A DNA stretch of 64,000 nt. Origin: Chthoniobacterales bacterium. Lineage in GTDB: Bacteria; Verrucomicrobiota; Verrucomicrobiia; Chthoniobacterales; UBA10450. The stretch lies in contig JACDGS010000006.1 in NCBI GenBank assembly GCA_013821455.1, positions 1-64,000 of the forward strand, in the 5' to 3' direction. Below the pieces are notes generated by a model. It searched no databases. It was given only the letters and a program-made list of their open reading frames with translations, and was not told where the DNA came from. The position numbers and the translations under genes are program-made. This document shows positions 1-64,000 of the stretch, in pieces; the first letter of the stretch is position 1; every line of letters starts with the position of its first letter.

Positions 1-22
1 CCCTCGCTCCGCTCGGGATGAC
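1..22. repeat. Right end of an interspersed palindromic repeat
   Basis: The window opens inside a copy of the intergenic repeat that recurs at 13404, 27450, 28820, 30711, 44594, 48971, 53492 and 54575. Only the terminal arm ending in GGGATGAC is present here. Confidence 0.7.
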
Positions 23-107
23 AGTTGGGCGTGGTCCATCTTCTCTCGCTCCGCCCGCTTTCGCGGCCGATGGACGCGCTCGCGCAGACGCGGCATGCTC
101 ATGCGCA

Positions 108-1259
108 ATGCTCTTTACGAACGGCCGCCTGATTTTTTCCGACCGGAGTGAGGACGATCTTTCGCTCCGAGTCGAAGATGGAAAAATCGCGGAGATCGGT
201 GGCGATATTTCCCGCCGCGGCGAGGAAACAATCGACCTCCAAGGCAACTATCTCGCTCCGGGTTTTATCGACCTGCATGTCCACGGCGCCGCGGGACGCG
301 ACACGATGGAAGGAACGCTCGACGCCTTCCGCGCGATCTGCGCCTACCATGCGAGTGGCGGGACGACTTCGCTTTGCCTAACGACGATAACTGCGCCGCT
401 GGAAGAAATCACGCGCGTCGTTAGGGCAATCGCCGCCGCGATGGCGGAAATCCCCCAAATCCGCGGTGCGCATGTCGAAGGCCCCTTCATCTCCCCCGAA
501 AAAAGCGGCGCGCAAGCGTCCCAGTTTATCGTTGAACCACGCGAGGAATTCGTTAGGCAATTACTCGCGGAAAGCGCGGCAATTCGACGCGTGACTCTCG
601 CGCCGGAAAGGCCCGATGCGCTGGATTTGATCGCCCGCCTAACGACGCTCGGAATCGCGGCGAGCGGCGGGCACAGCGCGGCCTGGGACGAGGAAGCGCG
701 CGCCGCATTTGAGTGTGGGATGCGCCAGATAACCCACACGTTCAACTGCATGTCGTCGATGCGCCGGCGCGATGGCGTGCGCACGGCCGGGCTGCTCGAA
801 TTCGCCCTCAGCGAGCCGGAGATTTTTTGCGAGCTGATCGCGGATGGGCATCATGTTTCCACCACGCTGATGCGCATGCTTTATCGCGCGAAAGGCGCCG
901 GAGGAATCTGCCTGGTCACGGATGCAACCGCGGGCGCGGGTTTGCCTAACGAGAGCCGCTTTTCGTTAGGCGACAAAGAATGCGTCGTGCGCGACGGTGC
1001 CTGCTGGCTGGCGGATGGGTCGGCGCTGGCGGGGAGCGCGGCGCGCATGATCGATCTCGTTAGGCAAATGGTCGCGCAGGTGGGCGTGCCGCTGCATGAG
1101 GCCGTGCGGATGGCGACGGAAACTCCGGCGCGCGCGATGGAATGGAAAAACAAAGGCACACTCGCGGAAGGAATGGATGCGGACTTCGCTGTGCTCTCCC
1201 CGGAGCTCGAGGTCGTGCGGACGTTCGCAGTAAGTCAGGCGTCCTCGCCTGATCGGTAA
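108..1259 (+). CDS. nagA: N-acetylglucosamine-6-phosphate deacetylase
   Basis: This cytoplasmic amidohydrolase removes the acetyl group of GlcNAc-6-phosphate to give glucosamine-6-phosphate in amino-sugar and cell-wall recycling. The 383-residue product has the family order: N-terminal beta domain (MLFTNGRLIF), LHVHG metal-site segment, HVEGPFISPEK with the metal-binding Glu, a GHSAA His, a THTFN His, and VTDATAGAG with the catalytic Asp. ATG 108 is chosen because homology begins there; the frame stays open upstream to 18 without family similarity. The last residues (AVSQASSPDR) are encoded by the interspersed repeat starting at 1231, so the C-terminus is repeat-derived. Five exact copies of the CCTAACGA octamer lie inside the gene. 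No other nag genes are adjacent. Confidence 0.93.
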   Translation: MLFTNGRLIFSDRSEDDLSLRVEDGKIAEIGGDISRRGEETIDLQGNYLAPGFIDLHVHGAAGRDTMEGTLDAFRAICAYHASGGTTSLCLTTITAPLEEITRVVRAIAAAMAEIPQIRGAHVEGPFISPEKSGAQASQFIVEPREEFVRQLLAESAAIRRVTLAPERPDALDLIARLTTLGIAASGGHSAAWDEEARAAFECGMRQITHTFNCMSSMRRRDGVRTAGLLEFALSEPEIFCELIADGHHVSTTLMRMLYRAKGAGGICLVTDATAGAGLPNESRFSLGDKECVVRDGACWLADGSALAGSAARMIDLVRQMVAQVGVPLHEAVRMATETPARAMEWKNKGTLAEGMDADFAVLSPELEVVRTFAVSQASSPDR

Positions 1260-1335
1260 GGCGGGCTTCCGGCCTGCCGCTTCGAAACACGCAGGCTGGA
1301 AGCCCGCGTGACTGTCAGGCAGGATGCCTGAGTTA
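1231..1335. repeat. Palindromic repeat of the tcaggct/ggaagcc family, copy 1
   Basis: About 105 bp with nested inverted repeats. The outer arms pair GTAAGTCAGGC-type sequence with GCCTGAGTTAC, and an inner pair is GCGGGCTTCC/GGAAGCCCGC. It overlaps the 3' end of nagA and supplies the stop codon of the converging dciA-like gene. A related element is inserted inside thrS at 9261-9368. Confidence 0.75.
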
Positions 1336-1689
1336 CCCGAGCCGGAAACGCAACTCGCGAATCGTCCGCGCGCCGAAGCGCTGCTTCAGCTTGCGCAGGA
1401 TTTCGGGTTTGGTCCGTTCCAGTTCGTAGCGCAAGGCGGGCTGGAGAACGTGGACATGCAGCGTGCCATCACGGAGCGAGATCGGTTGCGAATGCGCGGC
1501 GATGAACTCGCCCACCAATGCCTGCCACGCGCCGCGAACTTCTTTTTCCTGGAAGCGTTCTTTGAGGCCGAGCTTCTGCATCACTTTCGGCATGAGATCG
1601 GCGAGCGCCTGCGCGCGATCGGGCCGCGGCAAGTCGTTAGGCAGCCCGCGCCATTCGGCGAGAACAGCGCGGCGAAGAGAGGGCGTCAT
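1333..1689 (-). CDS. DciA-like protein (DUF721)
   Basis: A 118-residue protein with the DUF721/DciA pattern: an N-terminal helical part, a central W-x-x-x-V-G-x-x-x-x-x-H-S-x-P motif (AWQALVGEFIAAHSQPI), then a short beta segment ending in a KPEILRKLKQRFG helix. DciA is the ancestral bacterial replicative-helicase operator that helps DnaB load at origins, so a role in replication initiation is likely by family. It lies downstream of rpoN on the same strand, separated by a long hairpin at 1704-1764. Its stop codon is inside the repeat ending at 1335. Assignment to the DUF721 superfamily is fairly firm; DciA function is inferred. Confidence 0.75.
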   Translation of the reverse strand: MTPSLRRAVLAEWRGLPNDLPRPDRAQALADLMPKVMQKLGLKERFQEKEVRGAWQALVGEFIAAHSQPISLRDGTLHVHVLQPALRYELERTKPEILRKLKQRFGARTIRELRFRLG

Positions 1690-1703
1690 CGCGGAAAAAG
1701 CTG

Positions 1704-1764
1704 AAAACCTGAAACGCTGAAAATCTGAAAAGGCGGTTTCAGCATTTCAGTGTTTCAGGTTTTT
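1704..1764. terminator. Long hairpin between rpoN and dciA-like gene
   Basis: Near-perfect inverted repeat. The left arm starts AAAACCTGAAAC and carries further CTGAAA units; the right arm mirrors it with TTTCAG units and ends GTTTCAGGTTTTT. It begins directly at the rpoN stop. The T-rich right end fits a terminator for plus-strand reading and the A-rich left end fits one for minus-strand reading. It may equally be a dispersed palindromic repeat. Confidence 0.55.
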
Positions 1765-3183
1765 CTAGTATTTCCGCCGCATGTTGCTCGGCAGAATGTT
1801 TAGCTCGGTGCGGTATTTTGCCACCGTCCGGCGCGCGATCGGGATGCCGCGTTTGCCGAGAATTTCGACGATTTCCTTGTCGCTCAACGGCGCGCTGCCG
1901 GACTCGGCTTTGACCAAATCCAAGATCGTTCCTTTCACGCTGGTGTTACTGACCGATTCGCCGCTCGCGGTCTGATACCCAGGCGTGAAAAAATATTTCA
2001 TCTCGAAAACACCCTGCGGCGTGGAGATGTATTTGCCGGAAATCGCGCGGCTCACTGTCGTCTCGTGGACGCCGACGGCTTCGGCGATTTGCACCATGGT
2101 CATCGGCTTGAGCTGCGCCGGGCCGTGCTCGAGGAATTCTTTCTGCCGCGAGACGATCTGGTGCGCGATGTTCGAGATCGTCTGCTGACGCTGGTAAATC
2201 GACTTGATGAGAAATTTCCCGCTGCGGATTTTGTCGCGGATGTAATCCTTCACCTCACCGCCGCTGCCGTCCTGCGACATGATGTCTTTGTAGGTGTTGC
2301 TGATGCGCAGGTGCGGAATCTGTTCGCCGTTGAGCATGATCTGGTATTGGCCCTGGATTTTCTCCACGGTCACATCGGGCAGGACGTAATTTTGCGGCGC
2401 TTCAGCGAAAATCGCGCCGGGTCGCGGGTCGAGCTGGGCGATGTTATTGGCGGATTTTTGCACCTGCTCGGCGTTGATTCCCATGCGCCGCGCTATCTCC
2501 GGGAAACGGCGTTTGCCGAGATCTTCCATGTGATCGGAAATGATTCGGTATTCGACACTGGTCTGCCGGCCTTCGCGTTTCAGTTGAATGAGCAGACACT
2601 CGCGCAAATCACGCGCGCCCACGCCCGGCGGATAGAAGCTCTGGAGAAGTGTGAGCATGAGCTCGAAATCCTCCTGCGGGATGCCGGTGTTCATCGACAT
2701 GTCTGCGGGCGTCGTCTGAAGAAAACCGTTGTCGTCGATGTTGCCGATGATGAGCTCGGCGGTCTTGCGATCGTCGCTGCTAAGAGCGGTCTGGTTGAGC
2801 TGGCCGACGAGATGTTGCTGGAGGGTTTCCTGCGTCGCGATGGAATCGAAAAAGAATTGCCGCTTATCTTCCTCCGCGCGCGAACGGCCGCCGTAGGTGC
2901 CCGACTGCGCCATGTAATCGCGCCATTCGTCATCGAGCTTCGCGAGCTGATCGAACTCTTCCTTGAACTTGTCATCCTCGGGCTCGCTGTCCGTCTCCTT
3001 CCGTTCTTCCGGGGTCGGATCGGCTAATTCTTCGAGGACTGGATTCGTCTCCATTTCCTGCTGGACGAGATTGCGCAACTCGAGCAGTGGGGCTTGGAGA
3101 ATGAGCAGACTCTGCTGGAGTTGCGGCGCGAGGACCTGCTGGAGGGAAAGATTCTGCGATTGGAACATACCCGGCCCGGCCAT
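1765..3183 (-). CDS. rpoN: RNA polymerase sigma-54 factor
   Basis: The alternative sigma factor that recognises -24/-12 promoters and needs AAA+ activators. From ATG 3183 the product is 472 residues: an N-terminal Gln/Leu-rich region I (QNLSLQQVLAPQLQQSLLILQAPLLEL) that contacts activators, an acidic region II, the core-binding region, an HTH segment (VGVHETTVSRAISGKY) and the C-terminal RpoN box ARRTVAKYR near the end. An alternative start is the ATG at 3168 (MFQSQNLS); neither has a strong Shine-Dalgarno sequence, and longer frames upstream have no family similarity. A sigma-54 activator is encoded at 16850-17848, so both partners needed to drive such promoters are in this window. Confidence 0.95.
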   Translation of the reverse strand: MAGPGMFQSQNLSLQQVLAPQLQQSLLILQAPLLELRNLVQQEMETNPVLEELADPTPEERKETDSEPEDDKFKEEFDQLAKLDDEWRDYMAQSGTYGGRSRAEEDKRQFFFDSIATQETLQQHLVGQLNQTALSSDDRKTAELIIGNIDDNGFLQTTPADMSMNTGIPQEDFELMLTLLQSFYPPGVGARDLRECLLIQLKREGRQTSVEYRIISDHMEDLGKRRFPEIARRMGINAEQVQKSANNIAQLDPRPGAIFAEAPQNYVLPDVTVEKIQGQYQIMLNGEQIPHLRISNTYKDIMSQDGSGGEVKDYIRDKIRSGKFLIKSIYQRQQTISNIAHQIVSRQKEFLEHGPAQLKPMTMVQIAEAVGVHETTVSRAISGKYISTPQGVFEMKYFFTPGYQTASGESVSNTSVKGTILDLVKAESGSAPLSDKEIVEILGKRGIPIARRTVAKYRTELNILPSNMRRKY

Positions 3184-3297
3184 GGGCTGAGGGTACCAGT
3201 GGCTCCGAGTGCCGCAAGCAAATTTCACGCCGCGAGAAACCGCACGCGGCAAAGGAACGTGAATTGCTTTTCTAACGCGGCAAACACCATCGCCGCT

Positions 3298-3522
3298 ATG
3301 AAAAAAATCACGCTCCTCGGTCTGCTCGCGCTTTTCGCCACATCGTTAGGCGCGCAGTCCCCTGCGCCCGCCGACTCGCAACAAATCGTGGCTCTGGTCA
3401 GGGAAGTAAAAGCTCAGCAAACCCAGATTGCCGATAATCAGGCCAAGATCGACGCCAAGCTCGTCACGCTGGCGGAAGCGATTCGCGTGGCGCGAATTTA
3501 TGCCAGCCGGGGAGGCCGCTAA
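3298..3522 (+). CDS. Small secreted coiled-coil protein, paralogue 1
   Basis: A 74-residue product with a clear signal peptide (MKKITLLGLLALFATSLGAQ). A short helical segment follows, LVREVKAQQTQIADNQAKIDAKLVTL, with heptad-like spacing suggesting a coiled coil, and it ends IYASRGGR. I do not recognise a named family. The next gene, one base after its stop codon, encodes a similar protein ending IYSKRG, so the two look like a tandem duplication and are probably co-transcribed. The likely location is periplasm or outer surface. The signal peptide includes an in-frame TCGTTAGG octamer (Ser-Leu-Gly). Confidence 0.6.
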   Translation: MKKITLLGLLALFATSLGAQSPAPADSQQIVALVREVKAQQTQIADNQAKIDAKLVTLAEAIRVARIYASRGGR

Positions 3523-3523
3523 A

Positions 3524-3817
3524 ATGAGAAATCTGCTCATTATTTGCGGGCTCGTTTTCGGAGCGTTCGCGATCAATTCGAGCGAAGGACAACAGGCGGG
3601 CGCGCCGGTTATCCTGCAGGCGTCGACTCCAACTCCGGCCGCTCCGCCTTCGGCGCGCGCTACACCCGCGGCCGCGTCGAGCGACGCGCTTTCGCTCCTG
3701 CAGGAAATGAAAGCGTCCAACGCTGCGACCATCGAAAAACAGGAAGCCGCTTTGCAGACCCTGGACGCTTTGCAAAAAGCTGCCGAGGAAATGAAAATCT
3801 ACAGCAAGCGCGGTTAG
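3524..3817 (+). CDS. Small secreted coiled-coil protein, paralogue 2
   Basis: A 97-residue product starting one base after the previous stop. It has a signal peptide (MRNLLIICGLVFGAFAINSSEG), an Ala/Pro/Thr-rich low-complexity linker, and a C-terminal helix (ALSLLQEMKASNAATIEKQEAALQTLDALQKAAEEMKIYSKRG). That helix aligns in register with the upstream paralogue: both have a (V/L)(R/Q)E(V/M)KA block, a central charged helix and an IY(A)S-R-G end. No known domain is recognised. Tight spacing implies one transcript and possibly a hetero-oligomer. Confidence 0.6.
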   Translation: MRNLLIICGLVFGAFAINSSEGQQAGAPVILQASTPTPAAPPSARATPAAASSDALSLLQEMKASNAATIEKQEAALQTLDALQKAAEEMKIYSKRG

Positions 3818-3938
3818 GTCAGCGATCGATTCCTTTTCCGCGCGCCGCGCAAATCGTCGGCGCGGCGCTTCATCACGTCGCGCGACCGTTCGTAACTTTT
3901 CCGCGCCGAAATGCGTTCCCGTGCGCTTAGCTGGAGTT

Positions 3939-4814
3939 ATGAAAAAACTCATCAGCTCCTTCGGCGCCGTGATTCTTTTCGCGGCCTCATCGTTAGGCGC
4001 GAACGCGCCCAAACTCATCGACGTGCAAGTGACCGGTCATGGCAAACCGGTCATCCTCATTCCCGGTCTCGCCTGCTCCGGCGCGGTCTGGGACGACACC
4101 GTGAACCATTTGCAGGACAAATATGAATGCCACGTCGTCAGCATCGCCGGCTTTGGCGCGACGCCCGCGCAGAAAACGGACGAGCTCTTCGACGCCGTGC
4201 GCGACCAGATCATCGCGTATGCGCGCGAGCACAAACTCGACAAGCCGGCGATCGTGGGTCACAGCCTCGGCGGCACGCTCGCGCTCGCGATTGGCGAGGC
4301 GGCGCCGGAATTGCCGAGTGATATCGTCTCGGTCGATGGACTGCCGTTTCTCGCGGGTGTGATGTTTCCGGGCGTGACGGATGCCGAGGGCGCGAAAAAA
4401 GCCGCGGCCTCGATGCGCCAGATGATCGGGCGGCAAACTCCGGAGCAGTTCGCGCAATATCAAAGCGGCGTGACGATTCCTTCGATGGTGACCAAACCCG
4501 ACGACGTGAAACGCATCGCCGAGATGTGCGGCAAATCCGATCCCGCGACCGTCGCACAGGCGATGAGCGAACTGCTCGGGCGCGATTACCGGCCTGAGCT
4601 CGGCAAAATCAAATGCCCCGTCCTCGTCCTCGGCGCGCTCGCGGGACTTCTGCAATACGCGCCGAAAGACGCGCTGGAACAAAATTACAAAACGCAATTC
4701 ACCAACGCGCCGCAGACCCGCTTCCAGTTTTTCGACAAATCGAAACACTTCATCATGGTGGATGATCCGGCGGGCTTCTACGCCACGCTGGATAAAGAAC
4801 TGGTCGCGCGCTAA
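3939..4814 (+). CDS. Secreted alpha/beta hydrolase
   Basis: A 291-residue serine hydrolase of the alpha/beta fold. It has a signal peptide (residues 1-22), an oxyanion-hole region IPGLACSGAVW, the nucleophile elbow GHSLGG with Ser109, an Asp-bearing segment after PVLVLGAL, and a C-terminal KHFIMVDDP with the catalytic His. The substrate cannot be told from sequence; esterase or lipase-like activity is the family default. ATG 3939 is preferred over the in-frame ATG at 3921 because it starts the signal peptide exactly (MKKLISSF). A TCGTTAGG octamer sits in the signal peptide coding region. Confidence 0.82.
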   Translation: MKKLISSFGAVILFAASSLGANAPKLIDVQVTGHGKPVILIPGLACSGAVWDDTVNHLQDKYECHVVSIAGFGATPAQKTDELFDAVRDQIIAYAREHKLDKPAIVGHSLGGTLALAIGEAAPELPSDIVSVDGLPFLAGVMFPGVTDAEGAKKAAASMRQMIGRQTPEQFAQYQSGVTIPSMVTKPDDVKRIAEMCGKSDPATVAQAMSELLGRDYRPELGKIKCPVLVLGALAGLLQYAPKDALEQNYKTQFTNAPQTRFQFFDKSKHFIMVDDPAGFYATLDKELVAR

Positions 4815-4844
4815 ACCGCTCCCAGGAAAAAAAGGAATAACTTT

Positions 4845-5015
4845 ATGAACACCAGATATTCGATCGGAAACGGGATTCTTTGGGCCGCGGCCATCGTGGC
4901 CGCGGCGCTCTTCCACGCTCCTGCTGCCCTGACGAGCGTGGTCTTACCCGCCCTGGCAGTGGGTTCGCTCGTGCTCGGCGAAGAGCGCGCGACGGACTGC
5001 CGAATGATTCGTTAG
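4845..5015 (+). CDS. Small membrane protein, 56 aa
   Basis: ATG 4845 is preceded by AAAGGAATAACTTT, giving a Shine-Dalgarno-like AAGGA at good distance. The product has a hydrophobic span (ILWAAAIVAAALFHAPAALTSVVLPALAVGSLVL) long enough for one or two membrane passes and a short charged tail (GEERATDCRMIR). The stop codon is formed by the octamer TCGTTAGG (CGT TAG). It ends 10 bp before the histidine kinase gene and is probably co-transcribed with it. It may be an accessory or sensed membrane peptide, but that is inference only; no family recognised. Confidence 0.5.
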   Translation: MNTRYSIGNGILWAAAIVAAALFHAPAALTSVVLPALAVGSLVLGEERATDCRMIR

Positions 5016-5025
5016 GCCAAAACAG

Positions 5026-6102
5026 ATGCCGAATCGCTCCACGCCGCGCCCGCCTGCCGCCTATTGGTGGTGCCAGGCCGGCGGCTGGGGCGGTTACTTT
5101 CTCGTCAACGCTTTCACGAGCGCCGGGTTTGTCACGCCGAGCTGGCGCTTGGCCAGCGGCTATCTTTTCCTCAGCGTCCTCGGCCTTTTCCTCAGTCATG
5201 GCTATCGCGGCTTTATCTTGCGCCGCGGTTGGATCGATCTCCCGGTGCCGAAGCTGATCCCGCGTGCGCTCGCCACCAATTTTCTTCTCGCCGTCGTCCT
5301 GGTCGCTCTCGTGACCCTCTATTTTTTCGTCGTGCCCCCGCCGGGACATGGATATGGCGCACATGGCCGTGTCGCGCTCATCGCGACCTGGGGAGTTTTC
5401 ATTTTTAACGACTTCATCATCTTCACGATTTGGTCGGGGATTTACTTTGGCTTCGCTTATTTCAAACAACAACGCCGCGCCGAGATCGATCGTTATCAAG
5501 CGCAGACCGCGCTCGCTGAGGCAGAGCTGCGTGGATTGAAGAGCCAGCTCAATCCGCATTTTCTTTTTAACTCGCTCAACAGCCTGCGCGCGCTCGTGCT
5601 TGAAGATCCGGCGCGGGCGCAGGACGCGATCACGCAGCTCTCCGCCATCCTGCGTTATCATTTGCAGTCGGGCGAGAGGTCGCTCGTGCCGCTGGCGGAT
5701 GAGATCGAAACGGTGGAGCAATATCTCGCGCTCGAGCTTATCCGTTTTGAAGATCGCCTAACGATCGAACGCTCCATCGATGCAACGACGTTTTCGTTTC
5801 TCGTCCCGCCGCTCGCGCTGCAAACCATGGTCGAGAACGCGATCAAGTATGGCGTCTCGCGCGAAGCGGGTACGAGTGTGATTCAGCTCAAAGCCTCGGC
5901 GCGGGAGGAGTCGCTCGAAGTCTCCGTGCGCAATACCGGCCACTTGCGAAATGGCTCCTCGCCGGCCTCGACCGGACTCGGCCTAACGAATCTAAAAACC
6001 CGGCTGCGCCTTCTTTTCGCTGAGCGCGCGAGCTTGGAACTAACCGAGCCGCAGCCGGGCTGGGTCGAGGCGCGCATGATCCTGCCGATCACAAAAACAT
6101 GA
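5026..6102 (+). CDS. LytS/YehU-type sensor histidine kinase
   Basis: A 358-residue membrane kinase. The N-terminus has the AYWWCQAGGWGGYF motif common in kinases paired with LytTR regulators, then several hydrophobic spans (about residues 20-35, 44-60, 84-104, 116-146). The His_kinase core holds LKSQLNPHFLFNSLNSLR with the phosphorylated His178, followed by a HATPase domain (VENAIKYG N-box, GLGLTNLKTRL G-box). It phosphorylates the regulator encoded next, whose ATG overlaps this stop by 4 bp, so the two are translationally coupled. The signal sensed is unknown. Confidence 0.9.
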   Translation: MPNRSTPRPPAAYWWCQAGGWGGYFLVNAFTSAGFVTPSWRLASGYLFLSVLGLFLSHGYRGFILRRGWIDLPVPKLIPRALATNFLLAVVLVALVTLYFFVVPPPGHGYGAHGRVALIATWGVFIFNDFIIFTIWSGIYFGFAYFKQQRRAEIDRYQAQTALAEAELRGLKSQLNPHFLFNSLNSLRALVLEDPARAQDAITQLSAILRYHLQSGERSLVPLADEIETVEQYLALELIRFEDRLTIERSIDATTFSFLVPPLALQTMVENAIKYGVSREAGTSVIQLKASAREESLEVSVRNTGHLRNGSSPASTGLGLTNLKTRLRLLFAERASLELTEPQPGWVEARMILPITKT

Positions 6103-6833
6103 GGGCACTGCTGATCGACGACGAGCGCCTCGCGCGTTCCGAACTGCGGCGGCTCCTGCGCGCGCACGCTGAGATCGAGATCGTCGGGGAAGCGGCCAAC
6201 GCGACGCAGGCCGAGGAGAAAATCCGCGCGCTGCGGCCGGATTTGATTTTTCTCGATGTGCAGATGCCCGGCCGCAATGGGTTCGAGCTGCTCGTCGATT
6301 TGCCCGAGCCACCGCGGGTGATTTTCACCACCGCTTACGATCAGTACGCGCTCAAAGCATTCGAATTTGGCGCGCTCGATTACCTGCTCAAACCGATCGA
6401 GCCGGCGCGTCTCAGCCAGGCGCTCATCCGCCTGCAGCGGCCTAACGAGGATAAGTTTGCCGCTGAAAAGGTCGCGCCCGCGCCGGAGAATGTGCTGCGC
6501 GAAAGCGACCAGGTTTTCCTGAAAGATGGCGAACGTTGCTGGCTCGTGCGCGTGAGCGATCTGCGTTTGCTGGAATCGGAAGGCAACTACGCGCGCGTCT
6601 ATTTCGCCGACAATCGGCCGCTCATTCCGCGCTCGCTCCAGACGCTCGAGTCGCGGCTCGATCCGCAATTATTTTTCCGAGTCAGCCGCCAGCACATCAT
6701 CAACCTGCGCTTTGTCCGCAAAGTGGAGCCGTGGTTTGATGGCGGGCTTTCCCTCTGGCTCGGGGAGCGCGACCCACAAATCAAAGTCGCCCGCCGGCGC
6801 GCGCAGGAGTTGCGCGAGCGGCTGAGTCTGTAG
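6099..6833 (+). CDS. LytTR-family response regulator
   Basis: A 244-residue regulator. The N-terminal receiver has the acidic pair at D7/D8, phospho-acceptor Asp53 in FLDVQMPG, Thr in TTAYD and Lys in LLKPIEP. The C-terminal LytTR DNA-binding domain (about 135-240) runs from QVFLKDGERCWLV to the typical FFRVSRQHIINL...LWLGE segment. LytTR proteins bind direct-repeat sites and activate transcription; the targets here are unknown. It overlaps the kinase gene by 4 bp (ATGA). CCTAACGA is present at 6441. Confidence 0.92.
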   Translation: MRALLIDDERLARSELRRLLRAHAEIEIVGEAANATQAEEKIRALRPDLIFLDVQMPGRNGFELLVDLPEPPRVIFTTAYDQYALKAFEFGALDYLLKPIEPARLSQALIRLQRPNEDKFAAEKVAPAPENVLRESDQVFLKDGERCWLVRVSDLRLLESEGNYARVYFADNRPLIPRSLQTLESRLDPQLFFRVSRQHIINLRFVRKVEPWFDGGLSLWLGERDPQIKVARRRAQELRERLSL

Positions 6834-6907
6834 GGTGCGCTGTCCTCAGCGCATCGGCCTGGCGCTTCTATCCCGCCGCTCGATCCGCTGAGACAGCGGA
6901 CGCTACA
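6832..6907. repeat. Imperfect palindromic intergenic repeat (gctgtcctcagcgc type)
   Basis: Directly after the lytTR stop codon there is an inverted repeat, GGGTGCGCTGTCCTCAGCGC pairing with GCTGAGACAGCGGACGCTAC. It looks like a further dispersed repeat family and may also act as the operon terminator. It is the only copy noticed in this window. The remaining bases to 6984 show nothing recognisable. Confidence 0.5.
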
Positions 6908-6984
6908 ACGCGCCGCGCGTTTGCGTCCGCCACCGTTCGCGACCGGCGCCTCGATCGAAGCTTGCTTTTCGAGCGCACTTTGAG

Positions 6985-7764
6985 TTGGATCGGTGCGTGC
7001 CTCCTGATGATCGGGTGGGTTCCCCCGCCGGGCTCGACAGAACTACGCGAGCCGGTCCGGTGGTATTCGCCACCACTCGTTGGAGCGTGGTCTTAAGCGC
7101 GCAAGAGGAATCGCCCCGCGCCGCCGAAGCGCTCGAGACGCTTTGCCGCGCATACTGGAAGCCACTCTACGCTTTCGTTAGGCGGCAGGGTCTGAGCCGC
7201 GACGATGCGCGGGACCTGACGCAAGGTTTTTTTGCTCTGCTGCTCGAGCGCCGCGACCTGGATGCGGTGCGGAAGGAAAAAGGCCGCTTCCGTTCTTATT
7301 TGCTGACGGCGCTTAAAAATTTCCTGACTGATGAATGGCGCCGCACGATGGCGATCAAGCGCGGCAAGGGACGGAAGCCAATTCCACTCGACGAGATGGG
7401 CGCGGAGGATGGGATCGAAACGGACACGGCGGATCGAGTGACTCCCGAATTAATTTACGAACGCCGTTGGGCTTCAACCGTGTTAGAACACGTGCTCAGC
7501 CGATTGAAGGAGGAGTATCGAGCCGCCGGAAATGCCGGAATTTTCGAGGCACTCAAGCAATTGCTCCCGGACGAACCGGGCGCGCGGTCCCAGGCCGACA
7601 TCGCGAGACAACTGGGCATGAAGGCGAACGCGGTGAGGCAGGCGTTCTACCGATTTCGCCAGCGTTATCAATCTCTCTTGCGAGAAGAAATCGCGCACAC
7701 GGTGACGAGTCCGAGCGAAGTCGAAGATGAGCTGCGCCATCTCATCTCGGTCGTCGGGAGGTAA
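6985..7764 (+). CDS. ECF-family RNA polymerase sigma factor
   Basis: Up to 259 residues. FATTRWSVVLSAQ near the start is typical of planctomycete/verrucomicrobial ECF sigma factors that sit beside Ser/Thr kinases. Region 2 includes AYWKPLYAFVRRQGLSRDDARDLTQGFFA; region 4 is an HTH (QADIARQLGMKANAVRQAFYRFRQRYQSLLREEI). No in-frame ATG precedes the domain: the start may be TTG 6985 or one of the GTG codons (6997, 7015, 7060), with no clear Shine-Dalgarno site. Seven bases downstream lies a truncated kinase gene that was probably its regulatory partner. Confidence 0.82.
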   Translation: MDRCVPPDDRVGSPAGLDRTTRAGPVVFATTRWSVVLSAQEESPRAAEALETLCRAYWKPLYAFVRRQGLSRDDARDLTQGFFALLLERRDLDAVRKEKGRFRSYLLTALKNFLTDEWRRTMAIKRGKGRKPIPLDEMGAEDGIETDTADRVTPELIYERRWASTVLEHVLSRLKEEYRAAGNAGIFEALKQLLPDEPGARSQADIARQLGMKANAVRQAFYRFRQRYQSLLREEIAHTVTSPSEVEDELRHLISVVGR

Positions 7765-7770
7765 CGCGCG

Positions 7771-8218
7771 ATGAAATCCTACGCAGTACCAAGCGGAGCG
7801 ACCCGCGAGTCTCCGACTGTGATCCGGATCATCAGAATTTGCCGAAAGTGCGGCGCGAAAATTTTCTCGGACGCGCCGGAAGGACTCTGCACCGGCTGTG
7901 TTCTCGGAGCAGCGCTGAGGCCGCCTAACGAATCTAAGACCGGGAGCTTTGATGACTCCAAGCCGATGCCAGCGACCGAGTCAGTCGGAGAGTTCGGGGA
8001 TTACGAGTTGCTGGAGGAACAAGAACTTCTCGTTCCGGGATATATCCTACGGCTACACCGACGACGGTACCTTCAACGGTAGCGGTATCGTCACCGCCAC
8101 GGTACAGCTCACGAGCTCCACTACCTTCACCTATACCTCTACGATCGACTTCTACGATGCGGACGGTAACCTGCTCTTCTCCATTTGCGGCATGGCGACG
8201 GCGACGCGGTTTCAATAG
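7771..8218 (+). pseudogene. Truncated Ser/Thr protein kinase joined to a foreign C-terminal fragment
   Basis: ATG 7771 follows a good GGGAGG site. The first 85 or so residues are the usual N-terminus of sigma-factor-linked kinases: a zinc ribbon (CRKCGAKIFSDAPEGLCTGC) and the lead-in to the kinase domain (GEFGDYELLEE). At about 8015-8030 kinase homology stops just before the expected glycine-rich loop. The original frame then closes at 8082. In the next frame a different protein tail continues (NFSFRDISYGYTDDGTFNGSGIVTATVQL...ICGMATATRFQ) to a stop at 8216-8218, resembling an exported beta-rich protein end. This looks like a deletion that fused the front of a kinase gene to the back of another. 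Confidence 0.65.
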
Positions 8219-8363
8219 CCGGCATCCCGCCCGCCACCGGCGAACCGCGGTTCCGTCCCGCAGTTCTCTGAGTGGCGGGCACGGTCAGAGGGAGTGATCT
8301 GCAGGAACAAAACGCTGGCAAATTTCCTGTTCTTCGTGACGTTCGCGGTAAATTCCACCGCGA

Positions 8364-10331
8364 ATGCATAACCAGGAGACCAACGAAAAGAGCGCTGCCG
8401 AAGATATTGCCGCGGCGGCAGAGAAGCCAGCAGCGCATGGTCACCCGCCGATGACCGAGGTGGAGCGGATTCGTCATTCCGCTGCGCATGTTCTCGCTAC
8501 CGCCATTCTGCGCTTGTGGCCGGAAGCGCAGTTCGCGGCCGGGCCGCCGGTTGAGAATGGTTTCTATTACGACGTAGAGTTACCGCATCGCATCTCGCCC
8601 GAGGACTTCGAGAAAATCGAAGCCGAAATGAAGAAGGAGATCAAAGCCAATCATCCCTTTGCGCGGATAGAGGTGAGCCGCGCTGAAGCGCTCGCTCTCG
8701 CGCACGCCGGAGAGCTGGCCGCGCTCGGCCCGCGCCCGGCGGCGAGTAAGTTCAAGCTCGATATCATCGAAAACATTTCGCCTAACGAGACTATCTCTCT
8801 TTATCGCAACGGCGATTTCACTGATCTCTGCGCCGGCCCCCATGTTATGCGCACCGGCAACATCGGTGCCTTCCGCCTAACGAATGTAGCAAGCGCCTAT
8901 TACAAGGGCGATGAGAAGAACCCGCAATTACAACGCATCTACGGTACCGCTTTTAAGAATAAGACACAGCTCGATGAATACTTCACCATGCTTGAGGAAG
9001 CGAAGAAGCGCGACCATCGCAAGCTCGGGAAAGAGTTACAACTGTTTACCTTTGACGATGATGTGGGTCCGGGACTTCCCTTATGGCTGCCGCGTGGAGC
9101 GGCTATTATCGAAGAGTTAGAGAAGCTAGCGAAAGAAACTGAGTTCGCGGCGGGCTATCAGCGCGTCCGCACTCCGCATATTGCGCGCGAGAATTTATAC
9201 CTAAAGAGCGGCCACCTACCTTATTACGCCGACTCAATGTTTCCGCCGATGGAGTTAGCGGAAGACAGGCTTCCCAGCCTGTCTCGGCCGGCGGGCTTCC
9301 AGCCTGCCGAAGCAGGGGCGGACAGGCAAGATGCCCATCCGCCGAGTCAGGCTGGAAGCCTGACTTCCCATCGCTACTACCTGAAGGCGATGAACTGCCC
9401 GCATCACCATAAGCTTTATGCTGCGGTGCCGCATAGTTATCGCGACTTGCCGCTAAGACTCGCAGAATACGGCACTAACTATCGCTACGAACAATCCGGC
9501 GAGTTATTTGGACTTATGCGCGTCCGTTCCCTGCAAATGAACGACGCGCACATCTATTGCACCGAAGAGCAATTCGAATCTGAGTTCAACGCCGTTAATC
9601 AGATGTATCTCAAGTATTTCAAGCTTTTCGGAATCGAGAGATATGTCATGCGCTTCTCGACTCACGACCCGGCGAAGCTCGGCGAGAAATTCGTGGATAA
9701 CTCAGAGCTATGGCTCAAGACCGAAGGCATGGTGCGCGGCGTTCTTCAGCGTAGCGGCATTAACTATGTCGAAGTACCTAACGAGGCCGCCTTTTACGGG
9801 CCGAAGATAGACGTCCAGGTCTGGAGCGCGATCGGCCGTGAATTTACCATCGCGACTAACCAGGTCGATTTCGCCGTCCCGGCAAGATTCGGCCTCGTCT
9901 ACAAAGATCGCGACAACACCGAGAAGACTCCGCTCTGCATTCATCGCGCGCCGTTAGGCACGCACGAGCGTTTCATCGGCTTTCTCATCGAACATTACGC
10001 GGGAAATTTCCCGCTCTGGCTCGCGCCGGAACAAGTACGCATCCTTCCGCTTGGCGACGACGCGCCGTTGCTGGAATACGCCCGCTCCATTTACCAAGAA
10101 CTTCGTGCTCACGAAGTCCGCGCGGAGCTCGACGCGAGCAGCGATCACATCAAAGCGAAGATCGCCGCGGCGGAGCAGATGAAAGTCCATACCATGCTTG
10201 TGATTGGAAATCGTGACATGGAAGCGGGCGCGGTCAGCGTGCGCGTGCATGGGCAGGGCAACCTCGGCGCGAAGCCGCGCGCGGAAGTGATCGCTGGAAT
10301 CCTGGAAGCTATCGCTACTCGAAAATCCTAG
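8364..10331 (+). CDS. thrS: Threonyl-tRNA synthetase, TGS-less, with in-frame repeat insert
   Basis: Charges tRNA-Thr in the cytoplasm. The 655-residue chain starts almost directly at the editing domain (HSAAHVLATAI, HxxxH; DLCAGPHV), so the N-terminal TGS domain of the usual enzyme is missing. The class II catalytic core follows: zinc-site Cys in AMNCPHHH, motif 2 around GLMRVRSLQMNDAHIYC, motif 3 around HRAPLGTHERFIGFLIEH, then an anticodon-binding domain. Residues 300-335 are encoded by a 108-bp palindromic repeat (9261-9368) between MFPPMELA and HRYYLKAMNCP. The insertion keeps frame, and all catalytic motifs on both sides are intact, so the gene is probably functional. Its stop overlaps that of the converging gene. 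Confidence 0.93.
   Translation: MHNQETNEKSAAEDIAAAAEKPAAHGHPPMTEVERIRHSAAHVLATAILRLWPEAQFAAGPPVENGFYYDVELPHRISPEDFEKIEAEMKKEIKANHPFARIEVSRAEALALAHAGELAALGPRPAASKFKLDIIENISPNETISLYRNGDFTDLCAGPHVMRTGNIGAFRLTNVASAYYKGDEKNPQLQRIYGTAFKNKTQLDEYFTMLEEAKKRDHRKLGKELQLFTFDDDVGPGLPLWLPRGAAIIEELEKLAKETEFAAGYQRVRTPHIARENLYLKSGHLPYYADSMFPPMELAEDRLPSLSRPAGFQPAEAGADRQDAHPPSQAGSLTSHRYYLKAMNCPHHHKLYAAVPHSYRDLPLRLAEYGTNYRYEQSGELFGLMRVRSLQMNDAHIYCTEEQFESEFNAVNQMYLKYFKLFGIERYVMRFSTHDPAKLGEKFVDNSELWLKTEGMVRGVLQRSGINYVEVPNEAAFYGPKIDVQVWSAIGREFTIATNQVDFAVPARFGLVYKDRDNTEKTPLCIHRAPLGTHERFIGFLIEHYAGNFPLWLAPEQVRILPLGDDAPLLEYARSIYQELRAHEVRAELDASSDHIKAKIAAAEQMKVHTMLVIGNRDMEAGAVSVRVHGQGNLGAKPRAEVIAGILEAIATRKS
9261..9368 (+). 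repeat. Palindromic repeat inserted in frame within thrS
   Basis: 108 bp, exactly 36 codons. It begins GAAGACAGGCTTCC and ends GGAAGCCTGACTTCC, with inner inverted pairs such as GGGCTTCCAGCCTGCC. It is related to the intergenic element at 1231-1335. In the thrS frame it encodes a Pro/Ala/Gly-rich segment (EDRLPSLSRPAGFQPAEAGA...) unlike anything in the synthetase family. Confidence 0.8.
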
Positions 10332-11182
10332 CTCTTCGCGCCGTCGCCACTTTGCCAGGAGGAGGAGCCACCAACGCTCGAAGGACTCCAGCTCGAGCCG
10401 CCAAACCGCTCCCCTAGTTTTCGCCAACGCTCGAATTTTTCCTGCGACGCAACCCACCTCGACGAATCCTGCTGCACCGTCCGCAGAAGCGCAGCGATCT
10501 CCGACGGCCGAATTCCCGTTAGTTCAAAACCAAGATTAGTGTCCACAGAATTGGAAGCCGTTTCGATAAGCCGCGACCAATCGAGCGGAGACATCGAAGC
10601 CTGCAGCGCGCGCGCTTTCGTTTGCATTTCGGACACGGCCTCAACGAGGGTCTCCGACCGCGCGGGAGAGGTGCGAAAGATATCCAGCAAGCGTTGGAAA
10701 CTAAGATGGAGCGGGAGCGTGGCGAAGTCCGCAGAGAGGTCGTCGGACATCGCGGCGGCGGGAGTCTCGGCCGAGTTCGAGCGGCCCAGGCTTTTCCATT
10801 CGTTACCCTCGTAGATACCCAACTCGCAATAATAACGTGTGCCGGGAGAAGTCACGTCCACGAATGCGAAACTCACGCTCGGGTCGAAGGAAGTTGTCGT
10901 CTCTTCGCTTCCATCGTCGCGGAGGACGCGCAATTGCAACTTCATCGCGTCCGCTTCGGCAACCGAAAAATGTTTGTTCCAGTCGAGCCGTCGATAAACG
11001 AAAAGCGATCGTGGATCGCGCGCGAGGATGAAGAGCGATTCGTCATCCGTATCACCGAGCCCGACGCCGAAACCGCCGGGCGCGAGCGCGACTGAATTAA
11101 TCTCAGTCCGATGCGATTCTACGACCGGCTGGTCCGAAATTTCGAAGCCGCGCCCGCCTGCGGGGAAAGGTTCAGAAGTCAT
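10328..11182 (-). CDS. DUF4912-like protein
   Basis: A protein of 284 residues from ATG 11182, with an alternative GTG at 11200. The segment SLFILARDPRSLFVYRRLDWNKHFSVAEADAMKLQLRVLRDDGSEE matches the DUF4912 pattern, in which a strand with LxxRDPxxLFxYW is followed by a carbohydrate-binding-like beta sandwich (TRYYCELGIYEGNEWKSLGRSN). The C-terminal half is helical and ends in a Ser/Gly/Trp-rich tail. No signal peptide is evident. The molecular function of the family is unknown. Its stop codon overlaps the thrS stop, so the two genes converge with no spacer. Confidence 0.6.
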   Translation of the reverse strand: MTSEPFPAGGRGFEISDQPVVESHRTEINSVALAPGGFGVGLGDTDDESLFILARDPRSLFVYRRLDWNKHFSVAEADAMKLQLRVLRDDGSEETTTSFDPSVSFAFVDVTSPGTRYYCELGIYEGNEWKSLGRSNSAETPAAAMSDDLSADFATLPLHLSFQRLLDIFRTSPARSETLVEAVSEMQTKARALQASMSPLDWSRLIETASNSVDTNLGFELTGIRPSEIAALLRTVQQDSSRWVASQEKFERWRKLGERFGGSSWSPSSVGGSSSWQSGDGAKS

Positions 11183-11325
11183 GTTTTCGGATTTTTTCAC
11201 GGCGAAATTCGGGCGGCGCGCTGCATTAATAACCCACCGCCCAAAACCGACAAGTGGATTCCCGAGTGAGCGTTGACCAGGCCCCCCGGAGTGGCGAAGG
11301 CGGCGGCCTTGGCTAAGGTGAACGG

Positions 11326-12549
11326 ATGCTTTCCGAAACGATCGAGCTGCGCGGCCACATTATCGATTCCCTGATTTTGCCCAAGGTTCTGGACGAGATC
11401 ATCACGCACGGCGCGACCTTTAAGATCAGCGAATTCAGAATCGGCGAAGGCCGCGCCGACCAGAGCTTTGCCCGGATCGAGGTGACTGGGCCATCGGCCG
11501 ACGAGTTGGACGATTTGATTCTCCGCCTGCGCCAGCACGGGGCCGAAGTGCTGGAAAAGAAGAGCGTGCAGCTCGCGGCCGCGCCCGCCGATGGTGTTTT
11601 CCCGGAACACTTTTACGTCACCACGAATCAGCAAACTTTTGCGCAGCTCGACGACGGCGAAGTAGAAGTGCATCCGGCGTTGATGGACAGCGCGATCGTG
11701 CTCGACCGAACTGCGCGAACCGCGACCGCGACGAAATTCTACGGCGTGAAAAAGGGAATGGAAGTGGTCGTGGGTCACCAGGGGATTCGGGTCGTTCCGT
11801 TCCAGCGCACGACCTCGCGGACGGATGTTTTTGAGTTCATGGCAAGCAACGTTTCGATCGAGAAACCGAAAACTGCGGTCATCCGCGAGATGGCCCGGGA
11901 ATTCCAAAGAGCCAAAGACGAAAGCGGCAAGATTCTCGTCGTCGGCGGACCGGCGATTGTGCACACCGGCGCAGCAGAGCATTTCGAAAAGCTGATCGAT
12001 TGGGGCTACATCAATCTGCTTTTCGCCGGCAACGCTCTCGCCGCCCATGATATCGAGAATGCGCTTTTCGGGACGTCGTTAGGCGTGTTCCTCGAAAAAG
12101 GCTCGCTCGCGGAAGCGGGCCACGAAAATCATATGCGCGCGATCAATGTCATTCGCAGCGCGGGCGGCATCAAACCGGCCGTGAAAAGCGGACTGCTCAA
12201 AAGCGGGATCATGTATTCCTGCGTGAAAAATGGCGTCGATTACGTGCTCGCTGGTTCAATTCGCGATGATGGGCCTCTCCCCGATGTGATTACCGACGCG
12301 CTCGAGGCGCAACGCGCGATGCGCGCGAAATTGGAAGGTGTCACCATCGCGATGATGATGGGCACGATGCTGCACTCGATCGCGGTGGGAAATTTATTGC
12401 CCGCGACGGTGAAAACAATCTGCGTCGATATGAATCCGGGTGTGGTAACGAAGCTGGCAGATCGCGGGACTTTTCAGGCAATCGGCTTGGTCACCGACAT
12501 CGAGCCGTTCCTGCGCGAGCTGACCGACTGCATCGAGCAACTTCGTTAG
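11326..12549 (+). CDS. TIGR00300-family ornithine cyclodeaminase (AgrE C-terminal-like)
   Basis: A 407-residue protein with the TIGR00300/LOR-SDH N-terminal architecture: an N-terminal domain beginning ETIELRGHIIDSLILPKVLDEI, and a nucleotide-binding core (GKILVVGGPAIVHTGA, INLLFAGNALAAHDIE, VKTICVDMNPGVVTKLADRGT). In cyanobacterial AgrE the equivalent C-terminal domain converts ornithine to proline plus ammonia. The next gene, 9 bp downstream, encodes the matching arginine dihydrolase, so the pair probably degrades arginine to proline. The start is ATG 11326, just after AAGGTG. The stop is formed by the octamer TCGTTAGG (CGT TAG). Confidence 0.8.
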   Translation: MLSETIELRGHIIDSLILPKVLDEIITHGATFKISEFRIGEGRADQSFARIEVTGPSADELDDLILRLRQHGAEVLEKKSVQLAAAPADGVFPEHFYVTTNQQTFAQLDDGEVEVHPALMDSAIVLDRTARTATATKFYGVKKGMEVVVGHQGIRVVPFQRTTSRTDVFEFMASNVSIEKPKTAVIREMAREFQRAKDESGKILVVGGPAIVHTGAAEHFEKLIDWGYINLLFAGNALAAHDIENALFGTSLGVFLEKGSLAEAGHENHMRAINVIRSAGGIKPAVKSGLLKSGIMYSCVKNGVDYVLAGSIRDDGPLPDVITDALEAQRAMRAKLEGVTIAMMMGTMLHSIAVGNLLPATVKTICVDMNPGVVTKLADRGTFQAIGLVTDIEPFLRELTDCIEQLR

Positions 12550-12558
12550 GCAAAGTTT

Positions 12559-13368
12559 ATGCGAAAATTGCTCCTCTGCGCGCCGGATCATTACGGCATC
12601 GAATACGAGATCAATCCCTGGATGAGTCGCGCGCGTGGCGCCGATACGCCGATCGCGCAGGCGCAATGGAAAGGATTGCACGAGAAGCTGCTCAGTCTCG
12701 GCTGTGATGTCCATCTTGTGCCTGGTGTGCCGCGGCTTCCCGACATGGTGTTTACGGCGAACGCCGGACTGACGGTGGGAAAGAAATTCATCCCAAGTAA
12801 TTTTCGCCATCAGGAGCGCGCTGCGGAAGCGCCACTCTTTGCCAAGTGGATGGAGGACGATGGCTACGAAATTATCTGGTTGCCGAAGGACCAATTTTTC
12901 GAGGGCGAAGGCGACGCGCTCTTCGTGGGGAACACGCTTTTTTGCGGCTATAAATTTCGCACCGATGTGAAAGCGCATCGCACTGTCGCTGAGATTCTGA
13001 AGTGTCTCGTGATCTCGGTCGAGTTGGTCGATCCGCGCTTTTACCACATCGATACCTGCTTTTGTCCGTTGACGGATGGCGGTGCCTTTTGGTTTCCCGC
13101 GGCTTTCGATGAATACGGACAACGGACGATTCGCGATCACGTGCCGAATCTGATCGATGTCCCGGAAGAAGAAGCGGTTCATTTTTCCTGTAATGCGGTC
13201 GTGCTCGAACAGGAGATCGTGCTCCCGGAAGGCGCGCCCAAATTGGTGGAGTCGTTAGGCAAACGCGGCTATCGCTGCCACGCGTTGCCGATGACGGAAT
13301 TCCTCAAGGCCGGGGGCGCCTGCAAGTGCCTGACGATGTTCATGCCACAGCGGGAAACCGTCACCTAA
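12559..13368 (+). CDS. Arginine dihydrolase-like amidinotransferase (ArgZ type)
   Basis: A 269-residue guanidino-modifying enzyme that likely hydrolyses arginine to ornithine, CO2 and two ammonia. The landmarks fit the ArgZ/AgrE subgroup rather than classical arginine deiminase: YEINPWM with Asn19, FTANAG with Asn68, HIDTCFCPL with the catalytic His, and GGACKCLT near the C-terminus with the nucleophile, probably Cys257. Asparagines at the two N-terminal positions are what distinguish dihydrolases from deiminases. Dimethylarginine hydrolase is the main alternative, but the neighbour argues for arginine-to-proline flux. The stop codon is part of a CCTAACGA copy (ACC TAA). Confidence 0.78.
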   Translation: MRKLLLCAPDHYGIEYEINPWMSRARGADTPIAQAQWKGLHEKLLSLGCDVHLVPGVPRLPDMVFTANAGLTVGKKFIPSNFRHQERAAEAPLFAKWMEDDGYEIIWLPKDQFFEGEGDALFVGNTLFCGYKFRTDVKAHRTVAEILKCLVISVELVDPRFYHIDTCFCPLTDGGAFWFPAAFDEYGQRTIRDHVPNLIDVPEEEAVHFSCNAVVLEQEIVLPEGAPKLVESLGKRGYRCHALPMTEFLKAGGACKCLTMFMPQRETVT

Positions 13369-13403
13369 CGAGAACTCGACGAGCGAGGCGGCCCAACCTT
13401 TCC

Positions 13404-13540
13404 GTCATCCTGAGCGCAGCGCAGCGCAGTCGAAGGATCCCGCCGGGCTTCCTTGAAGTCATCGCTCGAAAAGCCTCGGACGGAGCTTCCCGCTTGTTCC
13501 ACGGGATCCCTCGACTTCGCTGCGCTACGCTCGGGATGAC
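13404..13540. repeat. Interspersed palindromic repeat (gtcatcc...ggatgac family)
   Basis: The arms GTCATCCTGAGCGCAGCG and CGCTGCGCTACGCTCGGGATGAC are inverted copies. Internal GGATCCCG/CGGGATCC segments pair as well. The right end supplies the last codons and stop of the polX gene. Confidence 0.8.
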
Positions 13541-15282
13541 AAAGCGCGCTTACGCTGTAGCTCCGGCTCGATTTTGCCTAACGGCAGGCAATTCACCACA
13601 TCACTTTTCGTTAGCCATCCCTTTCGCGCGACGCCCACGCCGAACCACAATTCCTGCAGCTTCTCTACGCCGTGCGCGTCTGGGTTAATCACACATTTCA
13701 CCCCTTTCTCTTTCGCCAGCGGCCACCAGCGCCAATCCAGATCAAGGCGCTTCGGCGCCGCATTAATCTCCAGCCACGTCCCAGTCGCCGCGGCCGCTTC
13801 GATGACTGCCGGAATATCCACCGCGTACGCGTCACGTTTCAGCAACAGGCGTCCAGTCGGATGCGCCAGAAAAGTGACGTGCGGATTGGCGATCGCGCGG
13901 ATGATGCGCTCGGTCATCTCGGCTTCCGGCAGTTGGAAAGATGAATGAATCGAAGCGACCACGTAATCGAGTTCGCCTAACGTCTCGTCGTCGAAATCGA
14001 GCGAGCCGTCGCGCAGAATATCGCACTCGACGCCAGCGAAAAGGCGGAAACCGTCGAACGATTTGTTCAACTTGCGAATCGCGCTGACCTGCGCACGCAG
14101 GCGATCGGCAGCAAGACCGCCGGCTTGAATCGAACTCCGGCTGTGATCCGCGATGCCCAAGTATTGCAGCCCAAGTTCCTGCGCCGCCGCCGCCATTTCC
14201 TCGAGAGAATTTCTGCCGTCGCTCGCGCTGGTGTGACAATGAAACACACCACGTAAATTTTCCGGCTCGAGCAAACGCGGTAACCGCCCCTCCGCCGCAG
14301 CTTCGATTTCTCCTGAGTTTTCTCGCAGTTCCGGCGGGACAAAATCCAGTCCGAGGGCGCGGTAAAGTTCGGCCTCCTCGCGCACCGGAGGAATTTTCTC
14401 GGGCGCTTTTTTTCCAGTCTCGACCGGTGCCAGACGGTATTCGTTAAGGGTCCAGCCGCGTTGCAGAGCGCGGTTTCGCAAAACGATGTTGTGCTCCTTG
14501 CTCCCCGTAAAATAGCTGAGAGCAAATGGATACTCTGCGCCACTGACAACGCGGAGATCGGCCTGGATGCCAGAGTGCAAGCGCACGCTGGTTTTTGTCG
14601 TGCCTCGCGCGATGACGCCGTCAACGAGCGGGTGCCTAACGAAGGACTCGGTGACCGACTTCGGATTCTTTGTCGCGACGATGAAGTCCAGATCCCGCAC
14701 GATTTCTTTCCGCCGTCGATAGCTGCCCGCAACGCTGACTCGCAGCACTTCGGGATGCTGGCCGAGGTCGTTTTGTAACTGCTCCGCCTCGTTCGCCACC
14801 GCACCTAACTGAAAGCTGCCCACGTGTTTCGCGCGATCGGCGATGGTCTTGGCCAGCTTTTCCTGCGTCGCCTTTCCGAAACCCGGCAGCTCAGCGACCC
14901 GTCCCGCCGCGCAGGCTTGTGCCAAATCGCCAACCGAATTCACCTGTAGTTTTTCGTAGAGTGCTTTGATCTTTTTCGCCCCCAAGCCGGGTAACGAAAA
15001 AAGCTCCATGATGTCCTGGGGAAATTGCGCGCGGAGTTCATCGTAAAATTTCGACGAGCCTGTCAAAACCAACTCTCCGATTTTTCCCGCGATCGCTTTG
15101 CCAACACCGGGAATTTCGGTTAACCGATTTTCTTCAGCCAAAGTCCGTAGATCGCCCCCCCAGGTTTCCAGCGAACGGGCGGCGTTGGTGTAGGCGCGAA
15201 TTTTGAATGGATTTTCCTCCGCTTGCAGCTCAAGGAGCGTCGCGATCGTCTCGAGAATCTCCACGACCTGCTCTTTTTTCAT
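13525..15282 (-). CDS. polX: DNA polymerase X family with PHP domain
   Basis: A bacterial PolX of 585 residues from ATG 15282. It has an N-terminal 8-kDa helix-hairpin-helix part (LTEIPGVGKAIAGKIGEL; LPGLGAKKIKALYEKL), the palm with nucleotidyltransferase acidic residues (GSYRRRKEIVRDLDFIVAT), and a C-terminal PHP phosphoesterase with metal-binding motifs FHCHTSASDG, YLGIADHS, GVECDIL and INPDAHG. PolX enzymes fill gaps in base-excision and end repair, and the PHP domain adds exonuclease or phosphatase activity. The extreme C-terminus (about ALSSRA) is encoded by the repeat ending at 13540, so the ancestral end was probably replaced. Confidence 0.93.
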   Translation of the reverse strand: MKKEQVVEILETIATLLELQAEENPFKIRAYTNAARSLETWGGDLRTLAEENRLTEIPGVGKAIAGKIGELVLTGSSKFYDELRAQFPQDIMELFSLPGLGAKKIKALYEKLQVNSVGDLAQACAAGRVAELPGFGKATQEKLAKTIADRAKHVGSFQLGAVANEAEQLQNDLGQHPEVLRVSVAGSYRRRKEIVRDLDFIVATKNPKSVTESFVRHPLVDGVIARGTTKTSVRLHSGIQADLRVVSGAEYPFALSYFTGSKEHNIVLRNRALQRGWTLNEYRLAPVETGKKAPEKIPPVREEAELYRALGLDFVPPELRENSGEIEAAAEGRLPRLLEPENLRGVFHCHTSASDGRNSLEEMAAAAQELGLQYLGIADHSRSSIQAGGLAADRLRAQVSAIRKLNKSFDGFRLFAGVECDILRDGSLDFDDETLGELDYVVASIHSSFQLPEAEMTERIIRAIANPHVTFLAHPTGRLLLKRDAYAVDIPAVIEAAAATGTWLEINAAPKRLDLDWRWWPLAKEKGVKCVINPDAHGVEKLQELWFGVGVARKGWLTKSDVVNCLPLGKIEPELQRKRALSSRA

Positions 15283-15389
15283 CGAAGACACATGAAATAG
15301 TTGCGCGGAAAGTTCGGTGCGTCGATTGCTCCTGTGGCGTCGTTTGGATCCAGTGGCCCGCCTGGCACGCTTGCGGCTGCTGCACAGGC

Positions 15390-15917
15390 ATGAAGTTTTC
15401 GCGACGCGACGCCGTTTCTCTTAGCTTTATTGTTTTTTTTATCGCGAGTTCGATCTCGCGCGCCGATCAATTCCCGCTGCGGGGCCCAACGGTTCCGGGG
15501 AAAGTGGCAGAGTTGCGGCATGGTCTCGCTTGCGCCCCGGAAAAGGCTCCACTGGCGGTGAAGCGCGCCATTTGGGCGGGCAACCAACTGCGCAAACGCC
15601 CTTATCGCTGGGGCGGCGGTCACCGCTCCTTCAGCGACAGCGGCTACGATTGCTCAGGGACGGTTTCTTATGCCCTGGCTGCCGCTGGGCTACTCCGCGT
15701 CCCGATGAGTTCCAGCGATCTATTGCATTATGGAAGCAGTGGCCGCGGAAAATGGATAACGGTTTACGCCCGGAATGGCCACGCCTTTGCGGTCATCGCG
15801 GGATTGCGGCTCGACACCACGGCGTGGAACAGCCGCGGAGATCGTGATGCGCCGCGCTGGCATCCAGCCGACCGACCGCCGTCGGGTTTTGCCTCGCGTC
15901 ATCCGGACGGCCTATAG
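15390..15917 (+). CDS. Secreted NlpC/P60-type cell-wall peptidase
   Basis: A 175-residue product with a Tat/Sec-like N-terminus (MKFSRRDAVSLSFIVFFIASSISRA). Its NlpC/P60-like core contains YRWGGGH, SGYDCSGTVSYAL with catalytic Cys88, and NGHAFAVI with His131. Such enzymes cut gamma-D-Glu-diaminopimelate bonds in peptidoglycan stem peptides. ATG 15390 begins the signal peptide; the frame is open further upstream without similarity. The short C-terminus after RLDTTAWNSRG... resembles the family's end (DPRWH). Confidence 0.8.
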   Translation: MKFSRRDAVSLSFIVFFIASSISRADQFPLRGPTVPGKVAELRHGLACAPEKAPLAVKRAIWAGNQLRKRPYRWGGGHRSFSDSGYDCSGTVSYALAAAGLLRVPMSSSDLLHYGSSGRGKWITVYARNGHAFAVIAGLRLDTTAWNSRGDRDAPRWHPADRPPSGFASRHPDGL

Positions 15918-15958
15918 CTTTTCGTTAGGCAAGAGAGCAGGCGCGGCCGCCAGAAATA

Positions 15959-15995
15959 GAACGGGCCGCCTGCGGCGAAACCGCGGCGGCCGTTC
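15959..15995. terminator. Strong GC hairpin between converging genes
   Basis: GAACGG-CCGCC pairs with GGCGG-CCGTTC around an inner GCGG-CGAAA-CCGC loop. It lies between the NlpC/P60 gene and the last peptide gene of the minus strand, so it could end both transcripts. There is no U-tract, so Rho-independent action is uncertain. Confidence 0.45.
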
Positions 15996-16013
15996 TGGCA
16001 ATCCGGGAACCGT

Positions 16014-16184
16014 TCAGTTGAGCTTACGACCGACGCGAGCATCCGGCTGACGGCCAAACCGCGTGTTGGACTCCGAGCGCTTCGAGGCGATTCCGCCTTT
16101 GGCGTCTTTCGACGGTTTTAGGTCGCTGACTTTGACGCTCGGCTTTGTGCCGGAGCTTTTGCTGGTTTTCTTTGTTGTAGGCAT
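16014..16184 (-). CDS. Double-glycine leader peptide A (candidate exporter substrate)
   Basis: A 56-residue gene product. Residues 1-31 form a Lys/Ser-rich leader ending VKVSDLKPSKDAKGG; the remaining 25 residues (IASKRSESNTRFGRQPDARVGRKLN) are strongly basic. The leader block matches peptide B almost residue for residue (DLKPxKDAKGG) and peptide C more loosely, while the parts after GG are unrelated. This is the pattern of cleaved precursor peptides. The C39 peptidase of the exporter at 19055-22165 is the obvious processing enzyme. ATG 16184 is preceded by a weak AAGAGA site. Function of the mature peptide is unknown. Confidence 0.65.
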   Translation of the reverse strand: MPTTKKTSKSSGTKPSVKVSDLKPSKDAKGGIASKRSESNTRFGRQPDARVGRKLN

Positions 16185-16262
16185 ATTCTCTTAGTTTGTT
16201 GGGTTGAGTTTTCCATGAAGCCGGGCGGGATCGGACCGCGAAGCTTCCTTCGGTAGGACTCC

Positions 16263-16445
16263 TTACAGGAGACTGCGACCGCCGGCGCTGTTGGCGTTGC
16301 CGCCCTTCGTCGCATTCTGCTGGCTGCCACCGGTGCGATTCATCGAGTGACCCGAGGTATTTTGCTGCCGAGCCACGCCGCCTTTGGCGTCTTTGTTCGG
16401 TTTGAGGTCTTTCATCTTCACTTCTTTTTTCTTGTCTGTAGCCAT
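16263..16445 (-). CDS. Double-glycine leader peptide B (candidate exporter substrate)
   Basis: 60 residues. The leader MATDKKKEVKMKDLKPNKDAKGG (23 residues) is followed by a 37-residue Asn/Gln/Gly/Ser-rich core that contains further GG pairs (RTGG, TKGG, SAGG) and ends GGRSLL. ATG 16445 has a good AAGGAG site 9 bases upstream. The core has no Cys and only one Ser/Thr cluster, and no lanthionine, radical-SAM or other modifying enzyme is nearby, so an unmodified secreted peptide is the simplest idea. It shares its leader type with A and C. Second-site processing at the inner GG motifs is possible but speculative. Confidence 0.68.
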   Translation of the reverse strand: MATDKKKEVKMKDLKPNKDAKGGVARQQNTSGHSMNRTGGSQQNATKGGNANSAGGRSLL

Positions 16446-16450
16446 AATAA

Positions 16451-16591
16451 CTAACTCCTTTTTCTGTTTGTTGTTTGGTTGATGTCAGTCGCGCCGAAGA
16501 GTAATTGACGCCCGCCCGCGACATTCCCTTTTGGGATCAAGTCATCGAGCCGGATCAATTTTTCCTTCATGCGTTTCTGCTTCGGAATCAT
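16451..16591 (-). CDS. Double-glycine leader peptide C (candidate exporter substrate)
   Basis: 46 residues from ATG 16591, chosen because a perfect GGAGG lies just upstream. GTG 16636, with AGGAG, would add 15 residues. The leader ends EKLIRLDDLIPKGNVAGG, and a 19-residue core follows (RQLLFGATDINQTTNRKRS). DL and P sit at the same distances before GG as in peptides A and B, and the hydrophobic-basic-hydrophobic triplet (IRL) matches VKV/VKM in the others. The stop is 5 bp upstream of the peptide B start codon, so C and B form one transcript. It is the first of the three peptides in transcription order after the sigma-54 activator gene. Confidence 0.6.
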   Translation of the reverse strand: MIPKQKRMKEKLIRLDDLIPKGNVAGGRQLLFGATDINQTTNRKRS

Positions 16592-16849
16592 CGATTCCTC
16601 CGCTGGCGCATGTTTCTTTGTCTTCGGCGTACTCACGTTTGCGCTCCTATAACCACGATCCGTGCCGAGACCTCGCACGAGCGCAAATCCCGTCTTTGCT
16701 TATTCGTTAGGCAACACATCATCTGGCTGAAGATAAGTGATTTAGCAACATTCAAATTTTTTTAAGAAATTTTGGCAAGGCTAATTTTACAATCTAGAGG
16801 TGGATAACATTTGAGACCGATTTGCGGCCAGAGTATGCCGCGTCAGGTC

Positions 16850-17848
16850 CTATTTTGGAGCTATCTTTCGCAGGTGACGCGCCAGGGTCGCGCGCGAGAT
16901 ACCGAGAAGCCTTGCACTGCGCCGCTGGTTCCTTCCCGTTTGCTCATACACGAGGCTGATGTGTCGCATGAGCGCCTTTGAAAGCGAAAGATCGTTAGGC
17001 TCTTTTTCCTTGGGTTCGTTAGGCGCGATCTCGGGCGTTTCGGCGCCGACCTCTTCGGAGGCTACCTTCAGGTCGGGCGGGAAGACGACGTGCTCGGGAA
17101 GAATGACATGGCCGTCGCAGAATAGAGTCATCGTTCTGACCGTATGGCTGAGCTCGCGCAAGTTCCCCGGCCAGCCGTAAGCGAGCATCTTCTCCATCGC
17201 AGCGGGATGAATGGCAGTAATCTTTTTTCCCTCGCGCCGGCCAGACGCTTTGAGCTCGGCGGCGATGAGCGCGGGCAGCTCTTCCAGACGGTCGCGCAAC
17301 GGCGGGATAAGGAGGGTGAGTCCGTTCAGCCGGTGATAAAGGTCTTCGCGAAATTTTCCCTGCCGCACTCGTCCGAGCAACGAGCAATTCGTCGCGCAGA
17401 TGATGCGCACATCGCAGGTCAGCATTTGCTCGGAGCCGACGCGCTCGAACTCGCCGTACTCCAGCACGCGCAAAATTTTTACCTGCGCCAGCGGGCTCAT
17501 GTCCGCGATCTCGTCGAGGAAAAGAGTGCCTTGGTTGGCGAGCTCGAATTTTCCTTTCACTGTCGTCTGTGCGCCAGTGAAGGCGCCGCGTTCGTGGCCG
17601 AAAAGTTGACTCTCGATCAGCGTGTCGCTCATGGCCGAAGCGTTGAAGGCGACAAAGGCTTTCTCGGCCCGCGTGGAGGAGTTGTGAATGGCGTGCGCGA
17701 GCAGGGTTTTCCCCGTCCCGGTTTCGCCTAACAATACCACCGGGACATCGGAAGTGGCCGCCAGTTGCGCGAGACGCAGGCAACGCTCCATGGCTGGATT
17801 GGAGGTCGCGATCTCCTCGACCTTCAGCTTGGAAAGCGGCCGCAACAT
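16850..17848 (-). CDS. Sigma-54-dependent activator without sensory domain
   Basis: A 332-residue AAA+ enhancer-binding protein, PspF-like in layout. It has no receiver or PAS domain before the ATPase. Walker A GETGTGKT (41-48), the sigma-54-contacting loop GAFTGA (88-93), Walker B LFLDEIADM and an R-finger region follow. The C-terminal Fis-type HTH is NQRRSARLLGISRATLARHLRKI. It should open sigma-54 promoters with the RpoN encoded at 1765. It starts 6 bp after the hlyD stop, so it belongs to the export operon, and lies immediately upstream of the three peptide genes, which makes them likely targets. Regulation in the absence of a sensor domain must come from expression or a partner protein. 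Confidence 0.9.
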   Translation of the reverse strand: MLRPLSKLKVEEIATSNPAMERCLRLAQLAATSDVPVVLLGETGTGKTLLAHAIHNSSTRAEKAFVAFNASAMSDTLIESQLFGHERGAFTGAQTTVKGKFELANQGTLFLDEIADMSPLAQVKILRVLEYGEFERVGSEQMLTCDVRIICATNCSLLGRVRQGKFREDLYHRLNGLTLLIPPLRDRLEELPALIAAELKASGRREGKKITAIHPAAMEKMLAYGWPGNLRELSHTVRTMTLFCDGHVILPEHVVFPPDLKVASEEVGAETPEIAPNEPKEKEPNDLSLSKALMRHISLVYEQTGRNQRRSARLLGISRATLARHLRKIAPK

Positions 17849-17854
17849 GGCCGA

Positions 17855-19039
17855 TCAATCGCGCACGTTTTCGCGCAGTTGGCGGATCGGCTCGAACGCG
17901 TATTCCATGATCGTGCGCTGACCGATGACGACGCGCGCTTCGCCCGTCATGCCGACGCGCACCGCAAGCGGCCGTCTGCGTCCACTTGCCTTGCTCGAAT
18001 CAAGCGAAGCGAAAGCGACAAAGTGGGGACCTTCGGGAGACGAGACCGCGGCGGGGCTGACCCAATCGAGATTCGCATCGACGACGCCGTAACGTTGATA
18101 CGGAAACGCATCGAAGAAAAGGCGCACAGCGAGGCCGCTCGCGAGCTTTGGCAGGCCTGCTTCACTCACGGTCAATCGCACGCGTGGGTGGGCATCCAGA
18201 GGCGAGAGCTGGCAAAGTTCCTGCCCGTTTTGCACCACGCTGCCGGCGCTGCGCTGCGAGACGGAGATGACGACGCCATCGTAAGGCGCGCGAATGGTGA
18301 ACACGTTGAGCTCCGAGTTTTCCAAGTCACCGTGCAGCGCACTCAGGCGCACCTTCAACTTCTCGATTTCGGCCACGTTTTCGTCATGCACGCGAGTGTG
18401 TTCGTTGTTGAGTTGGGAAAGCTCGAGATGGACCTGCTGCAAAGTGCGTTGCGCTACGCTGAAATCTTTCTCCGACTCGGAGGCCTCGAGTTGGTAACGC
18501 AGCATCTCGACCTTGGAAATGCCGCCATTCCTGGTCAGCTTTTCCATGCGGTCGATTAGGTCTTTGGCGGTCGCGGCATGCTTCTCGCGGAACTTCACCT
18601 CACTCTCCGCCTGCGAGATTTCTGTGCTCTTGATTTCCGCCTGCGAAACGTAAGCAGCGTCCGACTTGGCCAGACCTTCCTCATGCGTATGCAAATCTTG
18701 CGAGAGCGTCCTCTGTTCCGTGTCCCAACCTCGAATTTCCTCGGAGCGCAGGAGGAAAAGCGGCGCCGCGCGTTTCACCGTTTGCCCCTCGGTCACGCGC
18801 ACTTGATCGACCACCGCGACCCGCGGCGATTGAATCGGATCAGCGCCGCTAGTGGGCACGAGAACGAATGGACAGATGACTGTCTCCGGCAATTTCACCA
18901 ACACCGAGGCGAGAAGCGCGACGAGGAACATCGAGATCAAAAGCCAGGCAATAGAGCGCACGAACCACGGCGGCGGATCCTGGGGCAACATCTCCGACGC
19001 GCCCTCGAGCGGATCGCGTTGCATGACGTCGTTAGGCAT
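17855..19039 (-). CDS. HlyD-family membrane-fusion (adaptor) protein
   Basis: 394 residues. One transmembrane helix near the N-terminus (about 26-49, VRSIAWLLISMFLVALLASVLV), a biotinyl-lipoyl half-motif (VDQVRVTEGQTVKRAAPLFLL), a long coiled-coil hairpin (about 105-240), the second lipoyl half (FTIRAPYDGVVISVSQRSAGSVVQNGQELCQL) and a beta-barrel region. Such adaptors link an inner-membrane ABC exporter to an outer-membrane channel. The gene follows the C39 exporter by 15 bp and precedes the sigma-54 activator by 6 bp. No TolC-like gene is present, so the outer channel must be encoded elsewhere. Confidence 0.88.
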   Translation of the reverse strand: MPNDVMQRDPLEGASEMLPQDPPPWFVRSIAWLLISMFLVALLASVLVKLPETVICPFVLVPTSGADPIQSPRVAVVDQVRVTEGQTVKRAAPLFLLRSEEIRGWDTEQRTLSQDLHTHEEGLAKSDAAYVSQAEIKSTEISQAESEVKFREKHAATAKDLIDRMEKLTRNGGISKVEMLRYQLEASESEKDFSVAQRTLQQVHLELSQLNNEHTRVHDENVAEIEKLKVRLSALHGDLENSELNVFTIRAPYDGVVISVSQRSAGSVVQNGQELCQLSPLDAHPRVRLTVSEAGLPKLASGLAVRLFFDAFPYQRYGVVDANLDWVSPAAVSSPEGPHFVAFASLDSSKASGRRRPLAVRVGMTGEARVVIGQRTIMEYAFEPIRQLRENVRD

Positions 19040-19054
19040 TGTTAGGCGAAAAAG

Positions 19055-22000
19055 TTAGATGCCGAGCTGCTGGCTGGAGAGATAAAAATAGAGACCGCGC
19101 TGTGCCATCAATTGATCGTGATTGCCAACTTCAGCGACGGAGCCTTTTTCGAGGACCACGATGGCATCGGCTTCGCGAATCGTGCTCAGCCGATGCGCGA
19201 TCACGATCGTCGTCCGGCCCGCGGTGAGGCGGCCGAGATTGTCCTGAATCGCGCGTTCCGATTCTGTATCGAGCGCGCTCGTGGCTTCGTCGAAAATGAG
19301 GACCGGCGGGTTGTTGTAGATCGCGCGCCCGATGGCGATGCGCTGCTTTTGTCCGCCGGAAAGTGAGAGGCCCGACTCGCCGATTTTCGTCTCGTAACCC
19401 ATCGGCAGCCGCATGATGAAATCGTGCGCCGCCGCGGCCTGCGCGGCGACGAGCACGCGATCGAGATCGGGCTCCGCGTCGCCGAACGCGATGTTGCGCG
19501 CGATCGATTCGTTGAAGATGTGGTTCTCCTGCAAAACCATTCCGATGTGCCGCCTAACGTCGCGGTAATTTAGCGTTTTCAGATCGACGTTATCGAAAAG
19601 AATCGTGCCTTCCGTCGGTTCGAGCAGGCCGGCGATGAGCTTGATCAAAGTCGTTTTACCGCAACCGCTGCGTCCGACAAAGGCGATCATTTTTCCCGGC
19701 GCGATGTCGAGCGTGACGTTCGCGAGAATGTTAGGCGCTTCCGGTCCGCCGTATTTGAAACAGACATTTCGCAGTTCGATCCGCCCTTCCAAACTATGCA
19801 CCGGTGTCAGGCGCGACCGGTCGCGGCCCTGCTCCGGTTCCTGCTCGAAAACGTCGTTCAAGCGGTTCAATAAAACGGTCGTGAACTGCAAATTATCCCA
19901 CACGCCTAACGTTCGCAGGATGCCGCCGTAAGCCATCGCCGTGAGCGAGCTGAAAGCGACAAATCCGCCGATGCTGAGCGCGCCCGACATCACCTGATTT
20001 GCGCCGACCCAAAGGAAGATCGCAGTCGAAACCAGACCGATGCTTTGCAGCACACTGTCGTAGGTCATGACGATAAAACTGCTCCGGAAAATCTTGCGCG
20101 AGACGGAGAGAAATTCGTTCAGCATCATGTCGCGAAAAACGGATTCCGCCGCGGCGGCTTTGACCGCTTCGATGCCCTTGATCGCGTCGATTTGATGCGA
20201 GCTGTATTTGCCCTGGCTTTCCTCGACGCCGGCGAAAAGCGGCCGCAAAACCTTCTGTGAAAAATACATCAACCCGAGGTAAAGCGGCGTCGTGGCGAGG
20301 AACGCGAACATGAGCGACGGGCTGTAGATGATCATCAGCCCGAGCGCGCCCGCCAACTGCACGAGCGCAAGCACCGCGCCGATGCCGTGCTGCACCGCGA
20401 ACTGCCGCACCTGCCGCGCGCCATCGAGCCGGCGCTGAATGTCGCCGGTGCGCCGGCTGGTGAAATACGTCATCGGCAACGACAACATTTGCCGACTGAG
20501 AAAATCGAGGATCGCCGTGTCCAGTCTAACGGCCGCGAACGACAACAAATATTCCTGTGCGAGGGACGCGGCCTGCACGAAAAAAAGCGCCGCGCCCATC
20601 CCGAGCAGAATGACTTTGAGCAAGCTCACATTTTTTTCGACGATGACTTTGTCCACCACCATCTCGGTGAAAATCGGGAACAGGAGTTCGAGAAAAGTCA
20701 TCGCCACCGCGAGCAGCATGACCTGCGCGAAAATGACCTTGAACTTGGCCAGGAATGGAAATATCCACGTGAGACCGGGCTTGCTTTCGGGCGCGTTCGC
20801 AAAGGCTGTGGTGTAATCGAAGAGCGCCGCATAACCCGACCAGTTCTGCTCGAATTCCTTCCGCGGAATCTTGCGCAGCCCGCGCGCCGGATCGGCCACC
20901 CTAACGAACTTGTCGTTGACGTCGTAAAGCACCATCCAGTGGTTGCCTTCCCAATGGATGATCGCCGGCAGCGGCATCAGCGGCAGGTTGCGCAGCGACA
21001 CCTTCAGCGCGCGCGCGGCGAGGCCCAGTTCGGTGGCGGCGCGGCAGAGCGCTTTCAAACTCGTGCCGTCGGTTGAGGTGTGGCAAAGCTGGCGAATCCG
21101 CGCGAGCGAAACCTTGCGCCCGAAGTGGCGGCAGATCATGCCGAGACTCGCGGCGCCGCAATCCATCTCATCGATCTGCTCGATCGCTTCGATTTTGCGG
21201 ATGCGCTTTTTGCTTTTGCGAAAGAGTCCGCCCTCCTCCGCGAATGGCGCTTCGGCATCGTCACTCCGTTTTTCGGCGCCCTTGTCGAGCGCGACCTTAT
21301 TCTGCATCGCCGTCTCAGCCGGGAGCATTTCGGTCGAGAAATCGAGCGGCACGCGCGCTTCCGTTTTCGCCTGATATTGCGCGAGCCGTTCCTCCATCAA
21401 CTTCCCAAACTCCGGATAACGCCGCTTCAGATCGCGCACCGCTTCCGGGCCCAGCGCGAGCAGGCGGCAATCGGTGTAAGCCTCGATCGTCGCGGCGCGC
21501 GGCGAGCCATTCAGAATCGAGAGCTCGCCAAAAAAATCGCCGTCGCGGTAAAAAGCGAGGTTGCGTTGCGAGCCGTTGTTTTGCGTGAAGGCGCGCGCGC
21601 GACCTTTCTCGAGGATAAACATCGCGCCGGGCGCGTCGCCTTGTTTGATGATCGCGCGACCTTTCGCGACTTCGACTGGCTCCAGCTTCTCGATCAGGCT
21701 GCGCAGAGCCGGCACGGGCAGCCGGCCGAAATTGCTGAACTGATAAAGAAAGCCGTGGAGCGAGCGATGCCGCGCGGTCAGTTCGAGATGACGTTTCAGT
21801 TCTGGATTTCGCTCCGCGACTTCGAGGAAATCCGCGCGATCGAGACGCAGAGTTTCCACCGCGGTACTACAGCGAACGGTCGCGCTGCGGGTCCCACCTT
21901 CGCCGAGAGCGGCTTCGCCAAAACTGTCGCCCGGCTTCAAACTCGCGAGCACCACTTCGGTGCCGTTTTGATCGGCCTTCACCACCCGCGCGCGGCCGGA

Positions 22001-22165
22001 CATGAGGATGTAAAACGAATCCGCCGCATCGCCCTGCCTAACGATAAGATCGCCGAACTCGTAATGCTCTTCCTCGAGTAGCGCGCGGAGTTTTTCGAAA
22101 TGCTCTTCCGGAAGAAATTGAAAAAGCGAAGCTCGCCGGAGGAGAGTGTCGTCGGTCGCCTTCAT
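19055..22165 (-). CDS. C39-peptidase ABC exporter with two N-terminal cyclic-nucleotide-binding domains
   Basis: 1036 residues in five modules. cNMP-binding domain 1 (about 15-125) has a degenerate phosphate cassette (FGEAALGEGGTRSATV). cNMP domain 2 (about 142-255) has a canonical cassette, FGELSILNGSPRAATI, with conserved Glu and Arg. The C39 peptidase (about 325-450) has an intact triad: Cys336 in QIDEMDCGAAS, His409 in GNHWMVLY and Asp425 in VADPARG. Membrane helices occupy about 465-760. The ABC ATPase has Walker A GRSGCGKTT (830-838), LSGGQKQR and LIFDEAT. It should cleave double-glycine leaders and export the peptides in an ATP-driven step. Three such leaders are encoded 2.5 kb downstream. 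Gene order and spacing place it in an operon with the PPIase (4 bp gap) and HlyD. Confidence 0.92.
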   Translation of the reverse strand: MKATDDTLLRRASLFQFLPEEHFEKLRALLEEEHYEFGDLIVRQGDAADSFYILMSGRARVVKADQNGTEVVLASLKPGDSFGEAALGEGGTRSATVRCSTAVETLRLDRADFLEVAERNPELKRHLELTARHRSLHGFLYQFSNFGRLPVPALRSLIEKLEPVEVAKGRAIIKQGDAPGAMFILEKGRARAFTQNNGSQRNLAFYRDGDFFGELSILNGSPRAATIEAYTDCRLLALGPEAVRDLKRRYPEFGKLMEERLAQYQAKTEARVPLDFSTEMLPAETAMQNKVALDKGAEKRSDDAEAPFAEEGGLFRKSKKRIRKIEAIEQIDEMDCGAASLGMICRHFGRKVSLARIRQLCHTSTDGTSLKALCRAATELGLAARALKVSLRNLPLMPLPAIIHWEGNHWMVLYDVNDKFVRVADPARGLRKIPRKEFEQNWSGYAALFDYTTAFANAPESKPGLTWIFPFLAKFKVIFAQVMLLAVAMTFLELLFPIFTEMVVDKVIVEKNVSLLKVILLGMGAALFFVQAASLAQEYLLSFAAVRLDTAILDFLSRQMLSLPMTYFTSRRTGDIQRRLDGARQVRQFAVQHGIGAVLALVQLAGALGLMIIYSPSLMFAFLATTPLYLGLMYFSQKVLRPLFAGVEESQGKYSSHQIDAIKGIEAVKAAAAESVFRDMMLNEFLSVSRKIFRSSFIVMTYDSVLQSIGLVSTAIFLWVGANQVMSGALSIGGFVAFSSLTAMAYGGILRTLGVWDNLQFTTVLLNRLNDVFEQEPEQGRDRSRLTPVHSLEGRIELRNVCFKYGGPEAPNILANVTLDIAPGKMIAFVGRSGCGKTTLIKLIAGLLEPTEGTILFDNVDLKTLNYRDVRRHIGMVLQENHIFNESIARNIAFGDAEPDLDRVLVAAQAAAAHDFIMRLPMGYETKIGESGLSLSGGQKQRIAIGRAIYNNPPVLIFDEATSALDTESERAIQDNLGRLTAGRTTIVIAHRLSTIREADAIVVLEKGSVAEVGNHDQLMAQRGLYFYLSSQQLGI

Positions 22166-22169
22166 TTCG

Positions 22170-23249
22170 TTAGGGAAGAACTCTGCGCCACTGAATGTGG
22201 TTTGAGCAAAGCTCGGCGAAATGCCGGTCGAGAATGCGATCTTCCGCGCGCTCTTTTACCATCGGGTCCTCCAAATTTGGCTCCGCTTTGCCGATGATCC
22301 GGCAGAGATGAAAACCTTCGCCGTGCGTGATCGGCTCGAGCGTTTCGCCCGGCGTGACGCTGAGAAATTTTTGCTGCAGATCCTCCGGCACATCTTCGAG
22401 CAGCACCTCGGTATGCCGATAGGGATAACGTCCTTCGCTCGCCACCTCCTCCATCGTCATGCCGTCCTGTTGCACGCAGAGGAGACCTTCCCGCGCGGCA
22501 TCGAGCGAATCAAACTCCAGGGTTTCCACTTCAAAATTTGTCAGCGGCAAACGGAGCGCGGAAATTTCGCGGGCCCGCGCTTCAGGAGAAAGCAGCGCCG
22601 CACATGCGCGGTGGTAAATTGCTTCCATCGCGATCTGCGCGCGCAGCCATTCCTCGTTGCGTCCCAGTTTGCCTAACCAATCATTTTCCTCACTCTCGGG
22701 CAGACCTTGTCGCTCGCGGAAATTCGCCTCCGCCACCGCGAAAATTTGCGCGTCCGCTTCTTCTTTCGCCGCGGCTTTTGCTGCAACGCGCCAGCTCAGA
22801 CGTTGTGCCATGCCATCGAGTTCACCTGAAAAAGTCAGCTCCATCGTGAAAAGCGCGCGCAAGTCTTCCGGCGCCGCCAGATAATCCGCCGCGTCGGTGG
22901 CGCCATCGTCCTCCGCCGTCTCGCTCCAATAACGCCTAACGAAATAACTGCTAAAATCCCCTAACGACAGCCCGCGTTCCGCGAGCCACTTCTCCGTCTC
23001 TTCCGCCGTGATCAAATCGTGGTTGTAACGAAACCGTTCCGCGGCGGTGTCGATCGCTTCATCGTCCGCTTCCTGCCCGGCTTCATCGGCTTTCTCTTCC
23101 ACCGCGATCTCGCGCAGAAAATTTTTCCAAGACGCCGCCACTTCTCCGCGAAAGTGCGCGGCATCAATCACATCGCGCACGGAAAAATTGCGATCTCCGC
23201 TGCCGAAAACAACCCTGCTCTCGACTGCATCTTGATTAGCTTCGGCCAT
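22170..23249 (-). CDS. SurA/PpiC-like peptidyl-prolyl isomerase or foldase
   Basis: 359 residues without a clear signal peptide. The N-terminal two thirds are helical and acidic, and the last third resembles a parvulin-type PpiC domain (FDSLDAAREGLLCVQQDGMTMEEVASEG...LQQKFLSVTPGETLEPITHGEGFHLCRIIGKAEP), followed by a C-terminal helix, as in SurA-type chaperones. First gene of the minus-strand export operon, 4 bp before the C39 exporter. A cytoplasmic foldase that keeps peptide precursors export-competent is a reasonable inference. The parvulin similarity is moderate and active-site residues are not certain. Confidence 0.65.
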   Translation of the reverse strand: MAEANQDAVESRVVFGSGDRNFSVRDVIDAAHFRGEVAASWKNFLREIAVEEKADEAGQEADDEAIDTAAERFRYNHDLITAEETEKWLAERGLSLGDFSSYFVRRYWSETAEDDGATDAADYLAAPEDLRALFTMELTFSGELDGMAQRLSWRVAAKAAAKEEADAQIFAVAEANFRERQGLPESEENDWLGKLGRNEEWLRAQIAMEAIYHRACAALLSPEARAREISALRLPLTNFEVETLEFDSLDAAREGLLCVQQDGMTMEEVASEGRYPYRHTEVLLEDVPEDLQQKFLSVTPGETLEPITHGEGFHLCRIIGKAEPNLEDPMVKERAEDRILDRHFAELCSNHIQWRRVLP

Positions 23250-23370
23250 CGGCGTGTCGATTACCCATTAAACTGCGGAAATTGTCGAGGCAAAGTGCCA
23301 TCGATCTCGCAGCCGTTCGTTTTCCGCGCCTGCCCCCGGAGGTTCCCTGTGATACAAGGTGGGCGCGCAT

Positions 23371-24312
23371 ATGAAAAGACGATCGCAGGAAGTTTCGATG
23401 CGGGTGGGGCAATTCGAGTTCCTCAAAGTCAACGTCGGACGCGGTGAATGGCGCGACATCTACCACTGGGTTTTATCCCTGAGCTGGCCGGCCTTCGCCG
23501 CGTTCATCGCCGGCGTTTACATCTCCATTAACCTCATCTTCGCCGCCCTCTACACTGTGGGGGGCGATTGCATCGCCGGCCTGCCCCGCGGCTCGCTTCT
23601 CGCCGCTTTCTTTTTCAGTGTGGAGACACTTGCCACTGTCGGCTACGGGCATTCCTATCCAGTGACTCTTTACGGCCACACCCTCACGACGATCGAGATC
23701 ATGATCGGGATGTTTTGGCTCGCGGTCATCACCGGTCTCATCTTCGTCCGCTTCTCGCGCCCGACCGCGCGCATCGACTTCAGCCACACCGTGGTGATCG
23801 CGCCGTTCGACGGAAAGCCGACGCTCATGTTACGCGTGGCAAACCTGCGCCATCACAGCATGGTCGAAGCCGAATTTCGCATCATGTTCATGCGCGATGA
23901 GGCGATCGTGGAGGACGATCGATTTCGTAAATTCTATCTTCTCAAGCTTCACTTCGATCGGCTGATTGTCTTCCCGACCGCGTTGACTCTCCGTCACACC
24001 ATCGATGAAACGAGTCCGCTCTTTGGAGAAACGATCGAGAGTTTGCGCGAAGGCGATGCGCACATTGTCGCCTCGGTGGTTTGCATCGAAACAGTCATCC
24101 CCGCCTCGGTGCAAAGTCAGAAGGACTACACTTGGCGCGACATTCGTTTCGGCGAAAGATTCGTGGAGATTTACGAACAAACGGGCGACGGCAAGCTCAC
24201 CGTCGATTACGGGCGGCTGCACGAAACCGAGCCGGTCAACACGCCTAACGAACATAGGACGAGCATTGCCGGCGCGGTGGAGACGGCGGCGGCTTCATCT
24301 CGGGTTAGCTAA
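23371..24312 (+). CDS. KirBac-type inward-rectifier potassium channel
   Basis: 313 residues from ATG 23371. An amphipathic slide helix comes before two transmembrane helices (about 35-60 and 103-127), with the K+ selectivity filter TVGYG at 89-93 between them. A cytoplasmic immunoglobulin-like KirBac domain (about 135-295) includes LMLRVANLRHHSMVEAEFRIMFMRDE. It conducts K+ across the inner membrane. A TAATG overlap couples it to the following BNR protein gene, although no functional link is evident. Confidence 0.9.
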   Translation: MKRRSQEVSMRVGQFEFLKVNVGRGEWRDIYHWVLSLSWPAFAAFIAGVYISINLIFAALYTVGGDCIAGLPRGSLLAAFFFSVETLATVGYGHSYPVTLYGHTLTTIEIMIGMFWLAVITGLIFVRFSRPTARIDFSHTVVIAPFDGKPTLMLRVANLRHHSMVEAEFRIMFMRDEAIVEDDRFRKFYLLKLHFDRLIVFPTALTLRHTIDETSPLFGETIESLREGDAHIVASVVCIETVIPASVQSQKDYTWRDIRFGERFVEIYEQTGDGKLTVDYGRLHETEPVNTPNEHRTSIAGAVETAAASSRVS

Positions 24313-27300
24313 TGCGCGCGCGCCTGATCGTTTGTTGCGCGCTCCTCCTCGGTAGTCCTGCGCTCGCCGCGCGCGCGCCCGACTTTTCCGGGCTTCTTCA
24401 TTGGCGAAACATTGGCCCTTATCGCGGCGGACGGACGCGCGCGATCTGCGGTGTGCCGTCGCAGCCTAACGTTTTCTACATGGCGCAGGTCAACGGGGGC
24501 GTCTTTAAGAGCACCGACATCGGCCGGACTTGGGAGCCGATTTTCGATCACGAATCCACCGCCTCGGTCGGGGCGCTTGCCGTATCGGTTTCCAATCCAA
24601 ACATCATCTACGTCGGGAGCGGCGAAGGATTGCATCGACCGGATCTCGCGGTCGGCAATGGTGTTTATAAATCGAGCGACGCCGGCCACACCTGGACTCA
24701 TCTCGGCCTGCGCGACGGTCAGCAGATCGCTCAGATTGCGGTCGATCCGCGCGATCCCGATCACGTCCTCGTGGCGGTTGCAGGTCATCCCTACGGGCCT
24801 AACGAGGAAAGGGGCATCTTCCTCTCCACTGATGGTGGAAAGCACTTCGCGAAGACTCTTTATCGGGACGAGAACACCGGCGGCGGCGACGTCCAGATCG
24901 ACCCGCAAAATCCGCAGATCGTTTACGCGTCGCTCTGGGAAGCGCGCGAAGGCCCGTGGGAAAATGCCGCCTGGAACGGAACTCATGGCGGCATTTACAA
25001 ATCGAGGGACGGCGGCAAAACCTGGCAGCAACTCAGCGGTGGTTTGCCTAACGACATCATCCAGGCACATCTCGTGATCGCCCCGAGCGCGCCACAGACT
25101 GTCATGGCCGCGGCCGCTACCACGAAGGTCGTAAAGCTTTATCGCTCGGACGACGCCGGCGCGAGTTGGTCGATCATGACTACGGACGACCGGCCGACCG
25201 GCCGCATCGGCGGTGGCGATTTGTCGGTCATAGGAATTGATCCACAGAATCCTCAGGTTATTTATTCCGCAAGCACGGTTTGCTGGAAATCCACCGACGG
25301 CGGCAAGACCTGGGAAGGCTGGCGCGGCGCTCCCGGCGGCGACGATTATCAGAACATCTGGATTTCGCCTAACGACTCTAAGACTGTTTTTCTCGGGAGC
25401 GACCAGGGCGCCATCATCACCGTCAATGGCGGCGCGACCTGGAGCTCATGGTATAACCAATCTACCGCGCAGCTCTATCACGTGAGCGCGGATAACTCTT
25501 TTCCCTACCGGCTCTACAGCGGGCAACAGGAGAGCGGCTCCGTCGGCATCGACAGTCGCGGACCGAATGGCGAAATCACCTTTCGCGACTGGCATCCTGT
25601 CGCCGCAGAGGAATACGGCTATGTCACGGCTGATCCGCTTGATCCCGAGATTGTTTACGGTGGCAAACTCACGCGCTACGACAGGCGCACGCACGAGGGG
25701 CAGGAGATTTTGCCGAAGCCGTTTCGCTCGGATGATTTCCGCGTCGTCCGCACGGCACCGATCGTCTTTTCACCGCTCGATCCGCACCTGCTCTTCTTCG
25801 CCGCGAACACGCTTTGGAAAACGCGTGACGGCGGAGACAATTGGCAGCAGGCCAGTCCCGACTTCACGCGTAAGACCTACGAAATCCCGGCCAGCGTCGG
25901 TATTTTTAAATCGCAACCAAGCGCCCAGCCACGCCAGCGTGGAGTCATTTATAGTCTAGCGCCCTCACCGCTCGATCCTAACCAAATCTGGGCCGGAAGC
26001 GACGATGGTCTCATCTACCTAACGAAAGATGGATGCAAAAACTGGAGTAATGTCACTCCACCGCAAATCGGACCTTGGTGGAAAGTCTCACTAATCGAGC
26101 CGGGCCACTTTGATGCGAAAACAGCCTACGCCGCAATCAACACTATCCGGCTCGACGACCTGCGGCCGCACATCTACCGCACGGACGATGACGGTAAGAC
26201 CTGGCAGGAGATCGTGCACGGATTGCCTAACGACGAAAACGTCAACGTCGTGCGCGAAGATCCGCAGCGCCGCGGACTGCTCTACGCCGGGACCGAGCGA
26301 GGCGTCTATCTTTCCTTCGACGACGGCGATAACTGGCAATCGCTGCGCCTGAATCTTCCGGCGACATCCGTGCGCGATCTTATCGTCAAGGACGACGACC
26401 TCGCCATCGCCACACACGGACGCGGTTTTTGGATCCTGGATAACATCACAGCGCTGCGACAACTCATGCCTAACGAGTCTAAGACTCTCCTCTTCCGACC
26501 CCAGACCGCTTTACGCGTGCGCTGGAATTCGAATACCGACACGCCGCTCCCGCCCGACGAACCTGCCGGCGAGAATCCGCCGGAAGGAGCGATGATCGAA
26601 TACTCGTTAGCCGATAATCTCACCGGCGCGGTGGCGCTTGAGATTAAGGACGCGCAAGGAAACCTGATTCGCCGCTATGCCAGCACCGATCCGGTTCCGC
26701 TCGTTGACGAGAAATTGAAAATTCCAAGCTATTGGGTGCGCCCGCCACAGGTCTTTGCCAGTCAACCCGGTCTGCATCGTTTCCTTTGGGACCTGCACGG
26801 CCAGCCGCTGGCGGATGAGAAACCAGAATATCCCATGACCGCAATCGAGCACGACACCGCTCCCCAGCCTACCGCGCCCTGGGTTCTGCCGGGCGATTAC
26901 AGTGTAACTCTCACGGCAGGCAGCCAGAGTTTCAGCAAGTCGTTAACTGTCAAGATGGACCCAAGAATCAAGACTTCGACTAATGACCTAACGAAACAAT
27001 TCGAACTTTCAAAAGAACTCTACGAGATGCGTGAGACCCTTATACCGATCGGGAAACAATACGAAGTTCTCGTGACCGAATTAGGAAAAGTGAAGGTGAA
27101 TGGCGCCAGTCAGAACGTGCAGAATAAGATCGAGAGTCTGCGTCGTAAGTTGGAGGAGCTTGCCGATCCCTCGGCTTCGCGCGCCGACCAGCCCCTGACA
27201 TTCGATCTGCTTGGCAAAGTCACCAAACTTTTTAGTGACCTACAGCAAGCAGACGTCGCACCGACCGCGCAACAAGTCAGCGCTCGCGCGAATTTGAAGC

Positions 27301-27413
27301 AGCGCACAGCCTCGGCACCCGCCCAATGGAAGTTAGTCCTACAGAACGTCGAGACCCTGAACGCGACTCTTGCTGCCACTGGCGCAGAACCACTCAAACT
27401 CCCAAAAGAATAA
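24312..27413 (+). CDS. Secreted BNR/sortilin-type beta-propeller protein
   Basis: 1033 residues with a signal peptide (MRARLIVCCALLLGSPALAARA). Many BNR/Asp-box repeats of the form S-x-D-x-G-x-T-W are present (KSTDIGRTW, KSSDAGHTW, STDGGKHF, KSRDGGKTW, RSDDAGASW, KSTDGGKTW, KTRDGGDNW, RTDDDGKTW, SFDDGDNW), forming a VPS10/sortilin-like propeller over about residues 25-720. The C-terminal part (about 760-1033) is a beta domain followed by helices. Members are often annotated as glycosyl hydrolases, but catalytic sialidase residues are not identifiable, so substrate binding is as likely as catalysis. Eight exact CCTAACGA copies occur in or just before the gene. The start overlaps the KirBac stop. 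Confidence 0.82.
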   Translation: MRARLIVCCALLLGSPALAARAPDFSGLLHWRNIGPYRGGRTRAICGVPSQPNVFYMAQVNGGVFKSTDIGRTWEPIFDHESTASVGALAVSVSNPNIIYVGSGEGLHRPDLAVGNGVYKSSDAGHTWTHLGLRDGQQIAQIAVDPRDPDHVLVAVAGHPYGPNEERGIFLSTDGGKHFAKTLYRDENTGGGDVQIDPQNPQIVYASLWEAREGPWENAAWNGTHGGIYKSRDGGKTWQQLSGGLPNDIIQAHLVIAPSAPQTVMAAAATTKVVKLYRSDDAGASWSIMTTDDRPTGRIGGGDLSVIGIDPQNPQVIYSASTVCWKSTDGGKTWEGWRGAPGGDDYQNIWISPNDSKTVFLGSDQGAIITVNGGATWSSWYNQSTAQLYHVSADNSFPYRLYSGQQESGSVGIDSRGPNGEITFRDWHPVAAEEYGYVTADPLDPEIVYGGKLTRYDRRTHEGQEILPKPFRSDDFRVVRTAPIVFSPLDPHLLFFAANTLWKTRDGGDNWQQASPDFTRKTYEIPASVGIFKSQPSAQPRQRGVIYSLAPSPLDPNQIWAGSDDGLIYLTKDGCKNWSNVTPPQIGPWWKVSLIEPGHFDAKTAYAAINTIRLDDLRPHIYRTDDDGKTWQEIVHGLPNDENVNVVREDPQRRGLLYAGTERGVYLSFDDGDNWQSLRLNLPATSVRDLIVKDDDLAIATHGRGFWILDNITALRQLMPNESKTLLFRPQTALRVRWNSNTDTPLPPDEPAGENPPEGAMIEYSLADNLTGAVALEIKDAQGNLIRRYASTDPVPLVDEKLKIPSYWVRPPQVFASQPGLHRFLWDLHGQPLADEKPEYPMTAIEHDTAPQPTAPWVLPGDYSVTLTAGSQSFSKSLTVKMDPRIKTSTNDLTKQFELSKELYEMRETLIPIGKQYEVLVTELGKVKVNGASQNVQNKIESLRRKLEELADPSASRADQPLTFDLLGKVTKLFSDLQQADVAPTAQQVSARANLKQRTASAPAQWKLVLQNVETLNATLAATGAEPLKLPKE

Positions 27414-27449
27414 AAGACCACTGTCCTACTTCGCCGCGTAATGATGATT

Positions 27450-27562
27450 GTCATCCTGAGCCGGCGCAGCGCGGCGAAGGACCCCACAAGCGTCACACGA
27501 CCTCCCGTCCTCAAACCGTGCCGAAAGACGCTTGCGAGGTCCCTCGCTTTGCTCGGGATGAC
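27450..27562. repeat. Interspersed palindromic repeat (gtcatcc...ggatgac family)
   Basis: GTCATCCTGAGCCGGCGCAG at the left mirrors TTTGCTCGGGATGAC at the right; the middle holds the ACCTCGCAAGC-type inverted segment also seen at 28820. It fills most of the spacer between the BNR and GHL10 genes. Confidence 0.8.
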
Positions 27563-27595
27563 ATTATTGACTCTCTCTTGTCGGAATAATACCCT

Positions 27596-28762
27596 ATGAC
27601 CTTCCTCCGGTTAGTTCTTTTCACCCTTTACTCGTTAGGCACACTTACGGTAACACTGGCTGCGGAGCGGGAATTTCGCGGAGTCTGGGTCGCCAGCGTT
27701 TACAACCTGGACTGGCCTTCCCGCCCCGGCCTTTCCGCGGCTGCGCAGAAGGCCGAACTCATCGCCATTCTCGACCGCGCCGCCGAGCTGAAACTCAACG
27801 CCATCCTCCTGCAGGTGCGCCCCGCCAGTGATGCCCTCTACGCTTCGAATAAGGAACCGTGGTCGGAATTTCTCACCGGCAGAATAGGCGCTTTTCCCGG
27901 TTATGATCCGCTCGCTTTCGCCATCACCGAGGCTCATGCCCGCGGGCTGGAGTTACACGCGTGGGTTAATCCTTTCCGCGCCGCGATCAGCGCCAGCAGC
28001 GCGCTGCCAGAGAATCATGTGGTCAAAGAACATCCCGAATGGATACGACGTTTCGGCAGACAACTCTGGGTCGACCCGGGCGATCCCGCCGCGCGCAACT
28101 ATGTCATCGGCGTTATCACCGACATCGTTCAACGCTATAACGTCGATGGGATTCACATCGACGACTACTTCTATCCCTATCCACTCAAGCCCGGCGCGGC
28201 GACTTTCCCGGATGACTCTACCTGGCAGCGTTTCGGCGCCGGAAAAGGACCCAGCCGCGCCGATTGGCGCCGAGAAAACATCAACGACTTTGTGCGCTCC
28301 ATGTATCACGCGGTCAAAGCGACCAAGCCAAATGTGCGCGTCGGTATAAGTCCTTTTGGTATCTGGAAACCGGGCATCCCGGCAACAACGAAAGCCGGTC
28401 TCGATGCCTACGGTGAACTCTTCGCCGATTCCCGCAAATGGCTCGCGCAAGGCTGGTGCGACTATCTCGCGCCGCAACTCTACTGGGGTATCCATCCGGC
28501 AGATCAAAGCTTTCCCGTCCTGCTCGATTGGTGGCGCGCGCAGAGTCATGGGACACCTGTCTGGCCTGGGATAGCAACCGAACGCATCGGAACGAAACGT
28601 CCCGCCCGCGAAATCATCGACCAGATAGCATTAACGCGGCAGGGAACGAATACGCCGGGCAACATCCAGTGGAGCATGAAAGCTCTCATGCGAAACCAGG
28701 GCGGCATCGATAACCTGTTAAAGAATGGACCCTATGCCGAGAAGGCCGCGGTCCCGCGCTAA
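27596..28762 (+). CDS. Secreted GHL10-type glycoside hydrolase (PF02638-like)
   Basis: 388 residues: signal peptide (about 1-22), then a TIM-barrel-like domain with the GHL10 signatures EFRGVWVASVYNLDWPS, LNAILLQVRPASDALY, HAWVNPFR, VDGIHIDDYFYPYP and VRVGISPFGIWKPG, followed by DYLAPQLYWGI. Relatives such as YngK are thought to act on amino-sugar polymers or peptidoglycan-like glycans, but a specific substrate is not established. The acidic pair in HIDDY is the probable active-site region. The signal peptide contains a TCGTTAGG octamer. Confidence 0.85.
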   Translation: MTFLRLVLFTLYSLGTLTVTLAAEREFRGVWVASVYNLDWPSRPGLSAAAQKAELIAILDRAAELKLNAILLQVRPASDALYASNKEPWSEFLTGRIGAFPGYDPLAFAITEAHARGLELHAWVNPFRAAISASSALPENHVVKEHPEWIRRFGRQLWVDPGDPAARNYVIGVITDIVQRYNVDGIHIDDYFYPYPLKPGAATFPDDSTWQRFGAGKGPSRADWRRENINDFVRSMYHAVKATKPNVRVGISPFGIWKPGIPATTKAGLDAYGELFADSRKWLAQGWCDYLAPQLYWGIHPADQSFPVLLDWWRAQSHGTPVWPGIATERIGTKRPAREIIDQIALTRQGTNTPGNIQWSMKALMRNQGGIDNLLKNGPYAEKAAVPR

Positions 28763-28819
28763 CGCCTAACGAGTAAAGGACTGTCGCTCTCAAGGCGCGG
28801 GAGCGGGCCAGCAAGCGTT

Positions 28820-28925
28820 GTCATCCCGAGTGAAGCGAGGGACCCCGCCAGCGACCCACGAGATACCAATCCAAACGCAGCTTGCGAGGTCCCTCGACTT
28901 CGCCTCCGGCTCCGCTCGGGATGAC
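28820..28925. repeat. Interspersed palindromic repeat (gtcatcc...ggatgac family)
   Basis: GTCATCCCGAGTGAAGCGAGGGACC on the left is the mirror of GGTCCCTCGACTTCG...CTCGGGATGAC on the right. It lies between converging genes. Confidence 0.82.
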
Positions 28926-28952
28926 AACGCGCTTGGTGAGACAAAGCGTGAA

Positions 28953-30020
28953 TCACTTTGCCGGCACCGCCACCGCATCGATCGCAACTGACGGCTCACC
29001 GGGAACCTTCGCCGTTCCAACAATCCGCGCTGCCTGCTGTTCAGCAAACTTTGCGTCAGTAACATCCGCGTCCTTCCGGGGCGCCGACTGACCAGCAATA
29101 TAGTTACCTTCAAACACGACTGCTTTCTTAAGGCTGCTATTAAATCCACGAGCACGGAAATAAAACTCATGGTTAGTTTCTTCCTCTTTAGTCTTCGCCT
29201 GCTCGGCGCTCGCTACGCGCGCGGCCGGAGCACTATAACTCTGCTTCTTTCCCGCTACGTTTCGCGTGTCACTGAGACTTAGACGCTCGATCTGACCGGT
29301 ATAAGTAGAACCATCCCCATCCACCACCCGAATATCGCGCCCATTTTGCTCGACTTGAAAGTTATCCAGGATCTTCGGCGCCTGTTTCGGTCGAGCACTG
29401 TTGCCCCTGATCTGACCCGCGAACGACTGTGAGAATTGCCGCTTTAAGTTTCCTGCAATCTCATTACGGTTTTGTGCGACTGACTGCGCTTTGTCTAACT
29501 GCGCGCGAGATAAAGACTGGCGAAAGTTTTCCGTAAGTGGGCTGTGAAACGGCTCCGCCTTGGCGAGAGGCAAAGTCTTAGTCTCCAGGGTGGAGCTAGC
29601 CACAGTCCCCGCGATGTCACTCTGCGCACCGCTGGCTGAAGGGCTTTCTAACTTATCCGCTTCGGCTAACTGTGGCGCCGCAGCGGCCGCGGATGGTAGC
29701 TCGTTCTTCTCCGCCGGCGGCGCCTGCTGCACCGCGAAACGAGCGCTCGCGACTGGAGTCTGATGTTCCTGCCACCAAAAGCCGACCACGCCGATAACCA
29801 AAGCGGCAAAAGCCGTTGCCATGGCGAATCGCGGCCAACTCATCCCTAACCAACCCAAGCGCCGAACCGGCTCGCGCTCTTGCGCCAAGGCAGAAACTTC
29901 ATCCTGCAACCGCGCCCGCATTGGGTTAGGCATCTTAGGATCGGCGCCAAACTCCGCCCGCCGCTTTTGCGCGGACCCTTCGAGTAGCTCTTCGATCGGT
30001 TTTTTCGGGTCGGAAGGCAT
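28953..30020 (-). CDS. Probable membrane-anchored anti-sigma factor
   Basis: 355 residues. A charged cytoplasmic N-terminus (1-63) contains MRARLQDEVSALAQE, one transmembrane helix follows (about 64-84, WPRFAMATAFAALVIGVVGFWW), and a long periplasmic Ala/Gln/Ser-rich part includes RQFSQSFAGQIRG and a beta segment (DNFQVEQNGRDIRVVDGDGSTYTGQIE). It starts 12 bp after the ECF sigma stop on the same strand, the usual position for an anti-sigma factor. No zinc-binding HxxxCxxC motif is present, so it is not a ZAS-type protein and the anti-sigma role rests on context. Confidence 0.6.
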   Translation of the reverse strand: MPSDPKKPIEELLEGSAQKRRAEFGADPKMPNPMRARLQDEVSALAQEREPVRRLGWLGMSWPRFAMATAFAALVIGVVGFWWQEHQTPVASARFAVQQAPPAEKNELPSAAAAAPQLAEADKLESPSASGAQSDIAGTVASSTLETKTLPLAKAEPFHSPLTENFRQSLSRAQLDKAQSVAQNRNEIAGNLKRQFSQSFAGQIRGNSARPKQAPKILDNFQVEQNGRDIRVVDGDGSTYTGQIERLSLSDTRNVAGKKQSYSAPAARVASAEQAKTKEEETNHEFYFRARGFNSSLKKAVVFEGNYIAGQSAPRKDADVTDAKFAEQQAARIVGTAKVPGEPSVAIDAVAVPAK

Positions 30021-30032
30021 GACAACAGTAAG

Positions 30033-30641
30033 TTAGACGGTAAACGAATCCGCTCGTGGAAAAATTTCTTTCGCAATCGCGCTCAATCGATCAAGACACT
30101 TACTCAGGCGCGAACTCACTGTCTTGGGATTCAGACTTAATTCCAAGGCGATATCCTCATAACTCAGGTCGCCATAATAACGCAGCTCGATAATTTCCCG
30201 GCACGCCTCACTTAGCCGATCGAGAGCCTGCCTAACGAGCTGGAACTCCTCCGCCTGCGCCAGTAAGTCATCGGGTCCCGGGCGCTGACTCGGCGGATCG
30301 ATGGACGACCTTTCGCCGTCACTCTGGCCATCGAGCGAGAGATGAATGCTATGACCGCCACGTTTCGCCGCACTGGCTTTTTGTCGAAAATCCATCGCCT
30401 TATTCGAAGCGATGCGCAGGAGCCAGGTCTGAAAAGAACTCTTCGCCTGAAACGAACCAAGGTTTCGCACTACAGAAAGGAAAGTTTCCTGGCAAATCTC
30501 CTCCGTATCCTCATGGCTGAAATCGCCCGAAAGCTGGAAAACAAAGCGCGCCACCGCGCCGTAGTAGTTATCGAACAACGTATCCCACGCGTCGCTCTCT
30601 TGCGCGCGACAGCGCGCGATCAACTCAGCATCATCCGGCAT
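30033..30641 (-). CDS. ECF-family RNA polymerase sigma factor
   Basis: 202 residues. Region 2 (about 20-90): WDTLFDNYYGAVARFVFQLSGDFSHEDTEEICQETFLSVVRNLGSFQAKSSFQTWLLRIASNKAMDFRQK. Region 4 (about 135-195): LDRLSEACREIIELRYYGDLSYEDIALELSLNPKTVSSRLSKCLDRL. A typical ECF layout with a glycine/serine-rich linker. It is followed by its likely anti-sigma partner. The VIT/VWA operon divergent from it, 336 bp away, could be part of its regulon. Confidence 0.9.
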   Translation of the reverse strand: MPDDAELIARCRAQESDAWDTLFDNYYGAVARFVFQLSGDFSHEDTEEICQETFLSVVRNLGSFQAKSSFQTWLLRIASNKAMDFRQKASAAKRGGHSIHLSLDGQSDGERSSIDPPSQRPGPDDLLAQAEEFQLVRQALDRLSEACREIIELRYYGDLSYEDIALELSLNPKTVSSRLSKCLDRLSAIAKEIFPRADSFTV

Positions 30642-30977
30642 AGGAAGACAAGAGATTAGCCACAGATAGACAGAGAGTCACACAGATAAAGGCATCTTAC
30701 TAAATCGCGTGTCATCCCGAGCGAAGCCGAAGGCGCAGTCGAGGGATCCCGCGGAGTTTCCACGAAGCGATGACCCGCAAGAACGAAGGCTTCCCAGACC
30801 TCAACGGGCTCCTTCGACTCCGCTGCGCTCCGCTCAGGATGACATGTGTGCTTACGAGATAGCTTCAAAGACGTCAGCCCAGTCTCGGACTTCTGTGTTT
30901 CATCTGTCTTCATCTCTGGCCGAATAAAACCATAAAATAACCGGGAGCATTTTTGCGGCACTGCCGACTAATGCTTT
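30642..30977. other. Intergenic region with a palindromic repeat
   Basis: 336 bp between divergent ECF sigma and VIT/VWA genes. A palindromic repeat occupies 30711-30843. The remaining AT-richer stretches either side (about 30645-30705 and 30880-30960) are where both promoters should lie, but I cannot pick confident -35/-10 boxes. Confidence 0.5.
30711..30843. repeat. Interspersed palindromic repeat (gtcatcc...ggatgac family)
   Basis: GTCATCCCGAGCGAAGCCGAAGG and CTGCGCTCCGCTCAGGATGAC form the outer inverted arms. Inner GGGATCCCGCGGAG and CAACGGGCTCCTTCGAC are partly complementary. Confidence 0.8.
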
Positions 30978-33212
30978 ATGAACCTAAGATCGCTCGGCTT
31001 TCTCGCTGCTGGTTTTCTTGCTCTGCTGCCTCATGTGCGCGGCGACGGTTTCATCGTCGTCGAGCGACCGGTGCCCGTACCAGGTGGTCATTTCCCTTTC
31101 GCGCCGCTGGAAGTAAGAAGTCATCACGTCGATGTCCAGATCGATGGTCAGGTGGCGGTCACTTCCATCGACCAGGAGTTCTATAACCCTAACGATCAGC
31201 GGCTCGAAGGCACTTATATTTTCCCGGTGCCGAAAGACGCGCACATCGACAAGTTCAGCATGGAGATCGACGGGAAAATGGTCGAAGCCGAACTCCTTTC
31301 CGCGGATAAGGCGCGTCAGATTTACGAAGACATCGTGCGCAAGATGCGCGATCCCGCTTTGCTGGAATACGCCGGCCGCGACCTCTTCAAAGTCCGCGTC
31401 TTCCCGCTCGAACCTCATGCCGGCAAGCCGATCAAGATCACTTACACAGAGTTACTCCGCTCTGATAACGGGTTAGTCACTTACACCTACCCGATGAGCA
31501 CGGAGAAGTTCTCCGCTCAACCCATCAAGAGTGTAAGTGTGAAGGTCGATCTGAAAGCTAGTCGGCCTCTCGCCTCTATCTATTCACCGAGCCATAAGGT
31601 TGAGATAAAGCGCGATGGCGCTACTCATGCGATCGTCGGTTACGAGTCAAAAGATGAGACGCCCGAGACTGACTTCCAGTTGGTTTATAGCACTGCGCCA
31701 GGAGACATCGGCCTAAGTCTCCTAACTCATAAGACAGATGACGATAACGGTTACTTCCTTCTCTTGGCGGCCCCAACGATCGCGCAGGAAACAAAGCCGG
31801 CGCCAAAGGACATCGTCTTTGTCGTCGATACCTCAGGCTCGATGGCTGGACCGAAGTTACAACAAGCCAGGAAGGCGCTTGGCTTTTGTATCGAGAACCT
31901 AAACGCGGAAGATCGTTTCGAGATCGTTCGCTTTTCCACGGAAACGGAGTCGCTCTTCGGTAAACTCGTCACCGCGGATACGTCTGACCGCCAGCGCGCG
32001 ACTGACTTTGTCGCGGGTCTGAAACCGATCGGCGGCACAGCTATCTCCGATGCTCTCACTACCGCGCTAAAGCTTCATACCGAGAAAAGCGATCGGCCTT
32101 TCGTGATTATCTTTCTCACTGACGGCCTCCCCACGATTGGGACGCGTGATCCCGAGGAGATCATCGCCAGCGTGAAGAAGGCAGAAGGCGTCCGCATCTT
32201 CTCTTTTGGTATCGGGTCCGACGTAAACACCCAGTTACTCGATCAAATCGCCGAGAGCACGCGCGCTTTTAGCCAATACGTGCTCGCGAGCGAGGACTTG
32301 GAATTAAAAGTATCGAACTTCTATACCCGCATCAAGGAACCTGTCCTAACGAATATAAGTCTCGAACTCAAGGGCGATGTGCACACCACCAAAATGTATC
32401 CGGCACAGTTACCCGATTTGTTCAAAGGCGACCAGCTGGTCATAACTGGTCAATACACTGGTAGCGGTGAAGTCGAGGCGAAACTTACCGGCACTGCCGC
32501 CGGTCATGCGCAGACCTTCACCTACAAAATCCGCTTCGACGACCGCAAGACTGACAATGACTTCGTACCGCGGCTTTGGGCTACACGGCGGGTAGGATTT
32601 CTCCTCGATGAGATACGTCTCCACGGTGAGACAGCGGAGTTACGAGATGAGGCGAGTGACCTGGCCAGGAAGTTCGGCATCGTCACTCCCTATACCGCCT
32701 ATCTCATTGTCGAAGACGAAGCCCGCCGCAACGTCCCGGTAGCTTCACGCTCACTCCAAGAGATGACCACAGATGAAGTGGCGCGCCGGGATGTCGCCAA
32801 AGCCTGGGCTGGCTTCAAAGATAAGAAAGAGGGCGACGACGGCGTCGCCAACGCGCGGAGTCAGAATCTCTTTAAGTACGCCGACCAGGCAGCTTCCTCA
32901 ATTGTAGCCGGGACCACTGAGTCAGTTCGAGGCCTAACGAGTATGGCAGCTCCCGCCGCTCCTGCTGAGTCCGCGCGCCTGAAACAATACACGCAGCGAT
33001 CCAAGTTTGTCAGTGGGCGCACCTTTTTCCAAAATGGAAATCAATGGGTCGATAGCAATGCGCAGAACCTGACTAAGCATCAGCGCGTGCAATTTAACTC
33101 CGACGATTATTTCGCCTTGCTCAAGGCCCATCCAGAGGCCGCGCCGTGGATGGCGCTCGGCCAAAACGTCCTGCTCGCGCTCGACGATACCGTCTACGAA
33201 ATCACCGACTAA
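30978..33212 (+). CDS. Secreted VIT and VWA domain protein
   Basis: 744 residues with a signal peptide (about 1-22). The VIT domain (about 35-165: HHVDVQIDGQVAVTSIDQEFYNPNDQRLEGTYIFPVP) resembles inter-alpha-trypsin inhibitor heavy chains. The VWA domain (about 275-445) has the MIDAS motif DTSGS (VFVVDTSGSMAG), a Thr loop (PIGGTAISDAL) and FLTDGLPT. The rest is a beta region and an Ala-rich tail. Likely a periplasmic or surface divalent-cation-dependent binding protein. It is followed 9 bp later by another VWA gene, so the two form an operon; regulation by the neighbouring ECF factor is only an inference. Confidence 0.87.
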   Translation: MNLRSLGFLAAGFLALLPHVRGDGFIVVERPVPVPGGHFPFAPLEVRSHHVDVQIDGQVAVTSIDQEFYNPNDQRLEGTYIFPVPKDAHIDKFSMEIDGKMVEAELLSADKARQIYEDIVRKMRDPALLEYAGRDLFKVRVFPLEPHAGKPIKITYTELLRSDNGLVTYTYPMSTEKFSAQPIKSVSVKVDLKASRPLASIYSPSHKVEIKRDGATHAIVGYESKDETPETDFQLVYSTAPGDIGLSLLTHKTDDDNGYFLLLAAPTIAQETKPAPKDIVFVVDTSGSMAGPKLQQARKALGFCIENLNAEDRFEIVRFSTETESLFGKLVTADTSDRQRATDFVAGLKPIGGTAISDALTTALKLHTEKSDRPFVIIFLTDGLPTIGTRDPEEIIASVKKAEGVRIFSFGIGSDVNTQLLDQIAESTRAFSQYVLASEDLELKVSNFYTRIKEPVLTNISLELKGDVHTTKMYPAQLPDLFKGDQLVITGQYTGSGEVEAKLTGTAAGHAQTFTYKIRFDDRKTDNDFVPRLWATRRVGFLLDEIRLHGETAELRDEASDLARKFGIVTPYTAYLIVEDEARRNVPVASRSLQEMTTDEVARRDVAKAWAGFKDKKEGDDGVANARSQNLFKYADQAASSIVAGTTESVRGLTSMAAPAAPAESARLKQYTQRSKFVSGRTFFQNGNQWVDSNAQNLTKHQRVQFNSDDYFALLKAHPEAAPWMALGQNVLLALDDTVYEITD

Positions 33213-33221
33213 CTCATAACT

Positions 33222-34340
33222 ATGAAACTAACACTAAGGCTACTAACTCTACTCCTAGCCTCCAGCGCGCTGGCGGCGACACCCGAACCTTCTCCCGCTA
33301 AACCACGCATCGAAGTCTGTTTCGTCCTCGACACTACTGGCTCCATGGGTGGCTTGATCGAAGGCGCGAAGCAAAAGATTTGGTCCATCGCGAACGAAAT
33401 GATCAGCGCCAAACCGACCCCGGAGCTAAAGCTAGGTCTCATCGGTTACCGCGACCGAGGCGATGAGTATGTTGTGAGATCCTTTCCACTTACGGATGAC
33501 ATCGATGCCATTTACGGCCACTTAAAAGGCTTTATCGCCGATGGCGGTGGAGATACTCCGGAGTCAGTCAACGAAGCGCTCGCCGAGGCCGTAAACAAGA
33601 TGACTTGGAGCCAGGACCGGAACGTTCTCAAGCTTATTTTCCTCGTCGGCGACGCGCCACCACACATGGATTACGGGGATGGGCCTAAGTATTCTGACAT
33701 CTGCCGTGCGGCCGCGAAGAAGGACCTTATCATTAACACCGTGCAATGCGGTTCCCTGGCCGAGACCACACCTATCTGGCAGGAAATCGCGAAGCTATCC
33801 GAAGGTCGCTACGCCGCCATCGCGCAATCGGGTAACATGGCCGTGGTAGCGACACCGATGGATGACAAGCTCGCCGAGTTAAATAAGAAGATCGGCGCGA
33901 CCTTAATTCCCTACGGCGACAAAGATGTCCGCGGCGCAGTCGTCGCAAAACAAGCAGCCGCCGAGAGCGCGCCGGCTTCCGCCACCGCTGACCGGCTGAC
34001 CTATAACGCACGCACCAAGAAATCCGTGCAAGGGAAAGGAGAACTACTCGATGCCCTGGCCAGTAACGAGCTAAAACTGGAAGCGATCGATCAGAAGAAA
34101 CTGCCGGTGGAATTTCAGGATCTAAGTCACAGCGAAGTAGAGAAGCGCGTCGCCAAAGCGCGGGAAGATCGCGCCGTGATCGAAAACGAGATCACGGAGG
34201 TATCAAAGAAGCGGGACGCTTATCTGCAAGCCGAGAACAAACGGCTCGCTGCGTCCGGCAAAGGCGACACCTTCGACAACAAAGTCGCCGAAACCATCCA
34301 TCAGGAAGCGGCCAAGAAGGGGATCGACTATCTTCGTTAA
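33222..34340 (+). CDS. Secreted VWA domain protein
   Basis: 372 residues with a signal peptide (MKLTLRLLTLLLASSALA). The VWA domain (about 30-220) has MIDAS DTTGSMGG, a GDTPESVNEAL loop and FLVGDAPPH. The C-terminal half is charged and helical (SHSEVEKRVAKAREDRAVIENEITEVSKKRDAYLQAENKRLA), probably a coiled coil. This is the second gene of a two-gene unit with the VIT/VWA protein. The specific ligand is unknown. Confidence 0.85.
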   Translation: MKLTLRLLTLLLASSALAATPEPSPAKPRIEVCFVLDTTGSMGGLIEGAKQKIWSIANEMISAKPTPELKLGLIGYRDRGDEYVVRSFPLTDDIDAIYGHLKGFIADGGGDTPESVNEALAEAVNKMTWSQDRNVLKLIFLVGDAPPHMDYGDGPKYSDICRAAAKKDLIINTVQCGSLAETTPIWQEIAKLSEGRYAAIAQSGNMAVVATPMDDKLAELNKKIGATLIPYGDKDVRGAVVAKQAAAESAPASATADRLTYNARTKKSVQGKGELLDALASNELKLEAIDQKKLPVEFQDLSHSEVEKRVAKAREDRAVIENEITEVSKKRDAYLQAENKRLAASGKGDTFDNKVAETIHQEAAKKGIDYLR

Positions 34341-34526
34341 CTCCCAGCCTAACGAGTAAAGGACAAAGTCGCTCGACGTTATAAAGTTGGTGAAACGCTC
34401 CCGGCAGGCTCTCCGGGGAAGCGGCGTTATCGAGCGTTAGAAAAGCCTAAAATTTAGGATTGCGAGCGGAATTGCACCCCGTCAGTATGGCCGAGAAGAC
34501 GACCTCTCACCTCCGGAGGAAAACAA
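34341..34526. other. Spacer before the large membrane protein gene
   Basis: 186 bp. It contains a CCTAACGAGTAAAGGAC string that also appears after the GHL10 gene at 28765, a short GCTCGA/TCGAGC inverted pair, and, at 34514-34519, a near-ideal Shine-Dalgarno sequence GGAGGA that selects the TTG start at 34527. No RNA gene is recognised. Confidence 0.4.
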
Positions 34527-37500
34527 TTGGCCGAGAACGACAAGAAAGCGGGCGGATCATCCATTCCCTGGGTTAACGTGACCGCTTTGCTCATGGCGGT
34601 GGCGGGAGGAATCTCGGCTTTCTTCCAGCCCATCGTTAGTTCACGTCCACAGAAAGGTAGTCCGACGGTCGAGATAAAGGGGGAGCAGGATATCGATGCG
34701 CGGCTTTGGCAGGATCCTCTCCGAGTCGCGCTCGAGCATTTCGAAAAATCCTATGCGACCAACCCGGCTTACGAGTCATCAGTCAGAGCAACTCGACTCG
34801 CAGGAGTGCAAAGCGAAATCGTGCAAGAGCGCGTAGATCCGACGAAGCAACGACTCCTTATTCTGCCGGTCATGATTCCCGGCGGGCCTTATGCGGAAGA
34901 TAACGAGGGAAGGCTGCGCACGCGCGAAGCGGTTGTCTCGGGTCTCGCCGTAAGTGGTTACGTTCCGGACAGTGGGGAACACATTGGGTATTTAGTGTTA
35001 CCGCCGCCTTCCTCCGCAACAAACAACCCTGTGCCGCCGGTGCTTCTTCCTGTGGACGTGGTGCCTTATGAGTGGTTTCATCCACGTTACGGCAATTCAA
35101 CTCTGACCGACCCCAAAGGATTCGAACGCATCCTTATTATCTGGGAGCGCGATGACCTTCCGGGGAGAACCACCCTCGATACGCTCCAGGCGCTCGCCAA
35201 AGACCTGCGGTGGGACACGGAGAAAGAAAAAGTAAGTGTCATCGGGCCTGGGACCTCGACTGGCCTGGTGGAGCTGCTGGACCGAGACCGCAAAATTTAC
35301 CAGCCGAATCCTCATCTCCCTTCCGCTTTTCAGCCGGACAAGCAATTACAAAAGATTGATCTCTATGCCGCGATGCCTACGGCCTCTGATGCGGTCATCG
35401 CCCTGAGCTTGAAATCGGAGACAGCCGTCTCCGTACGAACTCTCAAAACAGGCCCAATCTTACATCGACCCATCAACACCGACGATGAGATCGCACAAAC
35501 GATTATCTCGGAGCTGAAGCGGCGAAAGATCGACCTGCGCGCGAACCCGGACACAAGGAAAGGTGCCGCTACCCTAACGAAAGATCCCGGCAGCCTAACG
35601 AATATAGCTGTCATCTCGGAATGGGATACGATTTACGGTCGTGCTTTGCCTCTGACTTTGCTCGCGAAGATTTACCGCGCCGATTCCGTGGAAGGATTGC
35701 GGAGTTTTATGATAGGAAAGACCGGTAACCTCGATACCGGAGTCATACCTGAATGGTTTCACACTTATAGTTATCAGAGAGGCATTGATGGCCGATTGCC
35801 GTCGGATACAACGCCGGTGAAAAGTGCGGCGCCGGCGAGCAAGGACTCGTCCAGTCCGGCGCCGCGCGAAGCGACTGAAGGAGAAGATCAATCGGACTAC
35901 CTGCGCCGCCTCGCGGTCGAGCTCGCCGCCAAGGATCAGGAGATCAAACGAAAAGGCGGCAAAGGCTTGCAGGCGATCGGTATTTTGGGGAGCGATGTTT
36001 ACGACAAGCTGATGATTCTACGGGCCCTGCGCGCGGAGCTGCCGGGCGCCGTCTTTTTCACCAATAACCTCGACGCGCGCCTGGGGCTGCGTGAGGAATG
36101 GAGTGCGACCCACAATCTCATTGTGGTCTCACCGTTTGGGCTAAGTCTCGATCGTAAGTATCAGCGCAATATCCCGCCCTTTCGCGATAGCTATCAAACC
36201 TCCGTCTTTACCAGTACGCTACTTATAACCGGAGTCTTAAGCGCAGCAGAATGGCTCCATCCGTCGCCAGGAAAAGAATGGCAGCATCCCTCGCGAATTT
36301 TTGAAATATCACGGCAGGGCCCCTGGGATCTTAGTCTCAAAGAGGGGTTGGATCCCAGGCGACTGGACTTGTCCTCCTGGTGGGGGTACCCGGCACGCTA
36401 TGTGGCGGCTTTCTTCGCCGTGCTGGGATTTGGCGCCGTGCTTGGCTGGATAGCTCTCACCGCCGGCGGGGTAGGAAAGTGGAAAGAGGCTAACTGGAGA
36501 ACTCATCTCGGGATAGGAGCGCTTTTCGCGCAAACTCCGGTCGCCGCAATGCTTGCCGGAGTCATCGGCGTAGTTTGCATTTGGCCACTCTACTCCTGGC
36601 AACGTGTCGCGGGGGAACCACTCGCCTTTCTGCAAGGAATCAGCGTCTGGCCGACAGAGATGATGCGCGTCGCGGTGATCGTTCTGTGTGCGCACTTTGT
36701 TTGGAAGAGCAGCCTGGCTTTGCAAGAAAATAACCGGAAAATTAGAGGAGAGTATCTGTCTGAGAAAGAAGACGAGATACCCGCGGAGACGGCGCCCGAG
36801 GCACTTCGCCGTTTCGGCGCGCAACTAAGAGCAGACAGTTACGAAGCCTGGCTAAGATTGCGGAAAATGCTTGGCCCGAAAAAATCTCATCCTGAGTCGC
36901 AGCCGGTGGCCGGCCCTAAGACCGGGGAGCCGACCGGGACGCCTAACGAGCAAAGGTTCAGTGCCGAAGAGCTCTGGCAGGAATACCTAGTACATGGGCG
37001 CTGGTCCAAAAGGCTGGTGCGGTTTGGGCCGCTCGTTCTCTTCTATCTTATCGGAGGCAGAGCCCTGGTTGCCATGTTGGGCGGGCCCGTCGTGCCGGCA
37101 CGTGGTTGCCTTAGCTTCGCGGTCGATAATGCGCTGCTCATTATCTGCATCGTCTGCACGACCGCGCTTCTGTTTTACGTGGTCGATGCGATTCGACTAA
37201 ATCGCGACTTGATAAAGCTTTTCGATCAGGGCCTCACCGTCTGGCCAAAGAGCGCGCGCCTTTTGAATGCGCGCAAACACTTACTCAACGATGAAGAGCT
37301 TTCCCAATACCTGAACATTCTCCTGCTCGCGGCGCGCACTGAAGTGGTTTGTCCGCTGGTAAATTATCCCTTCATCATCCTCGTCCTTTTGATCGTGGCG
37401 CGGAATAGTTACTTCGATAACTGGGATTGGCCGCTAAGTCTTGTCATCATTCTCACCCTTAACCTGGCGTGGGCGATTTACTGTTCCTTGCAACTCTACC

Positions 37501-37775
37501 GCGCGGCCGGCGCGGCGCGGCGGACAGCGCTGAATCGACTGGCCGGTCATCGCCTGGAGGCGATCCAGGTGGCCGGCGCCGCGCAATCGTCTTACCGTCG
37601 TATTAGCGCGCAAACCAGGCTGAAGATGATTGATGAGACCATCAATGAAATCGCCGGTCTTAGTCGCGGAGCGTTCGCTCCTCTCTCGGACCAACCCTTT
37701 TTTCGCGCAATCCTTTTCGCCTCCGGCGGCATCGGAGTAGGATCCCTGGTTCAATATCTCCCAAACCTTTTCTAA
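34527..37775 (+). CDS. Large membrane protein of unknown function
   Basis: 1082 residues from a TTG start, chosen because GGAGGA lies 7 bases upstream and no in-frame ATG precedes the conserved part. One N-terminal transmembrane helix (about 14-34) comes before a roughly 580-residue soluble region. Parts of that region (ILIIWERDDLPGRTTLDTLQALAKDL; LQAIGILGSDVYDKLMILRALRAELPGAVFFTNNLDARLG; NIPPFRDSYQTSVFTSTLL) resemble the two lobes of a periplasmic-binding-protein fold. Five or more transmembrane helices follow (about 625-655, 670-695, 715-735, 835-855, 870-890, 950-990) with charged loops and a soluble tail. No enzyme motif is visible. It could be a receptor or sensor; not assignable further. 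Confidence 0.75.
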   Translation: MAENDKKAGGSSIPWVNVTALLMAVAGGISAFFQPIVSSRPQKGSPTVEIKGEQDIDARLWQDPLRVALEHFEKSYATNPAYESSVRATRLAGVQSEIVQERVDPTKQRLLILPVMIPGGPYAEDNEGRLRTREAVVSGLAVSGYVPDSGEHIGYLVLPPPSSATNNPVPPVLLPVDVVPYEWFHPRYGNSTLTDPKGFERILIIWERDDLPGRTTLDTLQALAKDLRWDTEKEKVSVIGPGTSTGLVELLDRDRKIYQPNPHLPSAFQPDKQLQKIDLYAAMPTASDAVIALSLKSETAVSVRTLKTGPILHRPINTDDEIAQTIISELKRRKIDLRANPDTRKGAATLTKDPGSLTNIAVISEWDTIYGRALPLTLLAKIYRADSVEGLRSFMIGKTGNLDTGVIPEWFHTYSYQRGIDGRLPSDTTPVKSAAPASKDSSSPAPREATEGEDQSDYLRRLAVELAAKDQEIKRKGGKGLQAIGILGSDVYDKLMILRALRAELPGAVFFTNNLDARLGLREEWSATHNLIVVSPFGLSLDRKYQRNIPPFRDSYQTSVFTSTLLITGVLSAAEWLHPSPGKEWQHPSRIFEISRQGPWDLSLKEGLDPRRLDLSSWWGYPARYVAAFFAVLGFGAVLGWIALTAGGVGKWKEANWRTHLGIGALFAQTPVAAMLAGVIGVVCIWPLYSWQRVAGEPLAFLQGISVWPTEMMRVAVIVLCAHFVWKSSLALQENNRKIRGEYLSEKEDEIPAETAPEALRRFGAQLRADSYEAWLRLRKMLGPKKSHPESQPVAGPKTGEPTGTPNEQRFSAEELWQEYLVHGRWSKRLVRFGPLVLFYLIGGRALVAMLGGPVVPARGCLSFAVDNALLIICIVCTTALLFYVVDAIRLNRDLIKLFDQGLTVWPKSARLLNARKHLLNDEELSQYLNILLLAARTEVVCPLVNYPFIILVLLIVARNSYFDNWDWPLSLVIILTLNLAWAIYCSLQLYRAAGAARRTALNRLAGHRLEAIQVAGAAQSSYRRISAQTRLKMIDETINEIAGLSRGAFAPLSDQPFFRAILFASGGIGVGSLVQYLPNLF

Positions 37776-37857
37776 CATGATGCCCGGCTAACCCTGGGTA
37801 TGAGAAAGAAGAGCTGGCTACCCTGCGGGCTATGTAGATGACGGGAAAGACGCCTGC

Positions 37858-38922
37858 CTAACGTCGCACCCTCGCGTTCCCACCGCCCGCTAGCTCCAGC
37901 ACTTCCTGCAACGTCGCCATGCCTGTATCGCCCGGCGTAGTCATAGCCAACGCCCCGTGGGCCGTAGCTATCTCCAGAGTAAGTTGCGGGGGCTGTCCAG
38001 TAAGCATTCCGTAGATTAAACCTGCCGCAAAACTATCGCCGCCTCCGATACGGTCGAGTAGTTCGAGGTTAGGATAAGTGCGCGAGCGATAGAAGGCATC
38101 ACCTATCCACGCAATGCTACCCCAGTCATTGCGTGTAGCGGTGTGCACGCGGCGCAAGGTCGCGGCGGCCACTTGCAGATTAGGAAACTCTGTTCGCATC
38201 ACTGTGATGTCTTCCTCCGCCTGTGCGGCTTCCGCTTTCAGGATATCATCGGAGAGCGCTGCGGAAGAAGCGACTGACTGTTTATCGGAGAGCGCGCCAA
38301 ACACTACCTCAACATACGGAAGGATACGGCGGTTGAGCTCCTGCGCCGCACTAAAGCCACCGCGTTCCTGCCAAAGTGAGGCGCGATAGTTTAAGTCATA
38401 GGAGACTTTCACTCCGTGCTTCCGCGCCGCCTGACACCCTTGCAGAGTTAGTTCCGCCGTCTCAGTGGATAAGGCCGCAAAGATACCGCCGGTATGAAAC
38501 CAATGCGTCTTATGTTCGGCAAATAACTTATCAAAATCGAAATCACTCACTGTGAGTTGCGAAGCCGCGCTATGTCCGCGATCGACGCAACCACGCGCCC
38601 CACGCAGACCGAAGCCGCGCTCGGTAAAATTAAGCGCATTGCGCACCGACTTACCTATCCCGTCGTGCGCGCGCCATTTAATAAACTGGGTATCTACCCC
38701 GCCTTGCAGAATAAGGTCTTCGATAAGATGCCCGATCTCGTTATCGACCAGCGCCGTCACCACCGCAGTGCGCAAACCAAAACAACGCCGCAAGCCGCGC
38801 GCTACGTTATACTCACCGCCACCCTCCCAGGCGGTGAACTGGCGCGCCGTCCGGACCCGGCCTTCGCCCGGATCCATTCTGAGCATCACTTCGCCCAGCG
38901 AAATAAGATCGTAATGAGACAT
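37858..38922 (-). CDS. kdgK: PfkB-family sugar kinase, probable 2-keto-3-deoxygluconate kinase
   Basis: 354 residues. PfkB signatures are present: an N-terminal ISLGEVMLRMDPGEG, EGGGEYNVARGL for the sugar site, and the C-terminal LLDRIGGGDSFAAGLIYGML with the anion hole and catalytic Asp. KdgK phosphorylates 2-keto-3-deoxygluconate, the product of the hexuronate routes. The setting supports this: a hexuronate transporter, UxaC and a mannonate-type SDR are encoded divergently 2 kb away. Downstream of two dehydrogenases on the same strand, with 9 bp to the Ldh_2 stop. Confidence 0.82.
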   Translation of the reverse strand: MSHYDLISLGEVMLRMDPGEGRVRTARQFTAWEGGGEYNVARGLRRCFGLRTAVVTALVDNEIGHLIEDLILQGGVDTQFIKWRAHDGIGKSVRNALNFTERGFGLRGARGCVDRGHSAASQLTVSDFDFDKLFAEHKTHWFHTGGIFAALSTETAELTLQGCQAARKHGVKVSYDLNYRASLWQERGGFSAAQELNRRILPYVEVVFGALSDKQSVASSAALSDDILKAEAAQAEEDITVMRTEFPNLQVAAATLRRVHTATRNDWGSIAWIGDAFYRSRTYPNLELLDRIGGGDSFAAGLIYGMLTGQPPQLTLEIATAHGALAMTTPGDTGMATLQEVLELAGGGNARVRR

Positions 38923-38957
38923 ATAGGTCGTCTAGGTCGTATAAGTCTTATAAGTGC
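38917..38957. repeat. Short palindromic repeat (TAGGTCGTATA type) at a gene end
   Basis: Contains ATATAGGTCG-TCTAGGTCGTATAAG and the palindrome CTTATAAG. It lies at the junction of kdgK and the Ldh_2 gene and encodes the last residues (TYKTYTT) of the latter. A related copy is inside the tgt fusion gene at 55271-55305. Confidence 0.6.
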
Positions 38958-40047
38958 TCTCGAGAGCCGGCGCGCCGCACTCGGCGGCTAACTCATTCAG
39001 GGCTTCTACTTCAGCCTCGCTAAAGAGCAGGCCGCCGGCCTTCTCCGTATGTTTAGCATTCTCGGCTTCGGGCTGTCCGGGGAGCATGCAACTTTCGTTG
39101 CCATGACCGAGGATATCCTGCAACACCTGTCTCACATTCTCATGCTGTTTCCGGCCCTGCGCAAAAAGTCCACTACTAATCGCTTCAGGATGAATAACTT
39201 GAAAGTAAAACGATGAAGTCCGCTTCTCGCCCGCGGGAAGCTCTTTGCCGGTGAAGAGGGGATGCCCACCTCCGCCACGCAAAGTAGGAAGCGACCCACC
39301 TATAAGAGCGCCTAACACTTCGATCAGCACCGATAAGCCGGAGCCCTTGTGAGCTCCGAAAGGCAGCAACCACTGTGCTTTCTCGGGATCTATCGTGGGA
39401 AGTCCTTCGCTATCGACCGCCGCATTTTGCGGCAATGGCTTTTTTTCGCGGCGTAGCTGTTGCACCCGTCCCATCGCCACGGTGGAGGTAGCCCAATCGA
39501 TCACGATAGGAAAGCCACAGGCTTCCGTTGTCGGCAGTCCCCAGGAATGCGGGTTAGTGCCAAGCACTGGGAACTTACCGCCAAAAGGAACGACCTCCGC
39601 GAGGGTGGAAGTGCAGTTAGTATAGGCGATGTAACCCTTCTTCGCCGCTTCCATGACATAGCCGCCGCCCCAAAGATAATGGAAGGCGTTATCCACACTT
39701 ACCTGACCTATCCCGTACTTATCCGCCAGGGTCATGCACTTATCCATGGCGCGAAAAGCCACGCTCTGACCTAACTTAAGTTGTGCATCCCACGCTTCAC
39801 TCGCCGCAAACGGTTTATCGACAACTCGGATTTCCGCGCCCGGTTTGCATCCGCCGACCGCGCTGCCGAAAAGATGGTCAAGGTGAAGAGCTTTGATGGC
39901 GTTATGAGTGTGAATCCCATAAGTCGCGGCTAACTCACAAAAACGCGCGCCGTCCTCAGCTTCTTCCGACGTATAACCACGATGCAGATAAGCGCGCCGA
40001 ACCAAGTCATGGTGCACTATTGGAGGAACGATACGGTAAGTCGCCAT
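38932..40047 (-). CDS. Malate/L-lactate dehydrogenase-family (Ldh_2) oxidoreductase
   Basis: 371 residues of the Rossmann-free Ldh_2/MDH2 fold that uses NAD(P)H. Family signatures include GIHTHN (catalytic His), AFHYLWGGGYVMEAAKKGYIAYTNC, GTNPHSWGLPT, IDWATSTVAMGRV and LLPFGAHKGSGLSVLIEVL. Members reduce 2-keto acids such as 2,3-diketogulonate or ureidoglycolate; its position suggests a sugar-acid substrate. The C-terminal seven or so residues come from a palindromic repeat. It is followed by kdgK and preceded 3 bp away by a D-2-hydroxyacid dehydrogenase, so the three genes form an operon. Confidence 0.85.
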   Translation of the reverse strand: MATYRIVPPIVHHDLVRRAYLHRGYTSEEAEDGARFCELAATYGIHTHNAIKALHLDHLFGSAVGGCKPGAEIRVVDKPFAASEAWDAQLKLGQSVAFRAMDKCMTLADKYGIGQVSVDNAFHYLWGGGYVMEAAKKGYIAYTNCTSTLAEVVPFGGKFPVLGTNPHSWGLPTTEACGFPIVIDWATSTVAMGRVQQLRREKKPLPQNAAVDSEGLPTIDPEKAQWLLPFGAHKGSGLSVLIEVLGALIGGSLPTLRGGGGHPLFTGKELPAGEKRTSSFYFQVIHPEAISSGLFAQGRKQHENVRQVLQDILGHGNESCMLPGQPEAENAKHTEKAGGLLFSEAEVEALNELAAECGAPALESTYKTYTT

Positions 40048-40049
40048 GA

Positions 40050-41006
40050 CTAGAATGGGTTTGCCTGAATGAAGTCGGTATCGCCGTTGAGGTAATTGAT
40101 CAGGTTCAAGGTCGCGCGCATGGCCTGGCGTGGGATGCTCTCGAAAGTCTTGGAACCGATATGTGGAGTGATAATCACTCGCGGGTGTTTGAGTAAAGGA
40201 TTCTCAGGATGCGGTGGCTCCTGCTCCATCACGTCGGCGGCGTATCCGGCTAACTGTTCGGCGTCCAAAGCCGCGATCAAATCTGGTGCGTTGACTAACT
40301 CAGCTCGCGCGGTGTTGATCAGCAGTAAGCGCGGTTTGGCCAAAGCCAGCGTTCTTGCGTTGAGGAGGTGCCGAGTCTTGTCACTTAGGCCAGCATGCAG
40401 ACTAAGAATATCTACCTGAGTGATCATTGACTCTATTTTGTCGTGATGAGTTACCCCGTAGTCCTTCGCGAAAGCATCCGGCCAGTGACGATTCACCGCG
40501 TGCACCTTCAGACCAAAAGCCACCGCGCGCTTCGCTACTTCCTGTCCAATTCTTCCCAAGCCAAAGATGCCGAGACTTTTTCCCGCAAGCTCGTGACCGG
40601 TTAGTCGCAGCCACTTGCCATCGCGCACAGAGTTAGCCGACTCGACAAGGTGTCGCGCAAGCGCGAGAAGCAGGCAAAAGGTATGTTCGGCGACGCTGAC
40701 GTGATTCGTCCCCGGTGTGTAAAGAACAGGTAGCCTACGCTTCGTGCATTCTGCCACATCTATCTTATCGAGCCCGACTCCATACTTGCTAATCACTCGC
40801 AGTCGCGGGAGAGACTTAGCGATGACTGCCTTGGTTATCTCATCGTCGCCACAGAGAAAGGCATCGAACTCCCCGGCTAGCTCTAGCATGCGCTCTTCCG
40901 CTAACGGACCGCGCTCGCGCTGAATTTGGTAGTTTTGCTCCGCAAGCAAGTCGTGGTGCGGCCCAGGCGCGTCCTGATAGGAAGTAGTAGTCAGCAGCAC
41001 GCGCAT
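40050..41006 (-). CDS. D-2-hydroxyacid dehydrogenase (SerA/GyaR-like)
   Basis: About 318 residues from ATG 41006. ATGs at 41027 and 41051 would extend it, but family similarity begins at MRVLLTTTSYQDAPG, and the earlier start would leave only 25 bp to the divergent transporter gene. The NAD-binding GxGxxG is GLGRIG. The catalytic triad is visible: Arg in INTARAELVN, Glu in MEQEPP and His in TPHIGS. Probably oxidises or reduces a sugar-derived 2-keto acid; phosphoglycerate dehydrogenase activity is an alternative. First gene of the minus-strand sugar-acid operon. Confidence 0.85.
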   Translation of the reverse strand: MRVLLTTTSYQDAPGPHHDLLAEQNYQIQRERGPLAEERMLELAGEFDAFLCGDDEITKAVIAKSLPRLRVISKYGVGLDKIDVAECTKRRLPVLYTPGTNHVSVAEHTFCLLLALARHLVESANSVRDGKWLRLTGHELAGKSLGIFGLGRIGQEVAKRAVAFGLKVHAVNRHWPDAFAKDYGVTHHDKIESMITQVDILSLHAGLSDKTRHLLNARTLALAKPRLLLINTARAELVNAPDLIAALDAEQLAGYAADVMEQEPPHPENPLLKHPRVIITPHIGSKTFESIPRQAMRATLNLINYLNGDTDFIQANPF

Positions 41007-41076
41007 AGGACAGGGTTTCACGGCCATAATCGGCTTCGCCTCGCTGGTCAACTTCGTGTTAGTCTCCGACTTTCGT

Positions 41077-42356
41077 ATGTCTCCGCCGAGCCGCTCCCCC
41101 GTTTCACATTATCGCTGGGTTATCTGCGGCCTGCTTTTTTTTGCGACGACGATTAATTACATGGATCGGCAGATCCTATCGTTGTTGAAGCCGATGCTGG
41201 ACGATCAACTGCACTGGACGAGCACTCAGTTCGGCGAGATCAATGCCGCCTTCCAAGCCGCCTACGGAGTAAGTCTCTTTCTCTTCGGCTGGCTGATCGA
41301 TCGCTACGGGACAAAGATAGGTTACACACTTTCCATCGGTGCCTGGAGTCTGGCAGCGATAGGACATGCGCTCGTTAGTTCTATCCCGGGATTCTTCGGC
41401 GCGCGAATTGCCCTGGGGTTAGGCGAAGGCGGTAACTTTCCCGCAGCCGTAAAAGCCACCGCGCAATGGTTCCCCAAAAAAGAGCGTGCCTTCGCGACAA
41501 GTCTGTTTAACTCCGGCGCGAATGTCGGAGCGGTCATCGCGCCGGCCATCGTGCCCGCGATCGCTTACACTTATGGTTGGCATGCGGCTTTTGTCTTTGC
41601 CGGCATCGCCGGTTGGATATGGATAGCGGCTTGGTGGCCGCTCTTCAACGTGCCGGAAAGATCGCGCCGCGTCTCCGCCGCGGAGCTAGCCTACATCGAA
41701 TCAGACTCACCCGATGCCAACGAGAGCGGGAGCAGGGTTTCCTGGGGTGAAGTTCTCCAACATCGACAGGCCTGGTCTTTCATCGTCGCTAAGTTCCTCG
41801 CCGATCCTATCTGGTGGTTCTTCCTCATCTGGCTGCCGGATTTCTTTAAGAAGACACGCGGCTTGGATATCAAAAGCAGTTGGACATTACTCGTTAGTAT
41901 CTATGCCATCGTCACTGTGCTCAGTATCTTTGGAGGCTGGGTCACTGGCATCTCACGACGCGCGGATGGAGCGTCACACACGCGCGCAAGACTGGAATGT
42001 TTGTCTTTGCCCTATGTGTCGTGCCCATCGCCTTCGCGACCCGTGTGAGTGACTGGACCGCCGTCCTTCTTATCGGCCTGGCCGGCGCAGCGCATCAGGC
42101 TTGGTCGGCCAACCTCTATACGACCGTATCGGATATGTTCCCGAAACGCGCGGTCGCTACTCTTATCGGTGTCGGTAGTGCCGCCGGTTCGGTGGGTGGG
42201 ATGATTTTCCCAATTATCACCGGCATGATCCTGGATCATTTCTTGAATGGTTACTCGATTATTTTTGGCTTTTGTTCAATCGCATACCTCGTCGCGTTTG
42301 CACTCAACCACCTTCTTGCGCCAAAGTTCGAGCCGATAGCATTGGAAACATCATGA
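41077..42356 (+). pseudogene. Hexuronate MFS transporter (ExuT-like) with a one-base frameshift
   Basis: The first part (MSPPSRSPVSHYRWVICGLLFFATTINYMDRQILSLLKP...) is a textbook ExuT/anion:cation symporter N-terminal half. At about 41951 (GTCACTGGC|ATCTCACG) the frame breaks. Adding one C restores VTGHLTTRGWSVTHARKTGMFVFALCVVPIAFA and continuous homology to the natural end at 42356. As written, translation stops at 42048. Either a recent inactivating deletion or a sequencing/assembly error. The distal part still overlaps the uxaC start by 4 bp (ATGA), showing the frame was functional until recently. Confidence 0.82.
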
Positions 42357-43759
42357 CAACTTTCCTCGGCGATGATTTTCTGCTGCACTCCGACGTAGCG
42401 CGTGCGCTTTACCATGACTATGCCAAGCCTCAGCCTATCTATGACTATCACTCTCATCTACCACCGCGGCAGATCGCAGAGAATCATAAGTTCGAAAACC
42501 TGACCGAGGTCTGGCTCGCCGGTGACCATTATAAGTGGCGAGCCATGCGCTGGAACGGCGTTCCGGAAAGATTCACTACTGGCGATGCGAGCGCGTGGGA
42601 GAAATTCCTCGCCTATGCGCGGACCGTTCCGCGCACGTTGCGAAACCCGCTCTATCACTGGACTCACCTTGAGCTTCGACGTTATTTCGGCATCGAAGAG
42701 TTGCTCGATGAGACAAGTGCGGAATCGATCTGGCATCGAGCTAACGAACAACTCGGTGATCTGCCTGTGCACGAACTCTTGCGGAGAAGTGGAGTCGTCG
42801 TCTCATGCACGACCGACGATCCCACAGATGACTTAACACCCTACCTAAGTCTCCAGCGGGGCACCAACCTAACGACACGGGTTTATCCTACCTTTCGCCC
42901 GGATAAGGCGTTGCTCGTCGATCAACCGGTCGCCTTTAACTCATGGCTAGAGAAGCTCTCCGCCGCGAGTGGGATCGATTGTCACAGCTTCACTAACTAT
43001 CTTGGCGCACTAAGACAACGGCATGACTCCTTCCACGAAGCAGGGGGCCGCATTTCCGATCACGGCCTGACTCAGTGTGAAGCAGAAGATTGCACAGAGG
43101 AAGAAGCACGTAACTGCTTCGATGAGTCACGCGCCGGCCGCACCGTCACGCCAACGGCTGCAAAGAAATTCCGCAGCTATCTCATGCTTTTCTTTGGCCA
43201 ACTCGACGCCCCGCGCGGTTGGACGAAGCAGCTCCATCTAGGCGCGCTCCGTAATAATAACAGCAGGGCGCTGCAATCGCTGGGGCCTGATATTGGATAT
43301 GATTCTATCGGAGATTTTCCCCAAGCGGCGGGCCTTGCGAGTTATCTCGCCAAGCTAGACAGCAAAGGTCAGTTGCCGAAAATGATTCTCTACAACGTTA
43401 ACCCGAATGATAACTATCTCTTCGCAACGATGGCGGGTAACTTTCAAGACGACAGTATTCCGGGGAAAGTGCAGTTCGGGAGCGGTTGGTGGTTTCTCGA
43501 TCAGAAGGAAGGGATGGAAGCACAACTCAACGCGCTTTCGCACCTTGGATTGCTAAGTCGCTTCGTCGGGATGACAACTGATTCGCGCAGCTTTCTGTCC
43601 TTTCCACGGCACGAATATTTCCGGCGCATTCTCTGCGATCTCATCGGGCGCGATGTGGTAAACGGAGAGCTACCGCGAGAGATGAAACTACTTGGTGGAA
43701 TGGTAGCCGATATCTGCTTTCACAACGCGCGTCGCTACTTCGGTCTCCACGTCTCATGA
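42353..43759 (+). CDS. uxaC: Glucuronate/galacturonate isomerase
   Basis: 468 residues. UxaC interconverts D-glucuronate/D-fructuronate and D-galacturonate/D-tagaturonate. Signatures: YDYHSHLPPRQIAENHKFENLTEVWLAGDHYKWRAMR with metal-binding histidines, HWTHLELRRYFGI, SCTTDDPTDDL, and the C-terminal GMTTDSRSFLSFPRHEYFRRILCDLIG. Starts at ATG 42353 overlapping the transporter frame and ends overlapping the next SDR gene by 4 bp, so the three are translationally coupled. Confidence 0.95.
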   Translation: MTTFLGDDFLLHSDVARALYHDYAKPQPIYDYHSHLPPRQIAENHKFENLTEVWLAGDHYKWRAMRWNGVPERFTTGDASAWEKFLAYARTVPRTLRNPLYHWTHLELRRYFGIEELLDETSAESIWHRANEQLGDLPVHELLRRSGVVVSCTTDDPTDDLTPYLSLQRGTNLTTRVYPTFRPDKALLVDQPVAFNSWLEKLSAASGIDCHSFTNYLGALRQRHDSFHEAGGRISDHGLTQCEAEDCTEEEARNCFDESRAGRTVTPTAAKKFRSYLMLFFGQLDAPRGWTKQLHLGALRNNNSRALQSLGPDIGYDSIGDFPQAAGLASYLAKLDSKGQLPKMILYNVNPNDNYLFATMAGNFQDDSIPGKVQFGSGWWFLDQKEGMEAQLNALSHLGLLSRFVGMTTDSRSFLSFPRHEYFRRILCDLIGRDVVNGELPREMKLLGGMVADICFHNARRYFGLHVS

Positions 43760-44568
43760 GTGATAACCTGTTCGATCTAAGTGGAGAAATTGCCGTCGTC
43801 ATTGGTGGAACCGGTGTCCTCGGCGGCGCGCTCGCAGAAGGTTTGGCGAAGGCGGGTGCGGCGATCGCGGTGCTCGGACGCAGCCGCGAGCGAGGTGAAG
43901 CTTGCGCGAGGCGAATAAAGGAAGCATCTGGACACGCCAAATTTTTCGAGGCCGATGCTCTAAGCGTGGAGAGCCTCGCCGCAGCTCATCGCGAAGTCCT
44001 TTCCTCGTTAGGCCAGCCGACCATACTTATTAACGCCGCTGGGGGAAACGATCCGAAGGTGACAGTGACATCCGAACGGCCTTTTGAAAAAATCACGGCG
44101 GACGATTGGCGCTCCGGCTTCGACTTGAACCTTATCGGCGGTGCGCTGCTTCCTTGCCAGGAGTTTGGCGCGGCAATGGCGCAGCGTGGACGCGGTAGCA
44201 TTATCAACATAGCGAGCGTTGCGGCGCATTTTCCACTTAGCCGCGTGGTAGCTTACTCGGCGGCCAAGGCCGCGGTCTTGAATCTCACGCAATTTCTCGC
44301 GCGCGAGTGGGCGGCGCGCGGCGTGCGGGTCAATTCTCTTACTCCGGGATTCTTTCCCGCGGAGCAAAACCGCAGGCTTCTCTTCCACGATGATGGCACG
44401 CTGACCGAACGCGCGCGCTCCATTCTCGGACACACACCTATGGCGCGTTTCGGGGAACCTAACGAACTTATCGGCGCCGCCGTGTTCCTAGCCAGCGCGA
44501 AAGCAAGCAGCTTCGTGACTGGCATCGATCTGAAAGTCGATGGCGGGTTTTTGGCCCAGACGATTTAA
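43756..44568 (+). CDS. SDR oxidoreductase, probable D-mannonate oxidoreductase
   Basis: 270 residues: classical short-chain dehydrogenase with TGxxxGxG-like GGTGVLGGAL, NAAGGN, the catalytic Ser in IINIASVAAH, YSAAKAA (YxxxK) and the PGFFP segment. The gene overlaps uxaC (ATGA), which points to reduction of fructuronate to mannonate, the role of UxuB-type SDRs in some bacteria. Mannonate dehydratase (UxuA) is not in the window, so the next step must be encoded elsewhere. Gluconate 5-dehydrogenase-like activity is an alternative. Confidence 0.8.
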   Translation: MSDNLFDLSGEIAVVIGGTGVLGGALAEGLAKAGAAIAVLGRSRERGEACARRIKEASGHAKFFEADALSVESLAAAHREVLSSLGQPTILINAAGGNDPKVTVTSERPFEKITADDWRSGFDLNLIGGALLPCQEFGAAMAQRGRGSIINIASVAAHFPLSRVVAYSAAKAAVLNLTQFLAREWAARGVRVNSLTPGFFPAEQNRRLLFHDDGTLTERARSILGHTPMARFGEPNELIGAAVFLASAKASSFVTGIDLKVDGGFLAQTI

Positions 44569-44593
44569 GCACAAATTATCCCCTGATAACGGA

Positions 44594-44694
44594 GTCATCC
44601 CGACGGTTTTCTGGAAGCTCTGTCGGTGGGGAATTGCAGTGTTAACGAAGCCCATCGGGATCCCTCGACTCCGCTCCGCTTCGCTCGGGATGAC
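44594..44694. repeat. Interspersed palindromic repeat (gtcatcc...ggatgac family)
   Basis: GTCATCCCGACGG on the left, GGGATCCCTCGACTCCGC and CGCTCGGGATGAC on the right. The central part is diverged from other copies. It lies between converging genes. Confidence 0.75.
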
Positions 44695-44727
44695 GGAAAC
44701 AATTTTGGAGAAATGGTCGTCGCCCTT

Positions 44728-45852
44728 TTAGTCGAGCCCCAGCTTTCTTCGCGCCTCTCCCGCGTAGGTGCACGCGGCTAACGAGCTGCCTTTAGAAAAG
44801 TTTCTAGTAAGGGCGAGAAACTGAAATTTCATCCCGAGATGTTCCGGATGGAGCAGGGTCTGCAAGGCGCGGCTCTCCTGCGCAGAACCGGCAGCGAGGG
44901 CGGGAAAGCGCGCGAGCAGCCCGGTCAGGAAATGATGCTGGTCGGTGAAAGCTATACTCGTTAGGCCGCCTTCTTCTGCTTGTTCGGCCAGGCTGCTCCA
45001 CTCAACATGCGCTGTGAGATCGCTCTTTCCTGGATTCGTAAAAGGCGACGGCAGCGCACGGTGCGCCGCGCGACTCTGCAAAGTCCCGGTAGTGCGGTTA
45101 GCCGCATAGAATTCGGCGCGTGTGAATCCGTAGTCGGCGGCGATGATAATTCCCTGGCGCAGCTTCGGCGCAAGGGCTGCGATCCAGTCGAGCGCCATAA
45201 GGTTGACTTCTGTCTCGTAGCGCTCGTTAGGCAAAGAAGGAATTTTGCCCAACCTCGCGTGCAATCGCTCATTTCCGACGGGTCCTTCAACGAAAGCGAA
45301 ACCTTCGGAACTTGTCGTGACAAAGCGTTCGCGCCAAAGACCTCCCTCGCATACGAGGAGATGCACGGGCATGGCATCGAGCAACTCGTTGGAAAAGTGA
45401 ACGCCGTAAAATGGATCTAACTCCTCGATGGATGAGACCCAGGAAGTTTGTTCCGCGAACGCCTCGAGAGTTTTTCTCTGACGCTGCCGCAAGACCGAGA
45501 ATGGCTCGACGATTCGATAACTCACTTCCGCGAAAAGTTTCGGCGCGCTTGCCCGCAGCTCCTCGAGCAAATCGTGCGCAAACTCTCCGTGATGCGCTCC
45601 CTGCTCGACAATCGTGAACTCGCTAGGCTGGCCTAGTTTCTCCCAAATCTCGCCGAACTGTGCCGCCATCATTCTCCCGAAGAGCGGACCCACACTTACG
45701 CTCGTGAAATAATCACCGTCCCGGCCGATCGCGCAGCGCCCGGAGCTGTAATAACCTAGCTCCGGTTGATACAGTGCCAGCTCCATGAAACGCGCAAAAG
45801 AGATGGGACCTTCCCGGTCGATGACGCTACGGATGAACATCGCCATGCTCAT
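44728..45852 (-). CDS. MidA/NDUFAF7-type SAM-dependent methyltransferase
   Basis: 374 residues. The N-terminal FARFMELALYQPELGYYSSG...GRDGDYFTSVSVGPLFGRMMAAQ block is diagnostic of the MidA family. EQGAHHGEFAHDLLEEL forms the SAM site, and HFSNELLDAMPVH follows. The mitochondrial relative NDUFAF7 dimethylates an arginine of complex I; the bacterial substrate is uncertain. It starts 75 bp after livF on the same strand and may be read from the same transcript, without a functional link. Octamers at 44958 and 45234. Confidence 0.88.
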   Translation of the reverse strand: MSMAMFIRSVIDREGPISFARFMELALYQPELGYYSSGRCAIGRDGDYFTSVSVGPLFGRMMAAQFGEIWEKLGQPSEFTIVEQGAHHGEFAHDLLEELRASAPKLFAEVSYRIVEPFSVLRQRQRKTLEAFAEQTSWVSSIEELDPFYGVHFSNELLDAMPVHLLVCEGGLWRERFVTTSSEGFAFVEGPVGNERLHARLGKIPSLPNERYETEVNLMALDWIAALAPKLRQGIIIAADYGFTRAEFYAANRTTGTLQSRAAHRALPSPFTNPGKSDLTAHVEWSSLAEQAEEGGLTSIAFTDQHHFLTGLLARFPALAAGSAQESRALQTLLHPEHLGMKFQFLALTRNFSKGSSLAACTYAGEARRKLGLD

Positions 45853-45927
45853 GAAAGGGTGAAGGAACTGCTTTATTCGTTAGGCGAGAGCGCGGCCCCT
45901 CCGGCGTGCGATGCTTCGGCTCCTACC

Positions 45928-46635
45928 TCACCCGCCAAGATAAGCGCTCTTTACCTTTTCGTTCGCGCGCAATGCTTCAGAACGATCATGCAGGATGATC
46001 CGCCCGGTCTCGAGGACGTAGCCGTAATTCGATACTTCCAGCGCCAGGTTCGCATTCTGTTCGACCAGGAGGACAGTTATACCTAACGATTGGTTGATCT
46101 CGCGAATCTTTTCGAAAATCGTTTTCACCAGGATAGGCGCGATACCTAACGAGGGCTCGTCGAGCATGAGACAGCGTGGCTTGCTCATAAGGGCGCGGCC
46201 GATGGCGAGCATTTGTTGTTCGCCGCCGGAGAGGGTGCCCGCAATCTGGCGCGAACGTTCCTGCAAGCGCGGGAACATTGCGAAAATGTAGTCGAACTCG
46301 TGCTGGAGCTTTGTGCGATCTTTGCGCAGATACGCACCCATCAAAAGATTTTCGCGCACACTCAGGTTGGCGAATATCATCCGGCCTTCCGGCACATGCG
46401 AAAGTCTCAGGGCGACGATCTGATGTGCCGGTAATCCCCCGATCTCTTTGCCTTCATACAGAATGCTACCCTGCACCGGTTTCAGCAGCCCGGAAATGGT
46501 GCGCAGAGTCGTGGACTTCCCCGCGCCATTCGCGCCGATTAGAGTTACAATCGCGCCCTTCTCGACCTTGAGAGACACATCCTGCAAAGCCACGATCGAG
46601 CCGTAGTTAACCGTGACGTTTCTTAACTCGAGCAT
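45928..46635 (-). CDS. livF: Branched-chain amino-acid ABC transporter ATPase
   Basis: 235 residues. Walker A GANGAGKST, signature LSGGEQQM, Walker B CLMLDEPSLG and the LVEQNANLAL switch region place it in the LivF group. It energises uptake together with LivG through the LivH/LivM permeases. It is the last gene of the livKHMGF operon, but is separated from livG by a 0.5-kb unit carrying a four-helix-bundle gene. Octamers at 46082 and 46145. Confidence 0.93.
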   Translation of the reverse strand: MLELRNVTVNYGSIVALQDVSLKVEKGAIVTLIGANGAGKSTTLRTISGLLKPVQGSILYEGKEIGGLPAHQIVALRLSHVPEGRMIFANLSVRENLLMGAYLRKDRTKLQHEFDYIFAMFPRLQERSRQIAGTLSGGEQQMLAIGRALMSKPRCLMLDEPSLGIAPILVKTIFEKIREINQSLGITVLLVEQNANLALEVSNYGYVLETGRIILHDRSEALRANEKVKSAYLGG

Positions 46636-46637
46636 GA

Positions 46638-46680
46638 CCTACTAACTTTAATCCTACACTTACACCTACACTTACACTTC
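46638..46680 (+). repeat. Left terminal inverted repeat of a small mobile-like unit
   Basis: CCTACTAACTTTAATCC followed by tandem ACACTTAC units. Read as reverse complement it matches 47074-47114 (GTGTAAG units then GATTAAAGT...AGG). It contains the stop codon of the enclosed gene. Confidence 0.7.
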
Positions 46681-47067
46681 CCCAAAACCCGCCGCATCCT
46701 CATAGACCCGATTCGGCGCGATCGCCTTGGTCAGTCCGACGAGCATCGAAACCACGCCCACGAGCAGTTGCTTTGGGTCCGCTATCGCTTGCGCTGACAG
46801 GAGTTGTTTTACCACCAACACGTCCAAACAAGCGGCACATTCCAGGGCCGAGCCCCGCGCAATATCGTAGAACCGGCAGCGATCTGGAGCCGTCCATTTG
46901 CCGGTTCCTTCGGCGATGTTGAGTGCGATGGCAGTCGAAGCACGGTCGAGCTGGTTGTGAGCCGAGATAGTTTTCGGAATAACTTCGAGAAGGCTTGTGG
47001 CGACGGCGACGAATTGCAACGCTTGCTGGTAAACCTTTAACTTTTCGTGATCGAATTGGGTGGACAT
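46672..47067 (-). CDS. Four-helix-bundle protein (23S rRNA intervening-sequence type, S23/IVP)
   Basis: 131 residues matching the TIGR02436/IVP pattern: FDHEKLKVYQQALQFV at the start, then LDRASTAIALNIAEGTGKWTAPDRCRFYDIARGSALECAACLDVLV, which carries the conserved N-I-A-E-G and R-F-x-x-x-A-x-G-S-x-x-E motifs, then two more helices. The family is known from intervening sequences in 23S rRNA and as scattered chromosomal genes; its biochemical role is not established. Here it sits between livG and livF, bounded by inverted repeats that contain its stop codon, so it looks like cargo of a mobile unit. Confidence 0.85.
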   Translation of the reverse strand: MSTQFDHEKLKVYQQALQFVAVATSLLEVIPKTISAHNQLDRASTAIALNIAEGTGKWTAPDRCRFYDIARGSALECAACLDVLVVKQLLSAQAIADPKQLLVGVVSMLVGLTKAIAPNRVYEDAAGFGEV

Positions 47068-47073
47068 CGGAGA

Positions 47074-47114
47074 GGTAGGTGTAAGTGTAAGTGTAAGTGT
47101 AAGATTAAAGTAGG
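47074..47114 (-). repeat. Right terminal inverted repeat of a small mobile-like unit
   Basis: Tandem GTGTAAG units followed by GATTAAAGTAGG, the inverted counterpart of 46638-46680. It supplies the last codons and TAA stop of livG. Confidence 0.7.
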
Positions 47115-47878
47115 ACAGGTTCCTCGCCCAAATAGGCCTCGATCACCTTGGGATTTTTACGGATCTCCGCGGGCGTTCCTTCCGCGATCTTTATTCCGTA
47201 ATCCAACACCGCGATGCGCTGGCAGATGCCCATGACTACTTTCATGTCATGCTCGACCAGGAGGACCGCGATCTGGAATTTCTCCTTCACAAATTGAATC
47301 AGCTTCATGAGATCGTCTTTTTCGCGTGGATTCATCCCGGCCGCGGGTTCATCGAGCAGAAGAAGCTTCGGACGGGTGGCCAATGCCCTAACGATTTCTA
47401 GACGACGCTGATCACCGTAGGACAAACCCGTGCAGCCGACCTCACAGCACTTACCGAGATGGAAGATATCGAGTAACTCTCGCACCTGCCGATCGACTTC
47501 ACCTTCTTCGCGATAGAAAGAGCGCGTGCGTGTGACGGCGTGGAGCGCGCCATGTCGTAACCGGAGGTTGAAGGCGGCGCGCACGTTGTCGAAAACACTT
47601 AGGGTCGGGAAGAGCCGGATGTTCTGGAAAGTGCGCGCGATCCCACGACTGGTGACAACGTTAGGACGCAAGCCCGCGAGCCGCTTTCCCTCGAAGGTGA
47701 TCTGACCGTCGCTCGGCTGGTAAACGCCGGTAATGATGTTAAAAACGGTGGTCTTACCGGCGCCGTTCGGGCCGATTAAGCCCATCAGGTCGTTAGGCTC
47801 GAGGCTCAGGTTGAGCTCGGACACCGCCGTGAGACCGCCAAAGCGCACCGTGCATTTTTGCAGATCGAGCAGTCCCAT
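47105..47878 (-). CDS. livG: Branched-chain amino-acid ABC transporter ATPase
   Basis: 257 residues. Walker A GPNGAGKTT, a long LivG-type insertion (RLRHGALHAVTRTRSFYREEGEVDRQVRELLDIF), signature LSYGDQRRLEI, Walker B LLLLDEPAAGMNP and LVEHDMKVVMGI. Partner of LivF. Its last codons and stop lie within the right inverted repeat of the inserted unit, suggesting the element landed at the gene's 3' end without destroying it. The start is 5 bp after the livM stop. Confidence 0.93.
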   Translation of the reverse strand: MGLLDLQKCTVRFGGLTAVSELNLSLEPNDLMGLIGPNGAGKTTVFNIITGVYQPSDGQITFEGKRLAGLRPNVVTSRGIARTFQNIRLFPTLSVFDNVRAAFNLRLRHGALHAVTRTRSFYREEGEVDRQVRELLDIFHLGKCCEVGCTGLSYGDQRRLEIVRALATRPKLLLLDEPAAGMNPREKDDLMKLIQFVKEKFQIAVLLVEHDMKVVMGICQRIAVLDYGIKIAEGTPAEIRKNPKVIEAYLGEEPVLL

Positions 47879-47883
47879 ACTCG

Positions 47884-48909
47884 TTAGGCAAGAGGATCGA
47901 CGGCCGGTTTCGAAATACGCGTCGAGCGCCGGCGCGGCAGGGCGCCGAAAAGCCCCTGCGGACGCAGGAGCATGAGCGCGATCAAGACTAACGAGTAAAT
48001 AATCATGCGATTCTGCGCGATCCGCCTAACGAGTTCAGGAAGCCATTCGTAGCCGGAAACGAAGCGCAGGTATTCCAAGAGGACGGTGAGGAGAACAGCC
48101 GCGGCCGCGACGCCCGCGGTGCTGCCCATGCCTCCGAGAATAACCATGATCACGATCTCGATCGATTTTTGAAAATCGAAGCCGCTGGGGTTGATGTAAG
48201 TGGTGCTATGCGCATAGAGCCCGCCTGCCACACCGGCGAAGAACGCGCCGACGACAAAGGCGATGACCTTGTAACGCGTGGTGTTAATGCCGCAGGCCTC
48301 GGCCGCGATCTCATCGTCGCGCACCGTGAGGAAACCGCGGCCGTAGGTGGAATCAATCAGACTAACGACAAGATAGATGGTGAGTGCGGCGATCGCCCAG
48401 GTCCAGAAGAGAGTGGTATAACCCGCGATGCCGCTGTAGCCGCGCGGGCCGCCGACGGCATCGGTGTTCTGAATGACGACGCGGATGATTTCGCCGAAAC
48501 CCAGAGTGACTATGGCGAGATAATCGCCTTTCAAGCGCAGCGATGGAACGCCGACGATAAGACCGGCGACTGCCGCCGCGAGACCTCCGCCGAGCAGGAC
48601 CAGGATGAAGAGCGCGCCGATGGCAAAAGGATTCGTCCCGCCGAACGCTTTCAGCAAGCCCGCGCCATGTTCGGTCGAGAGCCAGGCCGCGACGTAGGCT
48701 CCTATAGCCATGAAGCCGGCGTGACCTAACGAGAATTGGCCGGTGTAGCCGTTAATTAGATTTAGACTTACCGCGAGGATGACGTTGATGCCGATGAAGA
48801 TCAACACCTGCAGGTAGTAGGAGTTGATCGCGCTGGAAAAATAAGAAGCCACAGCGGCAAGAATAATCGCAGCGAGGAGCGCGAATTTCTTGGCGTGCCG
48901 GTATTTCAT
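47884..48909 (-). CDS. livM: Branched-chain amino-acid ABC permease
   Basis: 341 residues with about 9-10 hydrophobic helices. Signatures: SLNLINGYTGQFSLGHAGFMAIGAY near the N-terminus and the EAA-like loop GYLTV-RDDEIAAEACGINTTRYKVIAFVVGAFFAGVAGGLYAHS. With LivH it forms the membrane channel. It is separated from livH by 272 bp holding a palindromic repeat. Octamers at 48025 and 48725. Confidence 0.93.
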   Translation of the reverse strand: MKYRHAKKFALLAAIILAAVASYFSSAINSYYLQVLIFIGINVILAVSLNLINGYTGQFSLGHAGFMAIGAYVAAWLSTEHGAGLLKAFGGTNPFAIGALFILVLLGGGLAAAVAGLIVGVPSLRLKGDYLAIVTLGFGEIIRVVIQNTDAVGGPRGYSGIAGYTTLFWTWAIAALTIYLVVSLIDSTYGRGFLTVRDDEIAAEACGINTTRYKVIAFVVGAFFAGVAGGLYAHSTTYINPSGFDFQKSIEIVIMVILGGMGSTAGVAAAAVLLTVLLEYLRFVSGYEWLPELVRRIAQNRMIIYSLVLIALMLLRPQGLFGALPRRRSTRISKPAVDPLA

Positions 48910-48970
48910 CGGTTGGGAAAAGAGTTAGCGCAGCGCAGCTGAAATAGGCCGGGGAGATTCGGCGAGACAT

Positions 48971-49090
48971 GTCATCCCGATCCGGCGTCGCGCGGAGAGG
49001 GAGCCCTCTCTGTAATGAACGCGCAGGGAAAGGTGGCGACGTGGATTGCAGGGAGAGGTCCCTCTCCGTCCTTTGGCGGATCGGGATGAC
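48971..49090. repeat. Interspersed palindromic repeat, variant middle
   Basis: Outer arms GTCATCCCGATCCGGCG and CGGATCGGGATGAC are the common family ends. The centre carries GAGAGGGAGCCCTCTC and GGGAGAGGTCCCTCTCC, which pair with each other. It is located between livH and livM inside the operon. Confidence 0.75.
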
Positions 49091-49181
49091 ACGCATAGGG
49101 TGGCGCATCTCTGTGTCTCGGCACCAAGCATTTTCTCAGCGCTTGATCGAGTTTGCCGGGATGACTTCAAGATTGCGCCTC

Positions 49182-50096
49182 CTACACTTTCTCTACTTGC
49201 GCCTTGCCGAAAATGCCGGCTGGCCGAAAGAGCAGAATGCCGATCAACAACGCAAAAGCGATGGCGTCGCGATAAGTCGAGAAGGCGGACCCGCCAACAA
49301 AGGTTTCGACCACGCCAAGGATAAGTCCGCCAACCGCAGCGCCGGGGATATTGCCTATGCCACCGAGGACCGCAGCAACAAATGCTTTTACTCCAGGTAG
49401 CAGACCCATAAGCGGATCGATGGATGGATAACTCAACGCATAGAGGATTCCAGCCGCCCCGGCCAGCGCGCTGCCTAACCCAAAGGTGAATGACACGACG
49501 GTATCGATATTTATACCCATGAGTGAAGCCGCGGTCGCGTTGTTAGAAACAGCGCGCATCGCCATGCCGAGTTTCGTACGTTTCACGATAAGAGTGAGCG
49601 CGATAAGAAGAAGGAAGGTCACGACAAAGGCGGCGACTTGCGTGGTGGTGATAGTTAGAGCGCCGGTGTTCTCGAGCGCGCGGTCTGTGATCAATTCTGG
49701 GTAAGGCTTCGGATCAGCGCCGAAAACGAATTGTCCGCCGTACTCCAGTAAGAGTGAAACTCCAATCGCCGTGATGAGCACGGTAAGCTTGGGCCGGCTG
49801 CGCAGAGGCCGATAAGCCAGGCGCTCTATGACCATGCCGATCAAAGCGCATAGGATCATCGTAAGTAGAAGGACTACGACTACACCGACCGGAGCCAGAT
49901 TTCCGGCGAAGTGCGGCATGATACGAGGTGTTAAGTAATAGCCACCAAACGCTCCCAGCATGAAGACATCGCCATGCGCGAAGTTAATAAACCGCAGGAT
50001 GCCATAGACCATGGTATAACCGAGCGCGATGAGCGCGTAGAACGCGCCTAACGAGAGACCGTTGATGAGCTGCTGTAGGAATTCGATCTGCGACAT
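49182..50096 (-). CDS. livH: Branched-chain amino-acid ABC permease
   Basis: 304 residues from ATG 50096 (MSQIEFLQQLINGLSLGAFYALIALGYTMVYGILRFINFAHGD, the diagnostic LivH start). About eight membrane helices are visible, with the EAA-like loop RTKLGMAMRAVSNNATAASLMGINID. The frame is open upstream without similarity. It starts 7 bp after the livK stop. Confidence 0.93.
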   Translation of the reverse strand: MSQIEFLQQLINGLSLGAFYALIALGYTMVYGILRFINFAHGDVFMLGAFGGYYLTPRIMPHFAGNLAPVGVVVVLLLTMILCALIGMVIERLAYRPLRSRPKLTVLITAIGVSLLLEYGGQFVFGADPKPYPELITDRALENTGALTITTTQVAAFVVTFLLLIALTLIVKRTKLGMAMRAVSNNATAASLMGINIDTVVSFTFGLGSALAGAAGILYALSYPSIDPLMGLLPGVKAFVAAVLGGIGNIPGAAVGGLILGVVETFVGGSAFSTYRDAIAFALLIGILLFRPAGIFGKAQVEKV

Positions 50097-50103
50097 CGGC
50101 GAG

Positions 50104-51240
50104 TTACGGCGCGATGCGGGTGGCAAACTTATAGGCGCCGTTCTGCACCTCCAGGACGACGGCCGACTTGGAAGCATTGCGGTCCGCGTCGATCGTGATC
50201 GAGCCAGTGACGCCTTCGAAATTTTTCACCTTCGTGAGAGCGTCGCGGATCTTATCTGCATCAGTCGAGCCCGCGGTCTTAATCGCATCCCCGAGAATCA
50301 TCATCGCATCATAACCCAGGGGCGCCATGCCGTCCGGCATGACTTTGTATTTCGCCTGATAGTTCTTCACAAAATCCTGCACCTTTGGATTCGGATCTTG
50401 CGTAGAGAAATGGGTCGTGAAGTAACAGCCATTGAGCGCGCTGCCACCGATCGCAGCGAGCTTGGGTGAATCCCAGCCATCGCCGCCGAAGAGCGGGACC
50501 TTTATACCTAACGAACGCGCCTGCTTCGCGATAAGACCGACTTCCGTGTAGTAACCAGGGATGAAAATCGCGTCCGGTTGCGCGGACTTGAGCGAAGTCA
50601 ATTGCGCGCGGAAATCGCGATCCGTTCCGCCGCCGGAGTAAGAGCGCTCCTCGGCGACAACGCCGCCATGACTGGTGAAGTATTCTTTGAAGTAACGTTG
50701 CAGCCCCTGCGAATAATCGCTCTTTACATCGGCCAGGATCGCGACCTTTTTCACCTTCAGATTTTCCAGGGCAAAGCGCGCGTCAGCCTGACCCTGGAAC
50801 TTATCATTGAAACAAACGCGGAAGATATAATCGCCGATTGTAGTCACTTTCGGATTAGTCGAACCGGGGGTGATCATCGGGATTTTCGCGGCCTGACAAA
50901 TCGGCGCGGCCTCGAGCGAACGCGAGCTGGCGATCTCGCCGAGAATGGCGATCGACTTATCACTCGCGATTAATTTTTTCACCGCCGCGGAAGGCTGGCC
51001 GGGTTTCGACTGGTCGTCCTCCAAAACGATTTTGATTTTACGGCCGTTGAGCAAGCCGCCGGCGCTGTCGATCTGCTCGCGCGCCAGCTCCACGCCGTTG
51101 CTGGAGTTAACCCCGAAGGTCGCTTCGCTGCCGGTGAGCGAGGCGAACTCACCGACCACGATATCCTGCGCCCGACTCGTTAGGCTAAGAGCGAAAGTGC
51201 AAAGAGCGATGGGCAGAACCGCGCGCAGGAATGTCTTCAT
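50104..51240 (-). CDS. livK: Branched-chain amino-acid ABC substrate-binding protein
   Basis: 378 residues from ATG 51240, with a signal peptide (MKTFLRAVLPIALCTFALSLTSRAQ). Periplasmic-binding-protein type I fold: IVVGEFASLTGSEATFGVNSSNGVELAREQIDSAGGLLNGRKIKIVLEDDQSKPGQP and IAILGEIASSRSLEAAPICQAAKIPMITPGSTNPKVT. It captures the ligand in the periplasm. First gene of livKHMGF; the promoter should lie in 51241-51380. Confidence 0.92.
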   Translation of the reverse strand: MKTFLRAVLPIALCTFALSLTSRAQDIVVGEFASLTGSEATFGVNSSNGVELAREQIDSAGGLLNGRKIKIVLEDDQSKPGQPSAAVKKLIASDKSIAILGEIASSRSLEAAPICQAAKIPMITPGSTNPKVTTIGDYIFRVCFNDKFQGQADARFALENLKVKKVAILADVKSDYSQGLQRYFKEYFTSHGGVVAEERSYSGGGTDRDFRAQLTSLKSAQPDAIFIPGYYTEVGLIAKQARSLGIKVPLFGGDGWDSPKLAAIGGSALNGCYFTTHFSTQDPNPKVQDFVKNYQAKYKVMPDGMAPLGYDAMMILGDAIKTAGSTDADKIRDALTKVKNFEGVTGSITIDADRNASKSAVVLEVQNGAYKFATRIAP

Positions 51241-51385
51241 TGCCGTCACCCTTAACGCTTTGCCCGGAGAGGCGCAACGCTCTTCCATTCCTGGGCGGGG
51301 AAGTGGAGGTTGCGCTCGCCTAACGAGTATTATCGCTGGACCCGGCCCCGTGCTATCCTCGCGCGTGAAAATTTCTGGCGCCGGG

Positions 51386-52336
51386 ATGGTTACCCGGCAT
51401 CTGCTGGCGGAGCTGAGTGCTTTGCTACTCAGCCTTCCGTCGCTCGCCGCGCCTCTACCAAATGATGCGGGTAGCCAGCAATATCAAGCCTTGCCGCTCG
51501 AGCGTTCGCGGCAGAACCATCTCCTCGTTCGCGCGCGGATTAACGGCAAAGCCGCTCTCCTCGGCGTGGACACGGGCGCGCCGGTCAGTGCGATCGCGCT
51601 CTCGCGCAGAAAGCACTTCGGCCTCACGGCGCTGCCGGGTTCGTCCGAATTGCCCGCGCGTTTGCGGATCAATGGCGGGTTCAATCGTGTGGCGATTGCG
51701 CATCGTCTCGAGCTCGGCGCGCTCATGCTCCTGGATGAGCCGATGGTGACGATCGATCTGAGCGGCCCCGCGAATGCCTCGCACGATTTTCATGAGGAAC
51801 AGCTCGACGGTATTCTTGGCGCCGACATCATGTTTCCGACGAACGCGGTGCTCGATTGCGAGAAGCAACTCCTGATTATGAAACTCGATCCTGACACGCC
51901 GGGGACGGTGCCGGGAGTGAATCATCGCGGCTGGCGCGACATTCCTATTCGCGTGACCAAAGGCTGGAATCTTTTCGTAGATGGCAAGCTCAACGGCAAG
52001 GCCGCGCAGCTCATGCTCGATACGGGGGCGTTCACGACCTTGATTCATCGGCCGTTCGTGCGCCAGATGCGGTTGCCGTTGCGTGATACTCCTTACACCT
52101 CCGGCGCGGTGAATCTCGACGATCGCGATTTGCAGCTAGCGACCATCGGCCGGTTTTCGGTTGGCAGCTTTGAAGTGAAACGGAAAGAGGTAGGAGTGAT
52201 GGATCTCGCCGGTTTGATTCACGGCGATCTCCTGAAAGGGACGCCGCCGGTGGTGGGATTGTTAGGCTCGGAATTTTTGCGCCGGAACCATGGCATCATC
52301 GATTTCGGTACGCGCACGCTTTATCTAAAATTGTAA
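51386..52336 (+). CDS. Secreted retropepsin-like aspartic protease with two DTGA motifs
   Basis: 316 residues from ATG 51386. GTG 51365 is possible; both leave a signal peptide ending LLLSLPSLAA. Two retroviral-type aspartic protease repeats are visible: LLGVDTGAPVSAI (62-65) and LMLDTGAFTTLI (212-215). Each is followed later by an ILGADIM or LLGSEFL segment typical of the flap/hydrophobic-Gly motif. A single chain carrying two lobes could be active without dimerising. The substrate is unknown. It is divergent from livK. Confidence 0.8.
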   Translation: MVTRHLLAELSALLLSLPSLAAPLPNDAGSQQYQALPLERSRQNHLLVRARINGKAALLGVDTGAPVSAIALSRRKHFGLTALPGSSELPARLRINGGFNRVAIAHRLELGALMLLDEPMVTIDLSGPANASHDFHEEQLDGILGADIMFPTNAVLDCEKQLLIMKLDPDTPGTVPGVNHRGWRDIPIRVTKGWNLFVDGKLNGKAAQLMLDTGAFTTLIHRPFVRQMRLPLRDTPYTSGAVNLDDRDLQLATIGRFSVGSFEVKRKEVGVMDLAGLIHGDLLKGTPPVVGLLGSEFLRRNHGIIDFGTRTLYLKL

Positions 52337-52740
52337 GGGCGGATCTGGAATGAATTTGGAAGCCAGGAAACCAGGAAGAGAAATCATTTTCTCTTTCAGG
52401 AAGTGAGAGGCTTAGTTTCTTTCCCCTTCCTGGCTTCCTGGTTTCCAAATTCAAATTATCTCCCCCTCGCATTGGAATGAATCTGGAAGCCAAGAAGCCA
52501 GGAAAAGAAAAGATGAAGCAGGAAAGGAAATAATACAGTTACCTGGAAGGTGATAACTCAGGAAGTGAGAGGCTTAGTTTCTTTCCCCTTCCTGGGCTTC
52601 CTGGTTTCCAAATTCAAATTATCTCCCCTCGCATTGGAATAATTTGGAAGCCAGGAAACCAGGAAAGGAGAAGAGAGGCTGCTCCGGATGATCCGTGAAA
52701 AATTAAATGCGAGCCCGGCTGATTCATGCCACTCATTGTC
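52337..52740. other. Intergenic region filled by nested repeats
   Basis: 404 bp between the aspartic protease and cyclophilin genes. About 330 bp (52349-52675) are repeat units; the last 65 bp hold the AT-richer promoter region of the cyclophilin gene. No coding frame with similarity. Confidence 0.6.
52349..52675. repeat. Two and a half copies of a 'ggaagccaggaaaccagg' inverted-repeat unit
   Basis: Unit 1 (52349-52472) has arms GAATTTGGAAGCCAGGAAACC and GGTTTCCAAATTC around AGTGAGAGGCTTAG. Unit 2 (about 52476-52636) is a close copy with a longer centre. A third left arm lies at 52637-52665. Each arm-pair can form a long hairpin. Confidence 0.8.
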
Positions 52741-53478
52741 ATGCAAAGAATTCTCTTACTTAGCCTCGTCGCGGGCGCTCTTAGCCTAACGAACCTACAC
52801 GGTCAGGAGACAGACATCCCAAGTGCGGCCAGCCCTGGGGCGGCAAAAGGTTTGGAAACTCCCGGCGCCAAATCATCCGCCCACGCGCGGACAGCAAAAC
52901 TGGAAGATGCCGGCAAACCGGGCGACACTAAGCCCATGGATACAAATCAAAAGGAAGTGGCCGTGCTGAAGACGAGCGACGGCGAAATGGTCGCTGAGTT
53001 CTCACCCGAAGTAGCGCCTAAGACAGTCGAGAATTTTAAGAAACTGGCGCGCCAGGGCTTTTACGATGGCACCGCTTTCCATCGCATCATCAAGGGCTTC
53101 ATGATTCAGGGCGGTGATCCGAATACCAAGGATCTGGCGAACGAAGCGCGCTATGGCTCCGGCGGTCCGGGTTACTCCATCCCGGCGGAATTCAATGAGA
53201 AGAAGCACGTGCGCGGCGTCCTCTCGATGGCTCGCTCCTCCGATCCGAACTCTGCCGGAAGCCAGTTCTTTATCTGCCTCGGCACGGCGAGCTCGCTCGA
53301 TCGGCAATACACCGTCTTCGGTCATCTCATTAAAGGTCTCGATATCCTCGATAAGATCGGAAACACCCCAGTGACTCGTGGTAATGGCGGCGAAAGCAGT
53401 AAGCCCACCGCGCGAGTCACGTTGGAGAGCGTCAAGATCGTACCGGCGGATTCGGTGAAAGACGACGCAAGGAAATAG
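52741..53478 (+). CDS. Secreted cyclophilin-type peptidyl-prolyl isomerase
   Basis: 245 residues from ATG 52741. Signal peptide (MQRILLLSLVAGALSLTNLHGQ), a Pro/Ala/Lys-rich linker (about 25-70), then the cyclophilin domain with VAPKTVENFKKLARQGFYDGTAFHRIIKGFMIQGGD, GYSIPAEFNEKKHVRGVLSMARSSDPNSAGSQFFICLG and a terminal strand. Catalytic Arg (FHRI) and Gln (SQFFI) are present. It assists protein folding in the periplasm. CCTAACGA at 52785 falls in the signal peptide. Confidence 0.92.
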   Translation: MQRILLLSLVAGALSLTNLHGQETDIPSAASPGAAKGLETPGAKSSAHARTAKLEDAGKPGDTKPMDTNQKEVAVLKTSDGEMVAEFSPEVAPKTVENFKKLARQGFYDGTAFHRIIKGFMIQGGDPNTKDLANEARYGSGGPGYSIPAEFNEKKHVRGVLSMARSSDPNSAGSQFFICLGTASSLDRQYTVFGHLIKGLDILDKIGNTPVTRGNGGESSKPTARVTLESVKIVPADSVKDDARK

Positions 53479-53491
53479 CCACCGCAACGCA

Positions 53492-53650
53492 ATTCATCCT
53501 GAGCGAAGTGGAGTGAGCGAAGCGAACGCAACGCAGCCGAAGGATCCCGTCGAGCGATCCGTGCAGTCTATATCGCAGAAACCTCCTCGCGGTCGCGCGA
53601 AGGAAACTCCACGGGATCCCTCGACTGCGCTGCGCTCCGCTCGGAATGAC
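53492..53650. repeat. Interspersed palindromic repeat at the 5' edge of a C-N hydrolase gene
   Basis: TTCATCCTGAGCGAAGTGGAGTG and CTGCGCTCCGCTCGGAATGAC are the inverted arms. GGATCCCG and CGGGATCC occur inside. It ends 18 bp before the first recognisable residues of the next protein. Confidence 0.78.
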
Positions 53651-53668
53651 GAGAGAGCCACTTCGCGA

Positions 53669-54532
53669 GTGGCGCTCGTGCAAATGGCATGCGGGCCGGA
53701 GCCGGCGGCTAACATGGCCAAGGCCGTCGCACTAACACGTGAAGCAGCGGAGCAAGGCGCGCAGATCATCTGCCTGCCGGAGCTTTTCCGGTCGCAATAT
53801 TTCTGTCAGATAGAAGACCACGCCAACTTCGAGCTGGCCGAACCGATTCCCGGTCCTTCGACGGAGTCGTTAGGCAAAGTGGCACGCGAGACCGGCGCAG
53901 TCATTATCGCGTCGCTCTTCGAAAAGCGCGCGGCCGGCCTTTACCACAATACCGCCGCGATCATTGGGCCGGACGGAGAGTTACTCGGTAAATATCGCAA
54001 GATGCATATCCCTGACGACCCGGGTTACTATGAGAAGTTCTACTTCACTCCGGGCGATCTTGGCTTTCTCAACTGGCCTACCCCACATGGCAATGTCGGC
54101 GTCTGTGTCTGTTGGGATCAATGGTATCCGGAAGCCGCGCGCCTAACGAGTCTAAGAGGTGCGGAGATACTTTTCTATCCCACCGCGATCGGCTGGCATC
54201 CTTCGGAGAAAGCAAAATACGGTTATGCCCAGCATTCCGCCTGGGAAACGATGCAGCGCAGTCACGCCATCGCGAACGGCTGCTTCGTCGCGGCCGTTAA
54301 TCGCGTCGGCCACGAAGCGCCTGCGGGCGGTGATGGGATTGAGTTTTGGGGCCAGAGCTTCATCGTCGCGCCCAGCGGCGAGATCCTGGCCAAAGCCAGC
54401 GTCGAGCGCGAAGAAACCATCTTCGCCGATGTGGAATGGAAACGAGTAAACGAGCAGCGCACGCACTGGCCCTTCCTGCGCGACCGGCGCATCGATGCTT
54501 ACGGTGGGATCGAGAAAAGGCTATTGGATTAG
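53669..54532 (+). CDS. Carbon-nitrogen hydrolase, probable N-carbamoylputrescine amidase
   Basis: 287 residues from GTG 53669 (VALVQMACGPEPAANMAKAVAL). The frame continues upstream to GTG 53513, entirely through a palindromic repeat that would add 52 unrelated residues. No ATG is available. The nitrilase triad is present: Glu in CLPELFRSQYFCQ, Lys in GKYRKMHIPDDPGYYEKFYFTPGD and Cys in GVCVCWDQWYPEAARL. RSQYFCQ and KMHIPDDPGYYEKFYF match AguB, which converts N-carbamoylputrescine to putrescine. No agmatine deiminase gene is next to it. The repeat may have replaced the original start. Confidence 0.82.
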   Translation: MALVQMACGPEPAANMAKAVALTREAAEQGAQIICLPELFRSQYFCQIEDHANFELAEPIPGPSTESLGKVARETGAVIIASLFEKRAAGLYHNTAAIIGPDGELLGKYRKMHIPDDPGYYEKFYFTPGDLGFLNWPTPHGNVGVCVCWDQWYPEAARLTSLRGAEILFYPTAIGWHPSEKAKYGYAQHSAWETMQRSHAIANGCFVAAVNRVGHEAPAGGDGIEFWGQSFIVAPSGEILAKASVEREETIFADVEWKRVNEQRTHWPFLRDRRIDAYGGIEKRLLD

Positions 54533-54574
54533 TTAGCGAAGAGTTAATAGCTCTCCTCTGCGCCACCGCGCGTT

Positions 54575-54678
54575 GTCATCCCGAGCGGAGCGCAGCGGAG
54601 TGGAGGGATCCCGCGAATAACCTCGGAACCTCAACCCAAATTATAGCTTGCGAGATCCCTCGCTTCGCTCGGGATGAC
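54575..54678. repeat. Interspersed palindromic repeat (gtcatcc...ggatgac family)
   Basis: GTCATCCCGAGCGGAGCGC and CGCTTCGCTCGGGATGAC form the arms. It lies between the convergent C-N hydrolase and tgt fusion genes. Confidence 0.82.
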
Positions 54679-54697
54679 ATGCGGAGTGTGAGCTTGC

Positions 54698-56716
54698 CTA
54701 ACGAAATTGTGGATGCTGCCGGATTTGTTCGGCAAACGCTACTTGCTCTTCCGCGGAAAGCCCCGCCGGAAACCGCACATGCGAGCGATTCCACCGACCT
54801 ATCCATTCCGCGCCAAGCAACTCGTAGCCTTGCGTTGTCGGCGACCCGAGCGCAGCGGGCGTGAAAGCAATCGTAGTTTCTTCCTTCGCACCCGCGGGTC
54901 GCCCTTTAGCAACGAAGAAGCCCGCCGCCAGCAAGCCTCCGCGCGCCGGCGTCGAGTGTGAGTACGTAAAAAACTCAACCGCACGACCGGCGCATGTCGC
55001 GTACAGCCGCCGGAAAAGCTCCAGCGTCCATTGCTCGCGATGAGTCTTACTCGAAAACATATCGTAAAAGATCAGGTCCGGCGGCGCCGGCGCTTGTGTA
55101 AGTGTCTCGAGGAAGTCGCCAGCAACTAGCGTCCAGGTAAGACCCGGGTAGGGCTTCGATTTCCACTTTCCCTCGCGCAGGATATTTACCGGCCCACCGT
55201 GTCGGAGATAGGGAAACTTATCATCATGCCGCAGCGCTAGTCTTAGTGAATTGAGATCGTTTTCGAAACTGATAAGTCTCATAGGTCGTATAGGACCTAT
55301 CTGACCCATCGCTTCATAGCACTCGATCGTGGCCATGGCGTTCGCCGCCGCGCCCAGCCCCACATCCCAAACTACGAGCGGCTCAGCCGTCGCGGCGAGC
55401 CTTTCCGCGAGCTGCGATTGCTCGACATAAAGGCTGCGCGCCTCCTCCATCGGTGGCGTGCGCATATGCATGATCTCGCCCGACGTCACTTGCCGGATGC
55501 TGGCGAAACCTTCGCGCGCGATGTGCACCTCATAGTTACCTAACGAGTATAGCTTCACCCGCGCGGCCTTGGGACACCGAACAGGATTCTCCCGATCCGA
55601 TTCCTGGAGAATAGCGCGCTTCTCCCGATAGAATGCGGCGAAACTGCCTGCCAAAATACTCGCCCGGATATCCCGCATCAGTTGCTGGTAGAAATGGATG
55701 TTATGCTTGCCCAGGAGCTGCCAGCCAAGTGTCTCACTCGTCTTCGTAAGATGATGCAGGTAAGCTCGCGAGTAACGCGCGCAGGTGGGACAGTTACAAG
55801 CAGGATCGAGCGTCTCCTCCGAGAACTTATAAACACCCCGGCGCATTTGCAGAAAGCCACGCGAAGTGAAAACCGCGCCGCGTTGCGCGAGCTGCGTCGG
55901 CATAATGCAGTCGAACATGTCCACCCCGCGATGAACGGCTTCCAGAATATCGAACGGCGTGCCAACACCCATGAGATAGCGCGGCTTATCCTGAGGTAAC
56001 AGTTCCGCGGTAAACTCACACAGGTCTTCGCGCTCGCTCTTACTCTCACCGACCGCCAGACCACCGATGGCAAAACCATCAAACGCCATCTCGCCTAACG
56101 ACAACGCGCTCTGCCGCCGTAACTCCTTATGCAAGGCGCCCTGGACAATGGCGAACAACGCCTGCGGCGAATCGCCACGCGCGGCGAGACTGCGCCCAGC
56201 CCAGCGATAAGTGGTCTCGACCGCCGCTCGCGCCGTACCTTCATCCGCAGTCGAGGCGATGCATTGGTCGAGCGCCATCATGATGTCGCTGCCGATCGCT
56301 ATCTGTGTCTCGATACTTAGCTCGGGACTCAGGAGGATGGTCTTTCCATCGAGATAACTCTGGAAGACCGCGCCCGCCTCACTCATGGAGCGCGCATGTG
56401 GGAGCGAAAAGATTTGAAAGCCACCGGAGTCAGTGAGGACAGACCTATCCCAACTCATGAAGCGATGAATACCGCCCAGGCGGCGAAACACTTCGACGCC
56501 CGGTCGCAGGAGAAGGTGATAAGTGTTAGCGAGAAGGATTTGTGAGCCAGCCTCTTCCAGCGTGCGCGTCAGCTGCGCCTTAACCGTCGCCTGCGTTCCG
56601 ACCGGCATAAAGAGCGGCGTCTGGATCTCGTTATGCAAGGTACGAAACGTCGCCGCGCGTGCGCGCGAATCCGGCGCTGTCGCATCCAGCCGAAAGTTAA
56701 GGCGGGAAGGAGTCAT
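54698..56716 (-). CDS. tgt: tRNA-guanine transglycosylase fused to an MnmC-like methyltransferase domain
   Basis: 672 residues from ATG 56716. Residues about 1-365 are a complete bacterial TGT: LTDSGGFQIFSL, GGLAVGES, YLMGVGTPFDILEAVHRGVDMFDC and the zinc site CNCPTCARYSRAYLHH. TGT exchanges guanine-34 for preQ1 in tRNA, the key step of queuosine synthesis. About 390-672 resembles the MnmC/DUF752 methyltransferase (VVWDVGLGAAANAM, RLISFENDLNSLRLALRH, DLIFYDMFSSKTHREQWTLELFRRLYATC...LLAAGFFVAKGRP). A short stretch near residue 475 (GQIGPIRPMR) is encoded by a palindromic repeat. I cannot say whether the two domains work on the same tRNA. Confidence 0.88.
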   Translation of the reverse strand: MTPSRLNFRLDATAPDSRARAATFRTLHNEIQTPLFMPVGTQATVKAQLTRTLEEAGSQILLANTYHLLLRPGVEVFRRLGGIHRFMSWDRSVLTDSGGFQIFSLPHARSMSEAGAVFQSYLDGKTILLSPELSIETQIAIGSDIMMALDQCIASTADEGTARAAVETTYRWAGRSLAARGDSPQALFAIVQGALHKELRRQSALSLGEMAFDGFAIGGLAVGESKSEREDLCEFTAELLPQDKPRYLMGVGTPFDILEAVHRGVDMFDCIMPTQLAQRGAVFTSRGFLQMRRGVYKFSEETLDPACNCPTCARYSRAYLHHLTKTSETLGWQLLGKHNIHFYQQLMRDIRASILAGSFAAFYREKRAILQESDRENPVRCPKAARVKLYSLGNYEVHIAREGFASIRQVTSGEIMHMRTPPMEEARSLYVEQSQLAERLAATAEPLVVWDVGLGAAANAMATIECYEAMGQIGPIRPMRLISFENDLNSLRLALRHDDKFPYLRHGGPVNILREGKWKSKPYPGLTWTLVAGDFLETLTQAPAPPDLIFYDMFSSKTHREQWTLELFRRLYATCAGRAVEFFTYSHSTPARGGLLAAGFFVAKGRPAGAKEETTIAFTPAALGSPTTQGYELLGAEWIGRWNRSHVRFPAGLSAEEQVAFAEQIRQHPQFR
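55271..55305. repeat. Short palindromic repeat inside the tgt fusion gene
   Basis: Contains CATAGGTCGTATAGGACCTAT and GATAAGTC. Related to the copy at 38917-38957 by the shared TAGGTCGTATA and GACTTAT strings. It is in frame and adds about a dozen residues between the SAM-binding loop and the following strand. Confidence 0.6.
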
Positions 56717-56912
56717 CGGCAAAACTAGTAATCGATAACTTCAAAAGTGAGATCAGATTTCAAGCGCCCTGAAACGTTAAGCATCTCAGCATCTGCTCGC
56801 ATACCAAAGGCAGCGTTTGGAACTCGACTGCTTTAAGCATTCGAGTTAGCAAAGCTCTCGGGAACAGGACAAGCGCGCGATAGCTAAGTCGGAAAACGAT
56901 GCGCGCGCAGAT

Positions 56913-58340
56913 TCACATCTGCTCGAGCGTCCGTCCCTTGGTCTCTGGCACAATCGCGCGGACGACGAAGAGTGAGATAAGAGCAAAGCCTGCATAAAGT
57001 CCGTAGGCGCCGCCCAGCCCGATGCTACGCAGCATGAGAGGGAAAGTCATCGTGACGAGAAAGTTAGTCCCCCATTGCGATAGCCCGGCTACAGCCAGCG
57101 CCGCGCCACGCATTTGATTCGGGAACATTTCCCCTAACAACACCCACATCACCGGCCCCCACGACATACCAAAGGCTACGATATAGGCATTGGCAGAAAT
57201 AAGTGCCGTCAGACCGGCCTTCGCGCTAAGCTGCAAGGCGCCGCCAGCCGCGACATGCGCCGTTCCAAAAATAACCGCGAGTAACCCCAAAGTTATAGCC
57301 ATCCCGATCGATCCAGTAATAAGAAGAGGTTTGCGTCCCCACTTATCTACGAGCGCGATCGCAATCAAAGTCGAAGCGACATTGATGACACCTCCTATGA
57401 CATTGATTTTGAGCGCATCGCCTTCGGAAAAGCCGGCTGCGCGCCAAAGGATTTCGCCATAGTAAAAGACGACGTTAATGCCGACTAACTGTTGCAAGGC
57501 TGCGATAGAGAGACCTACCCAAACGATAGGATGCATCTTGCCTGTAACGGAGTGGTAAAGGTCGCGTAAACTCGGCCGATGATCGACTTTCAAAGTCTTC
57601 TGAATTTCCACGATCTTTCCTTCGACCGTTGACGCGTCGGAAACCATCATGAGAACATTTCGCGCACCCGCGAGGTCACCTGCCGAGACGAGATAGCGCG
57701 GAGATTCCGGGATAAGAAACAAACCGAGAAAGAAAAAGGAAATCGGTATGAGCTGCACCCAAAACATCCAGCGCCAGGCTGGAAAGTCGAACCAGAATCG
57801 GGAATTCGCGCTCCCCGCCGCGCGCGCGATGAGATAGTTAGCGAGAAAGGCGAGAAAGAGTCCCAGAACAATGCCTAACTGTTGCAAACTGGCGAGCCGC
57901 CCACGATAAGCCGTGGGCGAAACTTCACTAATGTAGGCCGGCGCGATAACACTCGCCGCGCCGACCGCAAAGCCGCCGATCAAGCGCGCGACGATAAAGA
58001 CCGCAGAGTTAAAAGCCGCGCCCGCTCCCCAGGCGCCAAGAGCGAAAAGAACGGCCGCGGCAAAGAGAGCAGCGCGACGGCCGAACTTATCGGCGATGCG
58101 GCCGGCAAGAAAAGCACCTACGGCACAGCCGAGCAGGATGGAAGCGACATTAAACCCGCTCGCGACATCGCTCGAACCGAAGGCCGTCTTAAGCGCCTCG
58201 ACCGTGCCATTGATGCAGCCGCTATCGTAACCAAATAGCAGCCCACCGATTGCGGCTACGCTGCTGATAAGCAGGACAAAGCCAAGGTGCGCCGAGCTTT
58301 CGGATGAGTCAGGGGTAGAGTTAGTAGGAGCGATATTCAT
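56913..58340 (-). CDS. MFS sugar porter (sugar:H+ symporter type)
   Basis: 475 residues with 12 hydrophobic helices. Sugar-porter family signatures: GGLLFGYDSGCINGT in TM1, GRIADKFGRRAAL (loop 2-3), YISEVSPTAYRGRLASLQQLGI, PESPRYLV after TM6, QQLVGINVVFYYG in TM7, DKWGRKPLL (loop 8-9) and PETKGRTLEQM at the C-terminus. Probably imports a monosaccharide with protons. It stands alone, with no adjacent sugar-metabolism gene, and contains no exact octamer copy. Confidence 0.92.
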   Translation of the reverse strand: MNIAPTNSTPDSSESSAHLGFVLLISSVAAIGGLLFGYDSGCINGTVEALKTAFGSSDVASGFNVASILLGCAVGAFLAGRIADKFGRRAALFAAAVLFALGAWGAGAAFNSAVFIVARLIGGFAVGAASVIAPAYISEVSPTAYRGRLASLQQLGIVLGLFLAFLANYLIARAAGSANSRFWFDFPAWRWMFWVQLIPISFFFLGLFLIPESPRYLVSAGDLAGARNVLMMVSDASTVEGKIVEIQKTLKVDHRPSLRDLYHSVTGKMHPIVWVGLSIAALQQLVGINVVFYYGEILWRAAGFSEGDALKINVIGGVINVASTLIAIALVDKWGRKPLLITGSIGMAITLGLLAVIFGTAHVAAGGALQLSAKAGLTALISANAYIVAFGMSWGPVMWVLLGEMFPNQMRGAALAVAGLSQWGTNFLVTMTFPLMLRSIGLGGAYGLYAGFALISLFVVRAIVPETKGRTLEQM

Positions 58341-59233
58341 GGGAGTTAGTGACGAGGTGGAGGTAGCAGGAAATAATTCGAATAATCATCTCAGCATTCT
58401 GGAGCGCGCAAAGCAAGCTACATCCAATGCGCATGACAACTTTTGAGGTCACAGTTAAACCAGGAAACGTCACTATAACTCCGGGCAAGTTGATTCTATC
58501 TTCCGGACGGGACTTGGTATCAAAGGCATACGGGCGAGAAACGCGTCGGCAGGAAGGTAGTCGATGCTTTGGCCTCGCTGGATTAATATTCCATTACACG
58601 CGCGTGGCGGAGCGGTTTATCCCGATTTCGTGCTCTTCGTCTCACTCGGAAAGCATTCGTCGAAGGAGTCGCGACGATCCGGGCGAAGAACTAGCGCAGT
58701 AAGGGAAAGCGAACAAACATCTGTAACATTCCAGACAAAGGCCGGACTCATCTGTCTTGCCTTGTGTTACAGATTCGTGTCGGGACGGTTACATTTCTCG
58801 TAGAACGTTCGTCACGGGATTGACGTCATATCCGGCGCGCGACAATCGTCGCTCATGCCCGAAGCGTCGCTCCAGATTTCTACCACGGGAGCTTCTCAGG
58901 AAGCTCCCCGCCGGTCGCGGAAGCTTCGACGAACGTCTGCTCCGCATGCGATCGCCTTCGCGGGAAAGAGAATCTCCCCGGAGATCGTCGCGCGACGCCG
59001 GAGGCGATCGATGGTTCCATCTCTCTTTCAAAAACTCTTACTCCGCCTCCGCTTCATCCGGTCCTACTCCAGTTAGCTGTGACCCCGTCGAGAGTAAATG
59101 TCGCCGGGTAAAGCGAACACACCCATTCTTCGCCCCGACGCGTCCTCGCGCACTCACCCCCAGTCACGACCAGTAGAGCTAGCAAGCGGGAGCGCCGGCG
59201 AACGACGTGGTGTCACTGAATCGTAACACAGCA
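58341..59233. other. Long non-coding spacer upstream of the TpsB/TonB module
   Basis: About 890 bp between divergent genes. Short open frames in it show no family similarity or ribosome-binding site. It holds a perfect 10-bp inverted repeat at 58719-58774 and a CCGGAG/CTCCGG-rich stretch near 58920-59010. I see no tRNA, no conserved RNA and no insertion sequence. Confidence 0.5.
58719..58774. promoter_or_regulatory. Inverted repeat ATCTGTAACA...TGTTACAGAT, possible operator
   Basis: Perfect 10-bp arms at 58719-58728 and 58765-58774 separated by 36 bp. Related GTTACA/TGTAAC strings recur at 58787-58793 and, in part, at 59223 (CGTAACACA). The spacing would suit a looped or tandem regulator site controlling the TpsB-like gene. 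No regulator is identified. Confidence 0.35.
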
Positions 59234-60949
59234 ATGCTTGAGAGCCCTAAGCGCGACATCAATAATCCCGCCGTGTCCCCGCTGCCGATAACTCGCGTAT
59301 TATTCCCATCCATCCCAGGTGGGAAGAGGAGTCATTATGTGCTCTTACTTACTATCCTGTGCGACTTATTCGCGTTTAACTGTGTCGCCAGTCTTAGACC
59401 CGAGACACCGCCAGATACTCCCCGCGCGCCAAATAACTCAGGCGCCGCTCAGCCTTCTCCGGTAGGGGCGCTATACATTCGGGAGTACCGTGTCCAGGGG
59501 GCGCATAAGTTATCTAAAGGTGACATAGAAGAGGCAGTGTATCCTTTCCTGGGACCCGGGCGCTCAGCGACTGATGTGGAAGAGGCGCGCGCGGCGCTGG
59601 AGAAGGCTTTTAAGGATAAGGGCTATCAGACGGTAAGTGTCCAGATACCCGCCCAGTCGGCTGCCGGTGGAGTGGTGCTTTTGCAGGTTTCGGAGAATAC
59701 CGTCGGTCGGCTACGAGTTAGAGGCTCTCGCTACTTTTCTCCGGCGCAAATCAAGAAGGAAGCGCCGTCTCTCGCGGAAGGCAATGTCCCGAATTTCAAC
59801 GCAGTAACTCAGGATATCGTAGCTTTGAATCAGTTATCCGATAGACGGGTTACACCTTCTCTTCGCACGGGTATTATTCCGGGGACGGTAGATATCGACC
59901 TCGAGGTAAAAGATACCTTCCCTTTGCATGGCAGTGTTGAGATAAACAATCGCTATAGCATAGGCACCACCGAGCTGCGCCTGAACGGGGCCATAAGTTA
60001 CAACAACCTATGGCAGTTAGGACATTCCATAGGATTCAGCTTCCAGCTTGCGCCGGAGCGATTGGACGATGCCAAAGTCTATTCCGCCTATTATCTGGCA
60101 AGGTTCCCCGGAGTGAGCTGGCTAAGTCTCCTGCTCCAGGGAACCAAACAGGATAGCAACGTTTCTACCCTCGGCGGCGCAGCCGTTGCCGGCCGGGGCG
60201 AAATCATAGGTGCTCGCGCGATTGTTACTCTCCCTCCGGCTAGGAATTTCTACCATAACCTAACCCTGGGTTTCGATTACAAGAACTTCGACCAAAACCT
60301 GACCATCGCCGGGCAGAATGTCGTCACTCCGATCGCCTATTACCCTCTCACCTTGGCTTACGAAGCAACCTGGGCTGAGAAAGGTTCAGTTACAGCCTTA
60401 AATACGGGAGTTACCTTGGCGTTGCGCGGCCTTGGCAGTGATGAAGCTGAGTTTGATTTCAACCGTTTCAGAGCCGGCGGCAACTTCATCTATGTGCGAG
60501 GCGATCTGGGTCATACCCATGACCTTCCCAAAGGTTTCCAGCTTTTCGGGAAGATTGCGGGTCAGGTAGCTAGCGAACCTCTCATTAATAGCGAGCAGTT
60601 TAGTGCCGGCGGTCTGGCTACGGTTCGTGGCTATCTCGAGTCGGAAGTATTGGGAGACGACGCGGTCCTCGGGACCCTGGAGCTGCGCGGTCCATCGTTT
60701 TTGAAAGGCCCTGTGGAGAGAAACGAGTTACGTCTCTATGCCTTCGTCGAAGGTGGAACGGTTTTCGTTGACTCTCCTCTGCCGGACCAGCAGTCGTCCT
60801 TTCAATTAGCGAGCATCGGCATCGGCACCCGCTTTCATCTCTATAACCACTTTAATGGGTCGTTGGACTTAGGGCTGCCCCTTATCAGTCAGGTCGAAAC
60901 TCAAGCCTATGATCCGAGACTCACCTTTCGAGTCTGGGCGGACTTCTAG
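59234..60949 (+). CDS. FhaC/ShlB (TpsB)-like outer-membrane transporter
   Basis: 571 residues from ATG 59234; GTG 59207 is an alternative and neither has a good ribosome site. The N-terminal hydrophobic stretch (HYVLLLTILCDLFAFNCVA) is a signal sequence. It is followed by a Pro-rich linker, a POTRA-type domain (LYIREYRVQGAHKLSKGDIEEAVYPFLGPGRSATDVEEARAALEKAFKDKGYQTVSVQIP), a second POTRA-like part and a 16-strand-type barrel containing FSAGGLATVRGYLESEVLGDD, which is the conserved VRGY motif. TpsB proteins export partner proteins across the outer membrane. No large TpsA exoprotein is adjacent; it is followed 15 bp later by the ExbB fusion, so it may instead serve the TonB module. Confidence 0.85.
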   Translation: MLESPKRDINNPAVSPLPITRVLFPSIPGGKRSHYVLLLTILCDLFAFNCVASLRPETPPDTPRAPNNSGAAQPSPVGALYIREYRVQGAHKLSKGDIEEAVYPFLGPGRSATDVEEARAALEKAFKDKGYQTVSVQIPAQSAAGGVVLLQVSENTVGRLRVRGSRYFSPAQIKKEAPSLAEGNVPNFNAVTQDIVALNQLSDRRVTPSLRTGIIPGTVDIDLEVKDTFPLHGSVEINNRYSIGTTELRLNGAISYNNLWQLGHSIGFSFQLAPERLDDAKVYSAYYLARFPGVSWLSLLLQGTKQDSNVSTLGGAAVAGRGEIIGARAIVTLPPARNFYHNLTLGFDYKNFDQNLTIAGQNVVTPIAYYPLTLAYEATWAEKGSVTALNTGVTLALRGLGSDEAEFDFNRFRAGGNFIYVRGDLGHTHDLPKGFQLFGKIAGQVASEPLINSEQFSAGGLATVRGYLESEVLGDDAVLGTLELRGPSFLKGPVERNELRLYAFVEGGTVFVDSPLPDQQSSFQLASIGIGTRFHLYNHFNGSLDLGLPLISQVETQAYDPRLTFRVWADF

Positions 60950-60964
60950 AGAGGAGTAGCTATC

Positions 60965-62836
60965 ATGAAACGAAATCTCCTCTCCGGGAACTTACTACTG
61001 CTAAGTCTCCTGCTTGTTTTCTCTACAACGGCGGAGGCGAAATGGTGGAATAGCGATTGGACTATTCGGAAGAAGATCACGCTCGATACCACGGAAAAAG
61101 GGACCGCCATCACCCAGCCGCTTGGTCCAACGGCTATCCTACTGCGACTGCACGACGGTAACTTTCAATTCTCCGCCGCGAAAGAGGATGGAAGCGATCT
61201 TCGCTTCGTCGCGGACGACGATAAGACTCTCCTTAGTTATCATATTGAAAAATTCGACTCGCTCCTGAGCGAAGCCTTCGTCTGGATCAAGATCCCCCAG
61301 CTAAAACCCGATAGTCCTACGACTATCTTTCTCTACTACGGCAACAACGGTCCGACCGCGATCAAGGCGGAGAATGCCAAGGGCACTTTCGATGCGGACA
61401 CGGTCCTCGTTTACCACTTCGCCGAGAAAAGCGGGGCGCCGAATGACTCATCCGCGGGAGGAAACAACGGCGAAGGTGCTGGCACACCGGTGGAAGGTTC
61501 CATGATCGGCGCCGGGCTGGCGCTAAGTGGTCGCAATGCCGTCAAAATTCCTGCTTCTCCGACGCTCGCGTGGACGGCAGGTGGTGAAATGACGTGGATG
61601 GCTTGGGTGAAGTCAGTCGCCCTATCTCCCAATGCACTTATTTACAGTCGTAAGGATGACACTTCTTCTTTTCTGGTCGGAATCGACAAAGGCGTTCCCT
61701 ACTTTGAAGTCAACGGACAACGAAGTCCTGCCGGTAGTCCTATCGCAGCCAAGGATTGGCATCACCTGGCGATCGTTGCCGCAAGCGGAAAGATAATTCT
61801 CTATCTTGACGGCGAGAGCTACAGTTCCCTTCCCGTCGCCTTGCCGGCATTTAATGCAACGGCCGGCATCGATGGCGACATAGCGCCGAATAGTGCGGGC
61901 GGTCTTACCGGCGAACTGGACGAGTTAGAAATATCCAAAGTAGGCCGGTCACCCGATTTCATCAAAGTCACGGCCATCGACCAGGGCGGAGATAAGGCGA
62001 ATAAGTTACTCACTTACGGACAGGACGAGCAGAGGACTACTTGGTTCAGCGGCGGTGGCACTTTGTCCGTGCTCGTTGGCTCTCTCACCGTTGATGGCTG
62101 GATAGTTATCGTCATCCTGGCCCTGATGGCCTGTATGAGCTGGTGGGTCATGGTCACTAAGATTCGTTACCTCAATGCTATCAGCAAAGGCAACGCCCTC
62201 TTCATGAAAGAGTGGAAACGAGTCGCCGAAGATCTGACCGCGCTCGACGAAGGGGATGCCGAACACGCGCGCTCGATGGGAGGTCGTGTTAATAAAGAAG
62301 CTCAGCGGGCAATGAGAAATGCTTCCGTCTATCGCATCTATCACATAGGCGTCGAGGAAATCCGCTATCGTCTCGCGGCGGATAACGCTACCGAAGGAAC
62401 GCGCCGCGGATTAGCGGGCCGCTCCATTCAGGCTATCCGCGCCACGTTGGACGGCGGGTTGGTGCGCGAGAGTCAGAAGATCAACCGGCTCATTGTCCTC
62501 CTAACTATCTGTATCTCCGGCGGACCGTTCCTGGGCCTTCTCGGAACAGTCATTGGAGTGATGATTACCTTCGCGGCGATCGCGGCCGCCGGTGATGTGA
62601 ATGTCAATGCGATCGCGCCCGGAATCGCGGCCGCGCTCCTCGCGACCGTAGCTGGCCTGGCCGTAGCTATTCCGGCTCTCTTTGGTTATAACTACATCAT
62701 ATCCCGGGTGAAGGACGCCAAGGACGACATGGCGATCTTCATCGACGAGTTCGTGACCAAGATGGCGGAGTTCTACCGGGAAACTCCCGCTCCCCATACC
62801 AATCGCATGGATGTCTTCCAGGAGAGCGTTCACTAA
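60965..62836 (+). CDS. DUF2341-LamG-ExbB/TolQ fusion protein
   Basis: 623 residues; GAGGAG lies 9-10 bases upstream. Signal peptide (1-25), DUF2341 domain (about 26-135, WWNSDWTIRKKITL...), LamG/concanavalin-like domain (about 150-340, MTWMAWVKSVALSP...WHHLAIVAASGKIILYLDG), transmembrane helix (about 375-395), and a MotA/TolQ/ExbB proton-channel domain (about 395-610) with GGPFLGLLGTVIGVMITF and ATVAGLAVAIPALFGYN. ExbB uses proton motive force to energise TonB. The periplasmic carbohydrate-binding-like front is unusual for ExbB and could sense or bind glycans. It is followed by ExbD and TonB genes. Confidence 0.9.
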   Translation: MKRNLLSGNLLLLSLLLVFSTTAEAKWWNSDWTIRKKITLDTTEKGTAITQPLGPTAILLRLHDGNFQFSAAKEDGSDLRFVADDDKTLLSYHIEKFDSLLSEAFVWIKIPQLKPDSPTTIFLYYGNNGPTAIKAENAKGTFDADTVLVYHFAEKSGAPNDSSAGGNNGEGAGTPVEGSMIGAGLALSGRNAVKIPASPTLAWTAGGEMTWMAWVKSVALSPNALIYSRKDDTSSFLVGIDKGVPYFEVNGQRSPAGSPIAAKDWHHLAIVAASGKIILYLDGESYSSLPVALPAFNATAGIDGDIAPNSAGGLTGELDELEISKVGRSPDFIKVTAIDQGGDKANKLLTYGQDEQRTTWFSGGGTLSVLVGSLTVDGWIVIVILALMACMSWWVMVTKIRYLNAISKGNALFMKEWKRVAEDLTALDEGDAEHARSMGGRVNKEAQRAMRNASVYRIYHIGVEEIRYRLAADNATEGTRRGLAGRSIQAIRATLDGGLVRESQKINRLIVLLTICISGGPFLGLLGTVIGVMITFAAIAAAGDVNVNAIAPGIAAALLATVAGLAVAIPALFGYNYIISRVKDAKDDMAIFIDEFVTKMAEFYRETPAPHTNRMDVFQESVH

Positions 62837-62859
62837 CTCCGGGCTAAGTCTTTCCCACG

Positions 62860-63261
62860 ATGCAAATCCAGGACGATAAGCCCTACGACGATATCAACAT
62901 CACGCCGATGTTGGATCTTGCCTACGTCTTGTTAGTCATCTTCATCCTGATGACGACCGCAACCGTGCAAGGTCTCAAAGTCAATCTTCCCAAAGCCAGT
63001 AACACTCCCAGTCTGGCCAAGCCTAAGACTAAGGCCATCACTTTGAATAACGAAGGTAAGATCTTCCTCGATACCGTCCCGGTAACTCTCCCCGAGTTGG
63101 AGCAGCGTCTGAACCAGCAAAAGGCGCAGACTCCCGACTTCCCGGTCATCGTGCGGGGAGATAGTCTTACTCAGTATCAAGGCGTGATGGATGTCCTCGA
63201 TGTCCTCGGCCGGCTGGGACTTACTCAAGTAGGTCTGGCCACGAAGCCGCAGGCGAAGTGA
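62860..63261 (+). CDS. exbD: ExbD/TolR-family protein
   Basis: 133 residues. A short cytoplasmic N-terminus (YDDINITPMLDLAYVLLVIFILMTTAT) carries the conserved Asp in the transmembrane helix that forms the proton path. A periplasmic domain follows (LPKASNTPSLAKPKTKAITLNNEGKIFLDTVPVTLPELEQRLNQ). Partner of the ExbB domain encoded upstream with a 23-bp gap. Confidence 0.92.
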   Translation: MQIQDDKPYDDINITPMLDLAYVLLVIFILMTTATVQGLKVNLPKASNTPSLAKPKTKAITLNNEGKIFLDTVPVTLPELEQRLNQQKAQTPDFPVIVRGDSLTQYQGVMDVLDVLGRLGLTQVGLATKPQAK

Positions 63262-63291
63262 AGCAGGCGAAGGAATGGCTGCATTGCACCT

Positions 63292-63957
63292 ATGGCGAGC
63301 GAAGATAGCGAACGCAGTTTTTTCCAGCGTTACAGGCTTGGACTTGTCATTGCGGCCGTGGCCTTCGCGAGCGTTGTCTTTCTTGTCGTTAAGTTTGTCC
63401 AAGGCAGCAGCTCTGCACCTCGGCGCGCGCCGGAGTTAGTCATGGTCAAACTCCCGCCGCCACCACCGACCCCGCCGCAGCAACCCACCCCGGAAGAGAA
63501 AGTCGTCGATCAGCAAGAGCAAAAAATCGAAACGCCGGAAGAGAAACCGCAGGACGAACCGCCCAAGCCGCCGGACCAACCTCCTATCGGCACAGGGATA
63601 AAGGGCGACGGTCACGGCGACAGTTTCGGACTCAGTGGCTCGGGCGGAAATGGTTTTGGCAATGGTAAGGGCGGAAGTCCTTATGACTGGTATGCCGGCC
63701 AGGTGCAGCGTCAGATCGCGGAGGCGTTGCGGAGCAACCGAGATACACGGGAAGCGAGTCTTAGTGTGAAGGTAAGAGTATGGGCCGATGCCTCGGGGAG
63801 AATCTCGCGCGCAGAGTTAGCGAACTCCACGGGTAACTCTGCCCTCGACGAGACACTTAGGAATCAAATCCTCACAGGGCTAAGAGTCACCGAAGGACCG
63901 CCGGAAGGAATGCCGATGCCTATCCTTCTGCGCATTACCGCGCGCCGTCCTCAGTAA
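63292..63957 (+). CDS. TonB-family energy transducer
   Basis: 221 residues. One N-terminal transmembrane helix (about 14-37), a Pro/Glu/Lys-rich periplasmic spacer (PPPPPTPPQQPTPEEK...PPKPPDQPP), a Gly-rich stretch (GSGGNGFGNGKGGS), and a TonB C-terminal domain (about 135-221: VQRQIAEALRSNRDTREASLSVKVRVWADASGRISRAELANSTGNSALDETLRNQILTGLRV). Completes the ExbB-ExbD-TonB set. Confidence 0.9.
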   Translation: MASEDSERSFFQRYRLGLVIAAVAFASVVFLVVKFVQGSSSAPRRAPELVMVKLPPPPPTPPQQPTPEEKVVDQQEQKIETPEEKPQDEPPKPPDQPPIGTGIKGDGHGDSFGLSGSGGNGFGNGKGGSPYDWYAGQVQRQIAEALRSNRDTREASLSVKVRVWADASGRISRAELANSTGNSALDETLRNQILTGLRVTEGPPEGMPMPILLRITARRPQ

Positions 63958-64000
63958 GTCGAACTCCTGGCATAGAACTGGCGAACATGATCCCACTTAC

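Follow-up and report, generated by a model that had tools for sequence, protein, structure and literature searches.

A short DNA word repeated throughout a Verrucomicrobiota genome is a candidate uptake signal

The genome of a bacterium of the Verrucomicrobiota carries a nine-base word, GCCTAACGA (motif A), at a density of about one copy per 0.8 kb, with a weak flank on its 3' side. We read word and flank, with slightly more than even confidence, as a DNA self-recognition signal, most likely an uptake sequence of natural transformation. A surface receptor of the transformation machinery would prefer fragments with GCCTAACGA, and recombining conspecific DNA would keep spreading and restoring copies up to the density seen. 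A sister clade has an unrelated word, AAGATCGACA (motif B), which on this reading would serve as another such signal. An uptake signal was among the options raised in a preliminary description of this DNA; it is the best supported of them, and unproven.

The window, the whole 64,000-nucleotide stretch that was analysed, contains 75 exact copies of the octamer CCTAACGA, 48 on the plus strand and 27 on the minus strand, exactly the numbers given in the preliminary description. The first copy begins at 377 and the last ends at 56101. Shuffling the window 100 times gave a mean of 1.14 copies and a maximum of 5; the earlier estimate was about 2 by chance. Eight further sites (T in 6, G in 2) share the first seven bases and differ in the eighth, matching the ~8 such sites already described. 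The enrichment is confirmed as real and genome-wide: the 4.3-Mb genome holds 5493 copies, evenly divided between strands (2752 and 2741), against 174 of the reversed word. For the set of 797 exact copies used below, a first-order Markov model predicts 4.7. The copies and gaps to which we refer below are as follows.

377–56101, both strands: span of all 75 copies of CCTAACGA (62 genic, 8 intergenic, the other 5 at gene ends)
12543–12550, minus strand: copy that ends the plus-strand gene 11326–12549, with its TAG as stop codon
13364–13371, plus strand: copy that ends the plus-strand gene 12559–13368, with its TAA as stop codon
22167–22174, minus strand: copy giving the stop codon of the minus-strand gene 22170–23249, from gene calls and letters
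24244–36949, plus strand: run of 17 plus-strand copies with one minus-strand copy (27632), where genes lie mostly on the plus strand
27632–27639, minus strand: copy within a gene call, 6/6 scored flank positions
28765–28772, plus strand: intergenic copy, 6/6 scored flank positions (GCCTAACGAGTAAAGGA)
34348–34355, plus strand: intergenic copy, 6/6 scored flank positions
36950–42867, no strand: longest copy-free gap, 5926 bases from start to start
47881–47888, minus strand: copy giving the stop codon of the minus-strand gene 47884–48909, 5/6 scored flank positions
54697–54704, plus strand: copy giving the stop codon of the minus-strand gene 54698–56722, from gene calls and letters
56717–64000, no strand: motif-free stretch, unaligned to any of four sister genomes among the matches listed

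The split between genic and intergenic copies depends on the gene calls in the window, which are rough and were made in this analysis. Three copies had been proposed to supply stop codons. Those at 12543 and 13364 do so; the one at 5009 was not confirmed and lies between two gene calls (upstream open codons, 66 on the plus and 30 on the minus strand); the copies at 22167, 47881 and 54697 supply stop codons beyond those named earlier.

Genes of the window's genome accommodate the word in every frame that avoids a stop codon. Of the 461 sites in a 351,296-base sample, 324 fell within genes, 107 in intergenic DNA and the other 30 at gene edges. The 324 coding sites use all four stop-free frames, read as PND/PNE (87), xLTx (101), SLG (69) and xVRx (67), the frames that had been described for the window. 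Thirty synonymous-codon shuffles retained a mean of 16.7 coding sites and at most 24, and a codon-pair model, itself inflated by the motif, predicted 74.6. Codon usage does not account for the motif, and the enrichment holds up under both refuting checks named in the preliminary description, the genome-wide count and the codon models. Together with conservation in sister species, the frames and codon models support the earlier proposal that selection or copying acts on the DNA. A mutational or codon bias without function is barely credible as an explanation: nothing spoke in its favour, and against it stand the findings that synonymous shuffling removes the motif, that the word is conserved above control words and that near-matches altered in the core mostly occur at or below chance. 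No bias of copies towards gene ends stood out in raw decile counts.

The preliminary description had the octamer right and missed both the larger unit and the unrelated word of the sister clade. That unit, GCCTAACGA, has an inner core intolerant of change and is followed on one side, the 3' side, by a weak flank that reaches +14; the flank preferences T-3, G-1, T+9, A+12 and G+14 are still present after correction for codon phase, and the best form of word plus flank is approximately GCCTAACGAGTAAAGGA. Measured against the 797 exact copies, one-mismatch forms are common when the change falls at the edges, and in the core they are mostly no more frequent than chance. The tolerance map of the genus g11 is much like that of the window's genome. 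This pattern of strict core and tolerant edges is judged from genome counts rather than from uptake. In its form the unit resembles the uptake signal sequences (USS) of the Pasteurellaceae, which have a core of ~9 bp plus a weaker flank.

Copies persist in sister species (~76% identity) more often than control words do. When a site was counted only if all eight of its columns aligned, 50 of 100 site-by-sister pairs, which are not independent of one another, were identical, against 14–19% for control words. Conversely, 50 of the 63 sister copies were common to the window's genome. Whole ungapped codons were available in 79 cases, and 28 of the 38 changed coding cases differed in amino acid, a raw, uncontrolled share. 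The sister search covered fetched loci from the best 40 candidates per genome, among the matches listed, and DNA counted as unaligned when these loci gave no BLAST segment of at least 200 bases at E 1e-20. The sister-aligned part, 52% of the stretch, contains 38 of 59 copies (one-sided p 0.034), so that, less firmly, unshared DNA has fewer copies. The longest gap (36950–42867) encodes a PfkB kinase, an Ldh_2 dehydrogenase, a 2-hydroxyacid dehydrogenase, an MFS transporter and the start of UxaC. It sits within a segment, 28764–44809, that aligned to none of the four sister genomes among the matches listed and that nevertheless has 12 copies outside the gap, a point against the uptake reading. 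The motif-free end of the window (56717–64000) encodes a sugar transporter, an ShlB-type transporter and an ExbB fused to DUF2341. Copy number also tracks GC content (rho 0.71, 128 five-kb bins), with low-GC DNA poorer in copies.

Strand distribution bears on two alternatives, which had been raised together as Chi/KOPS-type sites. Like the word described here, Chi and KOPS are non-palindromic octamers spread over the chromosome; both have polarity relative to replication, and Chi is strand-biased. Along three contigs of 120–124 kb, on which origin and terminus were not located, we saw no polarity (strands 72/60, 82/87 and 89/97), which counts against this option. Strand balance does differ among stretches (chi-square 40.8 on 21, p 0.006), and it tracks the direction of the genes (rho 0.59, p 0.016, 16 stretches), with no significant link to GC skew (rho 0.28, p 0.29). 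A Chi-like recombination hotspot read by RecBCD or AddAB would suit a non-palindromic octamer that is somewhat richer in shared DNA. We regard it as very unlikely, because the strand bias is missing, local strand variation follows genes rather than GC skew, and the excess over the Markov expectation (797 against 4.7) is much larger than that known for Chi.

Spacing is relevant to a further reading, in which a protein of DNA architecture or segregation binds the word at sites all along the chromosome. In the window's genome, 174 pairs of copies lie 10–150 bp apart where 208.7 are expected; this ratio of 0.83 falls below the 1% quantile (0.85) of the control words, which were few, namely 35 words of seven bases and none of eight. 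The nine-base form, with a ratio of 0.85, lies at that quantile and not below it. Short-range self-avoidance, which also speaks for the uptake reading, the strand-neutral spread and the long asymmetric footprint would all fit a DNA-architecture protein. We nevertheless hold this reading to be rather unlikely: KOPS-like polarity is absent, replacement by an unrelated word in the sister clade is not expected, and neither is thinning in low-GC DNA unless copies are gained slowly. In genomes with USS or with neisserial DNA uptake sequences (DUS), inverted pairs are found as terminators, a common feature though not one that defines the class; here they are not enriched (15 convergent and 19 divergent among 64 pairs at 30–150 bp), which counts against the uptake reading.

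A methylated site kept by a methyltransferase and by a methylation-dependent repair bias, whereby mismatch repair restores the site, is the model suggested by HIP1 of cyanobacteria. HIP1 is a very frequent octamer with alternate words in some relatives and deviations at the outer bases (PMC4390886, in part), as here, and motif B contains GATC and TCGA. HIP words, however, are palindromic and accompany methyltransferases, whereas GCCTAACGA is non-palindromic and no enzyme tracks it in the two families searched, PF01555 and PF07669. PF01555 has just one match in either of two motif-rich genomes, G005 and G014, and in both the enzyme is the one that motif-poor genomes have: among the PF01555 enzymes of 20 genomes, that of G005 is 63–73% and that of G014 67–79% identical to motif-poor ones, and the latter groups with the enzyme of motif-poor G023. 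G005 is without a PF07669 match. Nor would a methylation site be expected to have a flank on one side only, out to +14, or to avoid itself at short range. This option of the preliminary description thus lacks a tracking enzyme in both families, and we consider it unlikely.

The closest parallels to the proposed uptake signal are the DUS, whose receptor is ComP, and the USS. DUS are likewise short non-palindromic words in very many copies, with an essential core, tolerant edges and clade-specific dialects (PMC3630211, in part). Their CTG core is essential and their edges are less critical, their dialects follow phylogeny, and Simonsiella muelleri has two dialects, one base apart, in one genome (same source). 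There is no sequence likeness between DUS and GCCTAACGA, which, like its complement TCGTTAGGC, is without CTG, and the lack of enriched inverted pairs is a further difference. USS favour one orientation in genes, comparable to 188 against 136 coding sites here, and their two types are split between subclades (PMC2346458, in part). They too show no sequence likeness, GCCTAACGA being unrelated to the USS forms AAAGTGCGGT and ACAAGCGGTC given in that source, and they belong to a different phylum; that no gene-end bias stood out in the counts here also sets the word apart from them.

Among the genomes searched, abundant motif A is confined to one family; the search across the phylum took 387 genomes out of a larger group. 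Motif B is the word of a sister clade in the same family, and one genome, G014, has both. A ComEC tree of 32 of the 37 family genomes (G002, G021, G031, G033 and G035 were left out, their ComEC being fragmented, missing or unfetched) places abundant motif A in g1 and g2 (and g11) and motif B in g5, g6, g9 and g11–g14. The words follow phylogeny, resembling in this the DUS dialects (PMC3630211, in part), but the dialects of DUS all vary a single word, whereas the two words of these clades are unrelated. Motif B, too, avoids itself at short range: G014 has 38 pairs against 85 expected at 50–200 bp, a ratio of 0.45 that lies below all 116 control words, in a bin picked after an earlier look at spacing data. 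At 0–50 bp there is no such avoidance (33 against 30.4), and motif A in G014 is within the noise of its controls. No mutual avoidance of the two words was seen in G014, from which we conclude that they are not interchangeable, pointing to two receptors or to another role for one word.

Two bacterial families, the Neisseriaceae and the Pasteurellaceae, are to our knowledge those with established uptake signals. It is possible, at somewhat less than even confidence, that the words described here represent a further, independent origin, with two unrelated words in one family and G014 as a bilingual genome with two separately read signals. If so, sequence-tagged transformation evolves repeatedly and arose in a distant phylum as well, clades of little-studied bacteria would be expected to face barriers when they exchange genes, and the family would offer a natural before-and-after comparison of a whole genome changing its word. 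No work on uptake signals in Verrucomicrobiota appeared among the literature matches listed, and the listed matches to the letters of the word look, from titles and the starts of abstracts, like chance primer or probe hits.

The sister-clade comparison makes a search for the receptor testable. Of the competence genes, ComEC occurs in 53 of 58 genomes and DprA in 54, the window's genome having both; they are just as present in motif-poor relatives and so do not discriminate. Pilin-like proteins, sampled through PF07963 matches and a pattern only, gave 94 segments in seven genomes, forming 4 singletons and 14 multi-member groups; each of these groups includes at least one genome poor in motif A, and none is confined to motif-rich genomes. 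In G014, a match to a PilB-type ATPase, below its curated cut-off, adjoins prepilin genes and has a homologue in G016. The conserved cluster L317–L324 was set aside as a receptor candidate, as it seems to resemble type II secretion pseudopilins, and no pilin-like group in this sample tracks the motif. Since no receptor was found, we infer the uptake function, as we do a receptor that reads the word and an uptake bias that builds up copies. For USS, too, the receptor is only predicted, as ComN (PMC12616744, in part).

Some copies invite comparison with integrons. GCCTAAC, within the word, fits the attC box, RYYYAAC, so that the copies might be remains of attC sites, with the word as the core site of gene cassettes. 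As the source of the bulk of copies this is rejected, and as a general explanation it is highly improbable: a GTTAGRC partner at 40–140 bp accompanies only 31 of the 797 copies, fewer than the ~7% expected by chance, and most copies lie in genes, in every stop-free frame. At most a handful of copies suit it. A search of 695,500 bases from the window's genome matched four attC-like elements, and the attC sites of gene cassettes may contain the word. In the order-mate G038, six of the seven repeats of a cassette-like array begin with GCCTAACGA, and two of them with GCCTAACGAGTAAAAG, which matches both word and flank.

In the window, the octamer CCTAACGA (motif A) occurs 75 times, 48 on the plus and 27 on the minus strand, all between 377, where the first copy starts, and 56101, where the last one ends. 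Dinucleotide shuffling (100 rounds) gave a mean of 1.14 and a maximum of 5. These counts agree with the preliminary description, whose reading frames for the motif were likewise correct. It had also named three sites at which a copy supplies a stop codon: the copy at 5009 does not, the other two do, and three further stop-supplying copies were found. The assembly of this genome (G000; 4,302,014 bases in 117 contigs) holds 2752 and 2741 copies by strand, and 91 and 83 of the reversed word. The best named matches of the threonyl-tRNA synthetase (ThrRS) gene at 8364-10331 are from Verrucomicrobiota; two examples at 81% identity are Spartobacteria palsa_1392 and Verrucomicrobia AV48. On the basis of such matches we assign the genome to the order Chthoniobacterales; its family is probably UBA10450, the Udaeobacter group.

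Single-base variants were mapped in 695,500 sampled bases of G000, containing 939 copies of CCTAACGA and 797 of the nine-base form GCCTAACGA. Numbering the nine-mer from 0, edge variants are common (A or C at position 0, A at 1, A or C at 7, G or T at 8), those at position 3 are rarer than chance and those at positions 5 and 6 are near or under chance. Position 2 exceeds chance only for C to A (18 vs 4.8 expected), and position 4 only for A to G (19 vs 8.8 expected). A preferred flank, numbered relative to the word, comprises G+8, T+9, A+10, A+12 and G+14 at intergenic copies. At in-gene copies, after correction for codon phase, it includes T-3 (131 vs 58 expected), G-1 (273 vs 90), T+9 (124 vs 58), A+12 (103 vs 64) and G+14 (133 vs 89), with fainter signals at -4, -2 and +8. 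The full set of six scored extended positions is present at 26 of 461 sites; 18 of these fall outside called genes. The variant map of G014, a genome of another genus (g11), resembles that of G000, with the A variant at position 7 commoner (46, alongside 134 exact copies); its flank is weaker, only -1, +8 and +15 passing the threshold past the core (106 sites). One G000 locus (L114, contig C10, 2535-16078) carries ten plus-strand copies and one minus-strand copy, many of them intergenic and in the full extended form GCCTAACGAGTAAAGGA; those at 6273 and 8458 belong to a common longer repeat.

The constraint acts on DNA. In 351,296 bases of G000, 82% coding by our own rough gene caller, the 461 sites divide into 324 within genes, 30 at gene edges and 107 intergenic ones. 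All four stop-free frames are used (87, 101, 69 and 67 copies), and 188 in-gene copies run along the gene and 136 opposite to it. Shuffling synonymous codons leaves 16.7 copies vs the 324 in genes.

Conservation was assessed in four genomes of the same genus (G001-G004), whose alignments to the window cover 8-25 kb with 75.5-77.6% identity. A window copy has an identical counterpart in 17/31 cases in G001, 18/30 in G003, 2/8 in G002 and 13/31 in G004, or 50/100 overall vs 14-19% for phase-matched control words; conversely, 50 of 63 sister copies also occur in the window. Among changed coding cases, 28 of 38 (an uncontrolled share) alter an amino acid, so many motif gains or losses reach the protein. 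Within 8200-64000, motif density is 1.32 copies/kb (38) in aligned DNA vs 0.78/kb (21) in unaligned DNA (one-sided p 0.034). Two unaligned stretches hold none (56717-64000) and 12 copies (28764-44809); DNA without sister alignment is thus poorer in motif A, not empty of it. A 5.9-kb motif-free gap (36942-42868) contains a sugar-acid catabolic set (PfkB, Ldh_2, 2-hydroxyacid dehydrogenase and the start of UxaC). Across 128 five-kb bins, the motif count climbs with GC (rho 0.71), from 2.9 copies per bin in the lowest GC fifth to 10.2 in the highest, and 8 bins lack the motif vs 0.13 expected. The low-GC DNA may be a recent acquisition. At 60965-62836, within motif-free DNA unaligned to sisters, an ExbB/TolQ-type protein with fused DUF2341 and LamG-like domains is encoded next to a ShlB-type transporter gene.

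Among 58 genomes compared, G000 included, the five of its genus (g1) hold 1795-5493 copies, G005 (genus g2) 2672 and G014 2254. The remaining 30 family genomes hold 97-771 and 21 order genomes from other families 3-86, so motif-poor family members still exceed order outsiders. No other family came close in 387 genomes drawn from the phylum, where the top non-family genome (G428) had 295 copies in 4.2 Mb and 142 of the reversed word. All-word counting brought out an unrelated word, AAGATCGACA, in further genera of this family. As AGATCGACA (motif B), it has 4941 copies in G014, 249-1672 in 15 genomes of g5, g6, g9, g12, g13 and g14, and 69-89 in g1. In a single-gene ComEC protein tree (32 family members and two outgroups; several forks weakly supported), g1 joins g2 in one clade (100/100) and the motif-B-bearing genera make up another (100/99), with G014, which carries both words, as its first branch. 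Genus g4 has neither word in quantity, and motif A is weak in g3, g7, g8 and g10. In sampled DNA of named records, motif B occurs 11 times in 21.9 kb of AV11 and 7 times in 21.1 kb of AV43, and AV48 has three motif A words in 5.3 kb.

Strand use does not depart from even on any of three contigs of 120-124 kb (72/60, 82/87 and 89/97). Across 21 stretches of the first sample the strand differs (p 0.006), and it tracks gene direction (rho 0.59), not GC skew. Motif A copies in G000 keep apart at short range: 174 pairs lie at 10-150 bp vs 208.7 expected, a ratio of 0.83, below the 0.85 that marks the 1% quantile for 35 control words, and the nine-base form gives 0.85. In G014, motif B shows 38 pairs at 50-200 bp vs 85 expected, lower than any control word gives (108 of six bases and 8 of seven) in a bin picked after an earlier spacing count; at 0-50 bp there is no avoidance (33 vs 30.4 expected). 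Motif A in G014 (6 pairs vs 16.9 expected) stays inside the noise of control words. The two words do not avoid each other in G014, implying that they are read separately or have different roles.

The best-supported reading, to which we lean somewhat, is that motif A is an uptake signal of natural transformation. A reader protein would recognise it, uptake would be biased toward DNA that carries it, and recombination would spread its copies. Motif A displays enrichment, DNA-level constraint, an intolerant core, conservation and no polarity, and it is sparser in low-GC DNA and, less firmly, in unshared DNA; the words of the family are clade-specific. Published work treats DUS dialects (PMC3630211), intragenic bias (PMC2346458), mismatch forms (PMC1939737) and HIP1 (PMC4390886). 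Among the open-licence papers listed for uptake signals combined with Verrucomicrobiota, Udaeobacter or Spartobacteria, none dealt with such signals in these bacteria.

The strongest counterpoints to an uptake signal are that motifs A and B do not avoid each other in G014 and that no receptor was found among pilin-like segments from seven genomes. ComEC (53/58 genomes) and DprA (54/58), both present in G000, are equally common in motif-poor genomes and so do not discriminate. In G014 (L326, contig C5), a PilB-type ATPase adjoins prepilin genes matching Verru_Chthon cassette models, all matches being below curated cut-offs; with a homologous cluster in G016 (L327, contig C1), it is a candidate pilus locus. 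Grouping 94 pilin-like segments from seven genomes gave 14 multi-member groups and 4 singletons; every multi-member group (14/14) includes at least one motif-A-poor genome, and none is restricted to rich genomes. Of two methyltransferase families, PF01555 (50/58 genomes) and PF07669 (31/58), neither follows motif A across the 58 genomes. The sole PF01555 enzyme of motif-rich G005, and likewise that of G014, is one that motif-poor genomes carry; it is conserved across the 20 genomes compared, the G014 version grouping with motif-poor G023. This enzyme is present in 20/20 family genomes taken for the comparison, regardless of motif content:

G000, contig C23, 56825-57535 (L375): conserved N6/N4 methyltransferase; counterparts L373-L392, open frames of 268-317 aa

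Cassette-like and attC-like elements were also noticed:

G038, contig C7, 84000-97732 (L027): cassette-like array with attC-like repeats, e.g. GCCTAACGAGTAAAAGCTCAGCGAC ... TGGTTAGGC, every 0.4-1.0 kb
G000, L109:19051, L114:16079, L123:14237 and L123:15371: four attC-like elements beginning CCTAACGAGAACAAGATCAGCCAC

The array of G038, an order-mate with only 37 motif A copies, is probably an integron. Six of its seven repeats start GCCTAACGA and two of those six GCCTAACGAGTAAAAG, starts that match motif A plus flank; the opposite ends are TGGTTAGGC, according to reverse-strand copies. The four G000 elements are those matched in 695,500 sampled bases. As a source of most motif A copies, attC was rejected: in a comparison using the attC consensus, a partner resembling attC accompanies just 31 of the 797 copies, below chance. 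We read the cassettes as carrying motif A, by chance or selection, and not as its origin.

Other repeats were noted. A palindromic, HIP-like word around CTTGGCCAAG is highly iterated in four Verrucomicrobiota contigs (L066, L067, L068 and L072); in L068, CTTGGCCAA occurs 39 times within 20.4 kb. TCCCGGGAA occurs 12 times in 6.4 kb of L046 (Verrucomicrobia) and ATGGGACGC 13 times in 21.7 kb of L098 (Latescibacteria). In the window, a dispersed ~116-bp repeat at 27448-27563, in which inverted arms were looked for and not found, has more than 20 copies among the matches listed in G000. A REP-like pair with 39-nt inverted arms (GTCATCC...GGATGAC) at 13404-13540 and a ~110-bp hairpin repeat at 9257-9368, in frame within the ThrRS gene, each have many copies in the genus.

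Follow-up and report, generated by a model that had tools for sequence, protein, structure and literature searches.

Among the described exporters with a C39 peptidase and an ABC transporter (PCATs), PCAT1 requires leucine at positions -7 and -12 of the leader and glutamate at -8, a knot bound by residues A55 and I59 of the peptidase (PMC6959990). In HetC of Nostoc a cNMP domain is joined to an ABC exporter whose C39 peptidase appears to be active; it has no membrane fusion protein gene nearby and no identified substrate, and the authors of that study discuss the possibility that the N-terminal part, once cleaved, stays inside and acts there (PMC10986499). A PCAT also occurs in the graspetide clusters of MirC, a member of TIGR04500 that is needed for graspetide formation (PMC13097080), and the Cdz system of Caulobacter combines a type I exporter with two small Gly-rich peptides, CdzC and CdzD (75% Gly and small hydrophobic residues), and an essential immunity gene (PMC5380434).

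The window, a stretch of 64,000 nt from a Chthoniobacterales bacterium (contig JACDGS010000006.1, positions 1 to 64,000), holds an operon with the transcription order SurA/PpiC-like protein, cNMP-cNMP-C39-ABC exporter, HlyD, sigma54 activator, pep1, pep2 (and pep3) (Table 1). With a probability of about 70%, the operon is dedicated to peptide secretion and includes its own cargo, namely hydrophilic and mostly unmodified peptides that act outside the cell. The reading is built on the gene order, its conservation, a promoter-like site, the rules of the leader, the catalytic residues, the co-occurrence of leader and exporter genes, and a constraint on composition; from these we infer cleavage, export, nucleotide gating and a role outside the cell.

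Table 1. Features of the peptide operon and related genes (window coordinates, except for the last row)
Feature	Position	Strand	Remarks
SurA/PrsA/PpiC-like protein	22170..23249	-	without apparent signal peptide; distant relative of TIGR04500
Exporter	19055..22165	-	two cNMP-binding domains, C39 peptidase, ABC permease and ATPase
HlyD-type membrane fusion protein	17855..19039	-	
sigma54 activator	16850..17848	-	AAA+ domain with GAFTGA, Fis-type HTH, no receiver domain
sigma54-type -24/-12 site	16648..16667	-	CGGCACGGATCGTGGTTATA; just before the pep1 GTG
pep1 precursor	16451..16636	-	leader ...KLIRLDDLIPKGNVAGG, conserved core RQLLFGATDINQTTNRKRS; GTG start
pep2 precursor, 60 aa	16263..16445	-	leader ...EVKMKDLKPNKDAKGG, hypervariable polar core of 37 aa
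pep3 precursor, 56 aa	16014..16184	-	leader ...SVKVSDLKPSKDAKGG, core of 25 aa
rpoN (sigma54)	1765..3252	-	away from the operon; RpoN box (ARRTVAKYR) at the sequence end
Further leader gene, own genome, unlinked	L157:3412-3546 (G000:C45)		leader MAQKKEINQDGEQPEVDLKDLMPPEDPKGG, ending in ...DLKDLMPPEDPKGG; core AKPIKPFNPQPDPPA

No C39 domain was found in the genome apart from that of the exporter, where it is fused to an ABC permease and ATPase; its catalytic Gln, Cys, His and Asp align with those of solved PCATs. The likeness to PCAT1/CtA, LahT and ComA extends to these intact residues, the GG site, a small or hydrophobic residue at -4 and variable cargo, whereas L-12, E-8 and L-7 are absent here and D-11, L-10 and P-8 are found instead. 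The position of the cNMP domains, N-terminal to the C39 domain, is that of a HetC-like cNMP-PCAT; unlike HetC, the locus has two such domains, an HlyD gene within the operon and candidate substrates beside the exporter. Since HetC lacks an identified substrate (PMC10986499), candidates that share an operon with a cNMP-C39 exporter, under a testable promoter, are useful. Compared with NHLP-type export (TIGR03796, TIGR03794), the exporter and HlyD score far below the cut-offs (528 of 853 bits and 44 of 156, respectively), and neither NHLP nor Nif11 leader models matched the three peptides at any value up to E = 1. The SurA/PpiC-like protein is distantly similar to TIGR04500 (29.6 against a cut-off of 180); its structure is confidently predicted (pLDDT 89.7) and resembles the chaperones PrsA and SurA by parts, with low whole-chain TM-scores. 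The graspetide clusters of MirC likewise include a PCAT, but no graspetide synthetase (ATP-grasp) is found among the conserved genes of the module here. An analogy with Cdz was considered and dropped because hydropathy differs and the immunity gene is missing: Cdz has hydrophobic cores, an RTX-like signal and an immunity gene, whereas the cores here are hydrophilic, the leader is of the GG type and no conserved immunity-like gene was seen in the module at the loci compared, where a small or unlinked one could escape notice. An NlpC/P60-type gene (15207-15917, plus strand) is convergent with pep3 and lies near the operon in the window's genus only.

Precursor genes and leader

A preliminary description of the window had placed three tiny genes at 16014-16591, on the strand of a C39 exporter operon and just downstream from it. 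All three were found as minus-strand ORFs in this position, with leaders that match the earlier reading letter for letter and with 25 (pep3), 37 (pep2) and 19 (pep1) residues after the GG. For pep1 the stop at 16451 was confirmed, but the end at 16591 had to be moved, as it corresponds to an internal ATG and relatives keep the GTG at 16636; from this GTG the product reads MSTPKTKKHAPAEESMIPKQKRMKEKLIRLDDLIPKGNVAGG (leader) followed by RQLLFGATDINQTTNRKRS (core). In a whole-genome search with a leader profile that contains pep2 and pep3 themselves plus 17 sequences from other genes, pep3 was recovered at E = 4.8e-10 and pep2 at E = 1.4e-9. The pep2-type profile missed pep1, whose probable kinship to the other two is suggested by motif, spacing (D-L-x-P-x5-GG) and neighbourhood. 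The unlinked leader gene of the same genome reached E = 0.18 with model A3 and E = 1.1e-6 with model A4, the latter value being circular since A4 contains this sequence. Searches of Pfam, NCBIfam and PHROGs left the three peptides unmatched save for a single match at the level of chance (E = 0.072, 13.4 bits, cut-off 165), in line with the earlier remark that the leader was not recognised as a named class, and a literature search found neither the leader string DLKPKKDAKGG nor a fitting system.

The leader is a non-canonical double-glycine leader with D-11, L-10, P-8 and polar residues at -7 and -12. In 30 distinct leaders of pep1 and 81 of other genes, -4, -10, -13 and -15 are hydrophobic, and Asp -11, Pro -8 and Gly-Gly are present. 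The collecting patterns had preset D-11, L/M-10, P-8, D-5, the residue class at -4 and the GG in the pep2-type set, and everything from -16 to -8 in the pep1 set; free of pattern bias are -15, -13, -12 and -7 in the former and -7 and -4 in the latter. The canonical L(-12)xxxE(-8)L(-7)xxxxGG is not present as such: the GG is kept and -8 is proline throughout, while hydrophobic residues make up 0% (pep1) and 21% (others) at -7 and 0–1% at -12, a letter that the pattern fixed for pep1. Between relatives the pep1 and pep2 leaders each retain 74% median identity, and this conservation beside a C39 exporter supports the original interpretation of the genes as precursors of exported peptides.

The residues A55 and I59 of the PCAT1 pocket are replaced as well. 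In an alignment with the solved chain (numbering offset by three), the equivalents are Leu and Cys in the window, and Leu followed by Cys, Ser, Val or Thr in the orthologues. As the leader departs from the canonical rule and the pocket residues are changed, the window's C39 peptidase would be a related enzyme with a different recognition code, provided that the leader is cut, and the system offers a test case for how C39 domains choose their cargo. The same departure, the absence of a Leu -7/-12 knot that is essential to PCAT1 (PMC6959990), counts against the proposed secretion operon.

Cores, promoter-like site and distribution

The cores had been described as unrelated, which holds between the three genes and fails across relatives. 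The pep1 core has a median identity of 56% over 34 syntenic loci compared to 21% when shuffled, with a motif FG[A/V]TD, whereas the pep2 core (27% in 34 syntenic pairs) does not differ from its shuffled counterpart (27%) and the constraint on pep2-type cores is one of composition. Gly, Ser, Thr, Asn, Gln, His and Pro account for 71% of the translation of the pep2 core DNA in frame compared to 33–48% in the five other frames, a difference that, unlike the lack of in-frame stops, does not result from the choice of ORF. The conserved pep1 core indicates that the three genes are not equivalent; as the pep2 core is biased in composition and not conserved in sequence, pep1 would be the constant component and pep2 and pep3 the variable one, probably a fast-changing repertoire held only to a composition rich in those seven residues. 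Cores selected for composition and free of fixed sequence are unusual among bacterial secreted peptides. Overall, the cores are hydrophilic (median GRAVY near -1.1), and the predicted mature peptides of the window (19, 37 and 25 aa) are very hydrophilic, cationic and, as had been noted, without Cys, a residue that occurs in two of 58 pep2-type cores. A leader gene near 5902 of contig L100 has the core LLLPAVQKIREAAAR, which resembles the start of DUF1559-type pilin-like proteins, and at L125 and L191 a leader gene lies amid several large proteins that look secreted and contain NTAEGxxAL...NTAVG repeats.

From the activator to pep1 the sequence is divergent, apart from a GGCA-N7-TG-N-T motif that occurs shortly upstream of the GTG in 29 of 32 loci; two of the three loci without it had a wrong start cut by the alignment. 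The GG-N10-G spacing is that of sigma54 sites, and the GG, the spacing and the G at -12 are invariant in the 29 loci, which have G, A or T in place of the C of the -12 GC; a sigma54 activator is present. With one mismatch allowed, the pattern occurs once elsewhere in the window's own genome (G000:C110), and this second sigma54-type match was discarded as it falls inside an ORF. The product of rpoN, identified by a reading of its sequence, is the presumed partner of the pep1 promoter.

Exporter orthologues in the genus, family and order are 70–93% identical over the full length, gene order is unchanged in nearly all loci long enough to judge, and the module is conserved across a Chthoniobacterales family. 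Among 83 genomes of this family, leader genes were found in 48 and the exporter in 47 (42 with both, six with leaders only, five with the exporter only, 30 with neither; Fisher p = 1.0e-11), where p is inflated by relatedness, as genomes are counted in place of independent events, and nearly all relatives are metagenome bins. Many of the 11 discordant genomes are incomplete. Given this inflation, the genus level gives the more cautious view (leaders in eight and exporter in nine of 14 genera). As to the check proposed in the preliminary description, for small leader ORFs near cNMP-C39 exporters, the leader is conserved in relatives, with the same order in dozens of genomes. A single genome has up to 12 leader genes, many of them in that case on contigs other than that of the exporter. 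When DLxPxKDxKGG was sought in 84,980 species, each represented by one genome, 64 stretches matched, almost all of them from Verrucomicrobia or Chthoniobacterales, and the leader profile matched four of 286 genomes spread over the class. Among the exceptions in the scan are contigs from Acidobacteria (L090) and Verrucomicrobiales (L100), in both of which the leader gene is close to genes for a related exporter and a PpiC-like protein; another Acidobacteria contig (L118) is almost identical to a verrucomicrobial paralogue and is probably mis-binned. Remoter C39-type exporters (L046, L047) had no leader genes of this kind, and no small leader-like ORF was found at a Saprospiraceae match (L079). 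The carriers are Chthoniobacterales, and some of the genomes are labelled Candidatus Udaeobacter; these are soil bacteria known chiefly through metagenomes.

A third type of leader (MKTQIPNINVVRSAWRRVKKDIKDAIIRDLKPVKDVKGGGG...) occurs within a block of 250–580 bp at L099, L089, L117, L198 and other loci. Copies at unrelated sites are mostly 85–97% identical, that at L099 lies between direct repeats of ~43 bp, and the block is perhaps a mobile peptide-gene cassette.

Proposed function and possible modification of the cargo

In the proposed mechanism, sigma54 RNA polymerase and the adjacent activator would transcribe pep1-pep2-pep3 from the -24/-12 site, and the SurA-like protein, having no apparent signal peptide, would hold or deliver the precursors in the cytoplasm. 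Recognition of the D-11/L-10/P-8 leader and the cut after Gly-Gly would fall to the exporter's C39 domain, the exporter may be gated by a ligand of its two cNMP domains, and the mature peptide would leave via exporter, HlyD and an unlinked TolC-like channel. Outside the cell the most likely role, judged from composition and the lack of a visible immunity gene, is that of signalling or surface/matrix peptides in preference to pore-forming bacteriocins; nothing here separates the first two. The data point to an undescribed family of secreted peptides in which tag and machine were kept and most cargo changed, in dozens of genomes. Whether this amounts to a new class, defined by a PCAT that is gated by nucleotides, controlled by sigma54 and reads a new leader code, and by a constant peptide accompanied by up to a dozen polar ones that differ from genome to genome and are selected for composition and not for sequence, is a tentative proposal with slightly less than even chances; if true, it would supply candidate substrates for cNMP-PCAT exporters, of which HetC is the best-studied member.

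The operon form, with C39 exporter, HlyD and several small precursors, would also suit bacteriocins, either class II microcin-like or two-peptide toxins (pep1 and pep2) left unmodified, with the variable core setting the target range; Gly-rich variable cores and small repertoires that vary among close relatives are reminiscent of these. The cores are strongly hydrophilic, unlike CdzC and CdzD (PMC5380434), no conserved immunity gene was seen with them at the loci compared and a composition without fixed sequence is ill-suited to a receptor-directed toxin, so that a pore-forming bacteriocin in particular fits poorly, and toxins as a whole are improbable. It is more doubtful still that the leader itself is what acts, for instance as a regulator left in the cell after cleavage, with the core a disposable polar tail that marks or lubricates export: a conserved leader on an unconserved pep2 core and the model of the HetC authors for an N-terminal part acting inside (PMC10986499) agree with it, but the pep1 core is conserved, the cores retain a marked composition and the leaders are positioned as a PCAT export signal. 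Chance or mis-called ORFs, which the shortness of the genes might suggest, are already refuted by conservation in relatives, with order, start codon, spacing and promoter-like site kept in dozens of genomes and an in-frame composition unlike that of all other frames.

Unlinked enzymes might modify the Ser/Thr/His/Gly-rich cores before export, the peptides then being RiPP precursors whose leader serves both enzyme and exporter. This is rather unlikely. The window's operon has no LanKC or LanL and its cores no Cys, and the earlier statement that no modifying enzyme is nearby holds for the conserved module while failing for a few relatives. Leader genes adjoin cyclase-less RamC_N-kinase (LanL-type) enzymes in G354 and G362, where two cores bear Cys, and in G339 activator and pep1 are separated by a methyltransferase, with the promoter-like site after it; a methyltransferase near a leader gene in L090 and the distant relationship of the PpiC-like protein to TIGR04500 and MirC (PMC13097080) agree with modification as well. 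Against it stand the conserved module, which carries no modification enzyme, and the rarity of Cys in pep2-type cores. A LanL-like enzyme in the window's own genome was weighed as a modifier and lost ground, as it is unlinked to the operon and has an equivalent in G022, a genome in which both leaders and exporter are absent. The secretion of unmodified peptides is preferred for the conserved operon; given the RamC/LanL-type enzymes and the G339 methyltransferase near leader genes, 'unmodified' cannot safely be said of all members, and judging by these neighbourhoods some of the leader family may undergo modification. Such a branch would be represented best by two candidate leader genes at L189:2856-4953, beside a RamC_N-kinase-like gene, with cores that end in Cys or nearly so (RISVVNCG, RPIYGSRLC).

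Methyltransferases similar to each other (..IYE[KR]RPYP..) adjoin leader genes in two distant loci, L199:3602-4795 and L090:4395-5591. Cyclase-less LanL-like enzymes (RamC_N and kinase) also occur in a conserved neighbourhood at L150:6028-7619, L153:5610-7270, L154:778-2951 and L155:6137-7781, each preceded by a small ORF of ~105–135 aa without a family match, possibly a separate peptide-modification locus.
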